Assembly: GCF_001475545.1 (NCBI RefSeq)
Contig: NZ_LDQC01000002.1
Coordinates: 62,001 to 126,000 of the forward strand
Length of the DNA: 64,000 nucleotides
DNA from: Curtobacterium luteum
GTDB lineage: Bacteria > Actinomycetota > Actinomycetes > Actinomycetales > Microbacteriaceae
Direction of reading: 5' to 3'
This document shows positions 1-64,000 of the stretch, in pieces (positions within the stretch are counted from its first letter, which is position 1; each line of letters begins with the position of its first letter). The translations under genes and the position numbers were made by a program. The notes under the pieces were generated by a model, which was not told the origin of the DNA, searched no databases, and worked only from the letters and a program-made list of their open reading frames with translations.

Positions 1-746
1 AACACCGCCGTGCAGTCCCGCCACCGCAGGAGCTCGCGCCCCGCGTGGTACCCGAAGTCGGCCGTCCAGTCCCCGAGGATCGGCGCCACGACGGGCATGT
101 CGCGGTCCGACATCTCGCGCAGGAAGCCCTGCATCCGGGCATCGGCCTCGATCCAGTCCTGGGGTCCGGCGATGTGCCGGACGTACTCGTGACCGAGGTC
201 GAGCAGGTGCGCGGTGGCGAGCCGGGCGCCCTCCATCTGGTCCACCCAGAGAGCCGTCGGGTCCTCGCCGACGCTCGCGCGCATCGTGACGTACGGCGTC
301 CGGATGCCCAGCTCCTCGATGAGGTCGAACACCTTCTGCTGCGGGGCGATCACCACGATCCCCTCGACGTCGAGGTCGAGCAGGCGCTGGATGCTCTCGC
401 GCACGGCCTCGTCCGTGGTCTCGGTCAGGGTCGACGTCGTCACGTTGTACCCGCGGGCCACCGCGGCGTCCTCGATCGCCTGCAAGGCCACCGCGGGGCC
501 GTAGTGCGCCCGACGTGCCGTCAGGACGCCGATCGTGTGCGTCCGGCTGGTCACCAGCGCCCGCGCGGCCCGGTTCGGCCGGTACTGCAACTGCTCCATC
601 GCCGCGAGGACCCGGTCGCGGGTCTCGGCCCTGATGGCGTCCGAGTTGTTGAGGACCCGGGAGACCGTCTGGTGGGAGACCCCGGCGACCCGTGCGACGT
701 CGCGGATGCTGGGCGCACGCGACTGCTGTGCTCGCGTCGACGCCAT
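1..746 (-). CDS. LacI-family transcriptional regulator (C-terminus cut by window edge)
   Basis: Reads from an ATG at 746 leftward off the window, about 248 codons visible. Residues ~14-32 form the LacI helix-turn-helix (IRDVARVAGVSHQTVSRVL), followed by the hinge and a periplasmic-binding-protein-like sensor domain. The family are dimeric DNA-binding repressors released or activated by a sugar ligand. It diverges from the MFS/SDR/FAD oxidase/FGGY kinase operon, and a 16-bp operator-like palindrome lies 36 bp upstream of its start, so it is very probably the local repressor of that operon and of itself. The ligand cannot be read from the sequence. The missing C-terminus is only the window boundary. 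Confidence 0.93.
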   Translation of the reverse strand, partial: MASTRAQQSRAPSIRDVARVAGVSHQTVSRVLNNSDAIRAETRDRVLAAMEQLQYRPNRAARALVTSRTHTIGVLTARRAHYGPAVALQAIEDAAVARGYNVTTSTLTETTDEAVRESIQRLLDLDVEGIVVIAPQQKVFDLIEELGIRTPYVTMRASVGEDPTALWVDQMEGARLATAHLLDLGHEYVRHIAGPQDWIEADARMQGFLREMSDRDMPVVAPILGDWTADFGYHAGRELLRWRDCTAV

Positions 747-781
747 TCCTGCTCATTCCTGCCCGGTGTCGCGGCACGTCG

Positions 782-797
782 ATGTGCACGTTCACAT
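782..797. promoter_or_regulatory. LacI-type operator palindrome
   Basis: ATGTGCACGTTCACAT is a 16-bp palindrome with a single mismatched pair and a central ACGT, the usual form of a LacI-family half-site pair (TGTGnACGTnCACA). It lies between the divergent lacI and MFS genes. Binding by the adjacent regulator is inferred. Confidence 0.6.
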
Positions 798-857
798 TCC
801 GGGCCTGATCATTATGCACGCCTCGCTGCTCCACGCCACCCGGGTCCGACGGCGGAG

Positions 858-886
858 TTGTGTGGTCCGCCGCGATGGGGTACCGT
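858..886 (+). promoter_or_regulatory. Sigma-70-like promoter ahead of leader RNA
   Basis: TTGTGT at 858-863 and TACCGT at 881-886 are separated by 17 bp, giving an expected start near 893. It points toward the transporter operon, but the transcript would first meet the intrinsic terminator at 971-1023. Confidence 0.5.
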
Positions 887-892
887 TCACGC

Positions 893-1023
893 CGTATCCG
901 GCATATCGCGGATCACCACAACTGCAGATCGGCCGTCCGCCCGAGGACGGCAGTCGCTCCAGACCTCAGAGAACAGCGACACCCGCAGCGCCATCAGCGC
1001 TGGGGTGTCGCTGTTCTTTTTTT
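893..1023 (+). ncRNA. Candidate leader RNA or small RNA ending at an intrinsic terminator
   Basis: About 130 nt lie between the predicted start at ~893 and the T-run at 1017-1023. No coding frame is convincing. A first hairpin (GCCGTCC/GGACGGC, about 922-941) is followed by the terminator stem. The arrangement fits either a free-standing small RNA or a conditional terminator in the leader of the MFS operon whose first codon is at 1056. I do not recognise a known riboswitch or the 6C motif here. Confidence 0.4.
971..1023 (+). terminator. Strong Rho-independent terminator in the operon leader
   Basis: A perfect 14-bp stem (GAACAGCGACACCC at 971-984 with GGGTGTCGCTGTTC at 1003-1016) encloses an 18-nt loop that can itself fold, and is followed by seven T residues. 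It is 33 bp upstream of the MFS start codon, so it would cut off transcription into the operon unless antiterminated or bypassed. Confidence 0.85.
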
Positions 1024-1055
1024 GTGCCCACCGAACCCACCACGAAGGAGTGGTC

Positions 1056-2342
1056 TTGACCAAGTCCCGCAGACTGACGAGCTTCATCGTCCTGTCGATG
1101 ACCGGCGGCGTGATCTTCCAGGTCGCGTACATCCGGTTCGTCTTCCTCGCCGACACGGCGCACGCCCTCGACCTCTCGATCCAGCGCTACGGCGAGGTCA
1201 CGAGCATCTTCGGCGCCGTCGCCGTCGTCATGTACTTCTGCGGCGGCTGGTTCGCCGACCGGTTCTCGCCCAAGGCCCTCATCGTCGTCGCGCTCGCTGG
1301 CATGGGCCTGGTCGACCTCTGGCTGTCGACCGTACCCGGCGAGGCCGGGGTCGTGGTGGCGCACGTGCTCATGGCCGTGCTCGGCATGGGCCTCTACTGG
1401 TCCTCGCTCGTCAAGCTGGTGTCGATGCTCGGTTCGGCCGACGAGCAGGGCTGGCTGTTCGGCTGGCTCGAGGGCATCCGCGGCATCACCTCGACCGTGG
1501 TCGGCTTCGTCGGTGCGGGCATCGTGGCCGCGGCGATCGCGGAGTCGGCGGGCGTGCTGTGGGTGATGCGCATCTACGGCGCCCTCTGCCTGGTGTTCGC
1601 GGTCCTCGTCCTGCTCGTCGTCCGTGTGGACCGGGCAGCGCTCGCGGGTGTCGAGAAGCAGACCGTCACGCTCGGCCAGCTCGTCGCCGCGGCCCGCAAC
1701 AAGTACACCTGGCTGATCGGCGCCTCGATCATGCTGATGTACTGCTTCTACACGCTCCTCGGGTACCTGACGCCGCTGCTGCAGTACGGCTACGCGGTGC
1801 CGGTCGTGCTCCTCGGGGCGATCGGCGTCGTCCGGACCTACGTGTTCCAGATCGTCGGCGGCCCCGTCGGCGGGGTCCTCGTCGCCCGGTGGACGAAGTC
1901 GTCGCCGGCGTTCCTGCGGTGGGCCTTCGTGGTCGCGGCCGCGAGTGCCCTCGGGTTCCTGGTCCTGCCGCAGCAGCCGGCGCTCGTCTGGATCGCGGTG
2001 GCGCTGATGGTCGTGATGTGCGTCGCGGTGTTCACCTCCCGCGGCGTGTACTGGGCACAGGTCGGGGAGGTCGAGGTCCCGCTCGCCCAGCGCGGCGGAG
2101 TGATCGGCCTCGCGTCCGGACTCGCGTACCTGCCGGACGCCTTCCTGCCGGCGATCGCGGCGTGGTGGGTCGGCGACCCCGCGAACGGCGTGCCGCAGCA
2201 GGGCGGCGGCTACACGACGATGTTCGCCGTCCTCCTCGGCGCCGCGCTCCTCGGCGTCCTCCTGACCACCATCACGATGCGCGTCCGGTCCCGCGACCGC
2301 GCCCGCCGTGCCCTCGACGACACCGTCGTCGCCGCGGCCTGA
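1056..2342 (+). CDS. MFS transporter, first gene of sugar/polyol operon
   Basis: Predicted 428-residue inner-membrane protein with about twelve hydrophobic helices spread over its length, of the major facilitator superfamily. The TTG at 1056 is chosen because GAAGGAG sits five bases upstream and the hydrophobic first helix begins directly after; the frame is open far upstream but that part has no protein character. It heads a run of four same-strand genes with short gaps or a 4-bp overlap (SDR dehydrogenase, FAD oxidase, FGGY kinase), so it is probably the importer for the substrate those enzymes process. Regulation is likely by the divergent LacI protein and by the leader terminator. The exact substrate is unknown. 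Confidence 0.9.
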   Translation: MTKSRRLTSFIVLSMTGGVIFQVAYIRFVFLADTAHALDLSIQRYGEVTSIFGAVAVVMYFCGGWFADRFSPKALIVVALAGMGLVDLWLSTVPGEAGVVVAHVLMAVLGMGLYWSSLVKLVSMLGSADEQGWLFGWLEGIRGITSTVVGFVGAGIVAAAIAESAGVLWVMRIYGALCLVFAVLVLLVVRVDRAALAGVEKQTVTLGQLVAAARNKYTWLIGASIMLMYCFYTLLGYLTPLLQYGYAVPVVLLGAIGVVRTYVFQIVGGPVGGVLVARWTKSSPAFLRWAFVVAAASALGFLVLPQQPALVWIAVALMVVMCVAVFTSRGVYWAQVGEVEVPLAQRGGVIGLASGLAYLPDAFLPAIAAWWVGDPANGVPQQGGGYTTMFAVLLGAALLGVLLTTITMRVRSRDRARRALDDTVVAAA

Positions 2343-2365
2343 CCTCCCCCACGAAAGGACCACCC

Positions 2366-3142
2366 ATGGACATCCGCGACTTCTCGATGGACCTGTTCGC
2401 ACTCGCGGGCAAGCGCGCCGTCGTCACCGGCGGGAACTCCGGCCTCGGGCAGGCGTTCACGGTCGCGCTCGCCAAGGCCGGCGCCGACGTGTTCGTCCCG
2501 AGCGTCGTCGACGACGACGGCACGACCCGCGCGCTCGTCGAGGCCGAGGGTCGCCGGTACGCGTTCCTCGAGATCGACCTCACGTCGCCCGACGCCCCCG
2601 AGCGGATCGTGGCCGAGTGCGAGCGTGCCCTCGGCGGCATCGACGTGCTCGTCAACTCGGCGGGCATCTGCCTGCTCGACGATGTCGAGGCGTTCGACCG
2701 CGCCAAGTGGGACCCGATGGTCGCGGTGAACCTCACCGCCCCGTTCGCCCTCGGCCACGCGGTCGCGAAGCGGTTCGTCGCGCAGGGCTCGGGCAAGATC
2801 ATCAACATCGCGTCGCTGTTCGCGTTCCTCGGCGGCCAGTGGTCTCCGGCGTACGCGGCGACGAAGCACGGGATCGTCGGCTTCACGAAGGCGTACTGCG
2901 ACGAGCTCGCGCAGCACAACGTCCAGGTCAACGCGATCGCGCCCGGGTACTTCGCCACGAAGATCACCGAGCAGACCCGGTCGAACCCGGAGACGAACCA
3001 GCGCGTGCTCGACCACATCCCGGCCGGACGGTGGGGTGACGTCGCCGACCTCATGGGCGCGACCGTCTTCCTCGCCTCGCGTGCGTCCGACTACGTGAAC
3101 GGCCACACCCTGACCGTCGACGGCGGGTACCTCGTCCGCTGA
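2366..3142 (+). CDS. SDR-family NAD(P)-dependent oxidoreductase
   Basis: 258-residue short-chain dehydrogenase. The cofactor loop TGGNSGLG is at residues 21-28, NSAG follows near 96, and the catalytic Ser, YAATK Tyr and Lys lie near 149, 163 and 167. The segment around the active-site serine resembles KduD-type sugar-acid/polyol dehydrogenases, which act on C5 or similar carbons of sugar acids, but that likeness is not enough to name a substrate. The ATG at 2366 has AAAGGA about nine bases upstream. It lies 23 bp after the transporter and 50 bp before the FAD oxidase, and probably oxidises or reduces the imported polyol or ketose in the cytoplasm. Confidence 0.9.
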   Translation: MDIRDFSMDLFALAGKRAVVTGGNSGLGQAFTVALAKAGADVFVPSVVDDDGTTRALVEAEGRRYAFLEIDLTSPDAPERIVAECERALGGIDVLVNSAGICLLDDVEAFDRAKWDPMVAVNLTAPFALGHAVAKRFVAQGSGKIINIASLFAFLGGQWSPAYAATKHGIVGFTKAYCDELAQHNVQVNAIAPGYFATKITEQTRSNPETNQRVLDHIPAGRWGDVADLMGATVFLASRASDYVNGHTLTVDGGYLVR

Positions 3143-3192
3143 CACCGCACCCCGCCGTGCCCACCAGACACCCCTACGGAAGGACCACCACC

Positions 3193-4710
3193 ATGATCGA
3201 CTCGATCGCCACCCTCGACCGTGCCGAGATCCTCGCCCAGCTGGCCACCGTCGTCCGCCCCGAGCAGATCGACACCGATGAGCAGCACCTCCTCGACGCC
3301 AGTGTCGACCGCTTCAAGAAGTACCAGGCGGTGCACGGCATCCACGACGCCCCGACCCCCGTCGCCATCGTCAACGCCGAGTCGACCGAGGACGTCGCCG
3401 CCGTCCTCGCGTTCGCCGACGAACACCTCGTCAACGTCGTGCCCCGGACCGGGCGCACCGGGACCGAGGGCGGACTCGAGACGAGCGTCGTCGACACCAT
3501 CGTGCTCGACTGCTCCCGCATGGACGCGGTGCTCCGCATCGACCCGGAGAACATGCAGGTCACGGTGCAGGCGGGCGTCCCGCTCCAGCGCCTCGAGGAC
3601 GAGCTCCGAGCGCAGGGCCTGACCACCGGGCACTCGCCGCAGTCGAAGCCGCTCGCGCAGTACGGCGGGCTCGTCGCGACGCGCTCGATCGGGCAGTTCT
3701 CGACGCTGTACGGCGCGATCGAGGACATGGTCGTCGGCCTCGAAGCGGTGTTCCCGGGCGGCGAGGTCCGTCGGATCAAGGCCGTCCCGCGCCGCTCGGC
3801 CGGCCCGGACATCCGCCACGTCGTCATCGGCAACGAGGGTGCCCTCTGCGTCATCACCGAGGTCACGGTCAAGGTGTTCCGGTTCCAGCCGGAGAACAAC
3901 GAGTTCCACGGGGCGCTCGTCGACGACATGCGGACCGGCATCGCGATCCTCCGCGAGGTCGTCGTGAACGGGTTCCGTCCGTCGGTGGTGCGCCTGTACT
4001 CGCCCGAGGACGCGAACCAGCACTTCTCGCACTTCTCGAAGGGCAAGTGCGTGGTCGTGTTCGTCGCCGAGGGCCCGAAGGGCATCGTGACCGCCACCAG
4101 CGCGGAGATCCAGCGGGTCTTCGACCAGCACCCGCACGAGAAGGTCGACCCCGCGCTCATCGAATCGTGGTTCGACGACCTCAACTGGGGTCAGGACAAG
4201 ATCGACGCCGAGAAGGCCGCGATGCTCCGGGACCGGCGCCTCGGCTACACCACCGAGATCTCGGCGGACTGGTCGGCCGTCTGCGACGTGTACGACGCCG
4301 TGATGCACCGCATCCGCACCGAGTACCCGCACGCCGACGACCTCACGATGCTCGGTGGGCACTCGTCGCACAGCTACCAGACCGGTACGAACATGTATTT
4401 CGTGTACGACTACCGCATCGACTGCTCGCCGGAGGAGGAGATCGAGAAGTACCACATCCCGCTCAACGCGATCATCGTCGAGGAGGCGCTGCGCCACGGC
4501 GGTTCGATGGTCCACCACCACGGTGTCGGCAAGTACCGCACGCCGTGGGTCGAGGAGGAGCACGGCTCCGCGTTCGCGATCATGCAGGGGCTCAAGGCGC
4601 AGTTCGACCCGAAGGGCATCATGAACAAGGGCACGATCTTCCCGGCCGCCGGTGCGATCCAGGCCGCCGCCGCCGACCCGGACACCACGTTCGGGCGAAC
4701 CGGCGCATGA
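3193..4710 (+). CDS. FAD-binding oxidase (VAO/GlcD type, alkyl-DHAP-synthase-like)
   Basis: 505 residues. The N-terminal half is a PCMH-type FAD-binding domain (RTGRTGTEGG near residue 90 is the pyrophosphate-binding segment) and the C-terminal half is an FAD-linked oxidase cap. Near residues 441-447 is HHHGVGK, the histidine motif of the alkyldihydroxyacetonephosphate-synthase-like branch. Bacterial relatives of this branch commonly work as dehydrogenases on hydroxy acids or polyol derivatives. Start ATG 3193 has GGAAGGA ten bases upstream. It overlaps the following kinase by 4 bp, so the two are translationally coupled. The role in the pathway (oxidation of a sugar alcohol or acid) is inferred from its neighbours. 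Confidence 0.88.
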   Translation: MIDSIATLDRAEILAQLATVVRPEQIDTDEQHLLDASVDRFKKYQAVHGIHDAPTPVAIVNAESTEDVAAVLAFADEHLVNVVPRTGRTGTEGGLETSVVDTIVLDCSRMDAVLRIDPENMQVTVQAGVPLQRLEDELRAQGLTTGHSPQSKPLAQYGGLVATRSIGQFSTLYGAIEDMVVGLEAVFPGGEVRRIKAVPRRSAGPDIRHVVIGNEGALCVITEVTVKVFRFQPENNEFHGALVDDMRTGIAILREVVVNGFRPSVVRLYSPEDANQHFSHFSKGKCVVVFVAEGPKGIVTATSAEIQRVFDQHPHEKVDPALIESWFDDLNWGQDKIDAEKAAMLRDRRLGYTTEISADWSAVCDVYDAVMHRIRTEYPHADDLTMLGGHSSHSYQTGTNMYFVYDYRIDCSPEEEIEKYHIPLNAIIVEEALRHGGSMVHHHGVGKYRTPWVEEEHGSAFAIMQGLKAQFDPKGIMNKGTIFPAAGAIQAAAADPDTTFGRTGA

Positions 4711-6134
4711 CCCGGTACCTCGTCGGCATCGACAACGGCTCGCAGTCCTCGAAGGTCACCGTCTTCGACGAGCACGGCGGGGTCGTCGCCGAGGGACGGG
4801 TCCAGCTCCGGCCGAACCACACCCCGGCTCCCGGCGTCGTCGAGCATCCTGACGACGACCTCTGGGACTCGATCGCGGCCGCGTGCCGGCTGGCCATGCA
4901 GGCCTTCCCGGGCGACCCGTCCGAGATCGTCGGTGTCGGCCTGTGCACCATCCGGTTCTGCCGGGCGGTGCTCCGGGCCGACGGGTCACTCGCGCAGCCC
5001 GTGATGTCGTGGATGGACGCGCGTGTCGGCAAGCCCTTCGTCGCCGAGCACGACGACGTGGCGTACGTGACGACGTCCTCCGGGTACGTCACACACCGCC
5101 TCACCGGCGCGTTCCGGGACACCGCGGCGAACTACCAGGGCTCGTGGCCGATCGACACCGACACCTGGCGGTGGTCCGACGACGAGCGCGCGTACGCCGA
5201 CACCGGTCTGCAGCGGTCTCAGCTCGTCGAGCTCGTCGACCCCGGCGAGGTGCTCGGAGCCGTCACCGCGGAGGCGGCGGCCGCGACCGGTCTGCCCGAG
5301 GGGCTGCCGGTCGTCGCGACGTCGAACGACAAGGCCGTCGAGGCCCTGGGGTGCGGTCTGCGCGACCCGTCCACCCTGCTCGTGTCCCTGGGGACGTACA
5401 TCGCCGGCATGTCGGTCGGCGCGCGGAACATCACCGGTGCCCGAGACTTCTGGACGAACTTCGGCTCCGAGCCGGGACGGTACCTCTACGAGTCGGGTGG
5501 CATCCGCCGGGGCATGTGGACCGTGAGCTGGTTCCGCGACCTGCTCGGTCCTGACGTCGCTGCGGCTGCCGAGGCCGCCGGTGAACGGGTCGAGGACCGT
5601 CTGAACCGGGAGGCCGAGCAGGTGCCGGCGGGGTCCGACGGGTTGTTGACCGTGCTCGACTGGCTCGCGCCGACCGACGCCCCGTACCGGAAGGGCTCGA
5701 TCCTCGGGTTCGACGGACGGCAGGGGCGCGCGCACGTCTACCGATCCATCCTCGAGGGCATCGCGATGACGATGCGCGACCGCGCGGACGCGATGGGCGC
5801 CGAGCTCGCCACGCGGTACGAGCGCGTGGTCGTGTCGGGTGGCGGTTCGTCGTCCGACCTCATGATGCGGGTGATGGCGGACGTGTTCCAGCTGCCGACG
5901 ATCCGGATCGTCGGGGACAGCGCGGCCGGGCGGGGTGCGGCGATCTGCGCGGCGGTGGCAACCGGCGTCCACCCGACCTTCGACGCCGCGGTGCAGGCGA
6001 TGGTCGTCGAGCGTGACCGTTCCGCGCCGGTCACGGCGAACGCCGCGGTCTACGACGCGCTCCGTGCGGTGCACGCGGACGCGACCGCGCACACCGACGC
6101 GCTCTACCGTCGGACGGCGGCCGTCGTCGGCTGA
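4707..6134 (+). CDS. FGGY-family carbohydrate kinase
   Basis: 475 residues with the actin-like FGGY fold. The N-terminal phosphate-binding strand GIDNGSQSSK is at residues 7-16, and the C-terminal ATP-binding segment VVSGGGSSSD is present, followed by the GRGAA element. The family phosphorylates pentuloses, polyols or glycerol with ATP. The middle of the first domain appears shorter than in xylulokinases, and the protein is a little under the usual ~500 residues. ATGA overlap with the FAD oxidase stop shows coupling. With an SDR and an oxidase in the operon, a polyol-to-ketose-phosphate route is plausible; the substrate is not determinable here. It ends 16 bp before a palindromic element. Confidence 0.9.
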   Translation: MTRYLVGIDNGSQSSKVTVFDEHGGVVAEGRVQLRPNHTPAPGVVEHPDDDLWDSIAAACRLAMQAFPGDPSEIVGVGLCTIRFCRAVLRADGSLAQPVMSWMDARVGKPFVAEHDDVAYVTTSSGYVTHRLTGAFRDTAANYQGSWPIDTDTWRWSDDERAYADTGLQRSQLVELVDPGEVLGAVTAEAAAATGLPEGLPVVATSNDKAVEALGCGLRDPSTLLVSLGTYIAGMSVGARNITGARDFWTNFGSEPGRYLYESGGIRRGMWTVSWFRDLLGPDVAAAAEAAGERVEDRLNREAEQVPAGSDGLLTVLDWLAPTDAPYRKGSILGFDGRQGRAHVYRSILEGIAMTMRDRADAMGAELATRYERVVVSGGGSSSDLMMRVMADVFQLPTIRIVGDSAAGRGAAICAAVATGVHPTFDAAVQAMVVERDRSAPVTANAAVYDALRAVHADATAHTDALYRRTAAVVG

Positions 6135-6149
6135 CGCCACCACGTGGTC

Positions 6150-6190
6150 GGCTGGAGGCGCGGGACGGGCACGCACCGCGCCTCCAGGCC
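6150..6190. repeat. GGAGGC palindromic element, copy 1 (convergent junction)
   Basis: Inverted repeat with left arm GGCTGGAGGCGCGG and right arm CCGCGCCTCCAGGCC, loop about 12 nt. It lies between the convergent ends of the FGGY kinase (6134) and corA (6225), where it could act as a two-way transcription barrier. Same family as the copies at 10860, 15699, 30053, 42434 and others. Confidence 0.85.
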
Positions 6191-6224
6191 GCAGCCGGTC
6201 GCGTCCAGGGCGCGCCCGTCGCGA

Positions 6225-7274
6225 CTACAGCCAGTTGCGCTTGCGGAAGACCGCCCAGAGGACAGCCATGAGCACGAGCATCGCGACGATCGCGACCGGG
6301 TACCCGAACCGCCAGTGGAGCTCGGGCATGTCGTCGAAGTTCATCCCGTAGATGCCCGCGATGAGCCCCGGAGCGAAGAGGATCGCGGCCCACGACGAGA
6401 TCCGCTTCACCTCCTCGCCCTGCCGGTGCGCGGCCCGGGCGAGCTGGCGGCTCTCCTCGCCCTGGGCGAGGCTCGCGCTGGTCATCCGGCGCATCGCCTC
6501 GTTCTGTTCCTGGGAGACGAGCGTCGAGTGCAGGGTGAGGGCGTTCTCGAGCAGCGCCCGGAACGAGTCGACCCGCTCGGTGACCCGCAGGGCGTGGTCG
6601 AGCACGTTGCGCAGGCGGTGCTGGACCTCCTCGTCGACGCCGTACTTGTCGGCGCCGCGCAGCAGACCCGTGACCATGGCCGGCACCGGGGTCGTCGCGC
6701 GCTGGAACCCGAGGACCTCGCTGAGGAGCTGGTAGATGCGCTTCGAGACACCGGGGTCGACCTGGCCGGCGAAGAGCTGGTCCTCGATGGCGTCGATCTC
6801 CTCCTGGAGGATCTCCACGATCGGCGCGTACCCGTCGACCACCTCGTCGAGCACGGCCGCGGTGACCGCCTCGGAGCCGCGGGCGAGGAACTCCGGGTCG
6901 GCCTCGCACCGGGCGCGCAGCGCCGCGAGGTCCGGCCGCTCGGCGTGCCGGACGCTCACCACGAAGCGGGCGCCGACGAACAGGTGGACCTCACCGAACC
7001 GGACCTCCTCGGCGGTGCGGTCGTACCAGGCCGGACGGAGGACCAGGAACAGGGTGTCGCCGTACCGCTCGAGCTTCGCCCGCTGGTGACCCTTGCGGGC
7101 GTCCTCGACGGCGTTCTCGTGCAGGTCGAACTCGGCGGCGACGGCGGCGAGCTCGGACGGCTCGGGTCGGAGCAGCCCGATCCACGCGAGGTCGCCCCGG
7201 GTGGCGCGCGACGGGGTCGACGGCGAGTCGACGCGGTGTCCTGCTACGTAGACGGCGTTGTCGATCAGTGCCAT
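6225..7274 (-). CDS. corA: CorA-type magnesium/cobalt transporter
   Basis: 349-residue divalent-cation channel subunit. The long, acidic and helical N-terminal cytoplasmic domain is followed by two C-terminal membrane helices; the first ends with the signature GMN (IYGMNF), which forms the pore mouth in the CorA pentamer. The start at 7274 is chosen over a more upstream ATG at 7316 because AAGGAG stands about six bases ahead of it and the first strand begins there. It is a single gene, convergent with the upstream kinase operon and separated from the next minus-strand gene by 250 bp. No M-box-like leader was recognised. Confidence 0.95.
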   Translation of the reverse strand: MALIDNAVYVAGHRVDSPSTPSRATRGDLAWIGLLRPEPSELAAVAAEFDLHENAVEDARKGHQRAKLERYGDTLFLVLRPAWYDRTAEEVRFGEVHLFVGARFVVSVRHAERPDLAALRARCEADPEFLARGSEAVTAAVLDEVVDGYAPIVEILQEEIDAIEDQLFAGQVDPGVSKRIYQLLSEVLGFQRATTPVPAMVTGLLRGADKYGVDEEVQHRLRNVLDHALRVTERVDSFRALLENALTLHSTLVSQEQNEAMRRMTSASLAQGEESRQLARAAHRQGEEVKRISSWAAILFAPGLIAGIYGMNFDDMPELHWRFGYPVAIVAMLVLMAVLWAVFRKRNWL

Positions 7275-7524
7275 GGCGTGCTCCTTGCGGGTCGGGAGCA
7301 GGCAGGCGCGAACCACCCGTGGGCGGTGCGGGATCAGGGACGGGGCAGGCGGATCCGCGGGGGCAGGGTCCGTCGGCCCGATCGAGGATGGTCACCCGAC
7401 ATCGCGCCTCACCTGCCCTTCTGGTCGTCCGTGGGCTGCCTCGTGCAGCCGACCTCCGAGCGTACCCAGGAGCGTCGAGGGCGTCGACCCCGGTCGGCGA
7501 CCGCGGAGCCGGACCTGAGTGCCC

Positions 7525-8121
7525 TCACATGTCCCAGACGTCGCGGTTCGACGAGGCGACGGCGACCGCTCCGGCGCCGAGCGCCGCCATCACGTCGGCC
7601 TTGTCGCACACCAGGCCGCCGGCGATGATCGGGACGTCGGTGTCCGCCCGCAGCCAGGTGATCACGCGGGGCATGCAGCCCGGGAGGATCTCGATCGCGT
7701 CCGGTCTGGCCTGCTCCACGACGCGGGGGAGCTGGTGGTACGAGAACGAGTCGACCAGGAAGAACCGCTGCACCGCGACGAGCCCCGCACGCCTGGCGGC
7801 CCGGACGAGGTTCGACTTCGCGGACAGGACCCCGTCCGCCCGGGTGTTCGCGGCGAGCCAGGTGACGACGACCTCTCGGCTGGAGAACCCGTCGAGGAGG
7901 TCCACGTCGACGAGCACGGTCTTGCCCGCGTCCTTCGCTCGCTGGACGACCTCCGCGACGTCGAGCACGCTGCCGAACAGCACGAACACGACGCCGCGGT
8001 CCGAGGCGAGCACGTCGTCGAGCCCCGTCCGGTCCTTCACGCTCGCGATGACCGGGTCGTCGCGGAGGGCGTCGAGGAGGGCGTCGGCGGCACTGGTGGC
8101 ATCGCGCTCCGCGGTGGTCAT
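7525..8121 (-). CDS. GlpP-like glycerol-3-phosphate responsive antiterminator family protein
   Basis: 198 residues (201 if the in-frame ATG at 8130 is used; neither has a clear Shine-Dalgarno). The sequence matches the GlpP family (PF04309), a TIM-barrel protein that in Bacillus binds glycerol-3-phosphate and glpD leader RNA. Recognisable segments are VLVDVDLLDGFSSRE in the middle, DAIEILPGCMPRVI and the closing IIAGGLV and AVASSNRDVW. In actinobacteria the target is usually unknown, and no glp genes are in this window, so an RNA-binding role here is only inferred. It is monocistronic, with no gene in the 250 bp downstream. Confidence 0.85.
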   Translation of the reverse strand: MTTAERDATSAADALLDALRDDPVIASVKDRTGLDDVLASDRGVVFVLFGSVLDVAEVVQRAKDAGKTVLVDVDLLDGFSSREVVVTWLAANTRADGVLSAKSNLVRAARRAGLVAVQRFFLVDSFSYHQLPRVVEQARPDAIEILPGCMPRVITWLRADTDVPIIAGGLVCDKADVMAALGAGAVAVASSNRDVWDM

Positions 8122-8130
8122 ACGGACCAT

Positions 8131-8339
8131 TGTCGATGCCGTGCCCTGGGCGCGCGCTGGTCGGCTGCCCGGGTCTCGGCCGGTGCCGCACGAGTCCCGG
8201 TGTGAGCGGCATGTCTCGCGCTCGTGCACAGGAGGGCCGGGTGGGCACCAGTCTCGCCACGCAGGTGGCGCGCCCGCGCGCCCCCGCGCAGGCGGCGCGT
8301 CCGCGAGCCCGCACGCAGGCGGTGTGACCGCCCCGCGCG
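8131..8339. repeat. Non-coding spacer with imperfect GC-rich tandem repeat
   Basis: The 209 bp between the GlpP-like gene and idi holds an imperfect direct repeat of about 27 bp (core CGCAGGYGG) at roughly 8259-8324, slightly more than two copies. No gene or promoter motif was convincing elsewhere in it. Confidence 0.4.
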
Positions 8340-8882
8340 CTACGGGGTGATGCGGAGTCCGGCCTGCTCGGTCTCGGCGAGCTGCCACCCGAGCCAGGGG
8401 CTCCACGCGAAGGGCGCGCCGGCCACCGAGGCCCGGAGCTCGTCCTCGGACACCCACGCGTACTCGGCGACCTCGTCGTCCGCGGGGGCCGGCTCGTCGT
8501 CGGTCACGGCCCGGAACACCGGGCAGACCTCGTTCTCGACGATCCCCGACGCGTCGACCGCGCGGTACCGGAAGTCGGGCAGGACCGACTCGACGTCGCG
8601 GACGGTGATCCCCAACTCGCGGGAGGCCCGGCGGGCGATGGCGTCCTCGAAGGTCTCGTCCGGGCCGGGGTGACCGCAGAACGTGTTCGTCCACACCCCC
8701 GGCCACGTCTTCTTCGACAGTGCGCGGCGGGTCACGAGGACCTGCCCGGCGGTATTCCGCACGTGGCACGAGAAGGCCAGGTGGAGGGGCGTGTGGTCGG
8801 TGTGCACCGTGAACTTGTCCGCCGTTCCGACCGGGGTACGGTCGTCGTCCAGCAACACCACGGTTTCAGGGAAAGTCGTCAT
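8340..8882 (-). CDS. idi: Isopentenyl-diphosphate delta-isomerase, type I
   Basis: 180-residue Nudix-fold isomerase that interconverts isopentenyl and dimethylallyl diphosphate, supplying the starter for GGPP synthesis. The active-site cysteine motif TNTFCGHP is near residue 63-70, followed by the Nudix helix (RRASRELGI) and the downstream glutamate region. Length is typical of the type I enzyme. The ATG at 8882 lies 21 bp from the divergent crtE ATG, and no Shine-Dalgarno fits between; the transcript is probably leaderless or nearly so. The divergent placement against the carotenoid operon links it to C50 carotenoid supply. Confidence 0.95.
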   Translation of the reverse strand: MTTFPETVVLLDDDRTPVGTADKFTVHTDHTPLHLAFSCHVRNTAGQVLVTRRALSKKTWPGVWTNTFCGHPGPDETFEDAIARRASRELGITVRDVESVLPDFRYRAVDASGIVENEVCPVFRAVTDDEPAPADDEVAEYAWVSEDELRASVAGAPFAWSPWLGWQLAETEQAGLRITP

Positions 8883-8903
8883 CTGCACCGATAGGTTAGG
8901 CCA
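8883..8903. promoter_or_regulatory. Divergent idi/crtE core promoters packed in 21 bp
   Basis: On the plus strand TAGGTT (8892-8897) stands six bases before the crtE ATG at 8904. On the minus strand TAACCT (8899-8894) stands about eleven bases before the idi ATG. The two -10 elements overlap, so polymerase binding on one strand should exclude the other. No good -35 was seen for either. Confidence 0.45.
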
Positions 8904-9962
8904 ATGAGCGAGGAAGCGACCACCGTGGCGCAGAACGACCTTGCGCTCGTCGACGACTGCCTCGAGCGCTTCTTCGCCGTCTCGAGCGCGCGGGCCGAGC
9001 GCTACGGCGGGCCGAACACCGAACTCTGGCGCGTGCTCCGCAAGGCGAGCCTGGGCGGCAAGCGCTTCCGCCCGCGGATGGTCCTCACCGCGTACACGGC
9101 CCTCGGGGGCACCGACACCGCTGCGGCCGTGCAGGTCGGTGCGGCGTACGAGCTCCTGCACACCGCACTCGTCGTTCACGACGACGTCATCGACCGCGAC
9201 TGGTCCCGCCGTGGCGAGCCGAACGTCGCCGGGTCCTTCCGCGACACCGGCACCACGGGCGGTCTCCCGCTGCCGACCGCCGAGCACCGAGGCACGAGTG
9301 CCGCGGTCATCGCGGGGGACCTCGCGCTCGCCGCGGCACCCCGGTTCATCGAGGCGTCGGGTGTGGCGGGCGAGCGACGCTCCCGTCTGCTCGACCTCTT
9401 CGACGAGGCCGTCTTCGCGAGTGCCGCGGGCGAGATGGCCGACGTGGACCTGGCACTCGGACCGATGCCGACCGTCGACGACGTCCTCGCGATGGAGCGG
9501 GCGAAGACCAGCGTGTACTCGTTCGAGGCGCCGCTGCAGTCCGGCGCGGTGCTGGCCGGCGCACCCGAGCCGGTCGTCCAGGCGCTCGGAGCCTTCGGCC
9601 GCGAGATCGGCATCGCCTACCAGATCGTCGACGACCTGCTCGGGGTGTTCGGTGCCGAGGCCGAGACCGGCAAGACCGTCCTCGGCGACCTGCGCGAGGG
9701 CAAGCGCACCGTGCTCATCGCGCACGCCGCGGCGACGGACTGCTGGCCCGACCTCTCGCAGCACCTCGGCGACCCGGACCTCACCGAGGAGCGGGCCGCC
9801 GAGCTGCGTGCCACGCTGGTGTCCTGCGGCGCCAAGTCCGCAGCCGAACAGCGCGTCGCCGAGCACACGGCCCTGGCCCGCGCCGAGCTCGCGGGGCTGC
9901 CCTACGACCTCGCCGAACGACTGGAGTCCATCGTGTCCGAACTCGTGGAGCGAGCCCGGTGA
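8904..9962 (+). CDS. crtE: Geranylgeranyl diphosphate synthase (polyprenyl synthetase)
   Basis: 352-residue trans-prenyltransferase with both aspartate-rich motifs: DDVID near residue 92-96 and DDLLG near 242, plus the substrate motif GGKRFRPRMV near 51. It condenses IPP units to GGPP in the cytoplasm for phytoene synthesis. Two starts are possible: ATG at 8904, fitting a leaderless transcript (TAGGTT six bases upstream), or GTG at 8925 with GAGGAAG nine bases upstream; the first is annotated. First gene of a six-gene carotenoid operon, overlapping crtB by 4 bp (GTGA). Confidence 0.95.
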   Translation: MSEEATTVAQNDLALVDDCLERFFAVSSARAERYGGPNTELWRVLRKASLGGKRFRPRMVLTAYTALGGTDTAAAVQVGAAYELLHTALVVHDDVIDRDWSRRGEPNVAGSFRDTGTTGGLPLPTAEHRGTSAAVIAGDLALAAAPRFIEASGVAGERRSRLLDLFDEAVFASAAGEMADVDLALGPMPTVDDVLAMERAKTSVYSFEAPLQSGAVLAGAPEPVVQALGAFGREIGIAYQIVDDLLGVFGAEAETGKTVLGDLREGKRTVLIAHAAATDCWPDLSQHLGDPDLTEERAAELRATLVSCGAKSAAEQRVAEHTALARAELAGLPYDLAERLESIVSELVERAR

Positions 9963-10879
9963 CCCTCGCGCACCACCCGCAACCGAACCGCTCCGCCCGA
10001 CTCCCGCTCTACGACGCGACCGCCGAGGCCGCCTCCGGGGTCGTCATCGACCGGTACTCGACGTCGTTCGGCCTCGCCTCGCGGCTGCTGAAGCGGGACG
10101 CCCGCGAGCACATCCGCAACGTCTACGCCCTCGTCCGGGTCGCCGACGAGGTCGTGGACGGCCCAGCGACCGAGGCCGGCCTCGACCGCGAGCTGGCCCG
10201 CACCGTCCTCGACGAACTCGAGCGCGACACCGAACGCGCAACCGAGCTCGGCTTCTCGACGAACCCGGTCGTGCACGCCTTCGCCCGGTCGGCCCGCGTG
10301 ACCGGCTTCGGTGCGGAACTCACCCGGCCGTTCTTCGCGTCGATGCGCATGGACCTCGACCGCACCGTGCACGACGACGACTCGTTCCGCGAGTACGTGT
10401 ACGGCTCGGCGGAGGTCGTCGGCCTGATGTGCCTCCGCGCGTTCGTGTACCGCGCCGGTCGCCCGACGTTCGACGACTCCGTGCTCGTCGACGGCGCACG
10501 GGCCCTCGGTGCCGCCTTCCAGAAGGTCAACTTCCTCCGCGACCTGCACGCCGACTTCGAGGTCCTCGGCCGCTCGTACTTCCCGGGCGTGGACATCCGC
10601 ACCTTCGACGAGGCCACCAAGGTGCGGCTGGTCGCGGACGTCCAGGCCGACCTCGACCGTGCCGCGATGACGATCCCGCTGCTGCCCCGGGACGCCCGGC
10701 ACGCGGTCGGCCTCGCCCACGCGCTGTTCCAGGAGCTCAACACGCGCATCGCGCGGACACCCGCCGCGCAGCTCGTCGCGACGCGCGTGCGTGTCCCGAA
10801 CCCGGTCAAGGCGCGGCTCGCCGCGCAGGTCCTGTCCGGTCGTGGGCCGGCCACGCGTCGGCCTGGAGGCACGGCATGA
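9959..10879 (+). CDS. crtB: Phytoene synthase
   Basis: 306-residue squalene/phytoene synthase that joins two GGPP molecules head-to-head into phytoene. The first aspartate motif (VRVADEVVDG, residues ~57-66) and the second region (NFLRDLHADFEVLGR, residues ~188-202) are present. It starts at a GTG overlapping the crtE stop. Its last codons, encoding the tail RRPGGTA, lie inside the left arm of a palindromic repeat that also holds the start of crtI, so the C-terminus was probably re-made by that element. Confidence 0.95.
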   Translation: MTLAHHPQPNRSARLPLYDATAEAASGVVIDRYSTSFGLASRLLKRDAREHIRNVYALVRVADEVVDGPATEAGLDRELARTVLDELERDTERATELGFSTNPVVHAFARSARVTGFGAELTRPFFASMRMDLDRTVHDDDSFREYVYGSAEVVGLMCLRAFVYRAGRPTFDDSVLVDGARALGAAFQKVNFLRDLHADFEVLGRSYFPGVDIRTFDEATKVRLVADVQADLDRAAMTIPLLPRDARHAVGLAHALFQELNTRIARTPAAQLVATRVRVPNPVKARLAAQVLSGRGPATRRPGGTA

Positions 10880-10905
10880 CCCCGCCCCGCGCCTCCCGTC
10901 CGGCC
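10860..10905. repeat. GGAGGC palindromic element, copy 2 (crtB/crtI junction)
   Basis: Left arm GGCCTGGAGGCACGG and right arm CCGCGCCTCCCGTCCGG flank the crtI ATG at 10876. The left arm provides GGAGG (10865-10869) six bases before that ATG. The right arm provides CCTCC (10892-10896), which can pair with it. The element therefore supplies crtB's last codons, crtI's ribosome-binding site and crtI's first residues. Confidence 0.85.
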
Positions 10906-12504
10906 GGTTCCGCGTCCACCACCCGGCGCAAGGTCCCCGTCCGCCGCGCCGTCGTGATCGGCGGCGGCATCAGCGGACTCGCGTCCGCTGCGCTGCTCGC
11001 GCGCGACGGCTACGCCGTCACGCTGCTCGAGCAGCGCAGCCAGCTCGGCGGACGCGCCGGATCGTGGGAGCGCGACGGCTTCACGTTCGACACCGGGCCG
11101 TCGTGGTACCTCATGCCCGAGGTGTTCGACCACTTCTTCCAGCTCCTCGGCACCACCGCGGCGGAGCAGCTCGACCTCGTCACGCTCGACCCCGGGTACC
11201 GCGTGTACTCCGAGGGTCATGACGAGCCGCTCGACCTCCGCGCCGACAAGGAAGCCAACATCGCGCTCTTCGAGTCGATCGAGCCAGGGGCGGGTGCACG
11301 GATCCGGAAGTACCTCGACTCCGCCGAGGATACCTACGCCATGGCGGTGCGGCGGTTCCTCTACACGACCTTCGCGGACCTCCGGAAGCTCGCGGCCCCG
11401 GACGTCCTGCGTCGGCTCCCGAAGCTCCTCCGTCTACTCACCGAGCCGCTCGCGAAGTACGCCGAGACCGCCGTGCGCGACCGTCGGCTCTGGCAGGTCC
11501 TCGGCTACCCGGCGGTGTTCCTCGGCACCAGCCCGTACAAGGCGCCGAGCATGTACCACCTCATGAGCCACCTCGACCTCGCGGACGGCGTGCAGTACCC
11601 GAAGGGCGGGATCCACGAGATCATCGGCGCGATCGGCCGACTCGCCCGTGCCGAGGGTGCGCAGGTCATCGCGGGAGCCAAGGTCGAGCGGATCGTCGTC
11701 GAGGACGGCCACGTCACCGGCGTCGTGCACCGCGACCGCGACGGCGGACAGCACGTCGCGCCGGCCGACCTCGTCGTCAGCGCAGCCGACCTCCGGCACA
11801 CCGAGCTGCAGCTGCTCGACCCCGAGCACCGCACGTACCCGGCGAAGCACTGGCAGAAGCGCGACCCGGGGCCGTCCGCCGTCCTCGTCTACCTGGGCGT
11901 CGACGGACCGGTGCCGGGGCTCCTGCACCACACACTCGTCTTCACCGCGGACTGGCAGGCCAACTTCGGCGCGATCTTCGGGAAGGAGCGCCACGTGCCG
12001 GACCCCGCATCGATCTACGTGTGCGCGCCGAGCGAGACCGACACGACGGTCGCGCCGCCCGGGTCGAGCAACCTCTTCGTCCTCGTGCCGCTGCCGGCCG
12101 ACCTGTCGATCGGCAAGGGCGGCGTCGACGGCGCCGGCGACTTCGAGGTCGAGCGGATCGCGGACCGCGCGATCGACGTCATCGCCGAGCGCTCGGGCGT
12201 CCCGGACCTCCGCGACCGCATCCGGGTCCGCCGGACGATCGGCCCGCAGGACTTCGCGGACGACCTGAACGCGTGGAGCGGTTCGATGCTCGGGCCGGCG
12301 CACACCCTCACGCAGAGCGCGTTCTTCCGCGAGCCGAACCGGTCGAAGAAGGTCGACGGGCTGTACTACGTCGGCGCCTCGACCACGCCGGGCATCGGCC
12401 TGCCGATGTGCCTGATCAGCGCCGAGGTCCTGCTCAAGCGCCTGCACGGCGACACGAGCACCGAGCCGCTCCCCACCCCGCTCCGGCGGGACGCCGCGGT
12501 CTGA
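10876..12504 (+). CDS. crtI: Phytoene desaturase
   Basis: 542-residue FAD-dependent desaturase that converts phytoene to lycopene. The dinucleotide-binding motif GGGISGLASA begins at residue 29, and the C-terminal CrtI signature YVGASTTPGIGLPM is close to the end. The ~23-residue basic stretch before the Rossmann strand is longer than usual and is encoded by the palindromic element; no other canonical start lies between it and the FAD motif. Start ATG 10876 overlaps the crtB stop (ATGA) and has GGAGG six bases upstream. Overlaps crtYe by one base. Confidence 0.96.
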   Translation: MTPPRASRPAGSASTTRRKVPVRRAVVIGGGISGLASAALLARDGYAVTLLEQRSQLGGRAGSWERDGFTFDTGPSWYLMPEVFDHFFQLLGTTAAEQLDLVTLDPGYRVYSEGHDEPLDLRADKEANIALFESIEPGAGARIRKYLDSAEDTYAMAVRRFLYTTFADLRKLAAPDVLRRLPKLLRLLTEPLAKYAETAVRDRRLWQVLGYPAVFLGTSPYKAPSMYHLMSHLDLADGVQYPKGGIHEIIGAIGRLARAEGAQVIAGAKVERIVVEDGHVTGVVHRDRDGGQHVAPADLVVSAADLRHTELQLLDPEHRTYPAKHWQKRDPGPSAVLVYLGVDGPVPGLLHHTLVFTADWQANFGAIFGKERHVPDPASIYVCAPSETDTTVAPPGSSNLFVLVPLPADLSIGKGGVDGAGDFEVERIADRAIDVIAERSGVPDLRDRIRVRRTIGPQDFADDLNAWSGSMLGPAHTLTQSAFFREPNRSKKVDGLYYVGASTTPGIGLPMCLISAEVLLKRLHGDTSTEPLPTPLRRDAAV

Positions 12505-12836
12505 TGCCGGGGCTCTACCTCGCCGGGCTCGTCGTGTCGCTCGTCGGCATGACCGTGCTCGACGCCCGCTTCCGGCTGTTCTTCTGGAAGGCGCCGGGGC
12601 GGGCCGCCGCGGTGATGGCGATCGGCATGGTGTTCTTCCTCGTGTGGGACCTCGCCGGGGTCGCCGCGGGCATCTTCTTCATCGGGCCGCAGCGGGTGCT
12701 GACCGGGCTCGTCGTCGCACCCGAGGTCCCGCTCGAGGAGATCTTCTTCCTCCTGCTGCTCTGCTACACGACGATGAACGCGTTCGGGGCGGTCACACCG
12801 CTGGTCGCGAGGGCGCTCGATCGGCGGCGGACGTGA
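12504..12836 (+). CDS. crtYe: C50 carotenoid cyclase subunit, CrtYe-type
   Basis: 110-residue membrane protein with about three hydrophobic helices and the lycopene-cyclase-domain motif PLEEIFFLLLLCYTTMN. In actinobacteria two such small proteins form a heterodimeric cyclase acting on elongated C50 chains (decaprenoxanthin, sarcinaxanthin or C.p.450 type). Ring type (epsilon, gamma or beta) cannot be read from the sequence. The start ATG shares its A with the crtI stop (TGATG), and a 4-bp overlap leads into the partner subunit. Confidence 0.88.
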   Translation: MPGLYLAGLVVSLVGMTVLDARFRLFFWKAPGRAAAVMAIGMVFFLVWDLAGVAAGIFFIGPQRVLTGLVVAPEVPLEEIFFLLLLCYTTMNAFGAVTPLVARALDRRRT

Positions 12837-13285
12837 ACGCGCACGCCGCGTACGCCCTGCTCGCGGTGCCGTTCCTCGCGGTCGCGGTCGTCGTCGCGGT
12901 GCTCGCAGGGGTCGTCGCCGCTCGTCGCGCCCGGGCCGCCGGTCGGCCGACGGGCCCCGGTCGTCGGGTCGCCCTCGTGGGCGGGGTGATCACGGCGGTG
13001 GTGCTCCTCGGCATGACGATCGTGTTCGACAACGTCATCGTGACGCTGCGCGTGGTGGCGTACGACCCGTCCCTCATCAGCGGTGCGAAGATCGGTGCGA
13101 TCCCGATCGAGGACCTCGCGTACTCGATCGGTGCGGTCCTGTTGCTCCCCGCCCTGTGGGTGCTGCTCGACCGTTCGTCCTCCACCGCGTCACCGGCGCA
13201 CCCGACCCGCTCTGCTCCGCCGGAGCACCCGTCCCGCGACGCGCCCGGTGCGCGACCGTCCGTAGAAGGCGAGCCGACCCCATGA
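12833..13285 (+). CDS. crtYf: C50 carotenoid cyclase subunit, CrtYf-type
   Basis: 150 residues, GTG start overlapping the previous stop. About three membrane helices are followed by the motif IGAIPIEDLAYSIGAVLLL, matching the second lycopene-cyclase-domain subunit. The last ~45 residues are a disordered Pro/Ser/Ala tail that is not part of the domain. It acts with the preceding subunit to close the end rings of the C50 carotenoid in the membrane. Overlaps crtEb by 4 bp. Confidence 0.87.
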   Translation: MNAHAAYALLAVPFLAVAVVVAVLAGVVAARRARAAGRPTGPGRRVALVGGVITAVVLLGMTIVFDNVIVTLRVVAYDPSLISGAKIGAIPIEDLAYSIGAVLLLPALWVLLDRSSSTASPAHPTRSAPPEHPSRDAPGARPSVEGEPTP

Positions 13286-14199
13286 CCGCGACCCGTGCCT
13301 CCTGGCCGTCGACCCTGCGTGCGCTCTTCACGTCCTCGCGGCCCATCAGCTGGGTGAACACCGCCTACCCGTTCGGCGCCGCGTACCTGCTCGCCACCGA
13401 CGTGTTCGGTTCGGTGCTCGGCGTCGTGACCTTCGTCATCGGCGTCGTGTACTTCCTCGTCCCGTACAACCTCGCGATGTACGGCATCAACGACGTCTTC
13501 GACTACGAGTCCGACCTGCGGAACCCGCGCAAGGGCGGCGTCGAGGGGGCACTGCTCGACAAGAGTGTGCACCGCACCACGCTGTGGGCGGTCGTCATCA
13601 CGAACGTGCCGTTCCTGGTCGCGCTCGTCGTGCTCGGCGGGCTGAGCGGGAACGGGCCGTGGTCGTGGCTCGTCCTCGCCGTCAGCGTGTTCGCGGTGAT
13701 CGCGTACTCGGCGCCGGGGCTGCGGTTCAAGGAGAAGCCGTTCCTCGACTCGCTGACCTCGTCGACGCACTTCGTGTCGCCGGCGATCTACGGGCTCGCG
13801 CTCGCCGGGCCGCACTGGACGGGGCAGCTCGTCGCCGTGTGCGTGGCGTTCTTCCTGTGGGGCGTGGCGTCGCACGCGTTCGGTGCCGTGCAGGACGTGC
13901 TCGCCGACCGCGCGGGCGGCATCGGCTCGGTGGCGACCGTGATCGGTGCCCGGGCGACGGTGCGGCTGGCGTTCGTGGCGTACGTCGTCGCGGGCGTCGT
14001 CCTGCTGTTCTCGGCGTTCCCGGGGCCGGTCGCCGCGGTCGTCGTGGTGCCGTACGCGCTCAACGTGCTGCCGTGGTGGAACGTGACCGACGCCGGAGCC
14101 GAGGCGGCGAACGCGGGGTGGAAGCGGTTCCTGTGGATCAACTACCTCGCGGGGTTCCTCGTGACGATGGCGCTCATCGCGTACGCGTTCGTGCGCTGA
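13282..14199 (+). CDS. crtEb: Lycopene elongase / UbiA-family prenyltransferase
   Basis: 305-residue polytopic UbiA prenyltransferase. The Mg2+-binding aspartate motif NDVFDYESD lies near residue 70-78, and the second, DVLADRAGG, near 206-214. It adds C5 units to lycopene, giving the C45/C50 chain that CrtYe/CrtYf cyclise. Last gene of the tightly overlapped operon; the ATG overlaps the crtYf stop. Gene order crtE-B-I-Ye-Yf-Eb is the known C50 arrangement of actinobacteria, with idi moved to the divergent side here. Confidence 0.93.
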   Translation: MTATRASWPSTLRALFTSSRPISWVNTAYPFGAAYLLATDVFGSVLGVVTFVIGVVYFLVPYNLAMYGINDVFDYESDLRNPRKGGVEGALLDKSVHRTTLWAVVITNVPFLVALVVLGGLSGNGPWSWLVLAVSVFAVIAYSAPGLRFKEKPFLDSLTSSTHFVSPAIYGLALAGPHWTGQLVAVCVAFFLWGVASHAFGAVQDVLADRAGGIGSVATVIGARATVRLAFVAYVVAGVVLLFSAFPGPVAAVVVVPYALNVLPWWNVTDAGAEAANAGWKRFLWINYLAGFLVTMALIAYAFVR

Positions 14200-14251
14200 C
14201 GCGGGCGCGCGCGTCCGGCACGCGGTCTCGGCCGTCGACGGCGGCACCCGT

Positions 14252-14339
14252 GAGGTTCCGCGATCGCGGCGTCTCGACGACCAGGACGCTCGCCCGTGGA
14301 ACCTCGATGCCGCGGCCGCGGCGAGTCGTGGAACCTCGA
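14252..14339. repeat. Intergenic GGTTCC/GGAACC repeat cluster
   Basis: Two direct copies of CGTGGAACCTCGA (14295-14307, 14327-14339) and an inverted GAGGTTCC (14252-14259) lie in the 268-bp gap after crtEb. Either copy could pair with the inverted one. The motif resembles the arms of the long hairpin at 22086-22146, suggesting a second intergenic repeat family. The rest of the gap shows no gene. Confidence 0.5.
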
Positions 14340-14467
14340 CGACCCGTGCCGCTGGTGCGGAAGGGTGCGTCACGCCCACGCCCGTCGCTCGCTGTCGGTG
14401 ACGCCTGACAGACTGGAGGGACGTGCGCCGTCGAGGCCGCACGGGTCGAACACGAAGGAGTGCACGC

Positions 14468-15511
14468 ATGCCGGTCCGCATCATCCACGTCGGTCTCGGA
14501 GGGTGGGGCGGCAACTGGGCCCGCACCGCCATCCCCGAGGTGTCCGAGGTCCAGGTCGTCGGGATCGTCGACCCCGTACCCGCGACGCTCGACGCCGTGC
14601 GCACCGACCTCGGCCTGCCGGCCTCCGCCGCGTTCGCGTCCCTCACCGAGGCGCTCGCCGGGGTCGAGGCCGACGCCGTCGTCATCACCGCCCCGGCCGT
14701 CACGCACGTGCCGCTCGCGCTCGAGGCCCTCGACGCGGGCAAGCACGTCCTCGTCGAGAAGCCCTTCGCCAACACCGCGGAAGAGGCCGCGACGGCGGTC
14801 CGCCGCGCCGAGGAACTCGGGCTGGTGCTGCAGGTCAGCCAGAACTACCGCTGGTACCCGGCGCCCCGCGTCGTCACCGAGCTGCTCGAGGCGGACGCGG
14901 TCGGCGAGGTCGCCACGATCGACGTCGACTTCCGCCAGTGGGACAACGACCTCCCGTTCGAGGAGCACCCGCACTACCGCTTCCCGCACGCGATGATCAA
15001 CGACATGGCGATCCACCACTTCGACCTGATGCGGATGGTCACCGGGCGCGAGCCCGTCCGGGTCTACGCCCGGGCGTCGTCGCCGTCGTTCAGCAAGTAC
15101 CAGGACGAGGCGATCGCGTCGATGCTCATCGAGCTCGAGGGCGGACTGGTCGTCAGCTACCGCGGCAGCTGGCTCTCCCGCGCACCCCGCACGGCCTGGG
15201 CGGGGGAGTGGAGCATCCAGGGGTCGGACGGCGAGCTGTGGTTCACGAGTCGTTCGGGCGAGCCGAACGCCGTCGAGGGCGACCGGGTCACCCTCCGCCG
15301 CACGCAGGACGACGAGGCCGAGCCGGTGGAGCTCCCGACGATGGAGCACACCGACCGGCAGGGCGGGCTGCAGGCGTTCGCGCGGTCGATCACGGGCGGA
15401 CCGGCCCCGGAGACGAGCGGTCGCGACAACCTCCGCAGCCTCGCGGTGATGGAGGCGGCGCAGCGGTCGGCCGAGTCCGGCGTCCCCGAGGACGTCGTCG
15501 TCCCGGAGTAG
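14468..15511 (+). CDS. Gfo/Idh/MocA-family oxidoreductase
   Basis: 347 residues. The N-terminal Rossmann fold begins at once (VGLGGWGGNWA near residue 7-17) and has the family's EKP motif (VLVEKPFANT, near residue 95) that bridges nicotinamide and substrate. The C-terminal alpha/beta domain contains the HHFDLMRM helix with the catalytic histidine. Members oxidise or reduce sugars, inositols or other cyclic polyols with NAD(P). ATG 14468 has AAGGAG about eight bases upstream. It is alone, convergent with the hydrolase downstream; the substrate is not deducible. Confidence 0.92.
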   Translation: MPVRIIHVGLGGWGGNWARTAIPEVSEVQVVGIVDPVPATLDAVRTDLGLPASAAFASLTEALAGVEADAVVITAPAVTHVPLALEALDAGKHVLVEKPFANTAEEAATAVRRAEELGLVLQVSQNYRWYPAPRVVTELLEADAVGEVATIDVDFRQWDNDLPFEEHPHYRFPHAMINDMAIHHFDLMRMVTGREPVRVYARASSPSFSKYQDEAIASMLIELEGGLVVSYRGSWLSRAPRTAWAGEWSIQGSDGELWFTSRSGEPNAVEGDRVTLRRTQDDEAEPVELPTMEHTDRQGGLQAFARSITGGPAPETSGRDNLRSLAVMEAAQRSAESGVPEDVVVPE

Positions 15512-15570
15512 GCGCGCGGTCGCCGCCTGCACCTGACTCTCGTGCCGACGGGCACGTCTCGCGGTCGCGA

Positions 15571-15617
15571 GCGCGAGACACGTCCGCCAGCGCGAGACAC
15601 GTCCGCCAGCGCGAGAC
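15571..15617. repeat. 19-bp tandem repeat, about 2.5 copies
   Basis: GCGCGAGACACGTCCGCCA is repeated exactly at 15571-15589 and 15590-15608, followed by a partial third copy. It sits in the 381-bp convergent gap between the Gfo/Idh/MocA gene and the MBL-fold hydrolase. The same core (GTCTCGC) occurs inverted just before, so a hairpin can form. No coding potential was recognised in this gap. Confidence 0.7.
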
Positions 15618-15698
15618 CCGTGGTCGCCTCGACGAGTTCCCGCACGGGCCGCGCCGGCTCCGGGCCTCGACGCGCGGACCGCAGACGCAGACACGGGC

Positions 15699-15750
15699 GA
15701 CGGTCGGCCTGGAGGCACGTGGCGGGCCCGCACCGTGCCTCCCGGCCGTC
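15699..15750. repeat. GGAGGC palindromic element, copy 3 (convergent junction)
   Basis: Left arm GACGGTCGGCCTGGAGGCAC pairs with right arm GTGCCTCCCGGCCGTC across a GC-rich loop. It is intergenic between the Gfo/Idh/MocA gene (end 15511) and the MBL-fold gene (end 15893), again at a convergent junction. Confidence 0.85.
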
Positions 15751-15892
15751 ACACGGTCACGACCTTCCGCCGGGCCGGCCGCTCGGAGCCGAGTCTCGTG
15801 TCAGCCGACGAGCCTCGTGTCCCACCGCGCGGCGCCGCGTCTCGCGGCCCATCGTGCGCCGCGTTCCGCGGTGGCACCCGCGCTGCTCCGCG

Positions 15893-16636
15893 CTACGCGG
15901 CGGCACCCGCGGCACGCCGCGCCTGCGCGACCGCCGCCCGCACACCCGACGACCACGCCGGACCGTGCCCCGGCAGGACGTGCCGCGCCTCGGTGTCCAC
16001 GAGCCGGTCGAGCGACGCCACTGCCTCCGGCACGTCCGCCGTCGCCGCCGGTGCCACCACCCGCGGCCCGATCCCACCCGTGTACGGGTCGAACGTCACG
16101 ACCGCGTCCCCGACCACGACGGCGTCCCGGTCGGCGAAGTGCAGCGCCACGTGCCCGTCCGTGTGCCCCGGTGTCTCGATGATCCACGGCGACCCGGGGA
16201 CGTCGGCCCGGGATTCGAGCGGCCTCGTGTCCGAGACGCCCCGCACCGAGAGCGCCCCGGCGAGGAGCATCCGTCCGAGGGGCGCCAAACCGCCCGGGTG
16301 CACCGCGACGAAGCCGAACCGGTTCGTCTGCGGCCGGTAGGAGTACGGGTGCGCGGCCAGGTCCCGGTCGCCGGGGTGCACGTACACGGGCGTGCCCCAC
16401 TCCCGGCGCATCCGGTCCGCCGTGCCGACGTGGTCGAAGTGCCCGTGGGTGAGGATCAGGGCCTCGACCGCGGCCGGCGTGTAGCCGAGGTCCCGCACGG
16501 CGAGCTGCAGGTGCGGCCACACCGCGGGGAGCCCGGCGTCCACCACGAGCAGCCGGTCGCCGGTCTCGACGAGGTACGTGTTGGTGTGGGCGACCTCCAG
16601 GCGGTGGATGCCCTCTGCGACGTCTCGGAACAGCAT
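15893..16636 (-). CDS. Metallo-beta-lactamase-fold hydrolase
   Basis: 247 residues. The zinc-binding motif THGHFDHVG is near residue 63-71, with further ligands in ETPGHTDGHVALH near 142-154 and LPGHGP near the C-terminus. This is the glyoxalase II-like branch of hydrolases, which cleave thioesters, lactones or phosphodiesters in the cytoplasm; the actual substrate is unknown. The ATG at 16636 is annotated; an in-frame GTG three codons upstream (16645) is possible. It diverges from the DUF3618 gene with 63 bp between them, and ends in a GC-rich repeat-bearing gap. Confidence 0.9.
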   Translation of the reverse strand: MLFRDVAEGIHRLEVAHTNTYLVETGDRLLVVDAGLPAVWPHLQLAVRDLGYTPAAVEALILTHGHFDHVGTADRMRREWGTPVYVHPGDRDLAAHPYSYRPQTNRFGFVAVHPGGLAPLGRMLLAGALSVRGVSDTRPLESRADVPGSPWIIETPGHTDGHVALHFADRDAVVVGDAVVTFDPYTGGIGPRVVAPAATADVPEAVASLDRLVDTEARHVLPGHGPAWSSGVRAAVAQARRAAGAAA

Positions 16637-16699
16637 GTCCGGCACCGTAGACGCACAGAACTGTGGGCCGTCGCGGATCCGCCCTGGTAGGCACGATGC

Positions 16700-17236
16700 A
16701 TGGCCAACGACAGCCTCCCCGAGCTCGAACTCGCGATCACCCGTGCGCGCGAGGGCATCACCGACACCGTCACGGAGATCCGCCGCCGCGCGGACGTGCC
16801 CGCGCGCACCCGTCTGGCGATCGCGAAGACGAAGCAGCGGTGGCACCGTGACCCGACCCCGCTCGTCGCGATGGGCATCACCGCCGCGGCCGGCGTCGCC
16901 GCGATCATCCTCGGGGCGCGGATCGGCCGTACCGACGCCGGGCACCTCGCGAAGCCGCCGGCGCAGACCGCGTTCACCGCGCTGCTGCCCTTCGGCGCTC
17001 GTGGCGGCGACGGCCCCGGGGCGGCCGAGCAGTCCCAGCCCGGTCGGAAGGGCCGGAAGGCGCGGAAGAAGGCGGCGGAGGAGGCGCTCGAGCGTGACCC
17101 GATGCACCGCAACCGGGTGAAGCAGCGCGCCGGCATCGCCGCGGTGCAGCGTCGCGCGACCAAGAACCGCAAGCAGGCCGCCGCGCGCGCGAAAGCGGCC
17201 TCGAAGGCAGCAGCGAAGGCCGCAGGCAGGAGCTGA
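16700..17236 (+). CDS. DUF3618-type membrane-anchored protein
   Basis: 178 residues. The N-terminal ~45 residues are the charged helix typical of DUF3618 (ITRAREGITDTVTEIRRR), followed by one membrane helix (VAMGITAAAGVAAIILGARI) at about residues 56-75. The C-terminal 80 residues are very rich in Lys, Arg and Ala, like a nucleic-acid- or phospholipid-contacting tail. The function of the family is not known. It is two bases before the BrkB/YihY gene and probably shares its transcript. Confidence 0.75.
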   Translation: MANDSLPELELAITRAREGITDTVTEIRRRADVPARTRLAIAKTKQRWHRDPTPLVAMGITAAAGVAAIILGARIGRTDAGHLAKPPAQTAFTALLPFGARGGDGPGAAEQSQPGRKGRKARKKAAEEALERDPMHRNRVKQRAGIAAVQRRATKNRKQAAARAKAASKAAAKAAGRS

Positions 17237-17238
17237 TC

Positions 17239-18270
17239 ATGGCCCGTGAACGACAGAAGCCCGACGCCGACGACCCGCGCAAGCCGGACGGACCCACCGA
17301 CCTCACGAAGCCGACCGTCGTCTACACGCTGAAGAAGACGCTCCGCGAGTTCTCCAGCGACCAGTGCACCGACCTGGCCGCGAGCCTGACGTACTACACC
17401 GTCCTCGCGCTCTTCCCCGGCATCCTCGCGGTGGTCTCGATCCTCGGCCTCGTGTCCGAGCCGACGAAGACCATCGAGAACGTGCTCGCGGTCGTGACGA
17501 ACATCGGTGGCGGCGACGTGGCGAAGCTCCTCCAGGACCCGATCGAGGGACTCGTCCGGTCGCCTGCGGCACCGATCACGTTCATCGTCGGTCTGCTCGG
17601 TGCGCTCTGGTCGGCCTCCGGGTACGTCGGGGCGTTCGGCCGCGCGATGAACCGCATCTACAACGTCCGTGAGGGACGGCCGATCTGGAAGCTCCGTCCG
17701 ACGATGCTCGGCGTGACGCTCTTCACGGTCGTCCTGCTCGTCCTCGGTCTCGTCGTCCTCCTCAGCGGCCCCGTCGCGAAGAGCGCCGGTGACCTCATCG
17801 GACTCGGCGACGCCGCCGCGACCGTGCTGCTCATCGTGCAGTGGCCGATCCTGCTCGTCATCGCCGTGGTCGTCGTCGCGGTGCTGTACTACTGGGCGCC
17901 GAACGTCGAGCAGCCGAAGTTCCGCTGGGTGAGCGGCGGCTCGATCGTCGCCATCCTGATCTGGATCATCGCGAGCCTCGGCTTCGGCTTCTACGTCGGC
18001 AACTTCTCGAACTACAACGCCACGTACGGCTCGCTCGGTGGCGTGATCATCTTCCTGTTGTGGATCTGGATCACGAACAACGCCCTGCTGTTCGGTGCGG
18101 AGTTCGACGCGGAGCTCGAGCGCGGCCGCGAACTGCAGGCCGGCATCCGTGCCGAGGAGGACATCCAGCTCCCCGAGCGCGACACCCGGCAGATCGAGAA
18201 GCAGGACGAGCAGCGGGCGAAGGACGTCCTCCAGGGCATCAAGATCCGCCAGGGTGCCGACCGCGACTGA
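17239..18270 (+). CDS. YihY/BrkB-family inner membrane protein
   Basis: 343 residues with about six membrane helices. The conserved features of the YihY/virulence factor BrkB family are clear: the entry LAASLTYYTVLALFP near residue 48, SASGYVGAFGRAMNRIYNV in the middle and the late segment TYGSLGGVIIFLLWIW. An old assignment as ribonuclease BN is no longer accepted for this family; the role is probably transport or envelope-related. The C-terminal ~45 residues are charged and cytoplasmic. Start ATG 17239 immediately follows the DUF3618 stop, with GCAGGAG upstream. Confidence 0.9.
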   Translation: MARERQKPDADDPRKPDGPTDLTKPTVVYTLKKTLREFSSDQCTDLAASLTYYTVLALFPGILAVVSILGLVSEPTKTIENVLAVVTNIGGGDVAKLLQDPIEGLVRSPAAPITFIVGLLGALWSASGYVGAFGRAMNRIYNVREGRPIWKLRPTMLGVTLFTVVLLVLGLVVLLSGPVAKSAGDLIGLGDAAATVLLIVQWPILLVIAVVVVAVLYYWAPNVEQPKFRWVSGGSIVAILIWIIASLGFGFYVGNFSNYNATYGSLGGVIIFLLWIWITNNALLFGAEFDAELERGRELQAGIRAEEDIQLPERDTRQIEKQDEQRAKDVLQGIKIRQGADRD

Positions 18271-18323
18271 CCCAGCCGGGTCGGACTGAGGACATTCCCG
18301 GCGAGCGCCGTTACGGTGCGCGC

Positions 18324-18806
18324 GTGCCGTCATTCCTCGACGACCTGCCGTTCTGGCCGCTCGTCGCCGCCCTGCTCGTCATCGTGTTCTGCCGTGCGCA
18401 GGCCACGTACTGGCTGGCACGGCTGGCCGTGACCGGGGCGTCCCGCTCCCGGTGGGGGCGCTGGCTCGACTCGGCCGCGGTCCGTCGGGGCTCGGCGCTC
18501 CTCGACCGCTTCGGCCTGCCGGTGGTCTCGGTCAGCTTCCTGACCGTCGGGCTGCAGACGGTGCTGAACGCCGCCGCGGGGCTCGCCCGTGTCCCGTGGT
18601 GGCGGTACACGGTCGCCATGCTGGTCGGCTGCATCGCGTGGGCGTTCGTCTACGCGACCGTCGGACTGGCCTTGTTCTGGGCGGTCCTCGCCGCGTTCGC
18701 GGGGTCGCCGTGGGGTGTCGTCGCGATCGTCGTGGTGGTCGCGGCCGGCGCAGCCGGGTGGGTGGTGTTCCGCCGTCGGCACGGCTCGTCCGTCGCCTCC
18801 CGCTGA
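18324..18806 (+). CDS. VTT/DedA-like small membrane protein
   Basis: 160 residues, GTG start at 18324. TACGGT (18312-18317) lies six bases before it, with AGGACA about 18 bp further upstream, so the transcript is probably leaderless. Three to four membrane helices; the re-entrant loop region of the VTT (SNARE-associated/DedA) family is visible around SVSFLTVGLQTVLNAAAGLARVPW. DedA-type proteins are lipid scramblases or flippases needed for envelope and membrane-potential homeostasis. The protein is shorter than full-length DedA (~200 residues). Assignment is by pattern only. Confidence 0.75.
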   Translation: MPSFLDDLPFWPLVAALLVIVFCRAQATYWLARLAVTGASRSRWGRWLDSAAVRRGSALLDRFGLPVVSVSFLTVGLQTVLNAAAGLARVPWWRYTVAMLVGCIAWAFVYATVGLALFWAVLAAFAGSPWGVVAIVVVVAAGAAGWVVFRRRHGSSVASR

Positions 18807-18825
18807 CGCGCCTGCCAGGCGCGGT

Positions 18826-18923
18826 CGGACGGCCGCTGCGTCGGCTGGCTCGCGTCGTACCGCGGCTGTGCCGGCCACTCCGGTCGGAGCGCGGCTGTGT
18901 CGGCCGGCTCCCGTCGGACCGCC
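18826..18923. repeat. Degenerate ~30-bp tandem repeat
   Basis: Three diverged units, each beginning CGKA and containing CGGCTGTGYCGGCC or a close variant, run from 18826 to about 18914, with a partial fourth. They lie in the 182-bp gap after the VTT gene and lead directly into a palindromic element. Confidence 0.55.
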
Positions 18924-18935
18924 ACCGCGACGAAC

Positions 18936-19015
18936 CGGCCTGGAGGCGCGGTGCGGCCCCGTCAGTCCGCATCCGTAGGCTGGTGCGCATGACCGACACC
19001 GCGCCTCCCGTCAGC
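18936..19015. repeat. GGAGGC palindromic element, copy 4 (spans an SDR start)
   Basis: Left arm CCGGCCTGGAGGCGCGGTG (18936-18954) and right arm CACCGCGCCTCCCG (from 18998) are separated by about 43 bp that hold the SDR start codon and its likely -10 box. The right arm encodes residues ~4-9 of the SDR protein. Confidence 0.75.
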
Positions 19016-19687
19016 CTGCCCACCGCACTCGTGACGGGCGCGACCCGCGGGATCGGCCGGGCGATCGCGCGCGACCTCGGGCGGACGCACCACGTGTTCG
19101 TCGGCGGCCGGAGCGCCGAGGCAGTCGACGCCCTCATCGCCGAGCTCCCGAACGCGTCGCCGTTCGTCGGCGACCTCGGTGCCGGCGACACTCCCGGCCT
19201 GCCGGACCGGCTCGACGTCCTCGTGCACAACGCCGGCGTCGAGGAGGGCACGACCGTCGCCGACACCGAGCGGGCCGTGTGGGAACGGGTCTTCGCCACG
19301 AACGTCTTCGCGGTCGCCGAGCTCACCCGCCGTGCGCTGCCGGCCCTCCGCGCGGCCAGGGGCATCGTCGTGCCGATCAACAGCGGCTCGGGCTTCACCT
19401 CGGGCCCCGGCGGCGGGGTCTACGCGGCGTCGAAGTTCGCCCTCCGCGCGTTCGCCGACGCCCTGCGCGAGGAGGAGCGGGCGAACGGCGTCCGGGTGTC
19501 GAGCGTGCACCCGGGCCGGACGGACTCGGACATGCAGCGAGCCCTCACCGAGAAGCTCGGTGAGGACTACGACACCGCGTACTACCTCGCCCCGGAGGAC
19601 GTCGCCGCCGCGGTCCGCACCGTGGTCGACCTGCCGGAGCGCGGCACGGTGGAGTCGCTCGCGATCCGCCCGACGAAGCGGCGCTGA
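18989..19687 (+). CDS. SDR-family oxidoreductase
   Basis: 232 residues. The cofactor motif TGATRGIG is at residues 16-23, HNAG near 84 and the active-site YAASK near 145. The family reduces or oxidises small carbonyls or alcohols with NAD(P); the substrate is unknown. The ATG at 18989 has no Shine-Dalgarno, but TAGGCT (18976-18981) ends seven bases upstream, so a leaderless mRNA is likely. The first ten residues fall in the right arm of a palindromic element. It is convergent with the ABC-F gene, with 39 bp between stops. Confidence 0.88.
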   Translation: MTDTAPPVSLPTALVTGATRGIGRAIARDLGRTHHVFVGGRSAEAVDALIAELPNASPFVGDLGAGDTPGLPDRLDVLVHNAGVEEGTTVADTERAVWERVFATNVFAVAELTRRALPALRAARGIVVPINSGSGFTSGPGGGVYAASKFALRAFADALREEERANGVRVSSVHPGRTDSDMQRALTEKLGEDYDTAYYLAPEDVAAAVRTVVDLPERGTVESLAIRPTKRR

Positions 19688-19726
19688 GCGGCCCCGCCAG
19701 CACCGGACTCGGGGTTCACTGCCCGA

Positions 19727-21304
19727 TCACGACAGCTCGATCCGGGTGGTCAGCTCGAGTCGGTCGAGGAACGTCTCGTCATGGCTGACCACCACGAGCG
19801 CACCGCGGTAGGACCGCAGCGCGTCCACGAGCTGGTCGACGCTGGTCAGGTCGAGGTCGTTCGTCGGCTCGTCGAGCACGAGCAGCTGCGGCGGCGGATC
19901 CGCGAGCACGAGTGCCGCGAGCGCGACACGGAACCGCTCGCCACCGGAGAGGTCCCCGGCTCGTCGGTCGACAGCGTCCCCGCGGACGAGGAAGCGGGCG
20001 AGCCGGTTCTTCACCTCGGCGTCGCTCGCGGTCGGGGCGTGCCGGCGGACGTTGTCGAACACCGTCGCGGCGTCGTCGAGCGTGTCCTTCCGCTGCGGCA
20101 GGTAGCCGATCCGGTCGACGTGCGCGACGGCCCCGGTCTCCGGCAGCGGGTGCTCGCGCGCCCCGGGGACGCCGACGAGCTGTTCGAGCAGGGTCGTCTT
20201 CCCGACCCCGTTGTCGCCCGCGACAACGATGCGCTCCGGCCCCTGCACGATCGTGTCCCGCCCGCGGACGGTCAGGGTGGCGATCATCCGGGAGGCCGGC
20301 ACCTCCGGATCGGGCAGCGCGACCGAGATCGACTCGTCGACCCGGAGCCTGCTCTCGGCCTCGTGCTTCGCCGTCAGCGCTGCCGCTTCGTCCCCGGCGT
20401 ACCCGGCGCGGAGCCGTCCGGCGGTCTGCTCCGCGTGCTTCCGTCGTTCGTCGGCCCACCCCTTCGGCATGTTCTCGGCGGACTTCCGGCCAGCGCGTGC
20501 ACGCCGGGCGATCTTCGTCTCCGCCTCGATCCGCTGCCGTTTCTCGGTGCGGTGTCGTTGTTCGGCGACGCGGACCTCTCGTTCGGCCGCGGCTCGTCGT
20601 ACGGCGAGCTGCTCCTCGTAGGCGCTGAAGGTGCCTCCGAACACCGTCAGCGCACCGGATCGCAGCTCGCACGTCTCGTCCACGTGCTCCAGGAGCTCCC
20701 GGTCGTGACTGACCAGCACGAGCGTCCCCGACCAGCCGTCGACCATGTCGAGCAGCACGCCGCGGGCTCGACGGTCGAGGTTGTTCGTCGGCTCGTCGAG
20801 GAACACGATCGGTGCTCGACGCATCCGGATCCCGGCGACGGCGACGAGCACGGCCTGCCCGCCGGACAGCGTCGACACGGGGCGGTCGAGGTCGGAACCG
20901 TCGAGGCCGAGCCCGATGCTCGACAGCGCGGCTGCGGCCTGCTCCTCGACGTCCCAGTCGTCGCCGATCACGTCGAAGTGCTCCGGGGATGCGTCGCCAA
21001 CGAGGACCGCGCGGAGCGCCGTGACGGTCGGTCGGATGCCGAGGAGGTCCGTGACGGTGTCGTCGGGGCGTGCGCTCAGTCGCTGGGGCAGCAGGTCGAC
21101 CGGACCGGTCGTCGTGACCGATCCCGAGGTGGGGTGGAGCTGCCCCGTGACCAGCCGGACGAGCGTGGACTTGCCCGCCCCGTTCCTCCCGACCAGGCCG
21201 GTGCGGCCGCGGCCGAAGGCGGCGGTGAGGTGGTCGAGCGCGACGGTGCCGTCGGGCCAGGCGAAAGTGAGGTCGTCCAGGACGACGGACGGACTGATGG
21301 GCAT
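19727..21304 (-). CDS. ABC-F family ATPase (ribosome-associated)
   Basis: 525 residues with two ABC domains and no membrane segment. First domain: Walker A GRNGAGKS, signature LSGGQ, Walker B IVFLDEPTNNLD. Second domain: Walker A GDNGVGKT, signature LSGGERFRVALA, Walker B LLVLDEPTNDLD. The domains are joined by a charged coiled linker rich in Arg/Glu/Lys (around residues 220-320), the part that enters the ribosome in ABC-F factors. Members act as translation factors or give resistance to 50S-targeting antibiotics. Which type this is cannot be decided. A long untranslated leader precedes it. Confidence 0.9.
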   Translation of the reverse strand: MPISPSVVLDDLTFAWPDGTVALDHLTAAFGRGRTGLVGRNGAGKSTLVRLVTGQLHPTSGSVTTTGPVDLLPQRLSARPDDTVTDLLGIRPTVTALRAVLVGDASPEHFDVIGDDWDVEEQAAAALSSIGLGLDGSDLDRPVSTLSGGQAVLVAVAGIRMRRAPIVFLDEPTNNLDRRARGVLLDMVDGWSGTLVLVSHDRELLEHVDETCELRSGALTVFGGTFSAYEEQLAVRRAAAEREVRVAEQRHRTEKRQRIEAETKIARRARAGRKSAENMPKGWADERRKHAEQTAGRLRAGYAGDEAAALTAKHEAESRLRVDESISVALPDPEVPASRMIATLTVRGRDTIVQGPERIVVAGDNGVGKTTLLEQLVGVPGAREHPLPETGAVAHVDRIGYLPQRKDTLDDAATVFDNVRRHAPTASDAEVKNRLARFLVRGDAVDRRAGDLSGGERFRVALAALVLADPPPQLLVLDEPTNDLDLTSVDQLVDALRSYRGALVVVSHDETFLDRLELTTRIELS

Positions 21305-21574
21305 ACGGGTGCCTCCCCGGTTGTCGATGCTGGGCGCACGACACCGGAGCCACCACCGTGCGGTCGGGCACGAAGGTGGAGCGCCCGACGGCGGGCGCGA
21401 TCACGGTGTCAGCGCGTGGGCTGAGCGGAACCGGTGATCGACAGCAATCCGTCTGCTTCCGTCGGGGACCCCCGTGGCCGTCACCCGTGGCGGCGGCCGG
21501 TCGTCCCGCACCGCGACCCCGTGGTGACGACGGGGTGGACCACCACGCTACGCCCGGCCGCGCGCGGCACGCAA
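21305..21574 (-). promoter_or_regulatory. Promoter and ~240-nt leader of the ABC-F gene
   Basis: On the minus strand TTGCGT (21574-21569) and TAGCGT (21550-21545) are 18 bp apart, placing the start near 21538 and leaving about 235 nt before the ATG at 21304. GGAGG stands just upstream of that ATG. Several GC-rich inverted repeats occur in the leader. ABC-F resistance genes are often controlled by ribosome-stalling attenuators, but no convincing leader peptide with its own ribosome-binding site was found. Confidence 0.35.
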
Positions 21575-21608
21575 GGGCTCCGCCTGCTCGGCGTGACAGG
21601 CTGGGGGC

Positions 21609-22025
21609 ATGCCGGAGAACCTGCTGCCGAACCCAGCCACCCCCGAGACCCTGCTGCCCGAGGAGCCGGAGGTGACATCGGCGCTCGCCGCGGACACCCC
21701 GGTCGCTTCGGTGGTGGTGTCGCACCCGTCGTCGAGCCTGGCGTGGGCGCTCCTCGCCGACGAGGCGTGGGAACGCGGCGCGACGCTCGAGTCCTACGCC
21801 TACGCCCGGGTCGGGTACCACCGCGGGCTCGATGCGCTCCGGAAGGCCGGGTGGCGCGGGGCCGGTCCGGTGCCGTGGTCGCACGAGCCGAACCGCGGCG
21901 TGCTCCGAGCGCTCTTCGCGCTGCGTCGGGCGGCTGAGGAGATCGGCGAGGAGGGCGAGCCCGAGCGGCTGACGGCGTTCCTCGAGCAGAGCGATCCGGA
22001 GGCCCTGCGCGCACTCGGCGCGTAG
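21609..22025 (+). CDS. DUF3151 family protein
   Basis: 138 residues, cytoplasmic, acidic. It matches the DUF3151 family of actinobacteria: an N-terminal NLLPNPATPETLLPE segment, then helices including WALLADEAWERG and ESYAYARVGYHRGLDALRKAGWRG. The function is unknown; the fold appears all-helical, TPR-like in spacing. The ATG at 21609 follows a GGGGG stretch by two bases and a CAGGCT box by six, so initiation mode is unclear. It is divergent from the ABC-F gene and convergent with the beta-galactosidase, with a long hairpin after its stop. Confidence 0.82.
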   Translation: MPENLLPNPATPETLLPEEPEVTSALAADTPVASVVVSHPSSSLAWALLADEAWERGATLESYAYARVGYHRGLDALRKAGWRGAGPVPWSHEPNRGVLRALFALRRAAEEIGEEGEPERLTAFLEQSDPEALRALGA

Positions 22026-22085
22026 CGCGCCGTGCCGCCGCGCCGCGTCCGCCGCGCCGCGCCGTGCCGCGCCGCCGGGCGGGTT

Positions 22086-22146
22086 GAACCACGGAAGCGA
22101 CATCGAACCGGTCACCCGACCTGGTTCGATGTCGCTTTCGTGGTTC
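22086..22146. terminator. Long perfect-arm hairpin between convergent genes
   Basis: Two 24-bp arms (22086-22109 and 22123-22146) are inverted copies with one G-T mismatch and a 13-bp loop. The outer end reads GAACCACGGAAGCGACATCG. No T-run follows on either strand. The element lies between the DUF3151 stop (22025) and the beta-galactosidase stop (22187) and can act as a two-way transcription barrier. The arms resemble the GGTTCC/GGAACC motifs at 14252-14339. Confidence 0.7.
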
Positions 22147-22186
22147 CTCGCGAGCGTGAGCGCGCCGTGCGCGCCCCGCGCTGCGC

Positions 22187-25100
22187 CTACGCCAGCACCA
22201 CGCTCCACGACGCCGCGTGCGGCCACAGCTGGTGCTCCGGCAGCACGTCGAGCCCGCACGCGCGGGACCCCAGCCCGTGCTGCGCCGCGTCGAGGTACAG
22301 GTACGCGTGCTCCGGCGTCGGCAGCTCGTACGGGTGTCCGGCGCGCGTGACCTGCTGCGCGGTCCACGGCGTGAGCGTGAAGCCCGAGCGGTGCGACCCG
22401 ACCGTCGTGACGGTGAGGTCACCCACCGCCAGCGAACGCAGGGCCGGTCGGTGCCCGGACTCCTGCGGCCGCGAGTAGTCGACCGTCAGCGAACGCACCG
22501 GCGCCTGGAACCGCCCGATCCGGGCAGCGTGCGAGGAGTCCGGGTACGACTCGTCCGGACCGGTACCGAACCACGTCGCGGTCTCGTCGAGGAACGACAC
22601 CGGCAGGTCGAACCGCACGCCCAACCGCGGCCACGTGACGTCCCACGCCCCGAACGGCACGGCGTCCGTCTGCAGCTGCAGCCCGGCGTCCGTCAGGCTC
22701 CAGCGGTGCGTGACGTCGACGCCCCACCCGCTGTTCGCTGCCGCGACCCGGACCCGCTGCACGAGGCCGTCCGCCGTGCGGTCGACCGACACGGCCCGGT
22801 GCGTCAGGCGGTCGAGTCCCCGCTCGACCCACTTCACGGCCGAGGCGGGCGCGGTCGGGTCCCCGACCCCGCCGGTGAGCACCGGATCGGCCGTCTCGTA
22901 GCCGCCCTGCGAGGCGAGCCGGTCGTTGTCCGTCGGCGCTCGCCAGAGTTCGAGCCGCGGCCCGGCGATGTCGTGGCCCTTGAAGGAGACCAGGTCGCCG
23001 CGGGCGGTGAAGGTGCCGTCACCGAGGCGGTCGCCGTCCCACCCCTGCCGGGAGGCCCGTGGCGCGTCCGCCGGTCGGCTCGCGACGAGCCGCTGGGTGC
23101 GTGCCACGACGTGGCCGGTGTCCGCCCAGGCCGTCGGTCCGGCGAGCTCCGCGGTCACGTCGAACCACAGCTCCTCGCCGGGTGCGACCGAGCCGGCCGC
23201 GGCCTCCAGCACCTCGTCCGGCACTGGGACGGTGGCCGACGCCCGTGCGGCGATCACCCCGGGTGCGAACCGACCGGATGCTTCGACCACGCCGTTGCGC
23301 GACAGCGTCCAGCAGAAGCGGAGTCCCGCGGTCGAGGCCGAGTGGTACCGGTTCTCGACGAGCAGCGTGGTGTCGGACGACGACATCCGGATCGGTGCCA
23401 CGACGGCCGCGAACTCCGCCAGCCCCGGGGTCGGGGTGTCGTCGGGCAGGACGAGCCCGTCCATCACGAAGTTGCCGTCGTGGACCACCTCGCCGAAGTC
23501 ACCGCCGTACCCGTAGTAGGCCTGGCCGGACGCGGTGTGGGTGAGCAGGCCGTGGTCGCGCCACTCCCACACGAACCCGCCGTGCAGCCGCGGGTACTTG
23601 TCCACGAGGGCCTCGTACTCGGCGATCTGCCCCGGCCCGTTGCCCATCGCGTGCACGTACTCGCAGTGGATGAACGGCTTGGACCGCTGCCGGGCCGCCT
23701 CGGCGGGACCGCACTCGAGCAGGGGCGTGGGCGTGCCGCCGCCGATCGACTCGGTTTCCTGCAGCGTCGGGTACATGCGCGAGTACACGTCGGTGTACTC
23801 GCCCGTGTAGTCGCCCTCGTAGTGCACCGGACGCTCGTCGTCGCGGTCGTGCACCCACTGCGACATCGCCGCGAGGTTCCGACCGGTGCCCGACTCGTTG
23901 CCGAGCGACCACATGACGATCGACGGGTGGTTCTTGTCCCGTTCGACGGTCCGGGCGATGCGGTCGAGGTACGCATCGCGCCAGGCCGGGTCGTCCGAGG
24001 GGTTCCCGACCCACCCGGTGAAGATGAAGCCGTGCGTCTCGAGGTCGCACTCCAGGATGACCCAGAAGCCCAGCTCGTCGGCGAGGTCGAGCACGCGCGG
24101 GTGCGGTGGGTAGTGCGAGGTCCGGATCGCGTTGACGTTGCTCCGCTTCATGAGCGCCATGTCTGCTCGGGCGTGCTCCTCGTCGAAGACGCGCCCGCGG
24201 ACGGGGTGGGTCTCGTGTCGGTTCACACCGTGGAACACCACGCGCTCGCCGTTCACGAGGAACCGGTCGCCCTCGATCCGCACCGACCGGAAGCCGATCC
24301 GGAGCGAGACCGTCTCGCCGCCCGCGCGTCCGCCGGCGGTGGTCCCGGTCGACAGCGTCGCGTCGTACAGCCGCGGCTGCTCGGCGCTCCACGGTTCGAC
24401 GCCCTCGACGGTGATCGGCACGACGTCGTCGGCCGTCTGCCACACCTCGGACACCCCGAGGTCGGGGACCTCGAACCGCACCGGGAACACCGCGTCGATC
24501 GTCGGCACGGTGATGGTCCCCGTGCCGGTCGACGGGCGCCCCGACGCGGCCGTCCCCGCGGTGGCCGCGGAGCCCAGCACGGGCTCCCACGAGGCGCGCA
24601 CGAACACGTCGTCGATCGGCGCGGTCGGACGCGCGAGCAGGGTGACGTCGCGGAAGATGCCCGGCAGCCACCACTGGTCCTGGTCCTCGAGGTACGACGC
24701 GCCCGACCACTGGTGCACGCGCACGAGCAGCTCGTTCGACCCCGGACGCAGCAGAGCGGTCACGTCGAACTCGGTGACGAGCCGGGAGCCGGTGCTCCAC
24801 CCGACGAGCGAGCCGTTCAGCCACACCCGGAAGTGCGACTCGACGCCGTCGAACCGCAGCACCACCCTGGCCGCCGCGTCGAACGCGTCCGGCAGGGAGA
24901 ACACGCGTCGGTGGTCACCGGTCGGGTTCTCCTCCGGCGGGTGCGGCGGGTCGATCGGGAACGGGTACTGCAGGTTCGTGTAGCTCGGCGCCCCGTGCCC
25001 GTGCAGGACCCAGTGCGACGGCACCGGCAGGGTGCCCCAGTCGTCGTCGACCCCGGGGACCGGGACGTCGGCGACGGGCGACCAGCGGAAGTCCCACTCG

Positions 25101-25231
25101 CCGTCCAGTGACAGCGAGGGGGCGTCCGTGTGCAACCAGGCACGGGGTGCCAGTCGCGAGTCGGAGCCGGGGGCGGTGGATGCCAGGTCGGCGAGCGCCG
25201 ACTCGTTGGACGGCTGTGCAGTGACGGTCAA
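22187..25231 (-). CDS. lacZ: Beta-galactosidase, glycoside hydrolase family 2 (LacZ type)
   Basis: 1014 residues, typical LacZ length and five-domain order: N-terminal jelly roll, Ig-like domain, TIM barrel, second Ig-like domain and C-terminal beta-sandwich. The acid/base glutamate lies in WSLGNESGTG (about residue 445) and the nucleophile in HCEYVHAMGNG (about residue 522). No signal peptide, so it acts on imported oligosaccharides. The start is TTG at 25231, overlapping the permease stop by 4 bp, with GAAGGA about eleven bases upstream. Last gene of the solute-binding protein/permease/permease operon, which would import a beta-galactoside or galacto-oligosaccharide. Confidence 0.93.
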   Translation of the reverse strand: MTVTAQPSNESALADLASTAPGSDSRLAPRAWLHTDAPSLSLDGEWDFRWSPVADVPVPGVDDDWGTLPVPSHWVLHGHGAPSYTNLQYPFPIDPPHPPEENPTGDHRRVFSLPDAFDAAARVVLRFDGVESHFRVWLNGSLVGWSTGSRLVTEFDVTALLRPGSNELLVRVHQWSGASYLEDQDQWWLPGIFRDVTLLARPTAPIDDVFVRASWEPVLGSAATAGTAASGRPSTGTGTITVPTIDAVFPVRFEVPDLGVSEVWQTADDVVPITVEGVEPWSAEQPRLYDATLSTGTTAGGRAGGETVSLRIGFRSVRIEGDRFLVNGERVVFHGVNRHETHPVRGRVFDEEHARADMALMKRSNVNAIRTSHYPPHPRVLDLADELGFWVILECDLETHGFIFTGWVGNPSDDPAWRDAYLDRIARTVERDKNHPSIVMWSLGNESGTGRNLAAMSQWVHDRDDERPVHYEGDYTGEYTDVYSRMYPTLQETESIGGGTPTPLLECGPAEAARQRSKPFIHCEYVHAMGNGPGQIAEYEALVDKYPRLHGGFVWEWRDHGLLTHTASGQAYYGYGGDFGEVVHDGNFVMDGLVLPDDTPTPGLAEFAAVVAPIRMSSSDTTLLVENRYHSASTAGLRFCWTLSRNGVVEASGRFAPGVIAARASATVPVPDEVLEAAAGSVAPGEELWFDVTAELAGPTAWADTGHVVARTQRLVASRPADAPRASRQGWDGDRLGDGTFTARGDLVSFKGHDIAGPRLELWRAPTDNDRLASQGGYETADPVLTGGVGDPTAPASAVKWVERGLDRLTHRAVSVDRTADGLVQRVRVAAANSGWGVDVTHRWSLTDAGLQLQTDAVPFGAWDVTWPRLGVRFDLPVSFLDETATWFGTGPDESYPDSSHAARIGRFQAPVRSLTVDYSRPQESGHRPALRSLAVGDLTVTTVGSHRSGFTLTPWTAQQVTRAGHPYELPTPEHAYLYLDAAQHGLGSRACGLDVLPEHQLWPHAASWSVVLA

Positions 25232-26163
25232 CCCTTGACCGATCCTTCCGTGAGGCCCCCGCGCCAGAAGCGCTGCAGGACGATGATCGCGATCACGAGC
25301 GGGATGACCGAGACGAGCACTCCGCCGGTGGTGAGCTGGTAGAACTCTGGCAGACGATCGACCTGTGCACGCCAGTTGTTGAGTCCCAGGGTGATCGGGT
25401 AGAGCTTCTGGTCCGCCAGCATGATGAGCGGCAGGAAGAAGTTGTTCCAGATGCCGACGACCTGGAACAGGAACACCGTGACGAGCGCCGGGGTCATCTG
25501 GCGGAGCACGATCGTGTGGAAGATCCGCAGCTCGCCCGCGCCGTCGATGCGCGCCTGCTCGAGGAGCGCGGTGTCGACCGACGCCGCCGCGTAGACCCGG
25601 CAGAGGAACAGTCCGAACGGGGAGACGAGGCTCGGGATGAGCACGCTCCAGTACGTGTCCGTCAGGCCCAGCGTCGAGAACAGCAGGAACAGCGGCAGCG
25701 CGGTGGCCGTCCCGGGGACGAGCACGCCACCGAGGATCGTGCCGAACACGAGCTGCCGACCGCGGAACTCGTACTTCGCGAGCGCGTAGCCACCCGCGGC
25801 GGCGAAGTACGTCGCGAGCACTGCGCCGACGCCCGAGTAGAGGATGCTGTTCGCGATCCACCGGACGAAGATGCCGCCGTCGTACGAGAACACCTGCGCG
25901 ATGTTGCTGAACAGCGCGAACTCGCCGCCGAACCAGAACCCGTTCGTCGCGAACAGTGCCCCGGTGGTCTTCGTCGCGGCGATGACGACCCAGTACAACG
26001 GCACCAGGAAGTAGATCGCGACGATGACGAGGATGCCCGTCACCACGATCTGGGACTTCCCGGACCGGTCGAGCTTGCGGCGCTGGTGCGCGGTGATGGC
26101 GGTGGTGTCGACGGGCTCCGCCGCCCGCTTCGTCACCGGCGCCTGGATCGTCTCGCCGCTCAT
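25228..26163 (-). CDS. Carbohydrate ABC transporter permease (MalG type)
   Basis: 311 residues, six membrane helices after a ~40-residue cytoplasmic N-terminus. The EAA loop that docks the ATPase is the segment LLEQARIDGAGELRIFHTIVLR in the second half. It pairs with the upstream permease and the lipoprotein SBP to form a CUT1-type sugar importer. No ATPase gene is in the operon, so a shared MsiK-like ATPase encoded elsewhere is expected, as is usual for actinobacterial CUT1 systems. ATGA overlap with the preceding permease and TTGA overlap with the beta-galactosidase indicate one coupled operon. Confidence 0.92.
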   Translation of the reverse strand: MSGETIQAPVTKRAAEPVDTTAITAHQRRKLDRSGKSQIVVTGILVIVAIYFLVPLYWVVIAATKTTGALFATNGFWFGGEFALFSNIAQVFSYDGGIFVRWIANSILYSGVGAVLATYFAAAGGYALAKYEFRGRQLVFGTILGGVLVPGTATALPLFLLFSTLGLTDTYWSVLIPSLVSPFGLFLCRVYAAASVDTALLEQARIDGAGELRIFHTIVLRQMTPALVTVFLFQVVGIWNNFFLPLIMLADQKLYPITLGLNNWRAQVDRLPEFYQLTTGGVLVSVIPLVIAIIVLQRFWRGGLTEGSVKG

Positions 26164-27287
26164 GCTTCCGCACCCTTCTGGTCGGACTGGAGGCGCGGTG
26201 CGGCTCCGGTGGTCGTGCTGCGGTTCGCGACGCCCGTGGCGGGTCGCGACCCGCCGTCGGCGGTGACGCGCGTCTGGAGCGCACGCCGTGCCTCCAGGCC
26301 GTCGCGCTTCGCGCGCTTCTTCTGGTCCCGCTCGCTCTTCGGCGGCCGGTTCGTCAGCGCGAGGAACGCGAACGACAGGATGAACGCGGCCAGCGCGATG
26401 ATCACGGCCTGCGCCGAGGCGACGCCGTACTCGTTGAAGGCGAACGCGTTCGTGTACGCGGCGTAGTTCGGCGTGTACTCGGTGTCGATCGCGGGTGCGA
26501 CCGTGGACAGGATCTGCGGCTCCGCGAAGAGCTGCAGTGTGCCGATGATCGAGAACACCGTCGTGAGCACGAGCGCGGGTGCGATGAGCGGGATCTGGAT
26601 GCGCCACGCGACCTGGAACGCGTTCGCGCCGTCCATCTTCGCGGCCTCGTAGACCTCGCCGGGGATCGACTTCAGCTGCGCCACGATGATGAGCATGTTG
26701 TAGCCGGTGTACGTCCACGTGACGATGTTCGCGATCGACCACAGGACGCTGTTCGCGCCGAGGAAGTCCGGCTGCAGCCCGATCGACTGCAGCAGCGCCA
26801 CGATCGGGGACAGCCCGGGTACGTAGAGGAACGACCACAGGATGGTCGCGATGACGCCCGGGACGCCGTACGGCATGAAGTACACGGCCCGGAAGAACGC
26901 GGGCCAGCGGGCGCTCGCCGACTCGAGGAGCAGCGCCAGGATCGTGCAGAGGACGATCATCACCGGGACCTGGACGATCCCGAACAGCAGCATGCGGCCG
27001 ATCGAGGCGACGAAGCCGGAGTCCTGCAGGGCGATCGCGTAGTTGTCGAACCCGGCGAACCGGCCGACGACGCCGTCCTCACCGAAGAGGCCCTTCCGGT
27101 CGACGGTCGTGAAGCTCTGGAACAGCGCACTGATGATCGGGATGATGAACGTCAGGACGAACAGTGCGAGGAAGGGGCCGAGCAGGATCCACGGGGCCCG
27201 CTTCTGGGCAGCCGTTGCCTTCGTGCTCGTGCGGAAGCCGGTGCGCGGCTGCGAGGTGGCCGTCGCGCGGTCCTGGGTGGCGGTCAT
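26160..27287 (-). CDS. Carbohydrate ABC transporter permease (MalF type) with repeat-derived tail
   Basis: 375 residues, six membrane helices. The EAA loop is YEAAKMDGANAFQVAWRI. Permease homology ends near residue 327 (LTNRPPKSERDQ). The last ~45 residues are a hydrophilic tail starting DGLEARRALQTRV and ending near APRLQSDQKG; both ends are translations of the arms of a palindromic element at 26184-26303. The tail is therefore probably an insertion-derived extension rather than part of the channel. Start ATG 27287 overlaps the SBP stop by 4 bp. Confidence 0.9.
   Translation of the reverse strand: MTATQDRATATSQPRTGFRTSTKATAAQKRAPWILLGPFLALFVLTFIIPIISALFQSFTTVDRKGLFGEDGVVGRFAGFDNYAIALQDSGFVASIGRMLLFGIVQVPVMIVLCTILALLLESASARWPAFFRAVYFMPYGVPGVIATILWSFLYVPGLSPIVALLQSIGLQPDFLGANSVLWSIANIVTWTYTGYNMLIIVAQLKSIPGEVYEAAKMDGANAFQVAWRIQIPLIAPALVLTTVFSIIGTLQLFAEPQILSTVAPAIDTEYTPNYAAYTNAFAFNEYGVASAQAVIIALAAFILSFAFLALTNRPPKSERDQKKRAKRDGLEARRALQTRVTADGGSRPATGVANRSTTTGAAPRLQSDQKGAEA
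26184..26303. repeat. GGAGGC palindromic element, copy 5 (translated in a permease)
   Basis: GGACTGGAGGCGCGGTGCGG at 26184-26203 and CGCCGTGCCTCCAGGCCGTC at 26284-26303 are the two arms, with an 80-bp intervening segment. Everything between is coding for the C-terminal tail of the permease on the minus strand. The long inner segment differs from the compact copies and could be an enlarged loop. Confidence 0.65.
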
Positions 27288-28648
27288 CGTGCGGTCCTCA
27301 CGCTCAGGCCCTTGTCCCGGAAGGACTGGACGATCTCCCGTTGGGCGAGCTCGACCGCGTCGGTGAGCTTCAGGCCGCCGGTCAGCTTGCGGCGGAACTG
27401 GTTCTGCAGGCTCGTGAACGCGGACTGCGTCACCGGGGACCACGACCAGTCGACGTTCTGCTCCTGCGCGGCGGGCACGAAGACCTCTTCGTTGTAGTTC
27501 TGCCCGGAGAACCACTCGCTGGGCTTCTGCCGAGCGGCGCCGATGTAGTCCTTGGCGGGGGACCAGCCGATGCCGCAGTACTTGATCATCGCGTTGATGC
27601 CCTCCTCCGAGGTGGTCATCCACGTGATGAACTCGAGCGCTTCGGCCGGGTGCTTCGCGTTCGCGAGGACCGCGGCCGTCGAGCCGCCGATCGCGCTCGA
27701 GCCGAAGCCCGTGTCGCCCCACGTCTGCATGGGCGCGACCTTCCACTTGCCCTCGCCGCCCTGCACCGACTGGATGAGCGCGTCTCCCCAGCTCGCACTC
27801 GTGACGGCCGCGATCTTGCCGCTGGCCGCCGCGGCGTACCACCCGGGGGAGTACGCGCCGGCGCTCGTGTCGACCAGCTTGTCGTCGATGACGCCGTCGA
27901 AGAACTCGGCGACCATCATCGTCCGGTCGTCGGTCATGTCGACGACCCACTCGTCGCCGTCGATCCGGAACCACCGGGCCCCGGCCTGCTGCGCGTACGC
28001 GGCGAAGGGGGACGCGTCGGCGACCGGGAACACCTCGAGGTAGTTGCCGTTGCCCGTCCCGCGCACCTTGTCGGCGAGGTCGCGCCACTCGTCCCAGGTC
28101 TTCGGCGGCTCCCCACCGGCCTGCTCGAGGATCGCGGTCTGGTAGTAGAAGCCCATCGGCCCGGTGTCCTGCGGGATCCCGTAGATGCCGTCCACGAACG
28201 ACACCTGCGCCCACGCTGCCTCGTCGTACTTCGACTCGAAGTCCTTCGCGCCGTACCGGGCGAGGTCCGTCAGGCCGTTCGCGAGCATGAACTCGGGGAT
28301 CTGGCGGAGCTCGACCTGTCCGATGTCCGGGCCACCGCCGGCCGCGAGCGCGGAGTACATCTTCTGGTACCCGCCACTGTTGCCGCCGGGGATCCAGTTC
28401 GCGGTGACCTGGATGCGGGGGTTCTTCGCGTTCCAGACGTCGCAGACCTTCTGGAGGTCCTTGAGCCACGCCCAGTAGGTGAGCTGGACGGTCTCGCCGC
28501 CCGAAGCGGCGGGGATGAGCGCCGCCTTGTTGACGTTCGTCGAGCCCGGCACCGCACAGCCGGCGAGGAGGCCCGCCGCGGCCGTTCCCAGGCCGAAGCC
28601 CAGGAGTTGTCGTCTCGTGATGGGGCTTCTTCTGCCTGTCGGCGTCAT
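27284..28648 (-). CDS. ABC sugar-binding lipoprotein (Tat-type signal)
   Basis: 454 residues. The N-terminus has a twin arginine (TRRQLLGFG, from ~residue 11) and a lipobox LAGC, so it is exported, probably by Tat, and lipid-anchored on the outer face of the membrane. The remainder is the family 1 solute-binding fold (QLTYWAWLKDLQKV, then WMTTSEEGINAM). It delivers the sugar to the two permeases downstream. The ATG at 28648 has GGAG seven bases upstream; an alternative in-frame ATG is at 28669. First gene of the operon ending with beta-galactosidase. Confidence 0.92.
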   Translation of the reverse strand: MTPTGRRSPITRRQLLGFGLGTAAAGLLAGCAVPGSTNVNKAALIPAASGGETVQLTYWAWLKDLQKVCDVWNAKNPRIQVTANWIPGGNSGGYQKMYSALAAGGGPDIGQVELRQIPEFMLANGLTDLARYGAKDFESKYDEAAWAQVSFVDGIYGIPQDTGPMGFYYQTAILEQAGGEPPKTWDEWRDLADKVRGTGNGNYLEVFPVADASPFAAYAQQAGARWFRIDGDEWVVDMTDDRTMMVAEFFDGVIDDKLVDTSAGAYSPGWYAAAASGKIAAVTSASWGDALIQSVQGGEGKWKVAPMQTWGDTGFGSSAIGGSTAAVLANAKHPAEALEFITWMTTSEEGINAMIKYCGIGWSPAKDYIGAARQKPSEWFSGQNYNEEVFVPAAQEQNVDWSWSPVTQSAFTSLQNQFRRKLTGGLKLTDAVELAQREIVQSFRDKGLSVRTAR

Positions 28649-28880
28649 CGCACGGCTCCGGTTCGTCATCGATCGGGGTCCCGCCCAGCCAACCACAAAA
28701 CCGAGCGTTGCTGTACTTTCGCGCAGGTCGCTGGGCGTTCCCTCCGCGCTGTGGACGCACGCGGGCCGACGGGGGGAGTGTGGGCGCACGCGGACGCAGG
28801 GGACCGTGACAGGGTCCGTCCGAACCGGTGTCCGCCGTCGGGGCTGTCCTGCTCCGGCACGCTGAGCGGAAGGAGCTGCC
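28649..28880. other. Divergent regulatory region, no clear elements
   Basis: 232 bp between the divergent SBP and Rv2629-like genes. It holds the only AT-richer patch in the area (about 28690-28725). CCCAGC/GCTGGG copies around 28683 and 28728 could pair. I could not identify a convincing -35/-10 pair or LacI-type palindrome. No regulator gene adjoins this sugar operon. Confidence 0.4.
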
Positions 28881-30038
28881 ATGACGTCGACCAACGCGAC
28901 GAGCGAACTGCACGAGATCCTGGGACAGCGGCTGGAGGACGGGGGCACGTGGGCCTGGGCCTACGCCGACGTCTCCGGCAACGTGGAGGACCCGAGGCGG
29001 CAGGCGGCGCTCAAGCTCCGTGCGGTCGAGGAGTCGCTCCGTGCCCAGGGCGCCCCGGCCTCCGTCGTCGACGCGATCGCCGCCGAGTTCGAGCAGGAGG
29101 CCGGCGTCCCCTCACCCGTCACCCGGTACGTGCTCGTCCACGACGGGTCGGTCGTCCTGAGCGAGGTCCTCCCCGGACACCTGCACGGTGCCGAGTCCGT
29201 CGGCGTCGGCGCCGTCCCCGACCTCGTGCCGCTCGTCGCCCACCGCCCGGTCGACCTGCCGTTCCTCGTCGTGCACGCCGGCAAGGAGGGCGGCGCCTTC
29301 CGGACGTACCGGCTCGGCCACGCGCCCGTCGCGCCGGACGAGCAGCACGTCGAGGGCCGCAACGACACCCTGCACTACGCGAAGGCCGGCACCGGGTGGA
29401 AGCAGCCGCACTGGCAGCAGCACACCGAGGAGATCTGGAAGCAGAACCAGTCCGAACTCGCGGCCGCCCTCGACGCCACGGTCCGCGAGCGTCGACCGGG
29501 GCTCGTCGTCATCGCGGGGGACGTCACCGCACGCGAGCTGCTCGTGAAGTCGCTGTCGGCCGAGACGAAGGCCCTCGTGTCCGTGTTCCCGGGGGACCCC
29601 CGGGCCGACACCGCGTCGAAGCAGGCGTTCGTCGAACACGTCGAGGTGGCACTCGCCCGCGTCGTCGCCACCCGGCGGCACGACCTCGAGGACCTCCTCC
29701 GCACCCACGTCGGGCGCGGGGACAACCAGGCCGTGACGGGGCTCGGATCGGTGGTCGAAGCGCTGCAGCAGGCGCAGAGCTCGGTCGTCGCGCTCGACGC
29801 CGTGGCGATCGGCGACCGGACCCTCCTCGCACTCGGGGCAGCGCCCTGGGTCGCGACCGCTCCGGAGCAGGCCGGCGGTGTCCCGGTGATCGGACCCGTG
29901 CCGGCGGTGTGCGCGCTCGTCCGGGCGGCGGTGCTCACGGACGCGGAGCTCGTGCTCGTCAACGCGGCGTCGCTCCCGGGCGGCGCGGCGGCGGCCGCGC
30001 TCCTGCGCTGGCCGGTCGGACCGGCCGTGCCCGCCTGA
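28881..30038 (+). CDS. Vms1/eRF1-like protein of the Rv2629 (Balon-related) family
   Basis: 385 residues, soluble. It matches the bacterial archaeo-eukaryotic release-factor-like (baeRF, Rv2629) family: N-terminal LHEILGQRLEDGGTWAWAYADVS region, a central RNase H-like eRF1 domain 2 region (around GRNDTLHYAKAGTGWKQPHWQQHTEE) and a C-terminal L7Ae-like domain ending ELVLVNAAS. The related Psychrobacter factor Balon and its mycobacterial relative bind hibernating ribosomes; some eRF1-like members release peptides from tRNA. No canonical GGQ was seen. Start ATG 28881 has AAGGAG. It is single and convergent with a palindromic element and the acyltransferase. Confidence 0.8.
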   Translation: MTSTNATSELHEILGQRLEDGGTWAWAYADVSGNVEDPRRQAALKLRAVEESLRAQGAPASVVDAIAAEFEQEAGVPSPVTRYVLVHDGSVVLSEVLPGHLHGAESVGVGAVPDLVPLVAHRPVDLPFLVVHAGKEGGAFRTYRLGHAPVAPDEQHVEGRNDTLHYAKAGTGWKQPHWQQHTEEIWKQNQSELAAALDATVRERRPGLVVIAGDVTARELLVKSLSAETKALVSVFPGDPRADTASKQAFVEHVEVALARVVATRRHDLEDLLRTHVGRGDNQAVTGLGSVVEALQQAQSSVVALDAVAIGDRTLLALGAAPWVATAPEQAGGVPVIGPVPAVCALVRAAVLTDAELVLVNAASLPGGAAAAALLRWPVGPAVPA

Positions 30039-30052
30039 TGTGGTGAGCATCT

Positions 30053-30100
30053 GACGGACGGGAGGCGCGGTGTCGGCCGGCACCGCGCCTCCCGTCCGTC
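30053..30100. repeat. GGAGGC palindromic element, copy 6 (near-perfect 48-bp palindrome)
   Basis: The two 24-bp halves are inverse copies with one mismatch; the left arm begins GACGGACGGGAGGCGCGG. It lies between the Rv2629-like gene and the acyltransferase, which are convergent, and its right arm contributes to the acyltransferase stop codon (30099-30101). Best-conserved copy in the window and a good seed for a genome search. Confidence 0.92.
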
Positions 30101-31208
30101 ATGGCACCGTCGACTCGTCCCGCGGCGGTGCCCGGTGCCCCCCGAGGATGTCGGCGGACGACCGGTCTCGAGGCGGTCGATCCGACCAGCGGTGTACGGC
30201 GGGCGGAGGTCGGAACAAGTGGTCGGCACGGGTGCCCCGCACCGGCCAGTAGCCGACGAGCCCCGCGAGCGTCGCGACGACGGTGAGAGCAGCGATCGTG
30301 CCGGTCGGGTGTGCGACGAGGAACGGCGTCGCACCGAGGAGCTCGGCCGATGCGAGGAGGCCGACGATGACGGCCGTGTGGGTCAGGTAGGGGACGATCG
30401 ACCAGCGCCCGAGCGCGCGGATCGGATTCGTCACGCGCAAGTCGTCCAGGACACGCGCGATCACGAGCGCGGACGCAGTCCCGATCACGACGTGGAGCAC
30501 TGCGAGTGCGTGCTCCATGATGCCGGTCGACCTCGCGTGGGCCTCACCGACAGCGACCCAGACGCAGACGGCCACGACCGCCACGGGGGGAGACCCGAAC
30601 CGATCGGCGTTCGCGATCAGTCGTGGCCCGAGGTGCGCGCCGATCGCGGTCAGGAACGCGAACTGTGGCAGTCCCTGCAGACCGGGCCCGGCCACGTGCC
30701 AGAGGTCGTCACCGACCACCGAGCGGCCCCACCCGATCACCCAGGCGCCGACGACGGTGAGGGCGGAGAGGACGACCACCGCTGGCAGACGTCGGGTCAG
30801 CCACACCAGCACGAAGTGGAGCGCGAGTGCCCACAGGTACCAGATCTCGCCGTTCGGGCGCACGAACGCCGCGATGACCCTCGCTGTCTCACCGATCAGA
30901 TCGAGGTCCTCGCCCGCGGACGAGTGGCCGACGAGGCGGTACACGAACACCCCCGGTTGCCAGAGCACGTAGAGGTAGAGCAGCGGAGTGATCCGCGTCA
31001 CCAGGTGGCGCGCCGGAGTGTCGTGTGCGGTCAGCGCCGGACCCGCGAGGATGCCGGAGACGATGAAGAAGACGGGCAGTGGCATCACCAGGTGATCGAG
31101 CACCCACCGGGCGATCTCGGAGTCGGCCGGAGCCCAGGCGGCGACGTGGATCAGGACGATCCCGACGATCGCGAACCCTTTTGCGGTGTCGAGCCAACCG
31201 ATCCTCAT
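30099..31208 (-). CDS. Membrane acyltransferase, AT3-like family
   Basis: 369 residues, about ten membrane helices. The N-terminus MRIGWLDTAKGFAIVGIVLIH is the acyltransferase-3/YfcC-like entry, with the conserved D and K and an Arg/His pair following; the family transfers acyl groups to cell-surface glycans or to small molecules. The last ~40 residues are hydrophilic and end in a palindromic element. The ATG at 31208 is preceded by TTGAAC-N17-TACTCT-N6, so the mRNA is almost certainly leaderless. It lies 26 bp after the MFS gene on the same strand but has its own promoter. Substrate unknown. Confidence 0.85.
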   Translation of the reverse strand: MRIGWLDTAKGFAIVGIVLIHVAAWAPADSEIARWVLDHLVMPLPVFFIVSGILAGPALTAHDTPARHLVTRITPLLYLYVLWQPGVFVYRLVGHSSAGEDLDLIGETARVIAAFVRPNGEIWYLWALALHFVLVWLTRRLPAVVVLSALTVVGAWVIGWGRSVVGDDLWHVAGPGLQGLPQFAFLTAIGAHLGPRLIANADRFGSPPVAVVAVCVWVAVGEAHARSTGIMEHALAVLHVVIGTASALVIARVLDDLRVTNPIRALGRWSIVPYLTHTAVIVGLLASAELLGATPFLVAHPTGTIAALTVVATLAGLVGYWPVRGTRADHLFRPPPAVHRWSDRPPRDRSSADILGGHRAPPRDESTVP

Positions 31209-31214
31209 AAATGT

Positions 31215-31243
31215 AGAGTATCGGCCGCGATCGGTCAGTTCAA
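31215..31243 (-). promoter_or_regulatory. Leaderless promoter of the acyltransferase gene
   Basis: On the minus strand TTGAAC (31243-31238), a 17-bp spacer, TACTCT (31220-31215) and six bases lead straight to the ATG at 31208. The -35 lies inside the end of the upstream MFS coding region. It is the clearest full example in the window of the leaderless arrangement. Confidence 0.75.
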
Positions 31244-32431
31244 GACCCGGTCCCGACGAGGCACCAACGGGAGCGCGAGCAACGGCAGGACTGCCAGGAT
31301 CGAGAACGACGCCGCGAACCCGAGCCCCGCGACGAGCGCGCCGACCCCGGGCCCGACGGCGCTCGCCGCGATGAACTGCCCGGTGTTCTGCGCTCCGAGT
31401 GCGCGCCCGGACCAGAACGGCCCCGCAGCCTCGGCGACCGACGTGTACGCCAGGCCGTTGTCCGCGACGGTCACACTCGTCGCCACCACGAGGAACACCG
31501 CCCCCGCTGCCAGGTGGGTCACGTCCACGAGCGCCAGCACACCCATCACCGCCGCAGCGCTCACGGCGACGACCCGCAGCGGGCCGACCCGGGAGCCCGC
31601 GCGGTCGCTCCACGCCCCGACGAGGATGCGTCCGACCGCCCCGACGAACTGCGCGCCGCCGACGAGGAGTCCGGCCGCGCCGGTCGACCACCCGAGCCCG
31701 ACGAGCCACACCAGCCCGTACGTGGACAGGGTGAACTGCGGCACGACGAGCAACACCGACACCGCGTGGATGCGCCAGAGGAACCCGTTCGACCGGTAGG
31801 GGTTCGCCACGTGCTCGGCCGACGCTTCGGCGCGGGAGGCTCGCGGTGGGTCGACGATGCCGATCGCGCAGAGGACCGCGAGCACGGCGCAGAGCAGGAC
31901 CGGCAGCACGAGCGACGCCCGGATGTCCTCCGCCTCGGCGAGCTGTGGGACGGTCACCGCGGCCAGGGTCACGCCGAGCGGCTGCGACATCTGTCGGATC
32001 CCCATCGCGAGCCCGCGACGCTCCTTCGGGAACCAGCCGACCACCACGCGACCGCTCGCCGCGTTCGTGGAAGCGCTCGTCATGCCGGCGGCCAGGAACG
32101 CGATCCCGAGCAGCACGGTGTTCCCGGCTGCGAGCCACGCCGCAGCGACCGCGGCGGTCGTCAGCACGAGCCCGCCCGCGATCACCACCCGCTCGCCGAC
32201 CCGGTCCGTGACGGCGCCCCAAGCGATCAGGGTGAGGACCATGCCGAACGTGGGTGCCGCGGCGAGGATCCCGGCCGCGGGCAGCGTGGTGCCGTGCGCG
32301 TGCAGGTACGGGATGAGGAGCGCCGGCGCGGACACGACGAGGGTCCCGGCCGCCTGCGCCGCCACCCCGAGCGCGAGCATCGTCCACGCACGGCGGGTCG
32401 CCGTCGGGCGAGGGGCGGTGGTCGTCGTCAC
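31235..32431 (-). CDS. MFS transporter, divergent from a GntR regulator
   Basis: 398 residues, twelve predicted membrane helices, of the major facilitator superfamily (NarK/CynX-like arrangement; GRILVGAWSDRAG is a conserved inter-helix loop). The start GTG at 32431 has GGAA nearby. It is divergent from the GntR-family gene, and the intergenic stretch has two palindromes, so it is the likely target of that repressor. Substrate (organic acid, anion or drug) is unknown. The gene ends 26 bp before the acyltransferase ATG. Confidence 0.88.
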   Translation of the reverse strand: MTTTTAPRPTATRRAWTMLALGVAAQAAGTLVVSAPALLIPYLHAHGTTLPAAGILAAAPTFGMVLTLIAWGAVTDRVGERVVIAGGLVLTTAAVAAAWLAAGNTVLLGIAFLAAGMTSASTNAASGRVVVGWFPKERRGLAMGIRQMSQPLGVTLAAVTVPQLAEAEDIRASLVLPVLLCAVLAVLCAIGIVDPPRASRAEASAEHVANPYRSNGFLWRIHAVSVLLVVPQFTLSTYGLVWLVGLGWSTGAAGLLVGGAQFVGAVGRILVGAWSDRAGSRVGPLRVVAVSAAAVMGVLALVDVTHLAAGAVFLVVATSVTVADNGLAYTSVAEAAGPFWSGRALGAQNTGQFIAASAVGPGVGALVAGLGFAASFSILAVLPLLALPLVPRRDRVLN

Positions 32432-32453
32432 GATGGTTCCGTTCGAGAACTGA

Positions 32454-32476
32454 TTGGTATACCAAAACGGTATACC
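32454..32476. promoter_or_regulatory. Twin GntR/FadR-type operator
   Basis: TTGGTATACCAA at 32454-32465 is a perfect 12-bp palindrome, and GGTATACC at 32469-32476 a second one 13 bp further on. It is the form of TGGTnnACCA sites bound by FadR-subfamily GntR dimers. Located between the divergent MFS and GntR genes and overlapping the MFS -10 region (TATACC on the minus strand). Confidence 0.7.
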
Positions 32477-32498
32477 ATGCCTGCTAGGCTTCCCGACC

Positions 32499-33215
32499 GT
32501 GGCTGGAACGACAGACGTGGTGACCGCGGACGACGCGCCGGTGTCACAGACCGCGCAGCTCTACGACAACCTCCGCGCGGCGATCCTGACACTCGACATC
32601 GCACCCGGCGAGCGCATCTCCGAGCGCGGACTCGAGGCGCGCTTCCACGCCTCGCGCACCCCTGTCCGGGCCGCACTGTCGCGGCTCGAGCGCGAAGGGC
32701 TCATCCTGCACGAGGGTCGCTCGTGGACGGTCACCCCGATCGACCTCGACGAGATCGCCTCCCTCGCGGAACTCCGTGGCGTGCTCGAGCCTGCGGCCGC
32801 GCGACTGGCGGTCGCCCGCGCCTCTGCCGAGCAGCTCGACGAGGTCCGGGCCCACCTCGATGACCTCCGTGAAGCCCCCGACCAGCGCTCGGGCGTCCGG
32901 ATGGGCTCGACGTTCCACCTCGACCTCGCTGCACTCGGCGGCAACCGGTTCATCACCGACGCCGTTGCCGACGCGCTCACCCGCCTCGAGCGCACGCGGT
33001 GGATCGAGGTGCGCACGCCCGAGGCCCGCGACGCCGCGTGGGACGAGCACAGCGCGATCCTCGACGCCGTCCGTGCCGGAGACGCCGACCGGGCCGCGGA
33101 CCTGCTCGCGGCGCACGTCGCCGGGACCAACGACCGGCTCCTCGCGTTCATCGCGCAGGAACGTCGTCGGCTCCGTGGCGCCGGCATGGCGATCGTCGGA
33201 CCGACCGAGCGCTGA
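32499..33215 (+). CDS. GntR-family transcriptional regulator (FCD/FadR type)
   Basis: 238 residues from GTG 32499. The N-terminal winged helix-turn-helix (LRAAILTLDIAPGERISERGLEARFHASRTPVRAALSRL) is followed by an all-helical FCD ligand-binding domain with three metal-ligand-type residues (including HLDLAALGGN and EHSAILDAV). The start is chosen because TAGGCT (32485-32490) ends eight bases earlier and the long upstream open frame is only the operator region. It probably represses both itself and the divergent transporter through the twin palindrome. Ligand unknown. Confidence 0.9.
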   Translation: MAGTTDVVTADDAPVSQTAQLYDNLRAAILTLDIAPGERISERGLEARFHASRTPVRAALSRLEREGLILHEGRSWTVTPIDLDEIASLAELRGVLEPAAARLAVARASAEQLDEVRAHLDDLREAPDQRSGVRMGSTFHLDLAALGGNRFITDAVADALTRLERTRWIEVRTPEARDAAWDEHSAILDAVRAGDADRAADLLAAHVAGTNDRLLAFIAQERRRLRGAGMAIVGPTER

Positions 33216-33242
33216 CGTCCCGGTCGGTACGACGAACCCGCG

Positions 33243-33395
33243 TCAGAGCGTCGGTTCCTCGCTGCCGTCGGCCTCGCCGAAGATCCAGGCGTTCTGGTTC
33301 CCCTGACTGTGGTCGAGCAGACCGCTCTTCACCTCGTCGAGGGCGATGGACTCGCTGATGACGTCACGGCTCTGTCCGCGGGTGTTCTTCGACAT
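33243..33395 (-). CDS. 50-residue orphan protein
   Basis: From ATG 33395, with GGAGCC about eight bases upstream, reads MSKNTRGQSRDVISESIALD and ends in GSEEPTL. It is hydrophilic and net acidic, has no cysteine and no membrane helix. I do not recognise the family. An upstream TTG at 33485 would add 30 residues but lacks a ribosome-binding site. It is convergent with the GntR gene (27 bp between) and has no modification or secretion genes nearby, so a peptide-natural-product precursor role is not supported. Confidence 0.55.
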   Translation of the reverse strand: MSKNTRGQSRDVISESIALDEVKSGLLDHSQGNQNAWIFGEADGSEEPTL

Positions 33396-33606
33396 CGTCG
33401 GCTCCTGTGTGTGGGCATCGGTTCGGTTGACGCAGGCCCCTGCCTGCGGATGCGCTTCCTCACGGGACGTACTGAGGTCGCTCAAGTGTGACCCGGTCTG
33501 TCCATCCTGCGCAAGGGTGCGAGCAGCCCTGTGGACAGACCGGTCGCGGCGGCGTGCCTAGGATGGTCCGGCCGCACCGGGCGCGGCACCACCAGCGCGC
33601 GACGAC
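33396..33606. other. Divergent spacer between the 50-residue gene and lacI
   Basis: 211 bp. It contains a compact hairpin (CGCAGG…CCTGCG at about 33431-33448) in the presumed leader of the small gene, and TAGGAT (33559-33564), a possible -10 for lacI with a weak upstream TGGACA at non-ideal distance. No operator palindrome was found. Confidence 0.35.
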
Positions 33607-33652
33607 GGACGGGAGGCACGGCATGGCTGGACAGCGCACCGCACCTCCCACG
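33607..33652. repeat. GGAGGC palindromic element, copy 7 (donates lacI start)
   Basis: Left arm GGACGGGAGGCACGG and right arm CCGCACCTCCCACGG enclose the ATG at 33623. GGAGG at 33612-33616 is the Shine-Dalgarno six bases before that ATG, and CCTCC at 33644-33648 can pair with it. The layout is identical to that at crtI. Confidence 0.8.
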
Positions 33653-34729
33653 GTGTACGACGTGGCCTCCGCGGCCGGTGTCTCCATCGCCACCGTTTCG
33701 CGCGTGCTCCGCACGCCCGACGCCGTCCGCGAGGCCACCCGCGACCGCGTGCAGGCGGCTATCCGGACGCTCGGGTACGTGCCCTCCGGCAACGCGCGAG
33801 CCCTCGCCGGGAAGCGCACCGGCGTGGTCGGACTCCTGCTCCCGGGATTCGACGTCGTCCCGGACGAGCGACCGGACCTGGTGACGGACGGCGGCGTCCG
33901 CGTGGTCGACGACCGCCGGCACGTCACGCAGCCGTTCTCCTCGAACCTCTACTTCGACGAGGTGCTCCGCGGAGCCGAGGTCGAAGCATGGCAACGCGGC
34001 CTCGCCCTCATGGTCGCTGCCGGGCGTGGCCCGTCGCGCGACGTCATCGTGAACGACGTCGCCGGACGTGTCGACGGCCTCGCCGTGCTGGCGCAGACGG
34101 TCCCGGACGAGCTGCTCGAGCACGTCGCCCGACGCATCCCCGTGGTGGTGCTCGCGGACGACCGGCGCTCGCACGGCTTCGACTCGGTGAGCGTGGACAA
34201 CGCCGCGGGCATGCGGACGGTGGTGTCGCACGTGGTGGGGCGGCTCGGCATCCGCTCGATCGCGTACGTCGCCGGTCCGATCGACTCGCCGGACGACATG
34301 GAGCGCGCGGCGGGCTTCCGCGCCGCCCTCGTCGAACACGGGGTGGACCCGGCCGACGTGCCCGTCGTGCACGGCGACTTCGGCCGGGCCCGAGCACGGG
34401 AGCTCGCGTCGGCGCTCTTCGAGGGTGACGTCCCCCGTGCGGTCGTCTGCTCGAACGACCAGTCGGCGCTCGGGGTGCTCGACGCGGCGACCACCCTCGG
34501 CATCCGGGTGCCGGAGGACGTCGTCGTCACCGGGTTCGACGGCATCGACGCAGGGCGCTTCTCGCAGCCGCGCCTCACGACCGTGCACCAACCGATGGGT
34601 GAACTCGGCCGTGCCGCCGTCCGGGCGATCGTCGAGCGGCTCACCCACCCCGACGGCCCGCCGCGCGCCGTGCGCCTGCCGGTCGAGGTGCTGCTCCGCG
34701 AGAGCTGCCCGCCCGTGCTCGACGCCTGA
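33623..34729 (+). CDS. LacI-family transcriptional regulator
   Basis: 368 residues. LacI HTH at ~10-35 (VYDVASAAGVSIATVSRVL), then the hinge and a sugar-binding domain with an unusually long stretch of charged residues around 75-105 (DVVPDERPDLV…RRHVTQPFSS) before the usual NLYFDEVLRGAE. Located immediately upstream of the oligopeptide-type ABC/GH1 operon on the same strand, whose promoter has a LacI-type palindrome; it is the likely repressor. The start codon, ribosome-binding site and first residues lie in a palindromic element. Confidence 0.93.
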   Translation: MAGQRTAPPTVYDVASAAGVSIATVSRVLRTPDAVREATRDRVQAAIRTLGYVPSGNARALAGKRTGVVGLLLPGFDVVPDERPDLVTDGGVRVVDDRRHVTQPFSSNLYFDEVLRGAEVEAWQRGLALMVAAGRGPSRDVIVNDVAGRVDGLAVLAQTVPDELLEHVARRIPVVVLADDRRSHGFDSVSVDNAAGMRTVVSHVVGRLGIRSIAYVAGPIDSPDDMERAAGFRAALVEHGVDPADVPVVHGDFGRARARELASALFEGDVPRAVVCSNDQSALGVLDAATTLGIRVPEDVVVTGFDGIDAGRFSQPRLTTVHQPMGELGRAAVRAIVERLTHPDGPPRAVRLPVEVLLRESCPPVLDA

Positions 34730-34773
34730 CGGCCCCGATCGCCGTGTTCCACCCCGCCAATCAAAGTCGATGG

Positions 34774-34802
34774 TTGCACGTCGCGATGTAAGCGCATACA
34801 TT
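34774..34802 (+). promoter_or_regulatory. Promoter with embedded LacI-type operator
   Basis: TTGCAC (34774-34779), a 17-bp spacer and TACATT (34797-34802) form a good promoter. The 16-bp imperfect palindrome ATGTAAGCGCATACAT (34786-34801) covers the spacer and the -10, so a bound repressor would exclude polymerase. It drives the SBP/permease/permease/ATPase/hydrolase/GH1 operon. Confidence 0.75.
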
Positions 34803-34839
34803 GAGTGAGTACCGAATCGACACGGAGGTCGACCGAGCA

Positions 34840-36633
34840 ATGACGCTTCCCCCACAGCGCATGCGCGAGCCAGGCACGCGCGAGCCAGCGGACGCGCAGG
34901 CGTCCGCCCCGCGCGCAGCCCGCGGCACCCGCGCCGCCCGTCCCCGCCGACGCGGCCGTCTCCTCGCCGCCCTGGCCGGGGTCGCCGTCGTGGCCCTCGC
35001 GGCCAGCGGCTGCAGCATCCAGGTCCGCTCCCAGCCGGACCCGAGCATCGGCAAGGACACGATGCTCATCAACGCCGACCACGGCAACCCGCTGTTCGAC
35101 CGCAACTTCAACCCGTACATCTCCAACGCTCGAACCGCGAGCAAGTGGATGTACGAGCCGTTGATCGAGGTCAACCCGCTCGACGGCAAGGGCACCCCGT
35201 GGCTCGCGAGCAGCTGGACCCAGCCGGACGCCCGCACGATCGACATGACGATCCGCAAGGGCGTCGAGTGGTCGAACGGCGACCCCTTCAGCGCGAAGGA
35301 CGTCGTCTTCACGTTCGACCTGCTCAAGAAGTTCCCCGCGATGGACATCAAGGGAGCCTGGCAGCACATCGACCGCATCGAGCAGGACGGCGACCACGTC
35401 GTCTTCCACCTCAAGAGCGACGACGTGCCGAGCCTCAACATCATCGGCGCGACGTACATCCTCGGCGAGCAGCACTGGGGGAAGGTCAAGGACCCGACCA
35501 CGTGGCGCGACCCGAACCCGGTCGGTACCGGCCCGTTCGTGCTCGGCAACTACACCGACCAGCAGTACTCGATGGACAAGAACCCGCGGTACTGGCAGGC
35601 CGACAAGATCGCCATCAAGCACCTCATCCTCCCGGCGACGAACACGCAGCTCGACACCGTCACCCGAGGTTACGACTGGGCGTACTCGTTCATCTCCGAC
35701 GTCAAGGGCACGTGGGGCGCTGCGTCGAAGACCAACACGTGGTGGTTCCCGGCCGGCGGTGTCATCGGTCTCGTGCCGAACCTCACGAAGGCGCCGTACA
35801 ACGACGTCAACGTCCGCAAGGGCATCTCGTACGCCCTGGACCGGAAGGACATCGCCGAGACCGCGACCGAGGGCAACCTGTCCGCGGCCGGTCAGACCGG
35901 CCTCATCCTGCCCAACCAGGAGCAGTACCTCGATCCGTCCATCCCGGACAAGGGGATGATCACGCAGGACACGAAGCGGTCCCTGCAGGAGTTCGCGAAG
36001 TCCGGCTACACCCAGCAGGGCGGCAAGCTCGTGAAGGACGGCAAGCAGCTGACCATCACGATCATGACCGCGAACGGCTACTCCGACTGGCTCCGTGCGG
36101 CCCAGCAGGTGCAGCGCGACCTCACCGCGATCGGCATCAAGGTGTCGCTCCAGGCGCCGCAGCCCGCCGGGTACCAGGCCAACCTCAACAACGGCAAGTT
36201 CGACATGGCCATGGGCGGCATGGGCAACGGTGACGTCTACCAGGCCTTCAACTCGCTGCTGTCGAGCGACTTCTACCAGCCCGTCGGCAAGTCGACGGTG
36301 AACAACTACGAGCGCTACAAGAACGCCGACACCCAGGCGCTCCTCGACGAGTACAAGGCGACGACGGACGAGTCCCGGCAGCGAACGATCCTGCACCAGC
36401 TGCAGAACATCGTCTACGACGACGTCCCGGTCATCGGCATGTACTACGGCGGTCTCTGGGGTCTGTTCAACACGAACAAGTTCGTCGGCTGGCCGAGCGC
36501 GGAGGACCCCTACATGGCACCGCAGAACTACGACTCGGCTCCGCTGCTGATCTTCTCGAAGCTCCGGCTCCGGGACAGCGCGGCGGGCAAGGAGATCCCG
36601 CGAGAGCAGCAGCAGCAGGAGGCAGGCAAGTGA
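34840..36633 (+). CDS. ABC substrate-binding lipoprotein, family 5 (oligopeptide/oligosaccharide)
   Basis: 597 residues. A charged ~40-residue N-terminus precedes a hydrophobic segment and the lipobox LAASGC, so the mature protein is lipid-anchored outside. The rest is the SBP_bac_5 fold (DPFSAKDVVFTFDLL, and YALDRKDIAETATEG). Members bind peptides, nickel or, in many plant-associated actinobacteria, cello- and xylo-oligosaccharides; the GH1 gene in the operon favours oligosaccharides. ATG 34840 has GGAGG eleven bases upstream. GTGA overlap leads into the first permease. Confidence 0.9.
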   Translation: MTLPPQRMREPGTREPADAQASAPRAARGTRAARPRRRGRLLAALAGVAVVALAASGCSIQVRSQPDPSIGKDTMLINADHGNPLFDRNFNPYISNARTASKWMYEPLIEVNPLDGKGTPWLASSWTQPDARTIDMTIRKGVEWSNGDPFSAKDVVFTFDLLKKFPAMDIKGAWQHIDRIEQDGDHVVFHLKSDDVPSLNIIGATYILGEQHWGKVKDPTTWRDPNPVGTGPFVLGNYTDQQYSMDKNPRYWQADKIAIKHLILPATNTQLDTVTRGYDWAYSFISDVKGTWGAASKTNTWWFPAGGVIGLVPNLTKAPYNDVNVRKGISYALDRKDIAETATEGNLSAAGQTGLILPNQEQYLDPSIPDKGMITQDTKRSLQEFAKSGYTQQGGKLVKDGKQLTITIMTANGYSDWLRAAQQVQRDLTAIGIKVSLQAPQPAGYQANLNNGKFDMAMGGMGNGDVYQAFNSLLSSDFYQPVGKSTVNNYERYKNADTQALLDEYKATTDESRQRTILHQLQNIVYDDVPVIGMYYGGLWGLFNTNKFVGWPSAEDPYMAPQNYDSAPLLIFSKLRLRDSAAGKEIPREQQQQEAGK

Positions 36634-37610
36634 AGTACCTCCTCCAGAAACTCGTCCTGTTCGTCCTGACCCTCTGGGCCGCGGTCACGCTGAACTTCGT
36701 GCTCCCGCGCCTCATGCCGGGCAGCCCGACGGACGCCGCACTCGCGAAGCTCAGCCAGAACGGCCCCGTCACCGACGCCACGAAGAAAGCGATCGAGGCC
36801 CAGCTCGGCGTCCCGAGCGGCAACCTCTGGGACCAGTACGTCAGCTACCTGCACCAGGTCGTCACCCTCGACTTCGGCACGAGCTACACATTCTACCCGC
36901 AGCCCGTCGGCGACCTCGTGGCCCAGGCCCTGCCGTACACGCTGATCCTCGTCGGCGTCGTGACGATCCTGGCCTTCGTGCTCGGCACCCTGATCGGGGT
37001 CGGCGCGGCGTGGAAGCGCGGCACCTGGCTCGACTCGCTCCCGACCCTGTCCGGCAGCTTCATGTCGACGTTCCCGTACTTCTGGACGGCGCTCCTGCTG
37101 CTGTTCTTCCTCGGCTACGTCCTGCACTGGTTCCCGACGACCGGCGCCTACTCGGCCACGATCACCCCGGGGTTCAGTGGACAGTTCATCGGCGACGCTC
37201 TGCAGCACGCGATGCTGCCGGCCATCACCATCCTCGTGACGAGCCTCGGCGGCTGGATCATCGGCATGCGCAACGCGATGATCAACACCCTCGGCGACGA
37301 CTACGTCACCTTCGCCGAGGCCAACGGGCTCCGCGGCCGCACGGTCGCCGTCCGGTACGCCGCGCGGAACGCGATCCTGCCGAACCTCACCGGCTTCGGC
37401 CTCGCGCTCGGCGGTGTCGTCGGCGGATCGGTGCTCGTGGAGCAGGTGTTCGGCTACCCGGGCATCGGCTACCTGCTGTTCAACGCCGTGATCGGGCAGG
37501 ACTACCCGCTCATGCAGGCCCTCTTCCTGATGATCACCGTGTCGGTGCTCATCGCCAACTTCATCGTGGACGTCCTGTACGGCGTCCTGGACCCGAGGAC
37601 GCGCCGATGA
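36630..37610 (+). CDS. ABC transporter permease, DppB type
   Basis: 326 residues with six membrane helices and the large periplasmic loop after helix 1 that marks DppB/OppB subunits (PRLMPGSPTDAALAKL). The EAA-type loop is near FAEANGLRGRTVAVRYAARNA. Pairs with the following DppC-type permease. GTG start overlaps the SBP stop and the ATG of the next gene overlaps its stop, so the operon is translated as a coupled unit. Confidence 0.92.
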   Translation: MKYLLQKLVLFVLTLWAAVTLNFVLPRLMPGSPTDAALAKLSQNGPVTDATKKAIEAQLGVPSGNLWDQYVSYLHQVVTLDFGTSYTFYPQPVGDLVAQALPYTLILVGVVTILAFVLGTLIGVGAAWKRGTWLDSLPTLSGSFMSTFPYFWTALLLLFFLGYVLHWFPTTGAYSATITPGFSGQFIGDALQHAMLPAITILVTSLGGWIIGMRNAMINTLGDDYVTFAEANGLRGRTVAVRYAARNAILPNLTGFGLALGGVVGGSVLVEQVFGYPGIGYLLFNAVIGQDYPLMQALFLMITVSVLIANFIVDVLYGVLDPRTRR

Positions 37611-38560
37611 CCACGACCAAGACACCGGACACCACGGTCGCAGTACGCACGCAAGAAGAACGACAAGCCGCCCCGAGCAAGCTCCGAGCCGCCGCCCGCC
37701 AGTTCGGCGTCGTGTGGAGCAACACCAAGGCCCGCGTCGGCATCATCATCCTCGGCGTCTTCGTCGTCGTGGCGATCGCCGCCCCGGTCCTCGCCCCCTA
37801 CGGCGCGAGCCAGAACGGCTTCGCCCGCAGCGCCGACGCCACCTGGGCCCACTGGATGGGCACCACCGCGGCCGGCGAGGACGTCCTCTCCCAGCTCATC
37901 TACGGCGCCCGGGTCTCCGTGCTCGTCGGCGCGGTCGCGGGCTTCCTGTCCACGCTCGTCGCCGTCGCGATCGGCCTGAGCTGGGGCTACATCCGTGGCT
38001 GGGTCGCCGAGGTCATCGGGTTCATCGTGAACCTCTTCCTCGTCATCCCCGGTCTGCCGCTCATGATCGTCATCGCGGCGTACCTGCAGAACGGCGGCAT
38101 CGCGGTCATCATCGCCGTGATCGTCGTGACGGGTTGGGCCTGGGGCGCTCGCGTCCTCCGGAGCCAGACGCAGTCCCTGCGGAGCCGTGACTTCGTGACG
38201 GCCGCGCAGTTCTCCGGCGACGGCGCCACGCGCATCGTCTTCCGCGAGATCCTGCCGAACATGACGAGCCTGATCGTCGGCAGCTTCTTCGGTGCGGCGA
38301 CCAGCGCGATCCTCGCCGAGGCCGGCCTCGAGTTCCTCGGCCTCGGTGACTCGTCGATCGTCAGCTGGGGCACGATCCTCTACTGGGCGCAGAACTCGAA
38401 CGCCCTGCTCACCGGTCAGTGGATCCTGCTGTTCGCACCCGGCCTCTGCATCGCCCTCCTGGCGATGAGCCTGACCCTCATCAACTTCGGCGTCGACGCC
38501 GTGTCCAACCCGCGGCTGCGCGAGGGCGCGCGCCGCAAGCGCAAGGAGGCCACCGCATGA
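37607..38560 (+). CDS. ABC transporter permease, DppC type
   Basis: 317 residues: cytoplasmic N-terminus of ~45, a first helix, the loop containing HWMGTTAAGEDVLSQLIYGA typical of OppC_N/DppC proteins (usually GTD-GRDVLSR), and five further helices. The ATPase-docking loop is FVTAAQFSGDGATRIVFREI. Forms the membrane channel with the DppB-type partner. Overlaps both neighbours by 4 bp. Confidence 0.92.
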   Translation: MTTTKTPDTTVAVRTQEERQAAPSKLRAAARQFGVVWSNTKARVGIIILGVFVVVAIAAPVLAPYGASQNGFARSADATWAHWMGTTAAGEDVLSQLIYGARVSVLVGAVAGFLSTLVAVAIGLSWGYIRGWVAEVIGFIVNLFLVIPGLPLMIVIAAYLQNGGIAVIIAVIVVTGWAWGARVLRSQTQSLRSRDFVTAAQFSGDGATRIVFREILPNMTSLIVGSFFGAATSAILAEAGLEFLGLGDSSIVSWGTILYWAQNSNALLTGQWILLFAPGLCIALLAMSLTLINFGVDAVSNPRLREGARRKRKEATA

Positions 38561-40353
38561 GCGGCGCACCCACGCACGCAGCAGACGGCCGGGAGGCCCG
38601 TGGCGGCGCCGCCACGCGCCTCCCGTCCGACGATCGCGTCACCACGAACGCCACGCACGACGTCCTGCTGGACGTCCGCGACCTGTCGGTCGTCTACGAG
38701 TCCGCCGGCCAGGAGGCCGTCCAGGCCGTCGACCACGTGTCGTTCTCCCTGCGGAAGGGCGAGTTCGTCGGCCTCGTGGGGGAGTCCGGCTCCGGCAAGT
38801 CGACCCTCGGCTACGCGCTGACGCGGCTGCAGAAGTCGCCGGCGCGCACCAACGGCGGCAACATCGTCTTCGCCGGCCGCGACATCCGCGACCTCGACGA
38901 CGAAGCGCTCCGCCAGCAGCGGCAGGGCGGGTTCGCGATGGTGCTGCAGTCCGGCATGAACGCGCTCAACCCGGTCCGGACGGTCCGCAACCACTTCATC
39001 GACGTGTTCAAGGCCCACGGCCACGTGCCGCGCGAGCGCTGGGACGCCCGGATGCGGGAGCTCGTCGAGAAGGTGAAGCTCCCCGCCACGATGCTCGCCC
39101 GCTACCCCGGGGAGCTCTCCGGCGGCATGCGGCAGCGCGTGTCGATCGCCCTCGCGCTGTCACTCGAACCGCGCCTCATGGTGTTCGACGAGCCGACAAC
39201 GGCGCTCGACGTCCTCGTGCAGCACGCCGTGATGGACACCATCATCGAGCTGCAGCAGTCCGAGGGCTTCACGGCGGTCCTCATCAGCCACGACCTCGGC
39301 ATCGTCCTCGAGGCCACGGAGCGCGTGCTCGTCATGCACGAGGGGCGGATCGTCGAGGACGGCGGGTCGAAGGAGATCCTGCGCGACCCGCAGGACGACT
39401 ACACGAAGATGCTGCTGTCGCACTACGCCGACCCGCGCGCTTCGGTGGTGAGCCTGCCCGGCTTCCCGGACCGGTCGCTCCGCTCGTCCGAGGGCGCGAC
39501 GCGACAGGAGACGACGTCGTCGTTCAGCACCGTCGGCTCGCGGGAGCGTTCTGCCGCCCGCAACCCGGTCGTCGTCGACCACCTCGTGAAGACGTACCCG
39601 GCACCCCGCCGCGGCGAGCAGCCCGTCCAGGCCGTGCGCGACGTCTCGTTCACCCTCGAGCCCGGGCAGTCGCTCGCCCTCGTCGGCCAGTCCGGCTCGG
39701 GCAAGTCGACGATCGCGAAGATGCTCACCGGGGTCGAGAAGCCGACCACCGGCACCGTCCGGTTCGGAGACACCGACGTGGCGAAGCTCGGCAGGCGTGG
39801 CCTGAAGGACCTGCGCTCCGAGGTGCAGATGGTGTTCCAGGACCCGTACGCGGCGCTCAACCCGCTGCACACCGTCGAGTACATCCTCTCCCGGCCGATC
39901 GCGAACTACACGGACCTCCGCGGCCGCGACGCCCGACGTCGGATGCTCGAACTCCTCGAGACCGTCGGGCTGACGCCCGTCGAGCAGTTCGCGCAGAAGC
40001 TCCCGCACCAGCTCTCCGGCGGGCAGCGGCAGCGCGTCGTCATCGCACGGGCGCTCGCGAGCGACCCGCAGGTGATCATCGCCGACGAGCCCGTCTCGAT
40101 GCTCGACGTCACGCTCCGCGCCGGGGTGCTCGCGCTCCTCGAGGACCTGCGCGAGCAGTGGGGCGTCTCGCTCCTCTACATCACGCACGACCTGCTGAGT
40201 GCACGCCTCATCACGGACGACATCATGGTGCTGCACGACGGCGCCGTGGTCGAACGGGGCCGCACGGCCGAGGTGCTGCAGGACCCGCAGGACCCGTACA
40301 CGGTGGCGCTGCTCGACGCGGTGCCGAACCCCCGAAGGGCACTGCTGGCATGA
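38557..40353 (+). CDS. Fused double ABC ATPase (DppD-DppF)
   Basis: 598 residues containing two complete nucleotide-binding domains. First: Walker A GESGSGKS (~residue 75), signature LSGGMRQRV, Walker B LMVFDEPTTALD. Second: Walker A GQSGSGKS (~385), signature LSGGQRQRVVIARAL, then IIADEPVSMLD. The oligopeptide importer thus needs only this one ATPase polypeptide. Residues ~8-25 (around DGREARGGAATRLPSDD) come from a palindromic element in the coding sequence and lie before the first domain, so they are likely tolerated. Start overlaps the permease stop. Confidence 0.92.
   Translation: MSGAPTHAADGREARGGAATRLPSDDRVTTNATHDVLLDVRDLSVVYESAGQEAVQAVDHVSFSLRKGEFVGLVGESGSGKSTLGYALTRLQKSPARTNGGNIVFAGRDIRDLDDEALRQQRQGGFAMVLQSGMNALNPVRTVRNHFIDVFKAHGHVPRERWDARMRELVEKVKLPATMLARYPGELSGGMRQRVSIALALSLEPRLMVFDEPTTALDVLVQHAVMDTIIELQQSEGFTAVLISHDLGIVLEATERVLVMHEGRIVEDGGSKEILRDPQDDYTKMLLSHYADPRASVVSLPGFPDRSLRSSEGATRQETTSSFSTVGSRERSAARNPVVVDHLVKTYPAPRRGEQPVQAVRDVSFTLEPGQSLALVGQSGSGKSTIAKMLTGVEKPTTGTVRFGDTDVAKLGRRGLKDLRSEVQMVFQDPYAALNPLHTVEYILSRPIANYTDLRGRDARRRMLELLETVGLTPVEQFAQKLPHQLSGGQRQRVVIARALASDPQVIIADEPVSMLDVTLRAGVLALLEDLREQWGVSLLYITHDLLSARLITDDIMVLHDGAVVERGRTAEVLQDPQDPYTVALLDAVPNPRRALLA
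38584..38629. repeat. GGAGGC palindromic element, copy 8 (translated in an ATPase)
   Basis: Left arm GACGGCCGGGAGGCCCGTGG and right arm CCACGCGCCTCCCGTCC, almost loop-free at the centre (GCGGC/GCCGC). It is fully inside the N-terminal coding region of the double ATPase, between the start codon (38557) and the first domain. Confidence 0.85.
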
Positions 40354-41222
40354 CCACGCTCCACGACTTCCCGACCGTCCCCGCCTTCGGGCACCTCCCC
40401 ACGCCGGAGGGGGTCGACGTCGTCGGCATCGACCTGCCCGTCGGACGCCTCACCGCCTACCGCGTCGTGCCCGCCGGTCCGTCGAAGGGCGTCGTGCTGA
40501 TCGTCCCCGGGTACACCGGGTCGAAGGAGGACTGGCGGACGTTCATGCCGCTCCTGGGCGACGCCGGCTGGACCGCGGTCGCGATCACCCGTCGCGGCCA
40601 GGCGGACTCGGCGCGGGCGTCCGGGCCGTCCGGCTACACCCTGGAGGAAGAGGCAGCCGACGTCGTCCGCGTCGCTGCGCTGCTCGACGACGGCGCGCCC
40701 GTGCACCTCATCGGCCACTCGCTGGGCGGCGTGATCGTCCGCGAGGCCGCCATCGCCTCCCCGGGGTCCTTCCGCGACGTCGTGCAGTTCTGCTCCGGAC
40801 CGTACGGCTGGCCGTACCGCAAGGTCACCGAGCTCACGATCCTGCACGACACCGGCGGGAACCTCCGGCAGCTCTTCGACTCGACGAACCCGCTCTGGGC
40901 GTACCGCCCCGACGCGGAGCTCCCCGACGACCCGCGGTTCGTCCGCGACCGCTTCGACGCGCACGACCCGGCGAGCGTCGTCGCCGGCGGGCACATCCTC
41001 GAGGACCACACCGACTCGTCCGCCGAACTCCGCGCCACCGGCCTCCCGGTCCTCGTCACCCACGGCGAGTGGGACGGTGCCTGGCCCATCCCGTGGCAGC
41101 GGCAGATGGCGGAGGACACCGGCGCGGAGTACGTGGTGATCCCGACGAGCTACCACGGTCCGCAGGTCGAGAACCCGTCGACGACCCTCGCGGTCTTCGA
41201 CACCTTCATGAGCAAGCACTGA
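40350..41222 (+). CDS. Alpha/beta-fold hydrolase
   Basis: 290 residues, no signal peptide. The nucleophile elbow GHSLGG is near residue 125-130, the oxyanion segment PGYTGSKEDW near 53-62, and the late aspartate and histidine in THGEWDG and SYHGPQ. Substrate could be an ester-decorated oligosaccharide (for example an acetylated or feruloylated one) imported by the upstream system; that is inference from position. ATGA overlap with the ATPase stop. The GH1 gene follows with no canonical start codon. Confidence 0.88.
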   Translation: MTTLHDFPTVPAFGHLPTPEGVDVVGIDLPVGRLTAYRVVPAGPSKGVVLIVPGYTGSKEDWRTFMPLLGDAGWTAVAITRRGQADSARASGPSGYTLEEEAADVVRVAALLDDGAPVHLIGHSLGGVIVREAAIASPGSFRDVVQFCSGPYGWPYRKVTELTILHDTGGNLRQLFDSTNPLWAYRPDAELPDDPRFVRDRFDAHDPASVVAGGHILEDHTDSSAELRATGLPVLVTHGEWDGAWPIPWQRQMAEDTGAEYVVIPTSYHGPQVENPSTTLAVFDTFMSKH

Positions 41223-41233
41223 AAGGCCCGATC

Positions 41234-42418
41234 ATCACCACGCTGCAGTTCCCCGACGGCTTCCTCTGGGGTGCCGCCACCGCCGCCCACCAGATCGAGG
41301 GCAACAACGTCGGCTCCAACTGGTGGGTGCACGAGCACGAGCCCGACACCACCATCGTCGAACCGTCCGGCGACGCCGCGGACAGCTACCACCGCTACCG
41401 CGAGGACATCCGCATCGCCGCCGACCTCGGCCTGAACTCCTACCGGTTCAGCATCGAGTGGGCACGCATCGAGCCGGAGCGCGGCTTCGTCTCCCGAGCC
41501 GAGATCGACCACTACCGCCGCATGGTCGAGGCCTGCCACGAGGCCGGCATCGAACCGATCGTCACGCTCATGCACTTCACCGTCCCGCGGTGGTTCGAGC
41601 GCGACGGCTTCTGGCGCGCCGACGACGCGGCCGACCTGTTCGCCCGCTACACCGAGGCCGCGCTGCCCGTCGTGCAGGACGGCGTCCGCTACGTCTGCAC
41701 GATCAACGAGCCGAACATCGCCGCGATGCTCGCCGGGGGAGAGGACGCGTCGAACCTCGTCGCCTACGGCCTCCCGAACCCGGACCTCGGTGTCGCCGAC
41801 GCCCTGCTCGCGTCGCACCAGCGCTCGCGCGAGGTGCTGTCGCAGGTGCCCGGACTGCAGTCCGGCTGGACCATCGCCACGCAGGCCTTCCGATCGAACG
41901 GCGAACCGGGCGCCGACGAGATGCTGAAGAGCTACGGGTACCCGCGCGACGACTGGTACCTCGAGCAGGCTGCCGGCGACGACTTCCTCGGCGTGCAGGC
42001 GTACACCCGCACGTTCATCGGGCCGTCCGGTCCGTTGCCCGTGTCCGCGGAGGTCGAGACGACCCTGACGGGGTGGGAGTTCTACCCCGAGGCCTCAGCC
42101 GACGGACTCCGCAGCGCGTGGGAGCTGTCCGGCCACGTCCCGCTGATGATCACCGAGAACGGGATCGCCACCGCGGACGACACCCGTCGGGTCGCCTACA
42201 CGCAGGGCGCCCTCGAGGGCATCCACCGCTGCATCGAGGACGGCATCGAGGTCCTCGGCTACCAGCACTGGTCGCTCCTCGACAACTACGAGTGGGCCTC
42301 GGGCTTCCGCCCGACCTTCGGGCTCGTCGCGTGGGACCCGGAGACGTTCGAGCGGACGCCGAAGGACTCGGCGCGCTGGTACGGGCGGGTCGCGCAGGCG
42401 AACGCGCTCACGGTCTGA
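41234..42418 (+). CDS. Glycoside hydrolase family 1 (beta-glucosidase-like), non-canonical start
   Basis: 394 residues if initiated at ATC 41234. The GH1 barrel begins at once with LQFPDGFLWGAATAAHQIEG. The acid/base glutamate is in TINEPN (~residue 157) and the nucleophile in ITENG (~307), so the enzyme should cleave beta-glucosides or similar in the cytoplasm. Between the preceding stop (41220-41222) and the family's first residues there is no ATG, GTG or TTG in frame: only ATC at 41231 and 41234, with GAAAGG (41221-41226) seven bases before the second. Shorter than some GH1 enzymes (~440-480). Confidence 0.88.
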   Translation: MTTLQFPDGFLWGAATAAHQIEGNNVGSNWWVHEHEPDTTIVEPSGDAADSYHRYREDIRIAADLGLNSYRFSIEWARIEPERGFVSRAEIDHYRRMVEACHEAGIEPIVTLMHFTVPRWFERDGFWRADDAADLFARYTEAALPVVQDGVRYVCTINEPNIAAMLAGGEDASNLVAYGLPNPDLGVADALLASHQRSREVLSQVPGLQSGWTIATQAFRSNGEPGADEMLKSYGYPRDDWYLEQAAGDDFLGVQAYTRTFIGPSGPLPVSAEVETTLTGWEFYPEASADGLRSAWELSGHVPLMITENGIATADDTRRVAYTQGALEGIHRCIEDGIEVLGYQHWSLLDNYEWASGFRPTFGLVAWDPETFERTPKDSARWYGRVAQANALTV

Positions 42419-42433
42419 GACGGTCGCGTCTTC

Positions 42434-42477
42434 CGGACTGGAGGCTCGGTGCCGGCTGGCACCGAGCCTCCCGTCCG
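42434..42477. repeat. GGAGGC palindromic element, copy 9 (convergent junction)
   Basis: Left arm CGGACTGGAGGCTCGGTGCC and right arm GGCACCGAGCCTCCCGTCCG form a nearly perfect 20-bp stem. It lies between the convergent ends of the GH1 gene (42418) and the ankyrin gene (42499). The GCTCGG/CCGAGC change occurs in both arms, a compensatory pair. Confidence 0.9.
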
Positions 42478-42498
42478 TGTTGCGGTCCGTTCTGCGGT

Positions 42499-43401
42499 TC
42501 AGTCCGCCGATTCGTCGGAGGTGGGGTCCTCCGCGGTGAAGTGGAGTCCCGCGGTCTGGTCGTCGAACCAGGCGAGGAGGACCTCCTCCGCCTTCCGCGA
42601 GCCGCGCTCGCGGGCGAGGTCCAGGGCACTGCGCCCCTCGGCGTCGAGCACGGTCACGTCCGCACCCCGTTCGAGCAGCGCCTCCGTGGTGCCACGCCGG
42701 TCGAACCAGGCCGCGGCGTGCAGCGGGGCGAAGCCCCAGCGCGGGTCGACCTCGTCGGTCCCGACCGGGTCGCCACCGATCCCGTCGAGCGCGAGCGACA
42801 GCCCGCCGACGTCACCGTGCGCCGCCGCACGCACCGCCGGCGTCGCCCACTCGACCCATCCGTCCGGCACCGGGCCGTGCCAACCGTGCTGCCGGCGCTG
42901 CTCGAGCCGGGCCCAGTCCTCCTCGTGCACGGACCGGACCTCGATCGCGACGTCACGGAAGTGCACCGCGAGCTCACCGGTGGGGGAGAGCAGGAGTCGG
43001 AGCTCCCAGACGTCCGCGTCGACGTGCGCGAGTTCGCCGCGCGTGACGTGGACGTCCCCGGCCAGGAGGTCGAGGGGCTCCGTGTCGAGCGGCTCGAGGA
43101 CGGCGCGGTCGAACCGCACGGTGACGCGGGCGTGGTTCCAGCGCTTCCAGAGGCCGTCCGGGGTGTCCAGGACCTCGTCGTTCCGGACGACCACGGCTGC
43201 GCTCACGGCCGCGCTGCCGTCGTCAGCGGGGATCTCGGTCTCCCAGCGTTCGATGCGCGCTTCGTTCCAGGTGACCGACGCGAGGGCTGCCACGGTGGGC
43301 GGGGCGTCCGTCAGCAGTCGTGCGAGGTGCTCGGGGTAGCCCTCGACGTCCTCGAGGGAGACGTACCCGACCGCGGGCCAGCCCACTCGACTCCATCGCA
43401 C
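42499..43401 (-). CDS. Ankyrin-repeat domain protein
   Basis: 300 residues, soluble. The C-terminal third has ankyrin repeats (GFAPLHAAAWFDRRG, then ALLERGADVTVLDAEGRSALDLARERG). The N-terminal ~190 residues are of unknown family, with many beta-strand-like hydrophobic/charged alternations. The start GTG 43401 is chosen because TACTGT (43414-43409) ends seven bases before it, giving a leaderless mRNA; GTG 43386 is an alternative. Ankyrin repeats imply protein-protein binding; no partner is evident. It is divergent from the beta-helix protein gene. Confidence 0.75.
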   Translation of the reverse strand: MRWSRVGWPAVGYVSLEDVEGYPEHLARLLTDAPPTVAALASVTWNEARIERWETEIPADDGSAAVSAAVVVRNDEVLDTPDGLWKRWNHARVTVRFDRAVLEPLDTEPLDLLAGDVHVTRGELAHVDADVWELRLLLSPTGELAVHFRDVAIEVRSVHEEDWARLEQRRQHGWHGPVPDGWVEWATPAVRAAAHGDVGGLSLALDGIGGDPVGTDEVDPRWGFAPLHAAAWFDRRGTTEALLERGADVTVLDAEGRSALDLARERGSRKAEEVLLAWFDDQTAGLHFTAEDPTSDESAD

Positions 43402-43509
43402 GCTCCGAACAGTAGTGCCATTCCTGCACAGGCCCGGCAATGCACGTGTCTGTCCACAACCGATGCAACATGTTCGGTGGTGCCGTGAGGCCGCCCCTAC
43501 CGTGCCCAC
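43402..43509. promoter_or_regulatory. Divergent pair of leaderless promoters
   Basis: On the minus strand TACTGT ends seven bases before the GTG at 43401; on the plus strand TACCGT (43498-43503) ends six bases before the ATG at 43510. No Shine-Dalgarno is present for either. The region between is otherwise featureless. Confidence 0.5.
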
Positions 43510-44688
43510 ATGGAGTCCCGATCTGTCGACCGGCGAACCGCGCTCGTCGCTGCGGCGGCCGCTGTCGTCACCGCCACGTCCGTCCCCCTCCCGGCGGCCG
43601 CCGACGCCCCCGCCGCCCGCGATCTCCACGGCGACGCGCTGATCGGCGTCGACGTCCGCGAGTTCGGCGCACAGCGTGGGGGCACCGTCGACTGCACGGC
43701 TGCCTTCCAGCGCGCGGTCGACACGGCCTCCGCCGCCTACGGCAGGGTCCTCGTGCCCAACGGCACCTGGCTCGTCAACGGCATCACCATCCCGAAGATG
43801 GTCAAGATGGTCGGTCTCGGCGCGGACATCAGCTACTACGCCTCGTCCGCGACGAAGTCCGGTGGCGCCAACCTGGTGCGCGACCCTTCGGAGTCGACCC
43901 CGATGGTCACGGTGAACGGACACGGCGTCACGCTCGAGAACCTCACGCTGCTCGGGAAGGGCGGGACCGCGCCGTTGCTCGTCGTCCAGAACGGCTTCGA
44001 GTCCCGGTTCGACCGCCTGCGGCTGCACGGTGTGGACGGAACCGCGCTGCACGTCGAGCAGCTCAACAACAACTCGTGGACCGACGTCTCGATCAACGAC
44101 TGTGGTTCGGCGACGCAAGCCGCGATGCGGATCCGCTCGCCGAAGGCCGCCACGAACAGCAACACCCTGACGTTCACGAACCTGACGATCGAGGGCAGTG
44201 CGAACACCGCGCTCGACATCGGCTGGGGCAGCACCGCGCAAGACTTCGTCGAGTTCGTGCGGTTCATCGCCCCGCACTTCGAGGCGGAGCAGCGTCGGGG
44301 GACCGATCCGCTGGTCCGGATCGGGAACGTGCGGAGCGTGAGCTTCACCGACGCCCTGGTGTACGGCGGGCCCGGGGTGCTCGTCCGCCACCAGGAGACC
44401 CTCGGTCGGGGGGCCGTCCTGCGTGGTGGCGTGCGCTTCATCGGCGGCACGCTCCTCGGTACCAACGCGAAGGTCGGCCGGCCGAGCCGCGTGCTGGTCG
44501 ACCTCGTCAGTGGCGACGACACCGCGCTCATCGGCACCCGCCTCGGCCAGTTCTCCGAAGCCGCCGTGCGCGTCGGGGCCGACTACGGTGCCCGTGTGCA
44601 CCTCGGTGCCGACGTCTCGCACGAGGGCTACGACGACGCCGGCCGGCCGGCGTCCCGTCCGCTGGTCGACGACCGCAGGCCACGATGA
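43510..44688 (+). CDS. Secreted right-handed beta-helix protein (pectate-lyase-3-like)
   Basis: 392 residues. The N-terminus has a Tat-like signal (VDRRTALVAAAAAVV) with a probable cleavage after AAADA around residue 35. The mature protein starts with the pectate-lyase-superfamily entry VDVREFGAQRGGTVDCTAAFQRAVD, and then runs as parallel beta-helix coils. Such proteins cut or bind acidic polysaccharides; catalytic residues cannot be assigned. Its location just before the exopolysaccharide locus suggests it may trim or modify that polymer, or plant pectin. Leaderless promoter. Ends in a strong hairpin. Confidence 0.8.
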   Translation: MESRSVDRRTALVAAAAAVVTATSVPLPAAADAPAARDLHGDALIGVDVREFGAQRGGTVDCTAAFQRAVDTASAAYGRVLVPNGTWLVNGITIPKMVKMVGLGADISYYASSATKSGGANLVRDPSESTPMVTVNGHGVTLENLTLLGKGGTAPLLVVQNGFESRFDRLRLHGVDGTALHVEQLNNNSWTDVSINDCGSATQAAMRIRSPKAATNSNTLTFTNLTIEGSANTALDIGWGSTAQDFVEFVRFIAPHFEAEQRRGTDPLVRIGNVRSVSFTDALVYGGPGVLVRHQETLGRGAVLRGGVRFIGGTLLGTNAKVGRPSRVLVDLVSGDDTALIGTRLGQFSEAAVRVGADYGARVHLGADVSHEGYDDAGRPASRPLVDDRRPR

Positions 44689-44722
44689 ACGGGCAGCCAC
44701 CCCGTGGGGTGGCTGCCCGTTC
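44687..44722. terminator. Perfect 17-bp hairpin between convergent genes
   Basis: GAACGGGCAGCCACCCC (44687-44703) pairs fully with 44706-44722 around a GT loop. It overlaps the stop of the beta-helix gene and precedes the DUF3060 stop at 44737. No T-run on either strand, so a hairpin-only terminator, as is common in GC-rich actinobacteria. Not related to the GGAGGC family. Confidence 0.8.
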
Positions 44723-44736
44723 CGGCGTCGATGCGA

Positions 44737-45174
44737 CTACTTCGCCGTCACGGTGTTGTCCGCTCCGTCGTCCTGCACCTCGGCGTCGCCGCCGTGGGTG
44801 ACCGTGTTCCCCTTCCCCGCCACGATGATCTTCTTCGCGCTCGCGACCGACGCGGTGACCTGGTCACCCTCCACCACGAGCGTGTCGACCGCGCCGATCT
44901 CGAAGCGCGACCCCTCTGCGCCCGGCCCGACGATCGAGACGTTCGCGCAGTCGCCGAGGGTGAAGGTCTCCCCGGCGTCCGTGTTGGTCGTGAGGATCGT
45001 GGCGAAGCCGTCCTCGCACTTGTCGTAGACGGTCTTCTCGGGCTTCGCGGTCGCCGAGGCGGAGGGCTTCTTGCTGGGCTCCGCCTTCGAGTCCCCGCCG
45101 GCCGTGCAGCCGGTCAGGGCGACCGCCGCGAGGACGGCGGTGGCGAGGGCGGTCATGACGTGGGTGCGCTTCAT
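44737..45174 (-). CDS. DUF3060 lipoprotein
   Basis: 145 residues. Signal peptide with lipobox LTGC (ALATAVLAAVALTGC), a Ser/Lys/Pro-rich linker, then the DUF3060 beta-rich domain (CANVSIVGPGAEGSRFEIGAVDTLVVEGDQ, NTVTHGG), a small beta-helix-like fold found in actinobacterial surface lipoproteins. Function unknown. It is divergent from the exopolysaccharide operon and shares its upstream region, and could be a surface-associated accessory protein. Confidence 0.85.
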   Translation of the reverse strand: MKRTHVMTALATAVLAAVALTGCTAGGDSKAEPSKKPSASATAKPEKTVYDKCEDGFATILTTNTDAGETFTLGDCANVSIVGPGAEGSRFEIGAVDTLVVEGDQVTASVASAKKIIVAGKGNTVTHGGDAEVQDDGADNTVTAK

Positions 45175-45231
45175 GGGGGCTCCGTAGGGGCTGCTGGTTC
45201 CTGTTCGTGGGCGGCATTCATGCCATCACGC

Positions 45232-45260
45232 TTGCAATGACAATATTGATGCGTGATACT
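45232..45260 (+). promoter_or_regulatory. Exopolysaccharide operon promoter (shared module, copy 1)
   Basis: TTGCAA (45232-45237), a 17-bp spacer and GATACT (45255-45260), followed by TGAAATGTCAA. The same architecture, with GTGATACTTGA in common, occurs upstream of the Wzz/BY-kinase gene. It sits in one of the few AT-rich stretches of the window. Confidence 0.75.
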
Positions 45261-45293
45261 TGAAATGTCAACCGACGCCCACCAGGAGGAACC

Positions 45294-46559
45294 ATGAGTG
45301 CCATCCCGCAGTCCGTCGTCGTCATCGGTCAGGGCTACGTCGGCCTCCCGGTCGCCATGCGCGCGGTCGCCGTCGGACACACCGTCACGGGCATCGACCT
45401 CGATGAGCGGCGCGCCGCCGCACTCGCAGCGGGTGTCTCGTACGTCGAGGACATCGCCTCGAGTGAGGTGCGGGCGGCCCTGGACGCCGGGCGGTACCGC
45501 TCCCTGTCCTCCTACGACTCGATCGGCGACTGGGACGTCGCGGTCATCACCGTGCCGACGCCGCTGCACGAGAGCCGCCCCGACCTGACGTTCGTGGAGC
45601 GCGCCTCGGAGTCGCTGGCCGCGTCGCTGCGTCCCGGGGCGACCGTCATCCTCGAGTCGACGACGTACCCGGGCACCACCGAGCAGCTCATGGTCCCGAT
45701 CCTCGAGCGCGGTTCCGGCCTCGTCGCCGGGCGGGACTTCTCCGTCGGGTACAGCCCCGAGCGCATCGATCCGGGCAACCCGGTCTGGGGCTTCGTCAAC
45801 ACGCCCAAGGTGGTCGCGGGCATCGACCCGGCGTCGCTCGCGCGGATCCAGGGCTTCTACGACACCCTGGTCGAGCGCACCGTGCCCGTCTCCGGCACGC
45901 GCGAGGCCGAACTCACCAAGCTGCTCGAGAACACCTTCCGCCACGTGAACATCGCCCTCGTCAACGAGCTCGCGGTGTTCGCCGACGGACTCGGCGTCGA
46001 CATCTGGGAGAGCATCGACGCCGCGGCGACGAAGCCCTTCGGGTTCATGAAGTTCACCCCGGGCCCGGGCGTCGGTGGGCACTGCCTGCCGATCGACCCG
46101 AGCTACCTGTCGTGGGAGGTCAAGCGCTCCCTCGGCAAGACGTTCCGCTTCGTCGAGCTCGCGAACGACGTCAACGAGCACATGCCCGACCACGTGGTGT
46201 CCCGGGCCACCGCGATGCTCAACGACCGGAGCAAGTCCGTCCGCGGGTCGCGCATCGCCCTCGTCGGGCTCTCCTACAAGAAGAACTCGGGGGACACCCG
46301 TGAGGCCCCGTCGGCACGCGTCATCCGGCTCCTCGGTGCGCTCGGTGCCGACCTCGTCGGGATCGACCCCCACGTGGAGGAGCACCGGTGGCCGTCCGGC
46401 GTCACGCGCATCGCGCCGACGGCGGACGCGCTCACCGGCGTCGACCTCGCCATCGTCCTGACCGACCACGACGACGTCGACCTCGGCATCCTCCAGGGCG
46501 TCCCGACCTTCGACAGCCGGAACGTCCTCCAGCGCTCCGACGACGTCGTGGTCCTCTGA
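45294..46559 (+). CDS. Nucleotide-sugar dehydrogenase (UDP-ManNAc/UDP-glucose dehydrogenase family)
   Basis: 421 residues. N-terminal Rossmann domain (VIGQGYVGLPVA, residues ~10-21), central domain with the helix that holds the active-site lysine and asparagine (LTKLLENTFRHVNIALVNELA), the catalytic cysteine in GPGVGGHCLPIDP near 258-270, and the C-terminal UDP-binding domain (GLSYKKNSGDTREAPS). It oxidises a UDP-hexose(amine) to the uronate with two NAD+. The WbpA/WecC side of the family is favoured by the GVGGHCLPIDP form but is not certain. ATG 45294 has AGGAGGA. First gene of the four-gene run to the polymerase. Confidence 0.92.
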   Translation: MSAIPQSVVVIGQGYVGLPVAMRAVAVGHTVTGIDLDERRAAALAAGVSYVEDIASSEVRAALDAGRYRSLSSYDSIGDWDVAVITVPTPLHESRPDLTFVERASESLAASLRPGATVILESTTYPGTTEQLMVPILERGSGLVAGRDFSVGYSPERIDPGNPVWGFVNTPKVVAGIDPASLARIQGFYDTLVERTVPVSGTREAELTKLLENTFRHVNIALVNELAVFADGLGVDIWESIDAAATKPFGFMKFTPGPGVGGHCLPIDPSYLSWEVKRSLGKTFRFVELANDVNEHMPDHVVSRATAMLNDRSKSVRGSRIALVGLSYKKNSGDTREAPSARVIRLLGALGADLVGIDPHVEEHRWPSGVTRIAPTADALTGVDLAIVLTDHDDVDLGILQGVPTFDSRNVLQRSDDVVVL

Positions 46560-46570
46560 CGGGCAGCCCG

Positions 46571-47653
46571 GTGCGAGTCGTCCAGTACGGGGTGCACGAC
46601 CCCGCCTACCCGAGGAACGAGCGCATCCGAGCGTTCCTGTCGGCCGAGCTCGGTGCGGACGTGACCGTCCTCGAACGCCGCCGTTCCGGGAGCCGGTTGC
46701 GCCGCGCGGTCCAGGAGGTCGTCGACCTGTGGCGTGCGTCGCGTGGTGCCGACGTCATCGTCCTCTCCGAGTTCCGCCTCACCCACGCCCCGCTCGTGTG
46801 GGCTGTCGCTCGGCTGCGGCGTGCACGGTTCGTCGTCGACCACTTCGTGGGGCTCCACGAAACCGTCGTCGAGGACTGGCGGAAGGTGCACCCGAAGAGC
46901 TCCACCGCTCGTCGCCTCGCCGTGCAGGACGCCCTCGCGGCTCGCCTCGCGGACCTCTGCCTCACGGACACGCAGCCGCGGGCCGCCCGCCTCGCGGCGA
47001 TGCACGGGCGACCGGTCCTGGCGCTCCCGGTCGGCGCGCCCTCCTGGGCCCGACCGTCCGCGACGCCTCGCGCCGGAGTCGGTCCCGCAGCGGCACCCGA
47101 CGCGGACCGAGCCCCGCTCCGCGTCCTCTACTACGGCAACTACCTCCCGCTGCACGGGGTCCCGGAGATCGTCGGGATCCTCGCCGAGCTCGTCCGGCAC
47201 CGTGCCGTGGCTGCGACCTTCATCGGCGACGGACTCGACCGGTCGACGATCGAGCGGAGTGTGCGCACGCTCGGTCTGGCCGGTTGCGTCGAGTTCCTGG
47301 ACCCGGTTCCCGAGGCGGAGTTGGTCCGGCAGATCACCGCGCACGACGTGGTCCTCGGCGTCTTCGGCGACTCCCGCAAGGCGCGGGACGTCGTCCCGAA
47401 CAAGGTGTGGCAGGGTCTGGCGTGCGGGAAGACGACGGTCACCGGGGACGGGCCCGCAGTCCGGGAGTTGCACGACGTCGTCGGCGACCAGCTCGTCATC
47501 GTCGGACGCGGCGAACCGGTCCGAGCGGCCGAAGCGATCGTCGCAGCCGCGTCACGGACCACCGACACGTCCACGGCGCACGAGCGGCTCGAGCAGTACA
47601 CACGAACGGCGTACCGGCGGCTCGCCGAGCAGCTCCGGAACGAGGGCAGCTGA
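46571..47653 (+). CDS. Glycosyltransferase (GT4-like, GT-B fold)
   Basis: 360 residues, GTG start 11 bp after the dehydrogenase. The C-terminal domain carries the GT-B pattern VLYYGNYLPLHG, then FIGDGLDRSTIE and VVPNKVWQGLACGKTTVTGD, the nucleotide-sugar-binding E/K-rich region of GT4-type enzymes. The N-terminal half is less conserved. Cytoplasmic, probably membrane-associated. Adds one sugar of the repeat unit. The stop overlaps the flippase ATG by one base. Confidence 0.87.
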   Translation: MRVVQYGVHDPAYPRNERIRAFLSAELGADVTVLERRRSGSRLRRAVQEVVDLWRASRGADVIVLSEFRLTHAPLVWAVARLRRARFVVDHFVGLHETVVEDWRKVHPKSSTARRLAVQDALAARLADLCLTDTQPRAARLAAMHGRPVLALPVGAPSWARPSATPRAGVGPAAAPDADRAPLRVLYYGNYLPLHGVPEIVGILAELVRHRAVAATFIGDGLDRSTIERSVRTLGLAGCVEFLDPVPEAELVRQITAHDVVLGVFGDSRKARDVVPNKVWQGLACGKTTVTGDGPAVRELHDVVGDQLVIVGRGEPVRAAEAIVAAASRTTDTSTAHERLEQYTRTAYRRLAEQLRNEGS

Positions 47654-48879
47654 TGCTCCGGCAGCTGCGTCGCGCCCGTCTGCTCGCGCTGTACGTGCTC
47701 GTCCCGCTCCTGGCCGCCGTCGCCCCGCTGCTGGTGATCCCGGCGGTGACGGCGCGCCACGGTGCGGTCGGCTGGTCCGGGGTCGCGATCGGCCTGTCCG
47801 TCGGTCTGGTCGGGGCGGTGATCGGCGAACTCGGGTGGAACATCGTCGGTCCGCAGGAGGTCGCCCGTCGTCCCGAGGCCGCGCGCTCCTGCTACGAACG
47901 AGCCCTCGCCGCACGTCTGGTGGTCGTCGCGCCGCTTGCGCTCGGATGCGGGGTGCTCGCAGCGTCCCTCGCGTCGTCCCACCGCCTCGCAGCGGGTCTG
48001 CTGGCGGTCGGTGTCTGCGCTGGCGCGCTCAGCCCCTCCTGGTACTTCACCGGGCTGAACCGGCCGCACCTGACCCTCCTCGTCGAGAGTCTGCCCCGCA
48101 CCGTCCTCGTCACCCTCGCCGCACTCGGCATCTCCGGTGGCGGTCCGCTCGAGCTGTACGGAGCGGCGTTGCTCGCCGCGGCACTGCTCCCGCTGCTGCT
48201 CGCGGCTCCGCTCGTCGGCCTGCCGCTCGTGCCCGGACCGACCGCCTTCCGCGCCGTGGGGGCGACGCTCCGCGCGCAGTGGGTCCTCGTCGCGGGCCGC
48301 GGCGTCGCGACCGTGTACAAAGCGATGCCCACACCGCTGTTGGCTTGGATCGCGCCGGACCTCGTCGCGTTGTACGCGGCGCTCGATCGGCCGCTCCGGC
48401 TCGGTCTGCAGTTCCTCACGGCCCTCCCACAGCGGCTGCAAGCGTGGGTCGCCGTGGACGACCCTGCACTGCGTGCTCGCCGATCGCTCATGGCCGTCGT
48501 GATGAACAGTGTGTTGGGAGTGCTGGCCGGCGCGGTGTACGGCATCGCCATGCCGCTGGTGGCACCGGTGCTCTTCAGTGGAACCGTCGAGGTGACGGCA
48601 GACCTCGGCATGCTCGGTGGCGTGCTCGTCGCGGTCATCTGCGTCTCTCGTGGCTTCGGACTCGCCCTCGTGGCCGGGGGCCGCGCCGGTGCGACCAGCA
48701 GTGCCGCCGTCGTGTCCGCGGCGATCGGGCTGACAGGGGTTCCCCTGGCGGCCATCGCATCCGGTGTGCCCGGTGTCGTCCTGGCGCTCGTGGCATCGGA
48801 GCTCGGCGGTATCGTCGTCCAGTGGGCGGCCCTGTCGCTCGTCCATCGGGGACACCGGCGAGCGGAGGCGCCTGCATGA
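47653..48879 (+). CDS. Oligosaccharide flippase (Wzx-like)
   Basis: 408 residues, twelve or so membrane helices of the polysaccharide-synthesis/MATE-like flippase superfamily. Recognisable points are the first helix followed by VGAVIGELGWNIVGPQEVARR, and SPSWYFTGLNRPHLTLLVE, close to the W-Y-F motif of RfbX proteins. It would move the lipid-linked repeat unit across the membrane to the polymerase encoded next. ATG overlaps the stop of the glycosyltransferase; the downstream gene overlaps by 4 bp. Confidence 0.85.
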   Translation: MLRQLRRARLLALYVLVPLLAAVAPLLVIPAVTARHGAVGWSGVAIGLSVGLVGAVIGELGWNIVGPQEVARRPEAARSCYERALAARLVVVAPLALGCGVLAASLASSHRLAAGLLAVGVCAGALSPSWYFTGLNRPHLTLLVESLPRTVLVTLAALGISGGGPLELYGAALLAAALLPLLLAAPLVGLPLVPGPTAFRAVGATLRAQWVLVAGRGVATVYKAMPTPLLAWIAPDLVALYAALDRPLRLGLQFLTALPQRLQAWVAVDDPALRARRSLMAVVMNSVLGVLAGAVYGIAMPLVAPVLFSGTVEVTADLGMLGGVLVAVICVSRGFGLALVAGGRAGATSSAAVVSAAIGLTGVPLAAIASGVPGVVLALVASELGGIVVQWAALSLVHRGHRRAEAPA

Positions 48880-50147
48880 TCGCACTCGTCCTGCTCCTCG
48901 TCGGGTCGGCAGGGCTCACCGGTGCGCTCATCGTGGTCCGACCGGACCGGCGCCGCGGGTTCGTCGCACTCGTCGCCGTCGGACTGCTCGTGGCCGGTGG
49001 TACGGCCACCGCTCCGGAAACGGTCCAGGACGTCGCGCAGCTCGGCGCGGCCGCACTCTTCGCGCTCGGCATCGTGATCCCGGGGACGCGCCCCGTGCCG
49101 CCGTCGGTCCGGCCCGCACTCCTCCTGATGTGCGTCTTCGGCGTTGTGGTCCTCATCACCACCGCTGTCGCGTTCCCGGCCGGCCTGACCGGCTTCGCGA
49201 AGCTCATGCTCGTGGCTGTCACCGGATTCGTCTGCGTTGCGCGGTTCGGTGACCACGACCGGTCGTTCTTCCTCGGCGGACTGGTCGGCATCGCCGCCCT
49301 CGAGGCGACCCTGGGAATCGCGGAGTTCGCGATCACGAAGACGCCGATCCCGTGGGGCTTCAAGCTCCGCGCGGACGGCAGCAGTTCCGTGCTGCAGAAT
49401 CCGCTCCTCCCGGGCAACCCGGTCCGGGTGTCCGGCTCCTTGGGCCACCCGATCGCCTTCGGATCGGTGATCGGGGCGGCCCTGCTGATCGTCATCGCGC
49501 GCGATCCGCGGCACGCTCCGGTCCGTCGTTGGGCGCTGATCGTGCTGTTCGTCGTCGCGATCATCCTGTCGGGCAGCCGCAGCGTCCTCCTGGGCGTGGT
49601 CATCGGCGTCGTCGTCCTGCTGTGGAGCGCTCGCCCGGGGGCCGTCGTCCGGGTCTTCGCCGTCATCTCGGTGGCCGTGGTCGGTGGCATCGTGTTCGCG
49701 AGTGGGATCGCGGCGGGGGTCGCCCGTCTCGTGGGGTCCGGGTCCTACACGAACCGGGCGAGCTCGATCGAGTCGGTGCCGCTGCTGCTCACCCGTGCAC
49801 CGCTCGAGAGCCTGTTCGGTTCGGGGTTCGGATCTGAGTTCGACCTCTACCGCCGCGGGTTCTTCCCACAGGACGGCTTCATGATCATCGACAACCAGCT
49901 CGTGACCACCCTCGGCACGGAGGGGATCGTCGGGGCGGTCCTCGTGATCGCCCTGTTCGTCGTGGGCTGGGTCCGCGGGACGACGGTGCAACGCGGCCTG
50001 CTCGCTTTCCTCGCGGTCATGCTCTTCTCGTTCGACTACTTTGGGTGGTTCGTCATGTTCGCACTCCTGGCGATCGTGCTCGCCCTCCCGCCGGCGGGTG
50101 ACGCCGACGTCGACGAGGTCCGTCGTCGAGTGCCCGAAGCAGGGTGA
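48876..50147 (+). CDS. O-antigen polymerase/ligase-like membrane protein (Wzy-like)
   Basis: 423 residues, about eleven membrane helices and a large outer loop after helix 9 or so (ARLVGSGSYTNRASSIESV…FGSGFGSEFDLYRRGFF). It matches the Wzy_C/O-antigen ligase family pattern with the internal Arg and His motifs (VRVSGSLGHPIAFGS). It is inferred to polymerise repeat units at the outer face, working with the flippase and Wzz/BY-kinase. It ends the plus-strand EPS run; a repeat-bearing convergent gap follows. Confidence 0.85.
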   Translation: MIALVLLLVGSAGLTGALIVVRPDRRRGFVALVAVGLLVAGGTATAPETVQDVAQLGAAALFALGIVIPGTRPVPPSVRPALLLMCVFGVVVLITTAVAFPAGLTGFAKLMLVAVTGFVCVARFGDHDRSFFLGGLVGIAALEATLGIAEFAITKTPIPWGFKLRADGSSSVLQNPLLPGNPVRVSGSLGHPIAFGSVIGAALLIVIARDPRHAPVRRWALIVLFVVAIILSGSRSVLLGVVIGVVVLLWSARPGAVVRVFAVISVAVVGGIVFASGIAAGVARLVGSGSYTNRASSIESVPLLLTRAPLESLFGSGFGSEFDLYRRGFFPQDGFMIIDNQLVTTLGTEGIVGAVLVIALFVVGWVRGTTVQRGLLAFLAVMLFSFDYFGWFVMFALLAIVLALPPAGDADVDEVRRRVPEAG

Positions 50148-50597
50148 CAGTCGGACGAAGGCGCCGACGTCAGGGTTGCCTCGTGCTCTCACACCGATGT
50201 GGCCGGCGGCGTCACCGATCGTGTCGCCGTCGGGCAGCCGTCACCCGGACTGGGCTGCTGCCCCCAGGTCGGCACCCGGCGGCTCCCTCGGTCGGCATCC
50301 GGCGGCTCCCCAGGTCAGAATCCGGCGGCCCGATCCTGTCCGGTGGGCTCCGAGCAGCCGACCTCGGCACGCGCCGTTCGCGTGTCGACGACAACCTTCG
50401 ACCGCAGCGGCAGTGAGCGGCGAGCCTGCTGATCGGTCTCCGGGACGCCCGACGCCGTCGGCCGATCGAGTGTCGGCCTCTCCAGCGGCCGGCCCGTCCC
50501 CGACCGGATCCGTCGATCACCGGATGTGCCGAGGACGACGAACCGGCCGTCCCACCCGGTGGTGCGGTGGAACGGCCGGTCGGGTCGGGAGGAGGTG
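50148..50597. other. 450-bp convergent gap with 23-bp tandem repeat
   Basis: Between the polymerase and the Wzz/BY-kinase stop. A 23-bp unit (core GGTCGGCAYCCGGCGGCTCC) is repeated about three times at 50266-50334. Open frames here have shadow-like composition and no ribosome-binding sites. No hairpin of the GGAGGC family is present, an exception among the convergent gaps. Confidence 0.6.
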
Positions 50598-52025
50598 TCA
50601 GCTCCGCGCGGCGCGGCGTCCGCCGGTACGAGGGACAGCGGAGAAGTCGACCGCTGAGCCCCCCCTGCCGTAGTACGCGTAGTACGTGCCGTACCCGTAC
50701 GAGCCCGCACCCTTCGTGGGCAGCATCGTCATGACCAACCCGAGGGTGCGTCCGCCGACGCTCGCGAGTGCGTCGAGCGCGACGCGGAGTTGGTTCCGGG
50801 AGGCGCGGCCGGCCGCAGCGATGACGAGCGCACCGTCCGTCAGGCGCGCGAGCAGTGCGGCGTCCGTCACCGGCAGGAGCGGCGGAGCATCGATGATGAC
50901 GTAGTCGAACGCTGTCGACAGGTGATCGACGAGTGCGCGCATCCGAGCACTGCCGAGCAGTTCGGACGGGTTCGGGGGGATGCGGCCCGCCGGCAGGACG
51001 TGCAGCCCGCCGGACCCCCACGGGTGGATCACGTCGTCGAGTTCGGCGCGGCCGATCAGGACGTCGGTCAGGCCGGCAGCCCCCTCGACGCCGAGCACGT
51101 CGTCGAGCCGGGGTCGTCGGAGGTCCGCATCCACGATGATCACCCGGACGCCGCTCTCGGCCATCGCGATCGCCAGGTTCGCGGCGGTCGTCGACTTGCC
51201 CTCGGACGGGAGGGACGACGTGATCGTGAAGCTCCGGACCGTGTCGTCCAGGTCGACGAACTGCACGTTCGTCCGGAGCGTGCGGAACGACTCGGCGCGC
51301 GGGTTCCGCGGATCGACGTGGACTATCAGTGGCTGCTTGGTGGCGGCGGGATCGAAGCCGATGCCTCCGAGCACCGGGAGCTCCGTCACGGCCCGGACGT
51401 CCTCTTGCGTGCGGACCTTGGTGTCGAGTGTGCTGCGGATCAGGGCGGCGGCGATCCCCAGGACCAGTCCGACCGTGAGCCCGAGGACGAGGTTCGTGGT
51501 GAGCTTGGGCGAGGTCGGGGTGGTCGGGACGACCGGGGGTTCGATGGTCCCGATCCGGACGAGTGAGGGGCCACCGGAGGTGGGTGTCTCGAGGTCCTCG
51601 GTGACGACCTTGGCGAAGCTCGACCCGACTGCGCCGGCGACCTTCGCGGCCGTCGCGGCGTCAGGGTGCTGGACGGTGATGTCGATGACCACCGTGTTCA
51701 CCTTCGAGGCTGCGGTCACCCGGCCGGCGAGCGCCGCGACGCTCTCGTCGAGGTCGAGTTCGTCGATGACCGGTTGGAGGACGCTCGCCGTGGTGACGAC
51801 ATCGATGTACGACGACACCTTCTGCTGCGCCGCGCTGTTGCCCTGCACGAGCTCGCTGGTCGTGGTGCCGGTCGACTGGACGGCCACGAAGACCTTCGTC
51901 GTCGAGGAGTACAGGGGGGTCGCGGAGAGCGTCAGGGCGGCACCGCCCGCCAGTCCGAGGGTGCTCAGTGCCACAACGAGGAGCCACGAGCGGCGGATCA
52001 CGCGGACGAAGTCGGGGAAGGTCAT
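50598..52025 (-). CDS. Polysaccharide co-polymerase with BY-kinase domain (Wzz-Wzc type)
   Basis: 475 residues. N-terminal Wzz domain with two membrane helices (about residues 14-36 and 180-200) flanking an outer loop, then a cytoplasmic BY-kinase domain: Walker A SSLPSEGKST near 267, Walker A' VIIVDADLRRP and Walker B VIIDAPP. The C-terminal tail SYGYGTYYAYY (residues ~442-452) has six tyrosines for autophosphorylation. It controls chain length and export of the polymer. It has its own promoter sharing the EPS module; transcribed opposite to the polymerase gene. Confidence 0.94.
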   Translation of the reverse strand: MTFPDFVRVIRRSWLLVVALSTLGLAGGAALTLSATPLYSSTTKVFVAVQSTGTTTSELVQGNSAAQQKVSSYIDVVTTASVLQPVIDELDLDESVAALAGRVTAASKVNTVVIDITVQHPDAATAAKVAGAVGSSFAKVVTEDLETPTSGGPSLVRIGTIEPPVVPTTPTSPKLTTNLVLGLTVGLVLGIAAALIRSTLDTKVRTQEDVRAVTELPVLGGIGFDPAATKQPLIVHVDPRNPRAESFRTLRTNVQFVDLDDTVRSFTITSSLPSEGKSTTAANLAIAMAESGVRVIIVDADLRRPRLDDVLGVEGAAGLTDVLIGRAELDDVIHPWGSGGLHVLPAGRIPPNPSELLGSARMRALVDHLSTAFDYVIIDAPPLLPVTDAALLARLTDGALVIAAAGRASRNQLRVALDALASVGGRTLGLVMTMLPTKGAGSYGYGTYYAYYGRGGSAVDFSAVPRTGGRRAARS

Positions 52026-52057
52026 CGGTCCTCACAGGTCGACGGATTGATGTATCA

Positions 52058-52086
52058 AGTATCACACGCGCGAACGGGTTGTGCAA
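52058..52086 (-). promoter_or_regulatory. Wzz/BY-kinase promoter (shared module, copy 2)
   Basis: On the minus strand TTGCAC (52086-52081), 17 bp, GATACT (52063-52058), then TGATACATCAA. It matches copy 1 at 45232 in the -35, spacing, -10 and 8 of 11 following bases. The -35 abuts the stop codon of the upstream glycosyltransferase. Confidence 0.75.
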
Positions 52087-53112
52087 TCAAGTGAGATGCT
52101 TTCGAGCGGCGTGGAACGACGCCTCGATCGACAACCCCTGCGCGTTGGCGTGGACGTGATCCGACACGCGACGGCGGAGCGCTGCATCGGTCGCGAGCGA
52201 TCGAACCGCGTCCACCCATGCGTCGGTCGCCGTCACCGGGAGGACGAAGCGGTCGGAGAGCTCGCGGTCTGTGAAGAGGAAGGGCGCGACGCCGGTCTGG
52301 TCGCTGAGCACGACCGGGAGGCCGGCGCTCGCTGCCTCGACCGGGCTCCGACCGAAGGCGTCACGGTGCGAGGTGCACAGGGCGGTGCCGGAACCGGACC
52401 AGATCGACCGCGGATCCGCCCAGCCCTCCCAGCGGATCGTCGGAGGGGCGCCCCGCAGGAGGCTCTCGCGCAGCGGGCCCTCGCCGTGGACCGTCGCATC
52501 GAATCCGGTCCGCCGGACGATCTCGACGAACTCGGCCGGGCCCTTCTCGACGGACAGTCGTCCGGCCCAGCGGAGTGGCCCACTCGCGGACCCGTCGTCC
52601 GACCGGTCGAGGAGGGGGACGCCAGCGGGCACGATCACGGCGTCACGCGCGCTCCGGATCTGGTCGGCGAGCAGGGGTGACGTCGCCCAGACGTCGTCCG
52701 CACGACGGAGCGCCCGGGTCTCGAGGTGTCGGAGCACGGCTGACCGCACTCGGCCCTGCTCGCCGGTGCCCGGCCACGGGAGGCCACGGACCCAGGCGAC
52801 GTGTCGGACCGGGATGTCCGTCCGGGAAGCCGCGATGTCGCTCTGGGGCACCATCGTGATCACCGTGTCGCCGGGGTCGACGTGCCGTGCAAGGAGCTCG
52901 TCGAGTGCCGAGAGCAACGCGGCCCCCCGCTCCGCGATGTCGACCTCGGTGACACCGGACTGTCTCGTCCGGGCGCCCCCCGCGCCGGGGCGGACGGCGA
53001 TGAGGGCTCGCCAGTCCTCACCGGAGGCACGCGCGGTACGGACGAGGTCGATCGTGGAGTGGTAGACGCCGCTGCGGGCCATGAGCGGTGCAGCGACGAT
53101 GACGACGCTCAC
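52087..53112 (-). CDS. Glycosyltransferase, GT4-like (GT-B fold)
   Basis: 341 residues, GTG start overlapping the preceding stop by 4 bp. The N-terminal domain begins SVVIVAAPLMARSGVYHS and the C-terminal domain has PLRWAGRLSVEKGPAEFVEIV and AFGRSPVEAASAGLPVVLSD, the E-X7-E region of GT4 enzymes. It is inferred to transfer a sugar to the growing lipid-linked repeat unit in the cytoplasm. Co-transcribed with the next (upstream) glycosyltransferase. Confidence 0.92.
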   Translation of the reverse strand: MSVVIVAAPLMARSGVYHSTIDLVRTARASGEDWRALIAVRPGAGGARTRQSGVTEVDIAERGAALLSALDELLARHVDPGDTVITMVPQSDIAASRTDIPVRHVAWVRGLPWPGTGEQGRVRSAVLRHLETRALRRADDVWATSPLLADQIRSARDAVIVPAGVPLLDRSDDGSASGPLRWAGRLSVEKGPAEFVEIVRRTGFDATVHGEGPLRESLLRGAPPTIRWEGWADPRSIWSGSGTALCTSHRDAFGRSPVEAASAGLPVVLSDQTGVAPFLFTDRELSDRFVLPVTATDAWVDAVRSLATDAALRRRVSDHVHANAQGLSIEASFHAARKHLT

Positions 53113-54236
53113 GCGCCGACCAGCTCGAGGATCGCGCCCGCCTTCTGCTGCCAGGTCGCACTGCGGGGGATGGACGTCGGCATGCGGGGGACGCGGGGTC
53201 CCGTTCCGGTCGTCCAACGTCGGAGCGTCGATGCGTGGTCCTCGATCGGGAGCGCGGTGACCCCGTCGATGCCGCGGCGTCCGGCGCCGTCGACCGGCGT
53301 GGACAGCGTCGGCAGTCCGGCCGCTCGGTACTCGTAGGTCTTGATGATGTCGCCGCCGACCTCGAATGCGCCGACGTTGTGCGGCACCCACCCCACGTCG
53401 AACGTCGTGAGCAGCTCGGGAACGTCGTCGTAGTGCACGTCTCCGAGCAGGCGGACGTTCGCAGCGGCGTCCAGCGGGGCGCGGTACTCACGGTCGAGGA
53501 CCGGGCCGGCGAACACGAACTCGACGTCCGGCAGGGCTCGGACCGTCCGGAGGATGCCCTGGAGGTCCAGTCGGTGGCCGATCTTGCCCACGTAACCGAC
53601 CCGCATCGGCCCCGCGGCGCGCTGCTCCGTGGAGAACCGCTCGGGGTCGCACCCGTTCGGCAGGAGGACGACGTCGTCACGTCCGAAACGACGAGCGAGG
53701 GCGACCGTGCCCTCTGCGTTCGCCGTGACGTGGTCCGCACGGTCGAACGCCTCCCGGTACGCGTTCTCGACCTCGGCCCGGATCGATGCGAAGGCGAAGT
53801 GCTTCGTCCAGTCGTCGAGGAGGTCCATGACGACCGTGCCGTTGTCGAACGGGTTGCGCGCGCTCGCTGCCGTCGCCACGAAGGGGTTCCACACGACTGC
53901 CGGGACGCCTCGGACACTGCTCGGGAGCGTGGGGTACGCCGTCGCGGACGTCACCCACCATCGACGTCGGTCCCGGAGGTCCGGCACTCGGAGGGATCGG
54001 GGAGTCACGGGGCGGGTGCCCGCGGCGACCCGGGTCGTGTCGACCGGACGGGTGGGCAGCAGGGCAGGGTCCGGACGACTGACGACACCGACGCCGCCGT
54101 GGTCCGCGGTCAGGCGACCGAACCACTCGATGAGGTGACCGTCCCGCGTGCGGTACCCCTCGGCGACGAGCTTGCGCTGTCCGTGCATGGGGTAGGCGAG
54201 GAGGCGGGGGACGAAGGAGGGCATCCGAGTTGTCAT
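53109..54236 (-). CDS. Glycosyltransferase, GT-B fold
   Basis: 375 residues from ATG 54236. C-terminal domain motif MRVGYVGKIGHRLDLQGIL and VGGDIIKTYEYRAAGLPTLSTP, resembling the WsaF/GT4-like glycosyltransferases; the N-terminus is less typical. A leader of a few bases is predicted because TATACT lies ten bases upstream. First gene of the two-gene run with the downstream glycosyltransferase, and divergent from the SGNH acyltransferase. Confidence 0.88.
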   Translation of the reverse strand: MTTRMPSFVPRLLAYPMHGQRKLVAEGYRTRDGHLIEWFGRLTADHGGVGVVSRPDPALLPTRPVDTTRVAAGTRPVTPRSLRVPDLRDRRRWWVTSATAYPTLPSSVRGVPAVVWNPFVATAASARNPFDNGTVVMDLLDDWTKHFAFASIRAEVENAYREAFDRADHVTANAEGTVALARRFGRDDVVLLPNGCDPERFSTEQRAAGPMRVGYVGKIGHRLDLQGILRTVRALPDVEFVFAGPVLDREYRAPLDAAANVRLLGDVHYDDVPELLTTFDVGWVPHNVGAFEVGGDIIKTYEYRAAGLPTLSTPVDGAGRRGIDGVTALPIEDHASTLRRWTTGTGPRVPRMPTSIPRSATWQQKAGAILELVGA

Positions 54237-54246
54237 AACGCATATC

Positions 54247-54312
54247 AGTATATCAGCGAGTCGACGTGGGCCCAAGGGTGGCCTTGCAGATGTAATGCAT
54301 ACAAAATATTAT
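54247..54312. promoter_or_regulatory. Divergent promoters between glycosyltransferase and acyltransferase-SGNH genes
   Basis: Minus strand: TTGGGC (54275-54270), 17 bp, TATACT (54252-54247). Plus strand: TTGCAG (54284-54289), 17 bp, TATTAT (54307-54312), with ATG six bases later. The two -35 boxes are eight bases apart, back to back. TGCAT and TATGC copies around the plus -10 could be operator-like. Confidence 0.75.
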
Positions 54313-54318
54313 GTTTGC

Positions 54319-56367
54319 ATGTCGTCCTCCTTCCGGCCGGAACTCGAGGGGCTCCGCGCGCTCGCGGTCGCCCTCGTCGTCGCACAACATGCGTTCTCGG
54401 TGCCACGAGGTGGGTGGATCGGTGTCGACGTGTTCTTCGTCCTCTCCGGGTACCTGATCACGCGCGGTCTCGTGGGCGAGATCCGAGCCGGGGGTCGGAT
54501 CGACTACGCCGCGTTCATCATCCGGCGTGCCCGACGCATCCTCCCGGCGGCGGTCTTCGTGGTCCTCGTCACGGTCGCGGCCGGGTGGGCACTCTGGTTC
54601 CGTCCCCGTGCCGTCGCGCTCACGTTGGATGCCGTCGCGTCGCTGCTCTCGGTCGAGAACGTGCACCTCATCGTCACGGGGACGTCCTACTTCGCCGAGG
54701 GCGGTCCCGTGTCGCCCCTCCAGCACTACTGGTCACTCGCGGTGGAGGAGCAGTTCTACGCGGTCTGGCCGCTGCTCGTGATCGCGACGGCGGCGGTGTG
54801 GGGGAAGCGGGTGGCAGCGCGGAGACTGGTGGCCCGGATCGCTCTGGCCGCCGTGGTCGCTTCGGTCGCCTGGGCCGTCGTCCGGGGCGATGGGACCGGG
54901 GTCTACTTCGACCCCGTCGTGCGGACGTGGGAGCTCGCTGCCGGCGCGCTCGTCGCCGCCCTCGCCGTGTCACCCCGCCCACGGATGGCCGGCGCCGCGG
55001 TCGTCGCCGGGCTCGGTCTCGTCCTGTCGAGCGCCGTGCTCGTCCCCGCGTCGGTCACGAACCCGCTCCCGGCGGTCGTCCCTCCCGTCATCGGCACGGC
55101 CCTGGTCATCGTCGGCGGCGACCGTGCCCCGGTCGGCGTCACCGCTGCGCTCCGATGGCGGCCGGTGCGCTTCGTCGGTCGGATCTCGTTCTCGCTCTAC
55201 CTCTGGCACTTCCCGGTCCTGGTCTTCCTGCGCTCGGTCTTCCCCGAGCAGGAGTGGACCCCGGTGGTCGCGGTGCTCCTCGCCGTTGCGCTGGCGGCGT
55301 TCTCCTACCGATGGGTGGAGCGTCCCTTCGCCGGACGACCGCTGCCGGTGCGCCGTCGTCGCGCACGACGGCCTGCGCGGACACGCCGACTCGTCGCGGT
55401 GGGCGCAACGGCCCCGCTGCTCGTCGCCGCCACGATCGCACAGGTCGCCCTGCCGGCGGCGACGCGACCCGAAGCCGCGGCTGCACGACTCGGGCTCGCC
55501 GGCGAGGCCCGCTCCGCGACGAGCGCGACGGCGCAGGAGCTGCGCGCCGCGCTGCTCCACGACCCGGTCCGCGACGACGTGAGCTCCGTACTGGACTCGG
55601 CGTTCACGACGGAGTTCGCTCCCGAGATGAGCAGTGTCTCCGGCTGCCGCAACGAGCTGACGAGTCCGGTCGACCGGGCCAGGACCTGCACCACGCCCGG
55701 TTCGGGTCGGCGAGCACTCGTCATCGGGGACTCCATCGCGATGTCATGGGTCCCCGCAGTGCGCCGCGCCCTCGCCGACCGAGGGTGGGAGGTGCGGGCA
55801 CTGGGCTTCGCTTCCTGCGCACCTGCCGATGCCGGCCGGACGCCGACGCTGACGGGTGACGGCCTGTGCGAGCACGCTCGTACTCGGATGCGAGCCGAGG
55901 TCGGACGAGTGCGTCCCGACCTCCTCATCGTCGCGAACGACGAGCAGGCGTTCTCCCGCACGCTGGACGCAGACGGCGATCAGGCCGGTGAGCGCTGGGA
56001 GGCCAGCACCCGGAGGCTCCTCGACGACGTGCGCGGCGCGGCGGGGCGCACGGTCCTGCTCGGGGCCCCGCCCATCGGAGCAGACCCCGCAGCATGCGCG
56101 ACGCGTCGAAACGGTGTCGACCACTGCACGACGACCCCGAGCGCGGCGGGCCGGATGCTGGTCGCGGCCAACGAAGCGGCCGTGGCCGGGCGGTCCGACG
56201 CGGCGGTGATCGACGTCGTCGACTGGTTCTGCGCTGACGATCGCTGCCCCGTGGTCGCCGGGGATCTCCTGGTCAGGGTCGACGAGCGTCACCTCACCAA
56301 CGCGTACTCCGAGCGGCTCGGCGGCGTGCTGCGGGGTGCGCTGTTCCGCGGTGCGGACGCGGCGTGA
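54319..56367 (+). CDS. Acyltransferase-3 membrane protein with SGNH domain (OafA/OatA-like)
   Basis: 682 residues. The N-terminal ~350 residues are the acyltransferase-3 domain with about ten helices (FRPELEGLRALAVALVV, GVDVFFVLSGYLITR). A linker leads to a C-terminal SGNH esterase/transferase domain with ALVIGDSIAMSW (Asp-Ser near residue 469) and DERHLTN (Asp/His near 654). The topology places the SGNH domain outside the cell, where it can O-acetylate or otherwise acylate the exopolysaccharide. ATG 54319 is chosen from a strong leaderless promoter; the frame runs further upstream. Confidence 0.92.
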   Translation: MSSSFRPELEGLRALAVALVVAQHAFSVPRGGWIGVDVFFVLSGYLITRGLVGEIRAGGRIDYAAFIIRRARRILPAAVFVVLVTVAAGWALWFRPRAVALTLDAVASLLSVENVHLIVTGTSYFAEGGPVSPLQHYWSLAVEEQFYAVWPLLVIATAAVWGKRVAARRLVARIALAAVVASVAWAVVRGDGTGVYFDPVVRTWELAAGALVAALAVSPRPRMAGAAVVAGLGLVLSSAVLVPASVTNPLPAVVPPVIGTALVIVGGDRAPVGVTAALRWRPVRFVGRISFSLYLWHFPVLVFLRSVFPEQEWTPVVAVLLAVALAAFSYRWVERPFAGRPLPVRRRRARRPARTRRLVAVGATAPLLVAATIAQVALPAATRPEAAAARLGLAGEARSATSATAQELRAALLHDPVRDDVSSVLDSAFTTEFAPEMSSVSGCRNELTSPVDRARTCTTPGSGRRALVIGDSIAMSWVPAVRRALADRGWEVRALGFASCAPADAGRTPTLTGDGLCEHARTRMRAEVGRVRPDLLIVANDEQAFSRTLDADGDQAGERWEASTRRLLDDVRGAAGRTVLLGAPPIGADPAACATRRNGVDHCTTTPSAAGRMLVAANEAAVAGRSDAAVIDVVDWFCADDRCPVVAGDLLVRVDERHLTNAYSERLGGVLRGALFRGADAA

Positions 56368-57510
56368 TCAGCCGACCCGCGACGCGGTCACCGTGAACCG
56401 CGGCGTCCGGACGACCTGACGCGTCGGCCCGACGGCGCGCTCCAGTGCTGGCCGGTACCGCAGGTGCGAGTTCCAGACGCACCACAGTTCACCGCCGGAC
56501 TGGAGGATCGTGGCCGCGTTCCGGAACATGGCCTCGGCTGCGTCGGTGGTCACCGTGGTGTCCGCGTGGAACGGCGGGTTGCACAGGACGAGCTGGGCGC
56601 AGCCGTCCGGGAGTTCGTCGCCCGCGTCGGTGCGGACGACCTGCACGCGGTCACCGACGCCGTTCGCCGCAGCGGTCGCCTTCGTCGACGCCACCGCGGT
56701 CTGCGACACGTCCGTCGCGATGACCTTGATGCCCCCGCGCTGCCGCGCGAGCGACACCGCGATGACGCCGTTCCCGCACCCGAGGTCGACCGCAGTCCGA
56801 GCAGTGGGGACAGCGTCACGCATGACGTCGAGGAGCACGCGCGTGCCCTGGTCGAGCGAGGTCCCGGCGAAGACGCCGCCGTGCGCGACGAGGGTCAGTC
56901 CGAGCTCGTCGTTGTGCACCGACCGTGGCCACGGGTTCGACGTGTCGGCGCGGACGGCCGAGGCGCGGAGCGGATCCTGCGCGACGAGCAGCCGCGACTT
57001 GCCGCGTCCCCGGGAGGCCGTCACCTCGCCGAAGTACCGGCGGAGGACGTCGTTCTGCCCGAGGTTCATGTGCTTCGAGACCCCGCCGCACAACAGCACG
57101 ACGTCGGGCGACGCGTACCGGGCGACCGCGCGGGCGATCTCGTCGAGTCGGTCGTTCGACTTCGACAGGCGCAGCAGGACGAGCCGCGCGTCGGTGAACG
57201 CCCGCTCGAGCGAGTCGGGGTGGTGGAATCCTCGCCGACCGAACACACCGGCGTTGGCCTCGAGTGCGCGGACGCCGACCAGGGAGTCCTGGACGACCCG
57301 GACGTCCGATGCGCCGTGCACGGTGATGATCCCGAGCGTGAGCACGCCGTTGCGGTCGTCGACGACGGCGACCTCGCCCGGCTGCCGGAGCGCGTCCCCG
57401 TGGACGTGCGGCGCCTCGTCGAGGATGAAACGGTCGGTGCCGTCGATCGTGATCAGGTCCGGCGCGTCGTCGTCGCGACGGCGGAAGAGGTCGGCGAGGT
57501 CCGGTGGCAC
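56368..57510 (-). CDS. Class I SAM-dependent methyltransferase, RsmC/RlmG-like
   Basis: 380 residues: an N-terminal non-catalytic methyltransferase-like domain, then the catalytic domain with the SAM motif VDLGCGNGVIAVSL (about residue 241-254) and LCNPPFH (~310-316), the NPP[FY] signature of N2-guanine rRNA methyltransferases. The RlmG/RsmC branch methylates 23S or 16S rRNA; which one is not decided here. GTG 57510 is preceded by TAGGGT six bases earlier (leaderless). It abuts the acyltransferase stop with no spacer. Confidence 0.88.
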   Translation of the reverse strand: MPPDLADLFRRRDDDAPDLITIDGTDRFILDEAPHVHGDALRQPGEVAVVDDRNGVLTLGIITVHGASDVRVVQDSLVGVRALEANAGVFGRRGFHHPDSLERAFTDARLVLLRLSKSNDRLDEIARAVARYASPDVVLLCGGVSKHMNLGQNDVLRRYFGEVTASRGRGKSRLLVAQDPLRASAVRADTSNPWPRSVHNDELGLTLVAHGGVFAGTSLDQGTRVLLDVMRDAVPTARTAVDLGCGNGVIAVSLARQRGGIKVIATDVSQTAVASTKATAAANGVGDRVQVVRTDAGDELPDGCAQLVLCNPPFHADTTVTTDAAEAMFRNAATILQSGGELWCVWNSHLRYRPALERAVGPTRQVVRTPRFTVTASRVG

Positions 57511-57533
57511 GGCGCCACCCTACCCAGTGCGTC

Positions 57534-57953
57534 CTAGTGCGGCGGACGCCAGAGGACGATCTGCGTGTTCCGCTGCGGTCGCACGCCGGCGCGCAGGGGA
57601 ACGGCGCCGCCGGTGGCCGACGCGGCGAAGACGCGCGCTCCCGGCCGGTTGATGAGCTGGTCGGCGAGGGCGGTCTCGAGCTCGGACACCCGTGCGCGGA
57701 GCGCACGGTTCTCGTTCTCCAGCTCGAGCACCCGCCGGATGCCCTCGAGCGAGACGCCCTCGGATCCGAGCCGTGCGATCTCCCGCAGCTGCGCGATGTC
57801 CCGCATGGAGTACCGGCGCGAGCCACCGCGGGTCCGCCCGGGCACGACGAGGCCGAGCCGGTCGTACTGCCGCAGGGTCTGCGGGTGCATCTCGGCGAGC
57901 TCGGCAGCCATGGCGATGGCGAAGACGGGCGAGTTCTCGTCCATGTCGGTCAT
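57534..57953 (-). CDS. hspR: HspR heat-shock repressor (MerR family)
   Basis: 139 residues. MerR-type HTH at ~10-75 (FAIAMAAELAEMHPQTLRQYDRLGLV, then RGGSRRYSMRDIAQLREI), a helical middle segment and the closing hydrophobic NTQIVLWRPPH tail typical of HspR. It represses the dnaK operon by binding HAIR inverted repeats, with DnaK as co-repressor. Fourth gene of dnaK-grpE-dnaJ-hspR, giving the classic feedback loop. ATG 57953 has GGAAGGGG about nine bases upstream. A palindromic element lies between dnaJ and this gene. Confidence 0.95.
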   Translation of the reverse strand: MTDMDENSPVFAIAMAAELAEMHPQTLRQYDRLGLVVPGRTRGGSRRYSMRDIAQLREIARLGSEGVSLEGIRRVLELENENRALRARVSELETALADQLINRPGARVFAASATGGAVPLRAGVRPQRNTQIVLWRPPH

Positions 57954-57985
57954 CAACCGCCCCTTCCGTTCACCACGTGGTCTGG

Positions 57986-58048
57986 AACCCAGCCTGGAGG
58001 CCCGGCGAGCGTCCGTCAGGAAGCCGCGCCGGGCCTCCAAGCCGGGTT
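57986..58048. repeat. GGAGGC palindromic element, copy 10 (dnaJ/hspR spacer)
   Basis: AACCCAGCCTGGAGGCCCGG on the left and CCGGGCCTCCAAGCCGGGTT on the right form a 20-bp imperfect stem, with T5 following on the plus strand (58047-58051). On the operon strand it lies within the dnaJ-hspR spacer and could attenuate or stabilise hspR mRNA; no T-run exists in that direction. Confidence 0.85.
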
Positions 58049-58059
58049 TTTGCAGCGCG

Positions 58060-59067
58060 CTAGCCGCGCGCCTTGGCGAGGAGGTCCTCGCGGGGGTCCT
58101 CGGCGGGCAGCGAAGCCGCGAGTGCCTCGACGGCCTCACGCTGCTTGTCCGACAGGTGGGAGGGCACCGCGACCTGCACGGTGGCGAGCAGGTCTCCCGT
58201 GCCCTTGCTGCTGGCGACGCCGCGACCCTTGACCCGCAGGACGCGACCCGACGGGGTACCGGGCGCGACCCGCAGCTTGACGGGTTCGCCGCCGAGCGTC
58301 GGGACCTGGATCGTCGCGCCGAGCGCCGCCTCCACGAACGTCACCGGGACGTCCACGCGGAGGTTGAGTCCGTCGCGCTCGAACACCGGGTGCTTCCGGA
58401 CCGAGACCGTGACCACGAGGTCACCGGCTTCACCGCCGTCAGGCGACGGCTGCCCGCGCCCGCGGAGGCGGATCTTCTGCCCGTCCGCGACCCCGGCCGG
58501 GATCCGGACGTTCACCGGACGGCCGTTGCCCTGCGAGAGCTTGACGGTGTCGCCGGCGATCGCGGTCGCGAAGTCGAGCGTCGTGGACGCCGTGACGTCC
58601 ACGCCCTTCGACGGCCCGCCGAAGCCGCGGTATCCGCCGTTCGACTGACCGAAGCCGCCGCCGCCGAACATGCCGCCGAGGATGTCTTCGAAGCCGCTGG
58701 GTCCGCCGCGTCCGTTGCCCGGCTGCCCGAACCGGACGCGCTGTCCGCCGCCGCCACCACCGAACATGCCGCCGAAGACGTCCTCGAAGCCGCCCTGGGC
58801 GCCCGGGCCACCCGCGGTGAAGCGGGCCCCGGACCCCATGGCGCGGACCTGGTCGTACTCCTGGCGCTGCTCCTTGTCGGACAGCACCGAGTAGGCCTCG
58901 CTGATCTCCTTGAAGCGGGCCTCGGCTGCAGCGTCTCCCGGGTTGGAGTCCGGGTGGTACTGCCGCGCGAGCTTCCGGTAGGTCTTCTTCAGCTCAGCGT
59001 CGCTCGCCGTCTTGTCGACGCCGAGGACCTTGTAGAAGTCCTTGTCGAACCAGTCCTGACTGGCCAT
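58060..59067 (-). CDS. dnaJ: DnaJ-type co-chaperone without zinc finger
   Basis: 335 residues. J domain (residues ~8-75) with the HPD tripeptide in QYHPDSN near 38-40, a Gly/Phe-rich linker (two FGGMFGGGG repeats, ~95-150) and two C-terminal substrate-binding domains with a GRGQPSPDGGEAGDL loop. The zinc-binding CxxCxGxG repeats are absent, so it is of the CbpA/DnaJ-B type although it occupies the operon position of DnaJ. It stimulates DnaK ATP hydrolysis. Starts 23 bp after grpE with GGAAGGAGG close by. Confidence 0.93.
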   Translation of the reverse strand: MASQDWFDKDFYKVLGVDKTASDAELKKTYRKLARQYHPDSNPGDAAAEARFKEISEAYSVLSDKEQRQEYDQVRAMGSGARFTAGGPGAQGGFEDVFGGMFGGGGGGQRVRFGQPGNGRGGPSGFEDILGGMFGGGGFGQSNGGYRGFGGPSKGVDVTASTTLDFATAIAGDTVKLSQGNGRPVNVRIPAGVADGQKIRLRGRGQPSPDGGEAGDLVVTVSVRKHPVFERDGLNLRVDVPVTFVEAALGATIQVPTLGGEPVKLRVAPGTPSGRVLRVKGRGVASSKGTGDLLATVQVAVPSHLSDKQREAVEALAASLPAEDPREDLLAKARG

Positions 59068-59090
59068 GAATCCCTACCTCCTTCCCGCGG

Positions 59091-59762
59091 TCAGGCCGGG
59101 ACCGCGACCGCGACCTTGGCCGCACGGAGGACGCGCTCGCCGAGCTTGTAGCCCGGCTCGACGACGTCCGCCACGGTCTGCGCCGTCGCTCCCGGCGTGG
59201 GCAGCTGCACGATCGCCTCGTGGATGTTCGGGTCGAAGGCTTCACCCTTCTCGCCGATCTGCACGAGCTTGAACTTCTCGAAGCCGCCGCGGATCTTCTG
59301 GCCGATGACCTGCATCGGCCCCTCGGCGAGGTCGCCGTGGGCCTCGGCGCGGGTGAGGTCGTCGAGCGCCGGCAGGAGTGCCCGGACGACCTCTGCGATG
59401 GCGACCTCGCGGTTCGCCTCACGGTCACGCTCGACCCGCTTCCGGAAGTTCACGAGCTCGGCCTGCGCACGGAGCATGTCCGCACGCATCTCGGCGACGA
59501 GGTCGCGGTCCTCGGTGCTCAGCTTGTCCTCGGCGATGCCGCGAGCGGCGTCGGCGAGCAGCGCTTCGTCCTCCGGGGAGAGGTCGTTCGCCGCGTCTGC
59601 TGCCGGGCCCCCGGCGGCGGGGCCGTCAGTCGGAACTTCGACGTCGGGCCCCTCCGCCTCGATGAGGTCCTCGGGCTCGGCCGCGTTCGTGGCGTCGCCC
59701 TCGACCTGGGGTTCGTCCTCCGGCACGTTGCCCTTGGGTGCGTTGTCCTCAGGGTTCGGCAT
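59091..59762 (-). CDS. grpE: GrpE nucleotide exchange factor
   Basis: 223 residues. An acidic, disordered N-terminus (~1-90) precedes the long dimerisation helix and the head domain with the GrpE signature (PNIHEAIVQLPTPGATAQTVADVVEPGYKLGERVLRAAKV). It releases ADP from DnaK. Only two bases separate it from the dnaK stop, indicating a single operon. Length is at the upper end of the family because of the acidic tail. Confidence 0.96.
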   Translation of the reverse strand: MPNPEDNAPKGNVPEDEPQVEGDATNAAEPEDLIEAEGPDVEVPTDGPAAGGPAADAANDLSPEDEALLADAARGIAEDKLSTEDRDLVAEMRADMLRAQAELVNFRKRVERDREANREVAIAEVVRALLPALDDLTRAEAHGDLAEGPMQVIGQKIRGGFEKFKLVQIGEKGEAFDPNIHEAIVQLPTPGATAQTVADVVEPGYKLGERVLRAAKVAVAVPA

Positions 59763-59764
59763 CG

Positions 59765-61903
<2,139 letters not shown>

Positions 61904-61913
61904 TCACTCACTC

Positions 61914-64000
61914 ATGCCACAGCTCAAGAAGAAGCGCGCCGCGAAGGATCTTGGTGCCTCCGCGCTCGCCGTCGCGACCATCGCCTCCGGTCTCTCCTTC
62001 GGTGCAACAACCGCGCATGCGGTGCAGGTCGGCGAAGCCGAGACCTCAGGGATCTTCGCCAAGATGTTCTGGAACTCCGATCCGACGTCGGCCAACGGCC
62101 GGTGGAACGCTGTCGTCAACGACGGCACGCTCAACGGGACGCCCGGCGGGTTGAACTACATCCAGCGCTTCCCGGAAGGCCGACGCGCGGCCGAGGCTGC
62201 AGCGCTCGAGATGTCGGTGCCCACGAGGACGAGTTGGACACAAGTCCAGCTGAAGGGTACGAACTACTGCCTCGAAGCGAGGGGGGTCGGCCACAGCAAC
62301 GGGTACTACTTCGACACGTTCGGGTTCTTCGATTGTGATCCCCTGACCGATGCGCAGCGGTTCCGACTCGACGAAGCGGACCGGATCGTGGTTCAGTCCA
62401 CCCGCCAGTGGATCATGCGCACGACGAACGACAACGGCGACGCCGTCTTCCTCCGCGGCAACGACGATGAGCCGAACATGGAGTTCGAGGGGCCCTGGGC
62501 CGGACGGTTCTTGTCGGCGTCGGCGTTGTTTGCGGATGATGTTGCGCAGCGTGCGACGGTGTCGGGGACGGGCAAGCCTGGGGCTTCGATCGCCGTGAAG
62601 AACGGCTCGACCGTCGTGGCCTCGACCACCACCGACACGAACGGCGACTACTCCGTGCAGGTCGCCGCACCGAACCGTGGGGGTGTCGTCGACCTGACGG
62701 TCGAGCAGACGGTCGATGGCAGTGTCGAGGGGGCCGTCGATGTCGCGCTCGACTACGGCAACGCGGTCGAGATCACGGGGCCGGAGGACCAGTCGGAGAT
62801 CCCGGGCGCGAACACGGCGATCACGGGCACGGGTGAGCCGGGTTCGATGGTGCAGGTGTTCGACAACGATGGTCGGAACCCGATCACGTCGACCACGGTC
62901 CGGGGTGACGGCACCTGGGCGGGTGCTGCGAACCTCTCGGCCGACGAGCACACGCTCGAGGCGAAGCAGCTGTCGAAGGGGGCGAACACGACGACCTCGA
63001 CCGTGACGGTGAACCCGAGTGACGGGTCGGTGCCGGCGCCGACTGCCGAGGTGCGGTTCGGTGCGGCTGTGACCGACCGTGCGACGGTGACGGGCGAGGC
63101 TCAGGCTGGTGCGACGGTCACGATCCGTGACGAGGACGGTGATGTCGTGGGCACCCCGCAGGTGGTGGACGGCCGCTACTCGCAGGTGGTGAACTCGCCC
63201 GGTGCCGGCGTGCACTCGTTCTTCGTGACCCAGCAGGTCGACAGCACCGTGTCGGAGCCGGTCGAGGCGACGGGTGACTTCGGCGCTGCCGTGGCCGTCA
63301 CGGCGCTGCCGGCGCAGTCGACCCCGGGCGATGTGACCGTTGCGGGCACGGGTGAGAACGGCCGGACCGTCACGGTCCGTGCGGGTTCCCAGACCCGCAC
63401 TGCCACGGTCGCGAACGGCCGCTGGTCGGTCGAGCTCGAGCTGGCGCCGTCGAACACGGCGGTGCAGGTCAGCGTGTCGCAGACCGCGCAGGGCAACACC
63501 GTCACCACGGGCACGACCTCGACGACCCCGAACGGCGCGATCACCGCGCGTCCGGTGGAGATCGTCGAGCCGTCGAGCCACGAGTACACGCCGATGGCGG
63601 AGACCGTCCTGTCCGGGACCGCGACGCCGTACGCGACGGTGAAGATCGAGACCATCCGTGGTACGCAGATCCGCGAGGTCAAGGCCGACAAGAACGGCAA
63701 CTGGTCGTTCAGGCGCGCCTACGGCCCGTCGAACGTCTACACCTTCATCGCGACGCAGACCCGCTTCGACGGCACGACCAGCCGTTCGGCCGAGTTCATC
63801 ATGAGCCCGGTCGGTGCGTTCCGCGCGCTCGCGGTGACCAGCCACACTGACGGCGGCACCTACACTCGGGGCGAGAACACGTTCCGTGGGACGGCGACGC
63901 CGGACGCGATGGTCCGGATCACGAACCAGTGGGGTCGCCAGGTCGCGTCCGCGCAGGCGAACGTGAACGGCGCGTGGTCGGCGACGGGGAACCTCGGCCC
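61914..64000 (+). CDS. Secreted/surface Ig-repeat protein (3' end outside window)
   Basis: 695 codons visible, no stop in the window. Lys-rich signal peptide with likely cleavage after TAHA (~residue 36). A ~150-residue N-terminal domain of unknown family (two cysteines; NGRWNAVVNDGTLNG, GYYFDTFGFFDCD) is followed by at least six tandem bacterial Ig-like units of 80-90 residues, each with a G-x-a-x-p-G-a-x-V core and an x-d-G-x-W/Y strand. Such repeats build cell-surface stalks or adhesins; the anchor would be in the missing part. Codon use shifts near 62520, at the start of the repeat region. Confidence 0.85.
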   Translation, partial: MPQLKKKRAAKDLGASALAVATIASGLSFGATTAHAVQVGEAETSGIFAKMFWNSDPTSANGRWNAVVNDGTLNGTPGGLNYIQRFPEGRRAAEAAALEMSVPTRTSWTQVQLKGTNYCLEARGVGHSNGYYFDTFGFFDCDPLTDAQRFRLDEADRIVVQSTRQWIMRTTNDNGDAVFLRGNDDEPNMEFEGPWAGRFLSASALFADDVAQRATVSGTGKPGASIAVKNGSTVVASTTTDTNGDYSVQVAAPNRGGVVDLTVEQTVDGSVEGAVDVALDYGNAVEITGPEDQSEIPGANTAITGTGEPGSMVQVFDNDGRNPITSTTVRGDGTWAGAANLSADEHTLEAKQLSKGANTTTSTVTVNPSDGSVPAPTAEVRFGAAVTDRATVTGEAQAGATVTIRDEDGDVVGTPQVVDGRYSQVVNSPGAGVHSFFVTQQVDSTVSEPVEATGDFGAAVAVTALPAQSTPGDVTVAGTGENGRTVTVRAGSQTRTATVANGRWSVELELAPSNTAVQVSVSQTAQGNTVTTGTTSTTPNGAITARPVEIVEPSSHEYTPMAETVLSGTATPYATVKIETIRGTQIREVKADKNGNWSFRRAYGPSNVYTFIATQTRFDGTTSRSAEFIMSPVGAFRALAVTSHTDGGTYTRGENTFRGTATPDAMVRITNQWGRQVASAQANVNGAWSATGNLG

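What the first reader, a model, noticed from the sequence alone, without database searches (positions are those of the whole stretch)
6150..58048. A family of ~10 palindromic GGAGGC...GCCTCC elements scattered through the window
Seen directly: copies at 6150, 10860, 15699, 18936, 26184, 30053, 33607, 38584, 42434 and 57986. All share a left arm around [AG]C[TG]GGAGGC-CGG and a right arm around CCG-GCCTCC[AC]G. Arms are 14-24 bp. At 42434 both arms carry a matched change (GCTCGG/CCGAGC), as expected if pairing is conserved. Four copies lie in convergent gene junctions, three at gene starts, two inside coding sequence and one in an operon spacer. This is a REP-like dispersed family; I know of no description of it. 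Whether a transposase (RAYT-type) or a nucleoid/terminator function keeps it is unknown.
Basis: partly seen in the sequence, partly recalled or inferred. Interest (0 to 1): 0.8.

Follow-up and report, generated by a model that had tools for sequence, protein, structure and literature searches.

The report
Uptake-signal-like DNA word in Curtobacterium
A short DNA word, repeated hundreds to more than a thousand times in genomes of two related genera of actinobacteria and often doubled into hairpins at the ends of genes, looks like the 'take up your own kind's DNA' signals best known from two other bacterial families, but what it does has not been tested.

Summary
All ten copies lie where stated, in the contexts stated. 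GGAGGCNCGG occurs 19 times in the window against 2.9 by shuffling; the genome has 136 full hairpins, reversed control 0. Arm pairing covaries (66 copies: score 0.215, shuffled 0.085). Pairs occur in 33 of 97 convergent and 35 of 269 tandem junctions but 1 of 125 divergent ones. No RAYT gene was found.

The hairpin is not the basic unit. Its arm word GGAGGCGCGG is the top 10-mer in a second genus (g35, unnamed): 842-1725 copies in each of 16 genomes and, in the one sampled, mostly single, in both orientations, within genes in every frame and between genes. In g35 orthologues it is kept in 57-67% (coding) and 62-96% (intergenic) of cases, against 22-23% and 11% for comparable 10-mers. These are marks of Neisseriaceae uptake sequences, including inverted pairs at gene ends. 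comEC-type genes are present, and natural transformation is published for two other family members.

Best reading: an uptake-signal-like word whose inverted pairs double as gene-end hairpins. Uptake is untested; another DNA-binding role remains open.

The parts
6142..6197 (.). hairpin (inverted word pair, 32-bp core) in the convergent junction of an FGGY kinase gene and a CorA gene
   Evidence: z -3.65
8622..8631 (+). single GGAGGCCCGG inside coding sequence; may be chance
10853..10908 (.). imperfect inverted pair at a gene start; left arm GGAGG lies in the Shine-Dalgarno position of the gene at 10876 (amine-oxidase family), right arm in its first codons; does not fold better than shuffles
   Evidence: z +0.21
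13293..13302 (-). single word in the first codons of a UbiA-family gene (13282-14199)
15699..15754 (.). hairpin in a convergent junction
   Evidence: z -2.47
18936..19014 (.). widely spaced inverted pair (67 bp) across the start of a short-chain dehydrogenase gene (18989)
   Evidence: z -2.0
26183..26301 (.). widely spaced inverted pair (107 bp) in the C-terminal coding end of a transport permease gene
   Evidence: z -2.15
30049..30104 (.). near-perfect palindrome in a convergent junction after the baeRF_family2 gene
   Evidence: z -8.47
33606..33650 (+). word in the Shine-Dalgarno position of a gene starting at 33623 (LacI type by its N-terminal residues, a label recalled; no family search of it succeeded), with an imperfect CCTCC partner in its first codons; does not fold better than shuffles
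   Evidence: (z +0.97)
38580..38635 (.). palindrome inside the N-terminal leader of an ABC-transporter ATPase gene (called 38557-40353); both arms kept in 29 of the 31 orthologues printed while the leader around varies
   Evidence: z -4.75
42428..42483 (.). hairpin in a convergent junction, with the matched GCTCGG/CCGAGC change in both arms
   Evidence: z -6.99
50799..50808 (+). single word GGAGGCGCGG inside coding sequence
57986..58048 (.). hairpin in the spacer after a dnaJ gene and before a merR-family gene, followed on the + strand by a T run
   Evidence: z -5.37

Best explanation
The ten elements are inverted pairs of a short dispersed DNA word: core GGAGGCGCGG, in Curtobacterium CGG[AC]C[TG]GGAGGCNCGG. 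The word is kept genome-wide because something reads it as DNA. The most likely reader is the natural-transformation machinery, which would prefer DNA carrying the word; recombination of such DNA then spreads and maintains it, as with DUS in Neisseriaceae and USS in Pasteurellaceae. Where two words lie head to head just after a stop codon they form a stable hairpin, probably a bidirectional 3'-end or terminator structure. Gene ends favour such pairs and both arms stay complementary. Shown here: over-representation, strand symmetry, location, pairing, conservation above background, more divergent flanks, presence of comEC, a ComEA-type domain gene beside it and secretion/pilus-type ATPase genes. 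Inferred: sequence-specific uptake, drive by transformation, and transcription termination.
For: Top-ranked 10-mer against an order-5 Markov model in 400 kb of G035: 203 vs 23.4. In the two Curtobacterium samples 92 vs 8.0 and 68 vs 9.0, fourth by z-score behind three overlapping words of the same longer motif (only 10-mers with at least 25 copies ranked).

Whole genomes of g35: 842-1725 copies in 16 of 16, total 10,767 forward and 10,860 reverse, reversed-word control 1,408. In the family scan of 130 genomes the three g1, the two g35 and one g55 genome (399 vs 142) clearly exceed the control.

G035: 100/103 by strand; in genes 62 same / 63 anti, all frames used; 78 of 203 between genes although only 17.5% of bases are. 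Round the G110 chromosome 48/61 by strand, p 0.25, no link to GC skew.

Conservation in g35 orthologues: coding 20 of 30 vs 23%, intergenic 23 of 24 vs 11% of comparable 10-mers; with query and subject swapped 20 of 35 vs 22% and 23 of 37 vs 11%. Curtobacterium, 83-88% pairs: 173 of 244 vs 35%; 71 of 87 vs 21%. Flanks of coding words are more divergent than background, 83.4 vs 88.4%.

Most single-base variants are near chance. Inverted pairs at 3' ends: 33/97 convergent, 35/269 tandem, 1/125 divergent; median 19 nt after the stop. Covariation. comEC, HHH_3 within about 1 kb of it, and T2SSE in 8 of 8 genomes.

Literature: natural transformation in two Microbacteriaceae (PMC11577799, passages). 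DUS conserved, in permissive regions, paired as terminators (PMC2397512 and PMC3630211, passages).
Against: No uptake or binding experiment exists. The uptake-type genes are also in G163, a Curtobacterium with few hairpins (8) and few 16-mers (11), and in many control genomes (comEC 10 of 14, HHH_3 11 of 14, T2SSE 14 of 14), so they do not discriminate. Spacing is not even (CV 1.26). Known uptake words show one preferred orientation within genes (PMC2346458, abstract); G035 shows none (62/63) and G110 a weak one (30 same / 50 anti, p 0.03). The Pasteurellaceae bias to gene ends is not seen in G035: 44 of 125 coding words within 150 nt of an end, expected 31%, p 0.33. The per-base identity of coding words (88.8%) is above their flanks but equals the coding background (88.4%). 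Intergenic losses in Curtobacterium are mostly gaps, 13 of 16 at 83-88% identity. In Curtobacterium most strict words are in hairpins (118 of 171), and inner stems recur between copies, which could mean copying of whole hairpins. A stretch of the G110 chromosome has few words (post hoc), which a nucleoid site could also explain. The hairpins lack a U-tract.
Confidence: 0.5

Rival explanations
1. The word is the site of another genome-wide DNA reader, such as a nucleoid-organising, nucleoid-occlusion or Chi-type recombination protein, and gene-end hairpins are a by-product.
For: Sharp, conserved, dispersed word; a chromosome stretch in G110 is poor in it, 2.3 vs 7.7 per 20 kb (post hoc).
Against: No strand bias, which argues against Chi- and KOPS-type sites as I recall them. 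Up to 1725 copies per genome is far above the numbers of SlmA/Noc sites that I recall. Inverted pairing at gene ends is not a trait of such sites that I know of (recalled).
Confidence: 0.28
2. It is a gene-end hairpin (terminator) family only, homogenised by selection and gene conversion; single words are decayed or half-made hairpins.
For: Strong 3'-end placement and covariation in Curtobacterium. Whole inner stems differ as units between relatives at one site. Intergenic losses are mostly gaps. A hairpin sits at the end of a gene block shared by two Microbacterium plasmids.
Against: In 400 kb of G035, 179 of 215 GGAGGCNCGG have no partner, and 125 of 203 GGAGGCGCGG lie in coding sequence, conserved beyond background in g35 orthologues. 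A hairpin does not need one exact word.
Confidence: 0.15
3. A REP/MITE-like mobile palindrome family.
For: Short palindromes in more than 100 copies, mostly after genes; recurrent inner stems; intergenic losses mostly gaps.
Against: No Y1_Tnp match in the genome; no GTAG and no unpaired tag; coding losses mostly substitutions, 59 of 71 at 83-88% identity; the sister genus has mostly single words, many inside genes. Other transposase families were not searched for.
Confidence: 0.05
4. A by-product of base composition, codon use or Shine-Dalgarno sequences in about 71-73% GC DNA.
For: The word is GC-rich, contains GGAGG, and the encoded EAR/RAS peptides fit high-GC codon use.
Against: Reversed control word about 15 times rarer in g35; antisense as common as sense and all frames used in G035; nearly all sampled genera outside g1, g35 and g55 show word counts at or below or close to the control; only 4 of 322 words have a predicted start 4-12 nt downstream, a lower bound since my starts can be wrong.
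Confidence: 0.02

Closest known systems
DNA uptake sequence (DUS) of Neisseriaceae
   Same: 10-12 bp word in about a thousand or more copies, in and between genes; conserved while its surroundings are permissive; inverted pairs at gene ends; related dialects in related genera (PMC2397512, PMC3630211, passages)
   Different: Sequence unrelated; host is a high-GC Gram-positive; no receptor known (ComP is neisserial, PMC6370729, passages); uptake untested; no orientation preference within genes in G035; in Curtobacterium pairs outnumber singles
Uptake signal sequence (USS) of Pasteurellaceae
   Same: Hundreds to thousands of copies of a short word (PMC2346458, abstract); inverted pairs (recalled)
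   Different: Sequence unrelated; gene-terminus bias and orientation bias not seen in G035
REP elements (GTAG and CGTC super-families)
   Same: Short palindromes, many copies, mostly downstream of genes (PMC3733652, passages)
   Different: No GTAG, no unpaired tag, stems of up to about 22 bp with a loop of at most about 4 nt, no RAYT
Intrinsic transcription terminators
   Same: Stable GC-rich hairpin a median 19 nt after the stop
   Different: No U-tract (T 17% in the next 10 nt); built from one genome-wide word
Chi sites (recalled)
   Same: Over-represented short word
   Different: No strand bias; paired at gene ends

Membership tests
DNA uptake sequence (DUS/USS kind) | A short word vastly over-represented in the genome | tested here: met
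   whole genomes
DNA uptake sequence (DUS/USS kind) | Both orientations, in genes and between genes | tested here: met
   (samples of two g35 genomes)
DNA uptake sequence (DUS/USS kind) | Frequent close inverted pairs at gene ends | tested here: met
   Curtobacterium; 18 strict pairs in 400 kb of G035, mostly at gene ends
DNA uptake sequence (DUS/USS kind) | Word conserved above background, in permissive surroundings | tested here: met
   two g35 regions and one Curtobacterium locus, comparisons not independent
DNA uptake sequence (DUS/USS kind) | Absent from recently acquired DNA | tested here: inconclusive
   Two low-GC stretches (L024 0 copies, L030 3), but low GC alone predicts few
DNA uptake sequence (DUS/USS kind) | One orientation commoner within reading frames (PMC2346458, abstract) | tested here: inconclusive
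   G035 62/63; G110 30/50, p 0.03
DNA uptake sequence (DUS/USS kind) | Bias to gene termini (reported for Pasteurellaceae, not defining for DUS) | tested here: not met
   44 of 125 coding words within 150 nt of an end, expected 31%, p 0.33
DNA uptake sequence (DUS/USS kind) | DNA with the word is taken up preferentially, through a receptor | not testable with these tools
   needs a transformation assay; uptake-type genes are present
REP / RAYT elements | RAYT (Y1_Tnp) gene in the genome | tested here: not met
   0 matches to PF01797 in a draft 99.99% complete; 5 of 14 control genomes ring
REP / RAYT elements | Unpaired GTAG or CGTC tag at one end | tested here: not met
   66 copies: no GTAG; CGTC lies in the paired outer arm
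Intrinsic terminator | GC-rich hairpin after the stop codon | tested here: met
Intrinsic terminator | U-tract after the hairpin | tested here: not met
   (870 downstream bases, T 17%)
Chi-type recombination site | Strand bias relative to replication (recalled) | tested here: not met

The most novel reading that the evidence does not exclude
Curtobacterium and a second Microbacteriaceae genus (and weakly a g55 genome) carry an independently evolved self-DNA uptake signal, GGAGGCGCGG, with genus dialects. To my knowledge it would be a third such system in bacteria and the first in Gram-positives, and would mean that a sequence-specific DNA receptor exists on their pilus or competence machinery.
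Probability: 0.45. Interest if true: 0.87.

Novelty: new variant of a known kind. Interest (0 to 1): 0.72.

Why it matters
To my knowledge self-DNA uptake words are established in only two families, both Gram-negative. A third, in a different phylum and with an unrelated sequence, would show that sequence-specific uptake, and the drive that spreads such words, arise repeatedly, and would make the search for a Gram-positive DNA receptor concrete: one word, two dialects, genomes with many and few copies. Even if uptake is not the cause, a 10-bp word present up to 1725 times per genome and conserved inside genes needs an explanation, and it accounts for the hairpins at many Curtobacterium gene ends. 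The searches I ran in the held library showed no earlier description; most subscription papers are not in it.

Tried and rejected
REP/RAYT: rejected as a family; only this one transposase family was searched for. Rfam: no family in the window at gathering scores. Codon, composition and Shine-Dalgarno effects: rejected by orientation, frame and reversed-word controls. Chi/KOPS: no strand bias. k-mer scan of single 21-kb loci to find per-species families: too little sequence, gave nothing useful. Phage collection: no match to one hairpin in 50,697 records at E 0.1. Blast of the first G000 and G105 samples gave almost no shared region, replaced by the 39 loci. A word CGGATGC in other genera was seen but not pursued.

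Limits. Gene calls come from my own script, not a standard annotator; starts may be off. In one search the LacI-type query was in a wrong frame, so its hits there are void; one search used the right frame, but its output was cut and I saw only part of that block. Conservation pairs come from one locus and are not independent; in the 83-88% class the first 60 pairs were used. One search used one direction of each comparison; the swapped direction gives lower but still high values. One search ended with a script error after printing 67 copies; one copy cut by a stretch end was left out, giving the 66.
Full report
WHAT WAS CHECKED. In the window GGAGGCNCGG occurs 19 times against 2.89 expected and at most 7 in 100 shuffles. 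The window lies in a 3.585-Mb draft of 209 contigs; related loci are titled Curtobacterium in nearly all cases. The genome holds 136 copies of GGAGGCNCGG-N(4-34)-CCGNGCCTCC and 0 of the reversed control. Seven of the ten window copies are compact; two are widely spaced pairs and one has a poor partner; the copies at 10860 and 33607 do not fold better than shuffles.

PAIRING. I took copies with a 32-bp core from about 817 kb of two Curtobacterium species: 67 found, 66 aligned. Over 22 pairs, 90.6% of cells are paired; the covariation score is 0.215 against 0.085 in shuffles (0 of 500 reach it) and at most 0.088 when slid. The copies were chosen by the GGAGGC/GCCTCC core and by inner pairing, so the fair test is the outer arm, which was not used in choosing: score 0.280 against 0.103 shuffled and at most 0.113 slid, with A-U/C-G and G-C/U-A exchanges. 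Copies are not independent by descent.

PLACE. Of 66 strict hairpins, 25 lie in convergent and 27 in same-strand junctions, 0 in divergent ones, 6 in coding sequence and 8 at stretch ends. By junction of at least 20 bp, 33 of 97 convergent, 35 of 269 same-strand and 1 of 125 divergent intervals hold a GGAGGC...GCCTCC pair; the inside-out control gives 0, 3 and 1. For the 32-bp-core copies the outer arm starts a median 19 nt after the stop codon (67 of 87 distances at most 60 nt), with no T-run following. So these are gene 3'-end hairpins; termination is inferred.

THE UNIT IS THE WORD. In the family scan of 249 genomes, hairpins are abundant only in the own genus (136, 160, 158, 205, but 8 in G163) and in genus g35 (67, 24, 35, 24); the rest have 0-3. 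In an order scan of 198 genomes with a stricter pattern, 6 genomes besides the window's own have one hairpin each. In the g35 hairpins listed the outer stem is constant and the inner stem varies. In 400 kb of G035, 179 of 215 GGAGGCNCGG have no strict partner. GGAGGCGCGG is the top 10-mer there by z-score, 203 against 23.4; in the two Curtobacterium samples it is 92 against 8.0 and 68 against 9.0, fourth behind overlapping words of the same longer motif. Whole-genome counts in g35 are 842-1725 in 16 of 16 genomes, 10,767 forward and 10,860 reverse, against 1,408 for the reversed word. In 130 family genomes the three Curtobacterium (364, 688, 673), two g35 and G055 (399 against 142) clearly exceed the control; G125, also g55, has 133 against 98; the others have 0-208 copies, nearly all at, below or close to their control. 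In Curtobacterium 65 of 66 genomes hold CGGCCTGGAGGCNCGG, 0-216 copies.

HOW THE WORD BEHAVES. In G035 it is as often forward as reverse (100/103), as often sense as antisense in genes (62/63), and uses every frame; 78 of 203 are between genes, which make up 17.5% of bases. Around the G110 chromosome it is 48/61 by strand (p 0.25) with no link to skew, and 30 sense / 50 antisense in genes. Most single-base variants are near chance level; exceptions are variants at the last two positions in both samples and the seventh base in Curtobacterium, where A is accepted (63 against 6.2; 4 against 1.9 in G035), a dialect difference. In g35 orthologues (about 86% identity) coding words are kept in 20 of 30 cases against 23% of other 10-mers with at least nine G/C, and intergenic words in 23 of 24 against 11%. 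With query and subject swapped the values are 20 of 35 against 22% and 23 of 37 against 11%, because one genome has words that the others lack. In Curtobacterium the 83-88% pairs give 173 of 244 against 35% and 71 of 87 against 21%; the 88-93% pairs 82 of 108 against 43% and 44 of 57 against 29% (one locus, pairs not independent). Alignments in intergenic DNA may be drawn to the word. Flanks of coding words are more divergent than background (83.4 against 88.4%, p 1.6e-4; intergenic 78.6 against 81.9%, p 0.045), while the words' own mean identity is 88.8% and 94.8%. Losses at 83-88% identity are 59 substitutions and 12 gaps in coding DNA, but 3 and 13 between genes. In the N-terminal leader of the ABC-transporter gene at 38557 both arms are present in 29 of the 31 orthologues printed while the leader around them changes in length; a conserved peptide could contribute there.

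READING. A published study of neisserial DUS describes high conservation, permissive surroundings and inverted pairs as terminators (PMC2397512, passages); the dialect study found its words as very over-represented 10-mers and reports inverted pairs in all genomes with DUS (PMC3630211, passages). The family contains naturally transformable members, Rhodoluna lacicola and Aurantimicrobium photophilum (PMC11577799, passages). comEC, a HHH_3 (ComEA-type, a label from domain and position) gene beside it, and T2SSE-family ATPases are present in 8 of 8 genomes searched. I therefore read the word as uptake-signal-like and the hairpins as its inverted pairs. That it works like a DUS is inferred; that it is a DUS is not claimed, because preferential uptake was not testable.

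AGAINST. G163, a Curtobacterium with few words, also has these genes, and they are common in the control genomes. Spacing is uneven (CV 1.26). Known uptake words prefer one orientation within genes (PMC2346458, abstract), which G035 does not show. Gene-end bias within genes is absent. Depletion in two low-GC stretches is confounded by composition. One chromosome zone of G110 is poor in words (chosen after seeing the data), so a nucleoid role is not excluded. Curtobacterium hairpins share recurrent inner stems and intergenic losses are mostly gaps, which suggests copying, conversion or insertion of whole hairpins besides any effect of the word.

PRINT. Searches for REP in Microbacteriaceae, Curtobacterium palindromes, the word itself (25 papers, 15 listed, none on a bacterial genome motif by title), uptake sequences in Actinobacteria (7 listed), natural transformation with Clavibacter (3 listed), over-represented motifs (0) and uptake sequence with Microbacteriaceae (0) showed no earlier description. 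For most of these I saw listings only. Subscription journals are largely missing from that library.

Noticed in passing
L062-L099, just after the orthologue of window 28881-30038: The same gene end carries hairpins of different sequence families in different Curtobacterium species (GGAGGC type, GAGCAGAAATGGTCG type, GTACCTGGTCG type with tandem units, CGCGCGTAGGAGGTCG type, AACGCAACG type), as if gene-end hairpins are exchanged as cassettes.
   Followed up: partly
G110 chromosome about 1.17-2.1 Mb: The word is scarce: mean 2.3 against 7.7 per 20 kb in 6 against 15 stretches, p 0.002, chosen after the fact.
   Followed up: partly
G084, G009, G140, G058 and G001 samples (L126-L135, L146-L160): Words containing GGATGC/GCATCC (CGGATGC, CGGATGCCG) are modestly over-represented in several other Microbacteriaceae genera; possibly another dispersed word.
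   Followed up: no
L182, L183 (Microbacterium plasmids): Two Microbacterium plasmids share a gene block ending in the Curtobacterium-type hairpin about 11 bp after an SDR-family gene, perhaps a tag of DNA from a Curtobacterium-like donor.
   Followed up: partly
G000 contigs C15, C19, C35, C101: At least four contigs of the draft end within about 12 bp of a hairpin core, so these palindromes seem to break the assembly.
   Followed up: no
L003 (G105:C1), about 36925-37040 of the contig: Three copies, 52 bp apart, of a tandem unit containing a single word.
   Followed up: no
window 33606-33650: In the LacI-type gene (label recalled) a Shine-Dalgarno GGAGG and, in most of the orthologue rows still visible in a cut output, a CCTCC in the first codons recur; some rows have CCGCC or CCACC instead; a possible translational hairpin, though its fold is not better than shuffles.
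   Followed up: no
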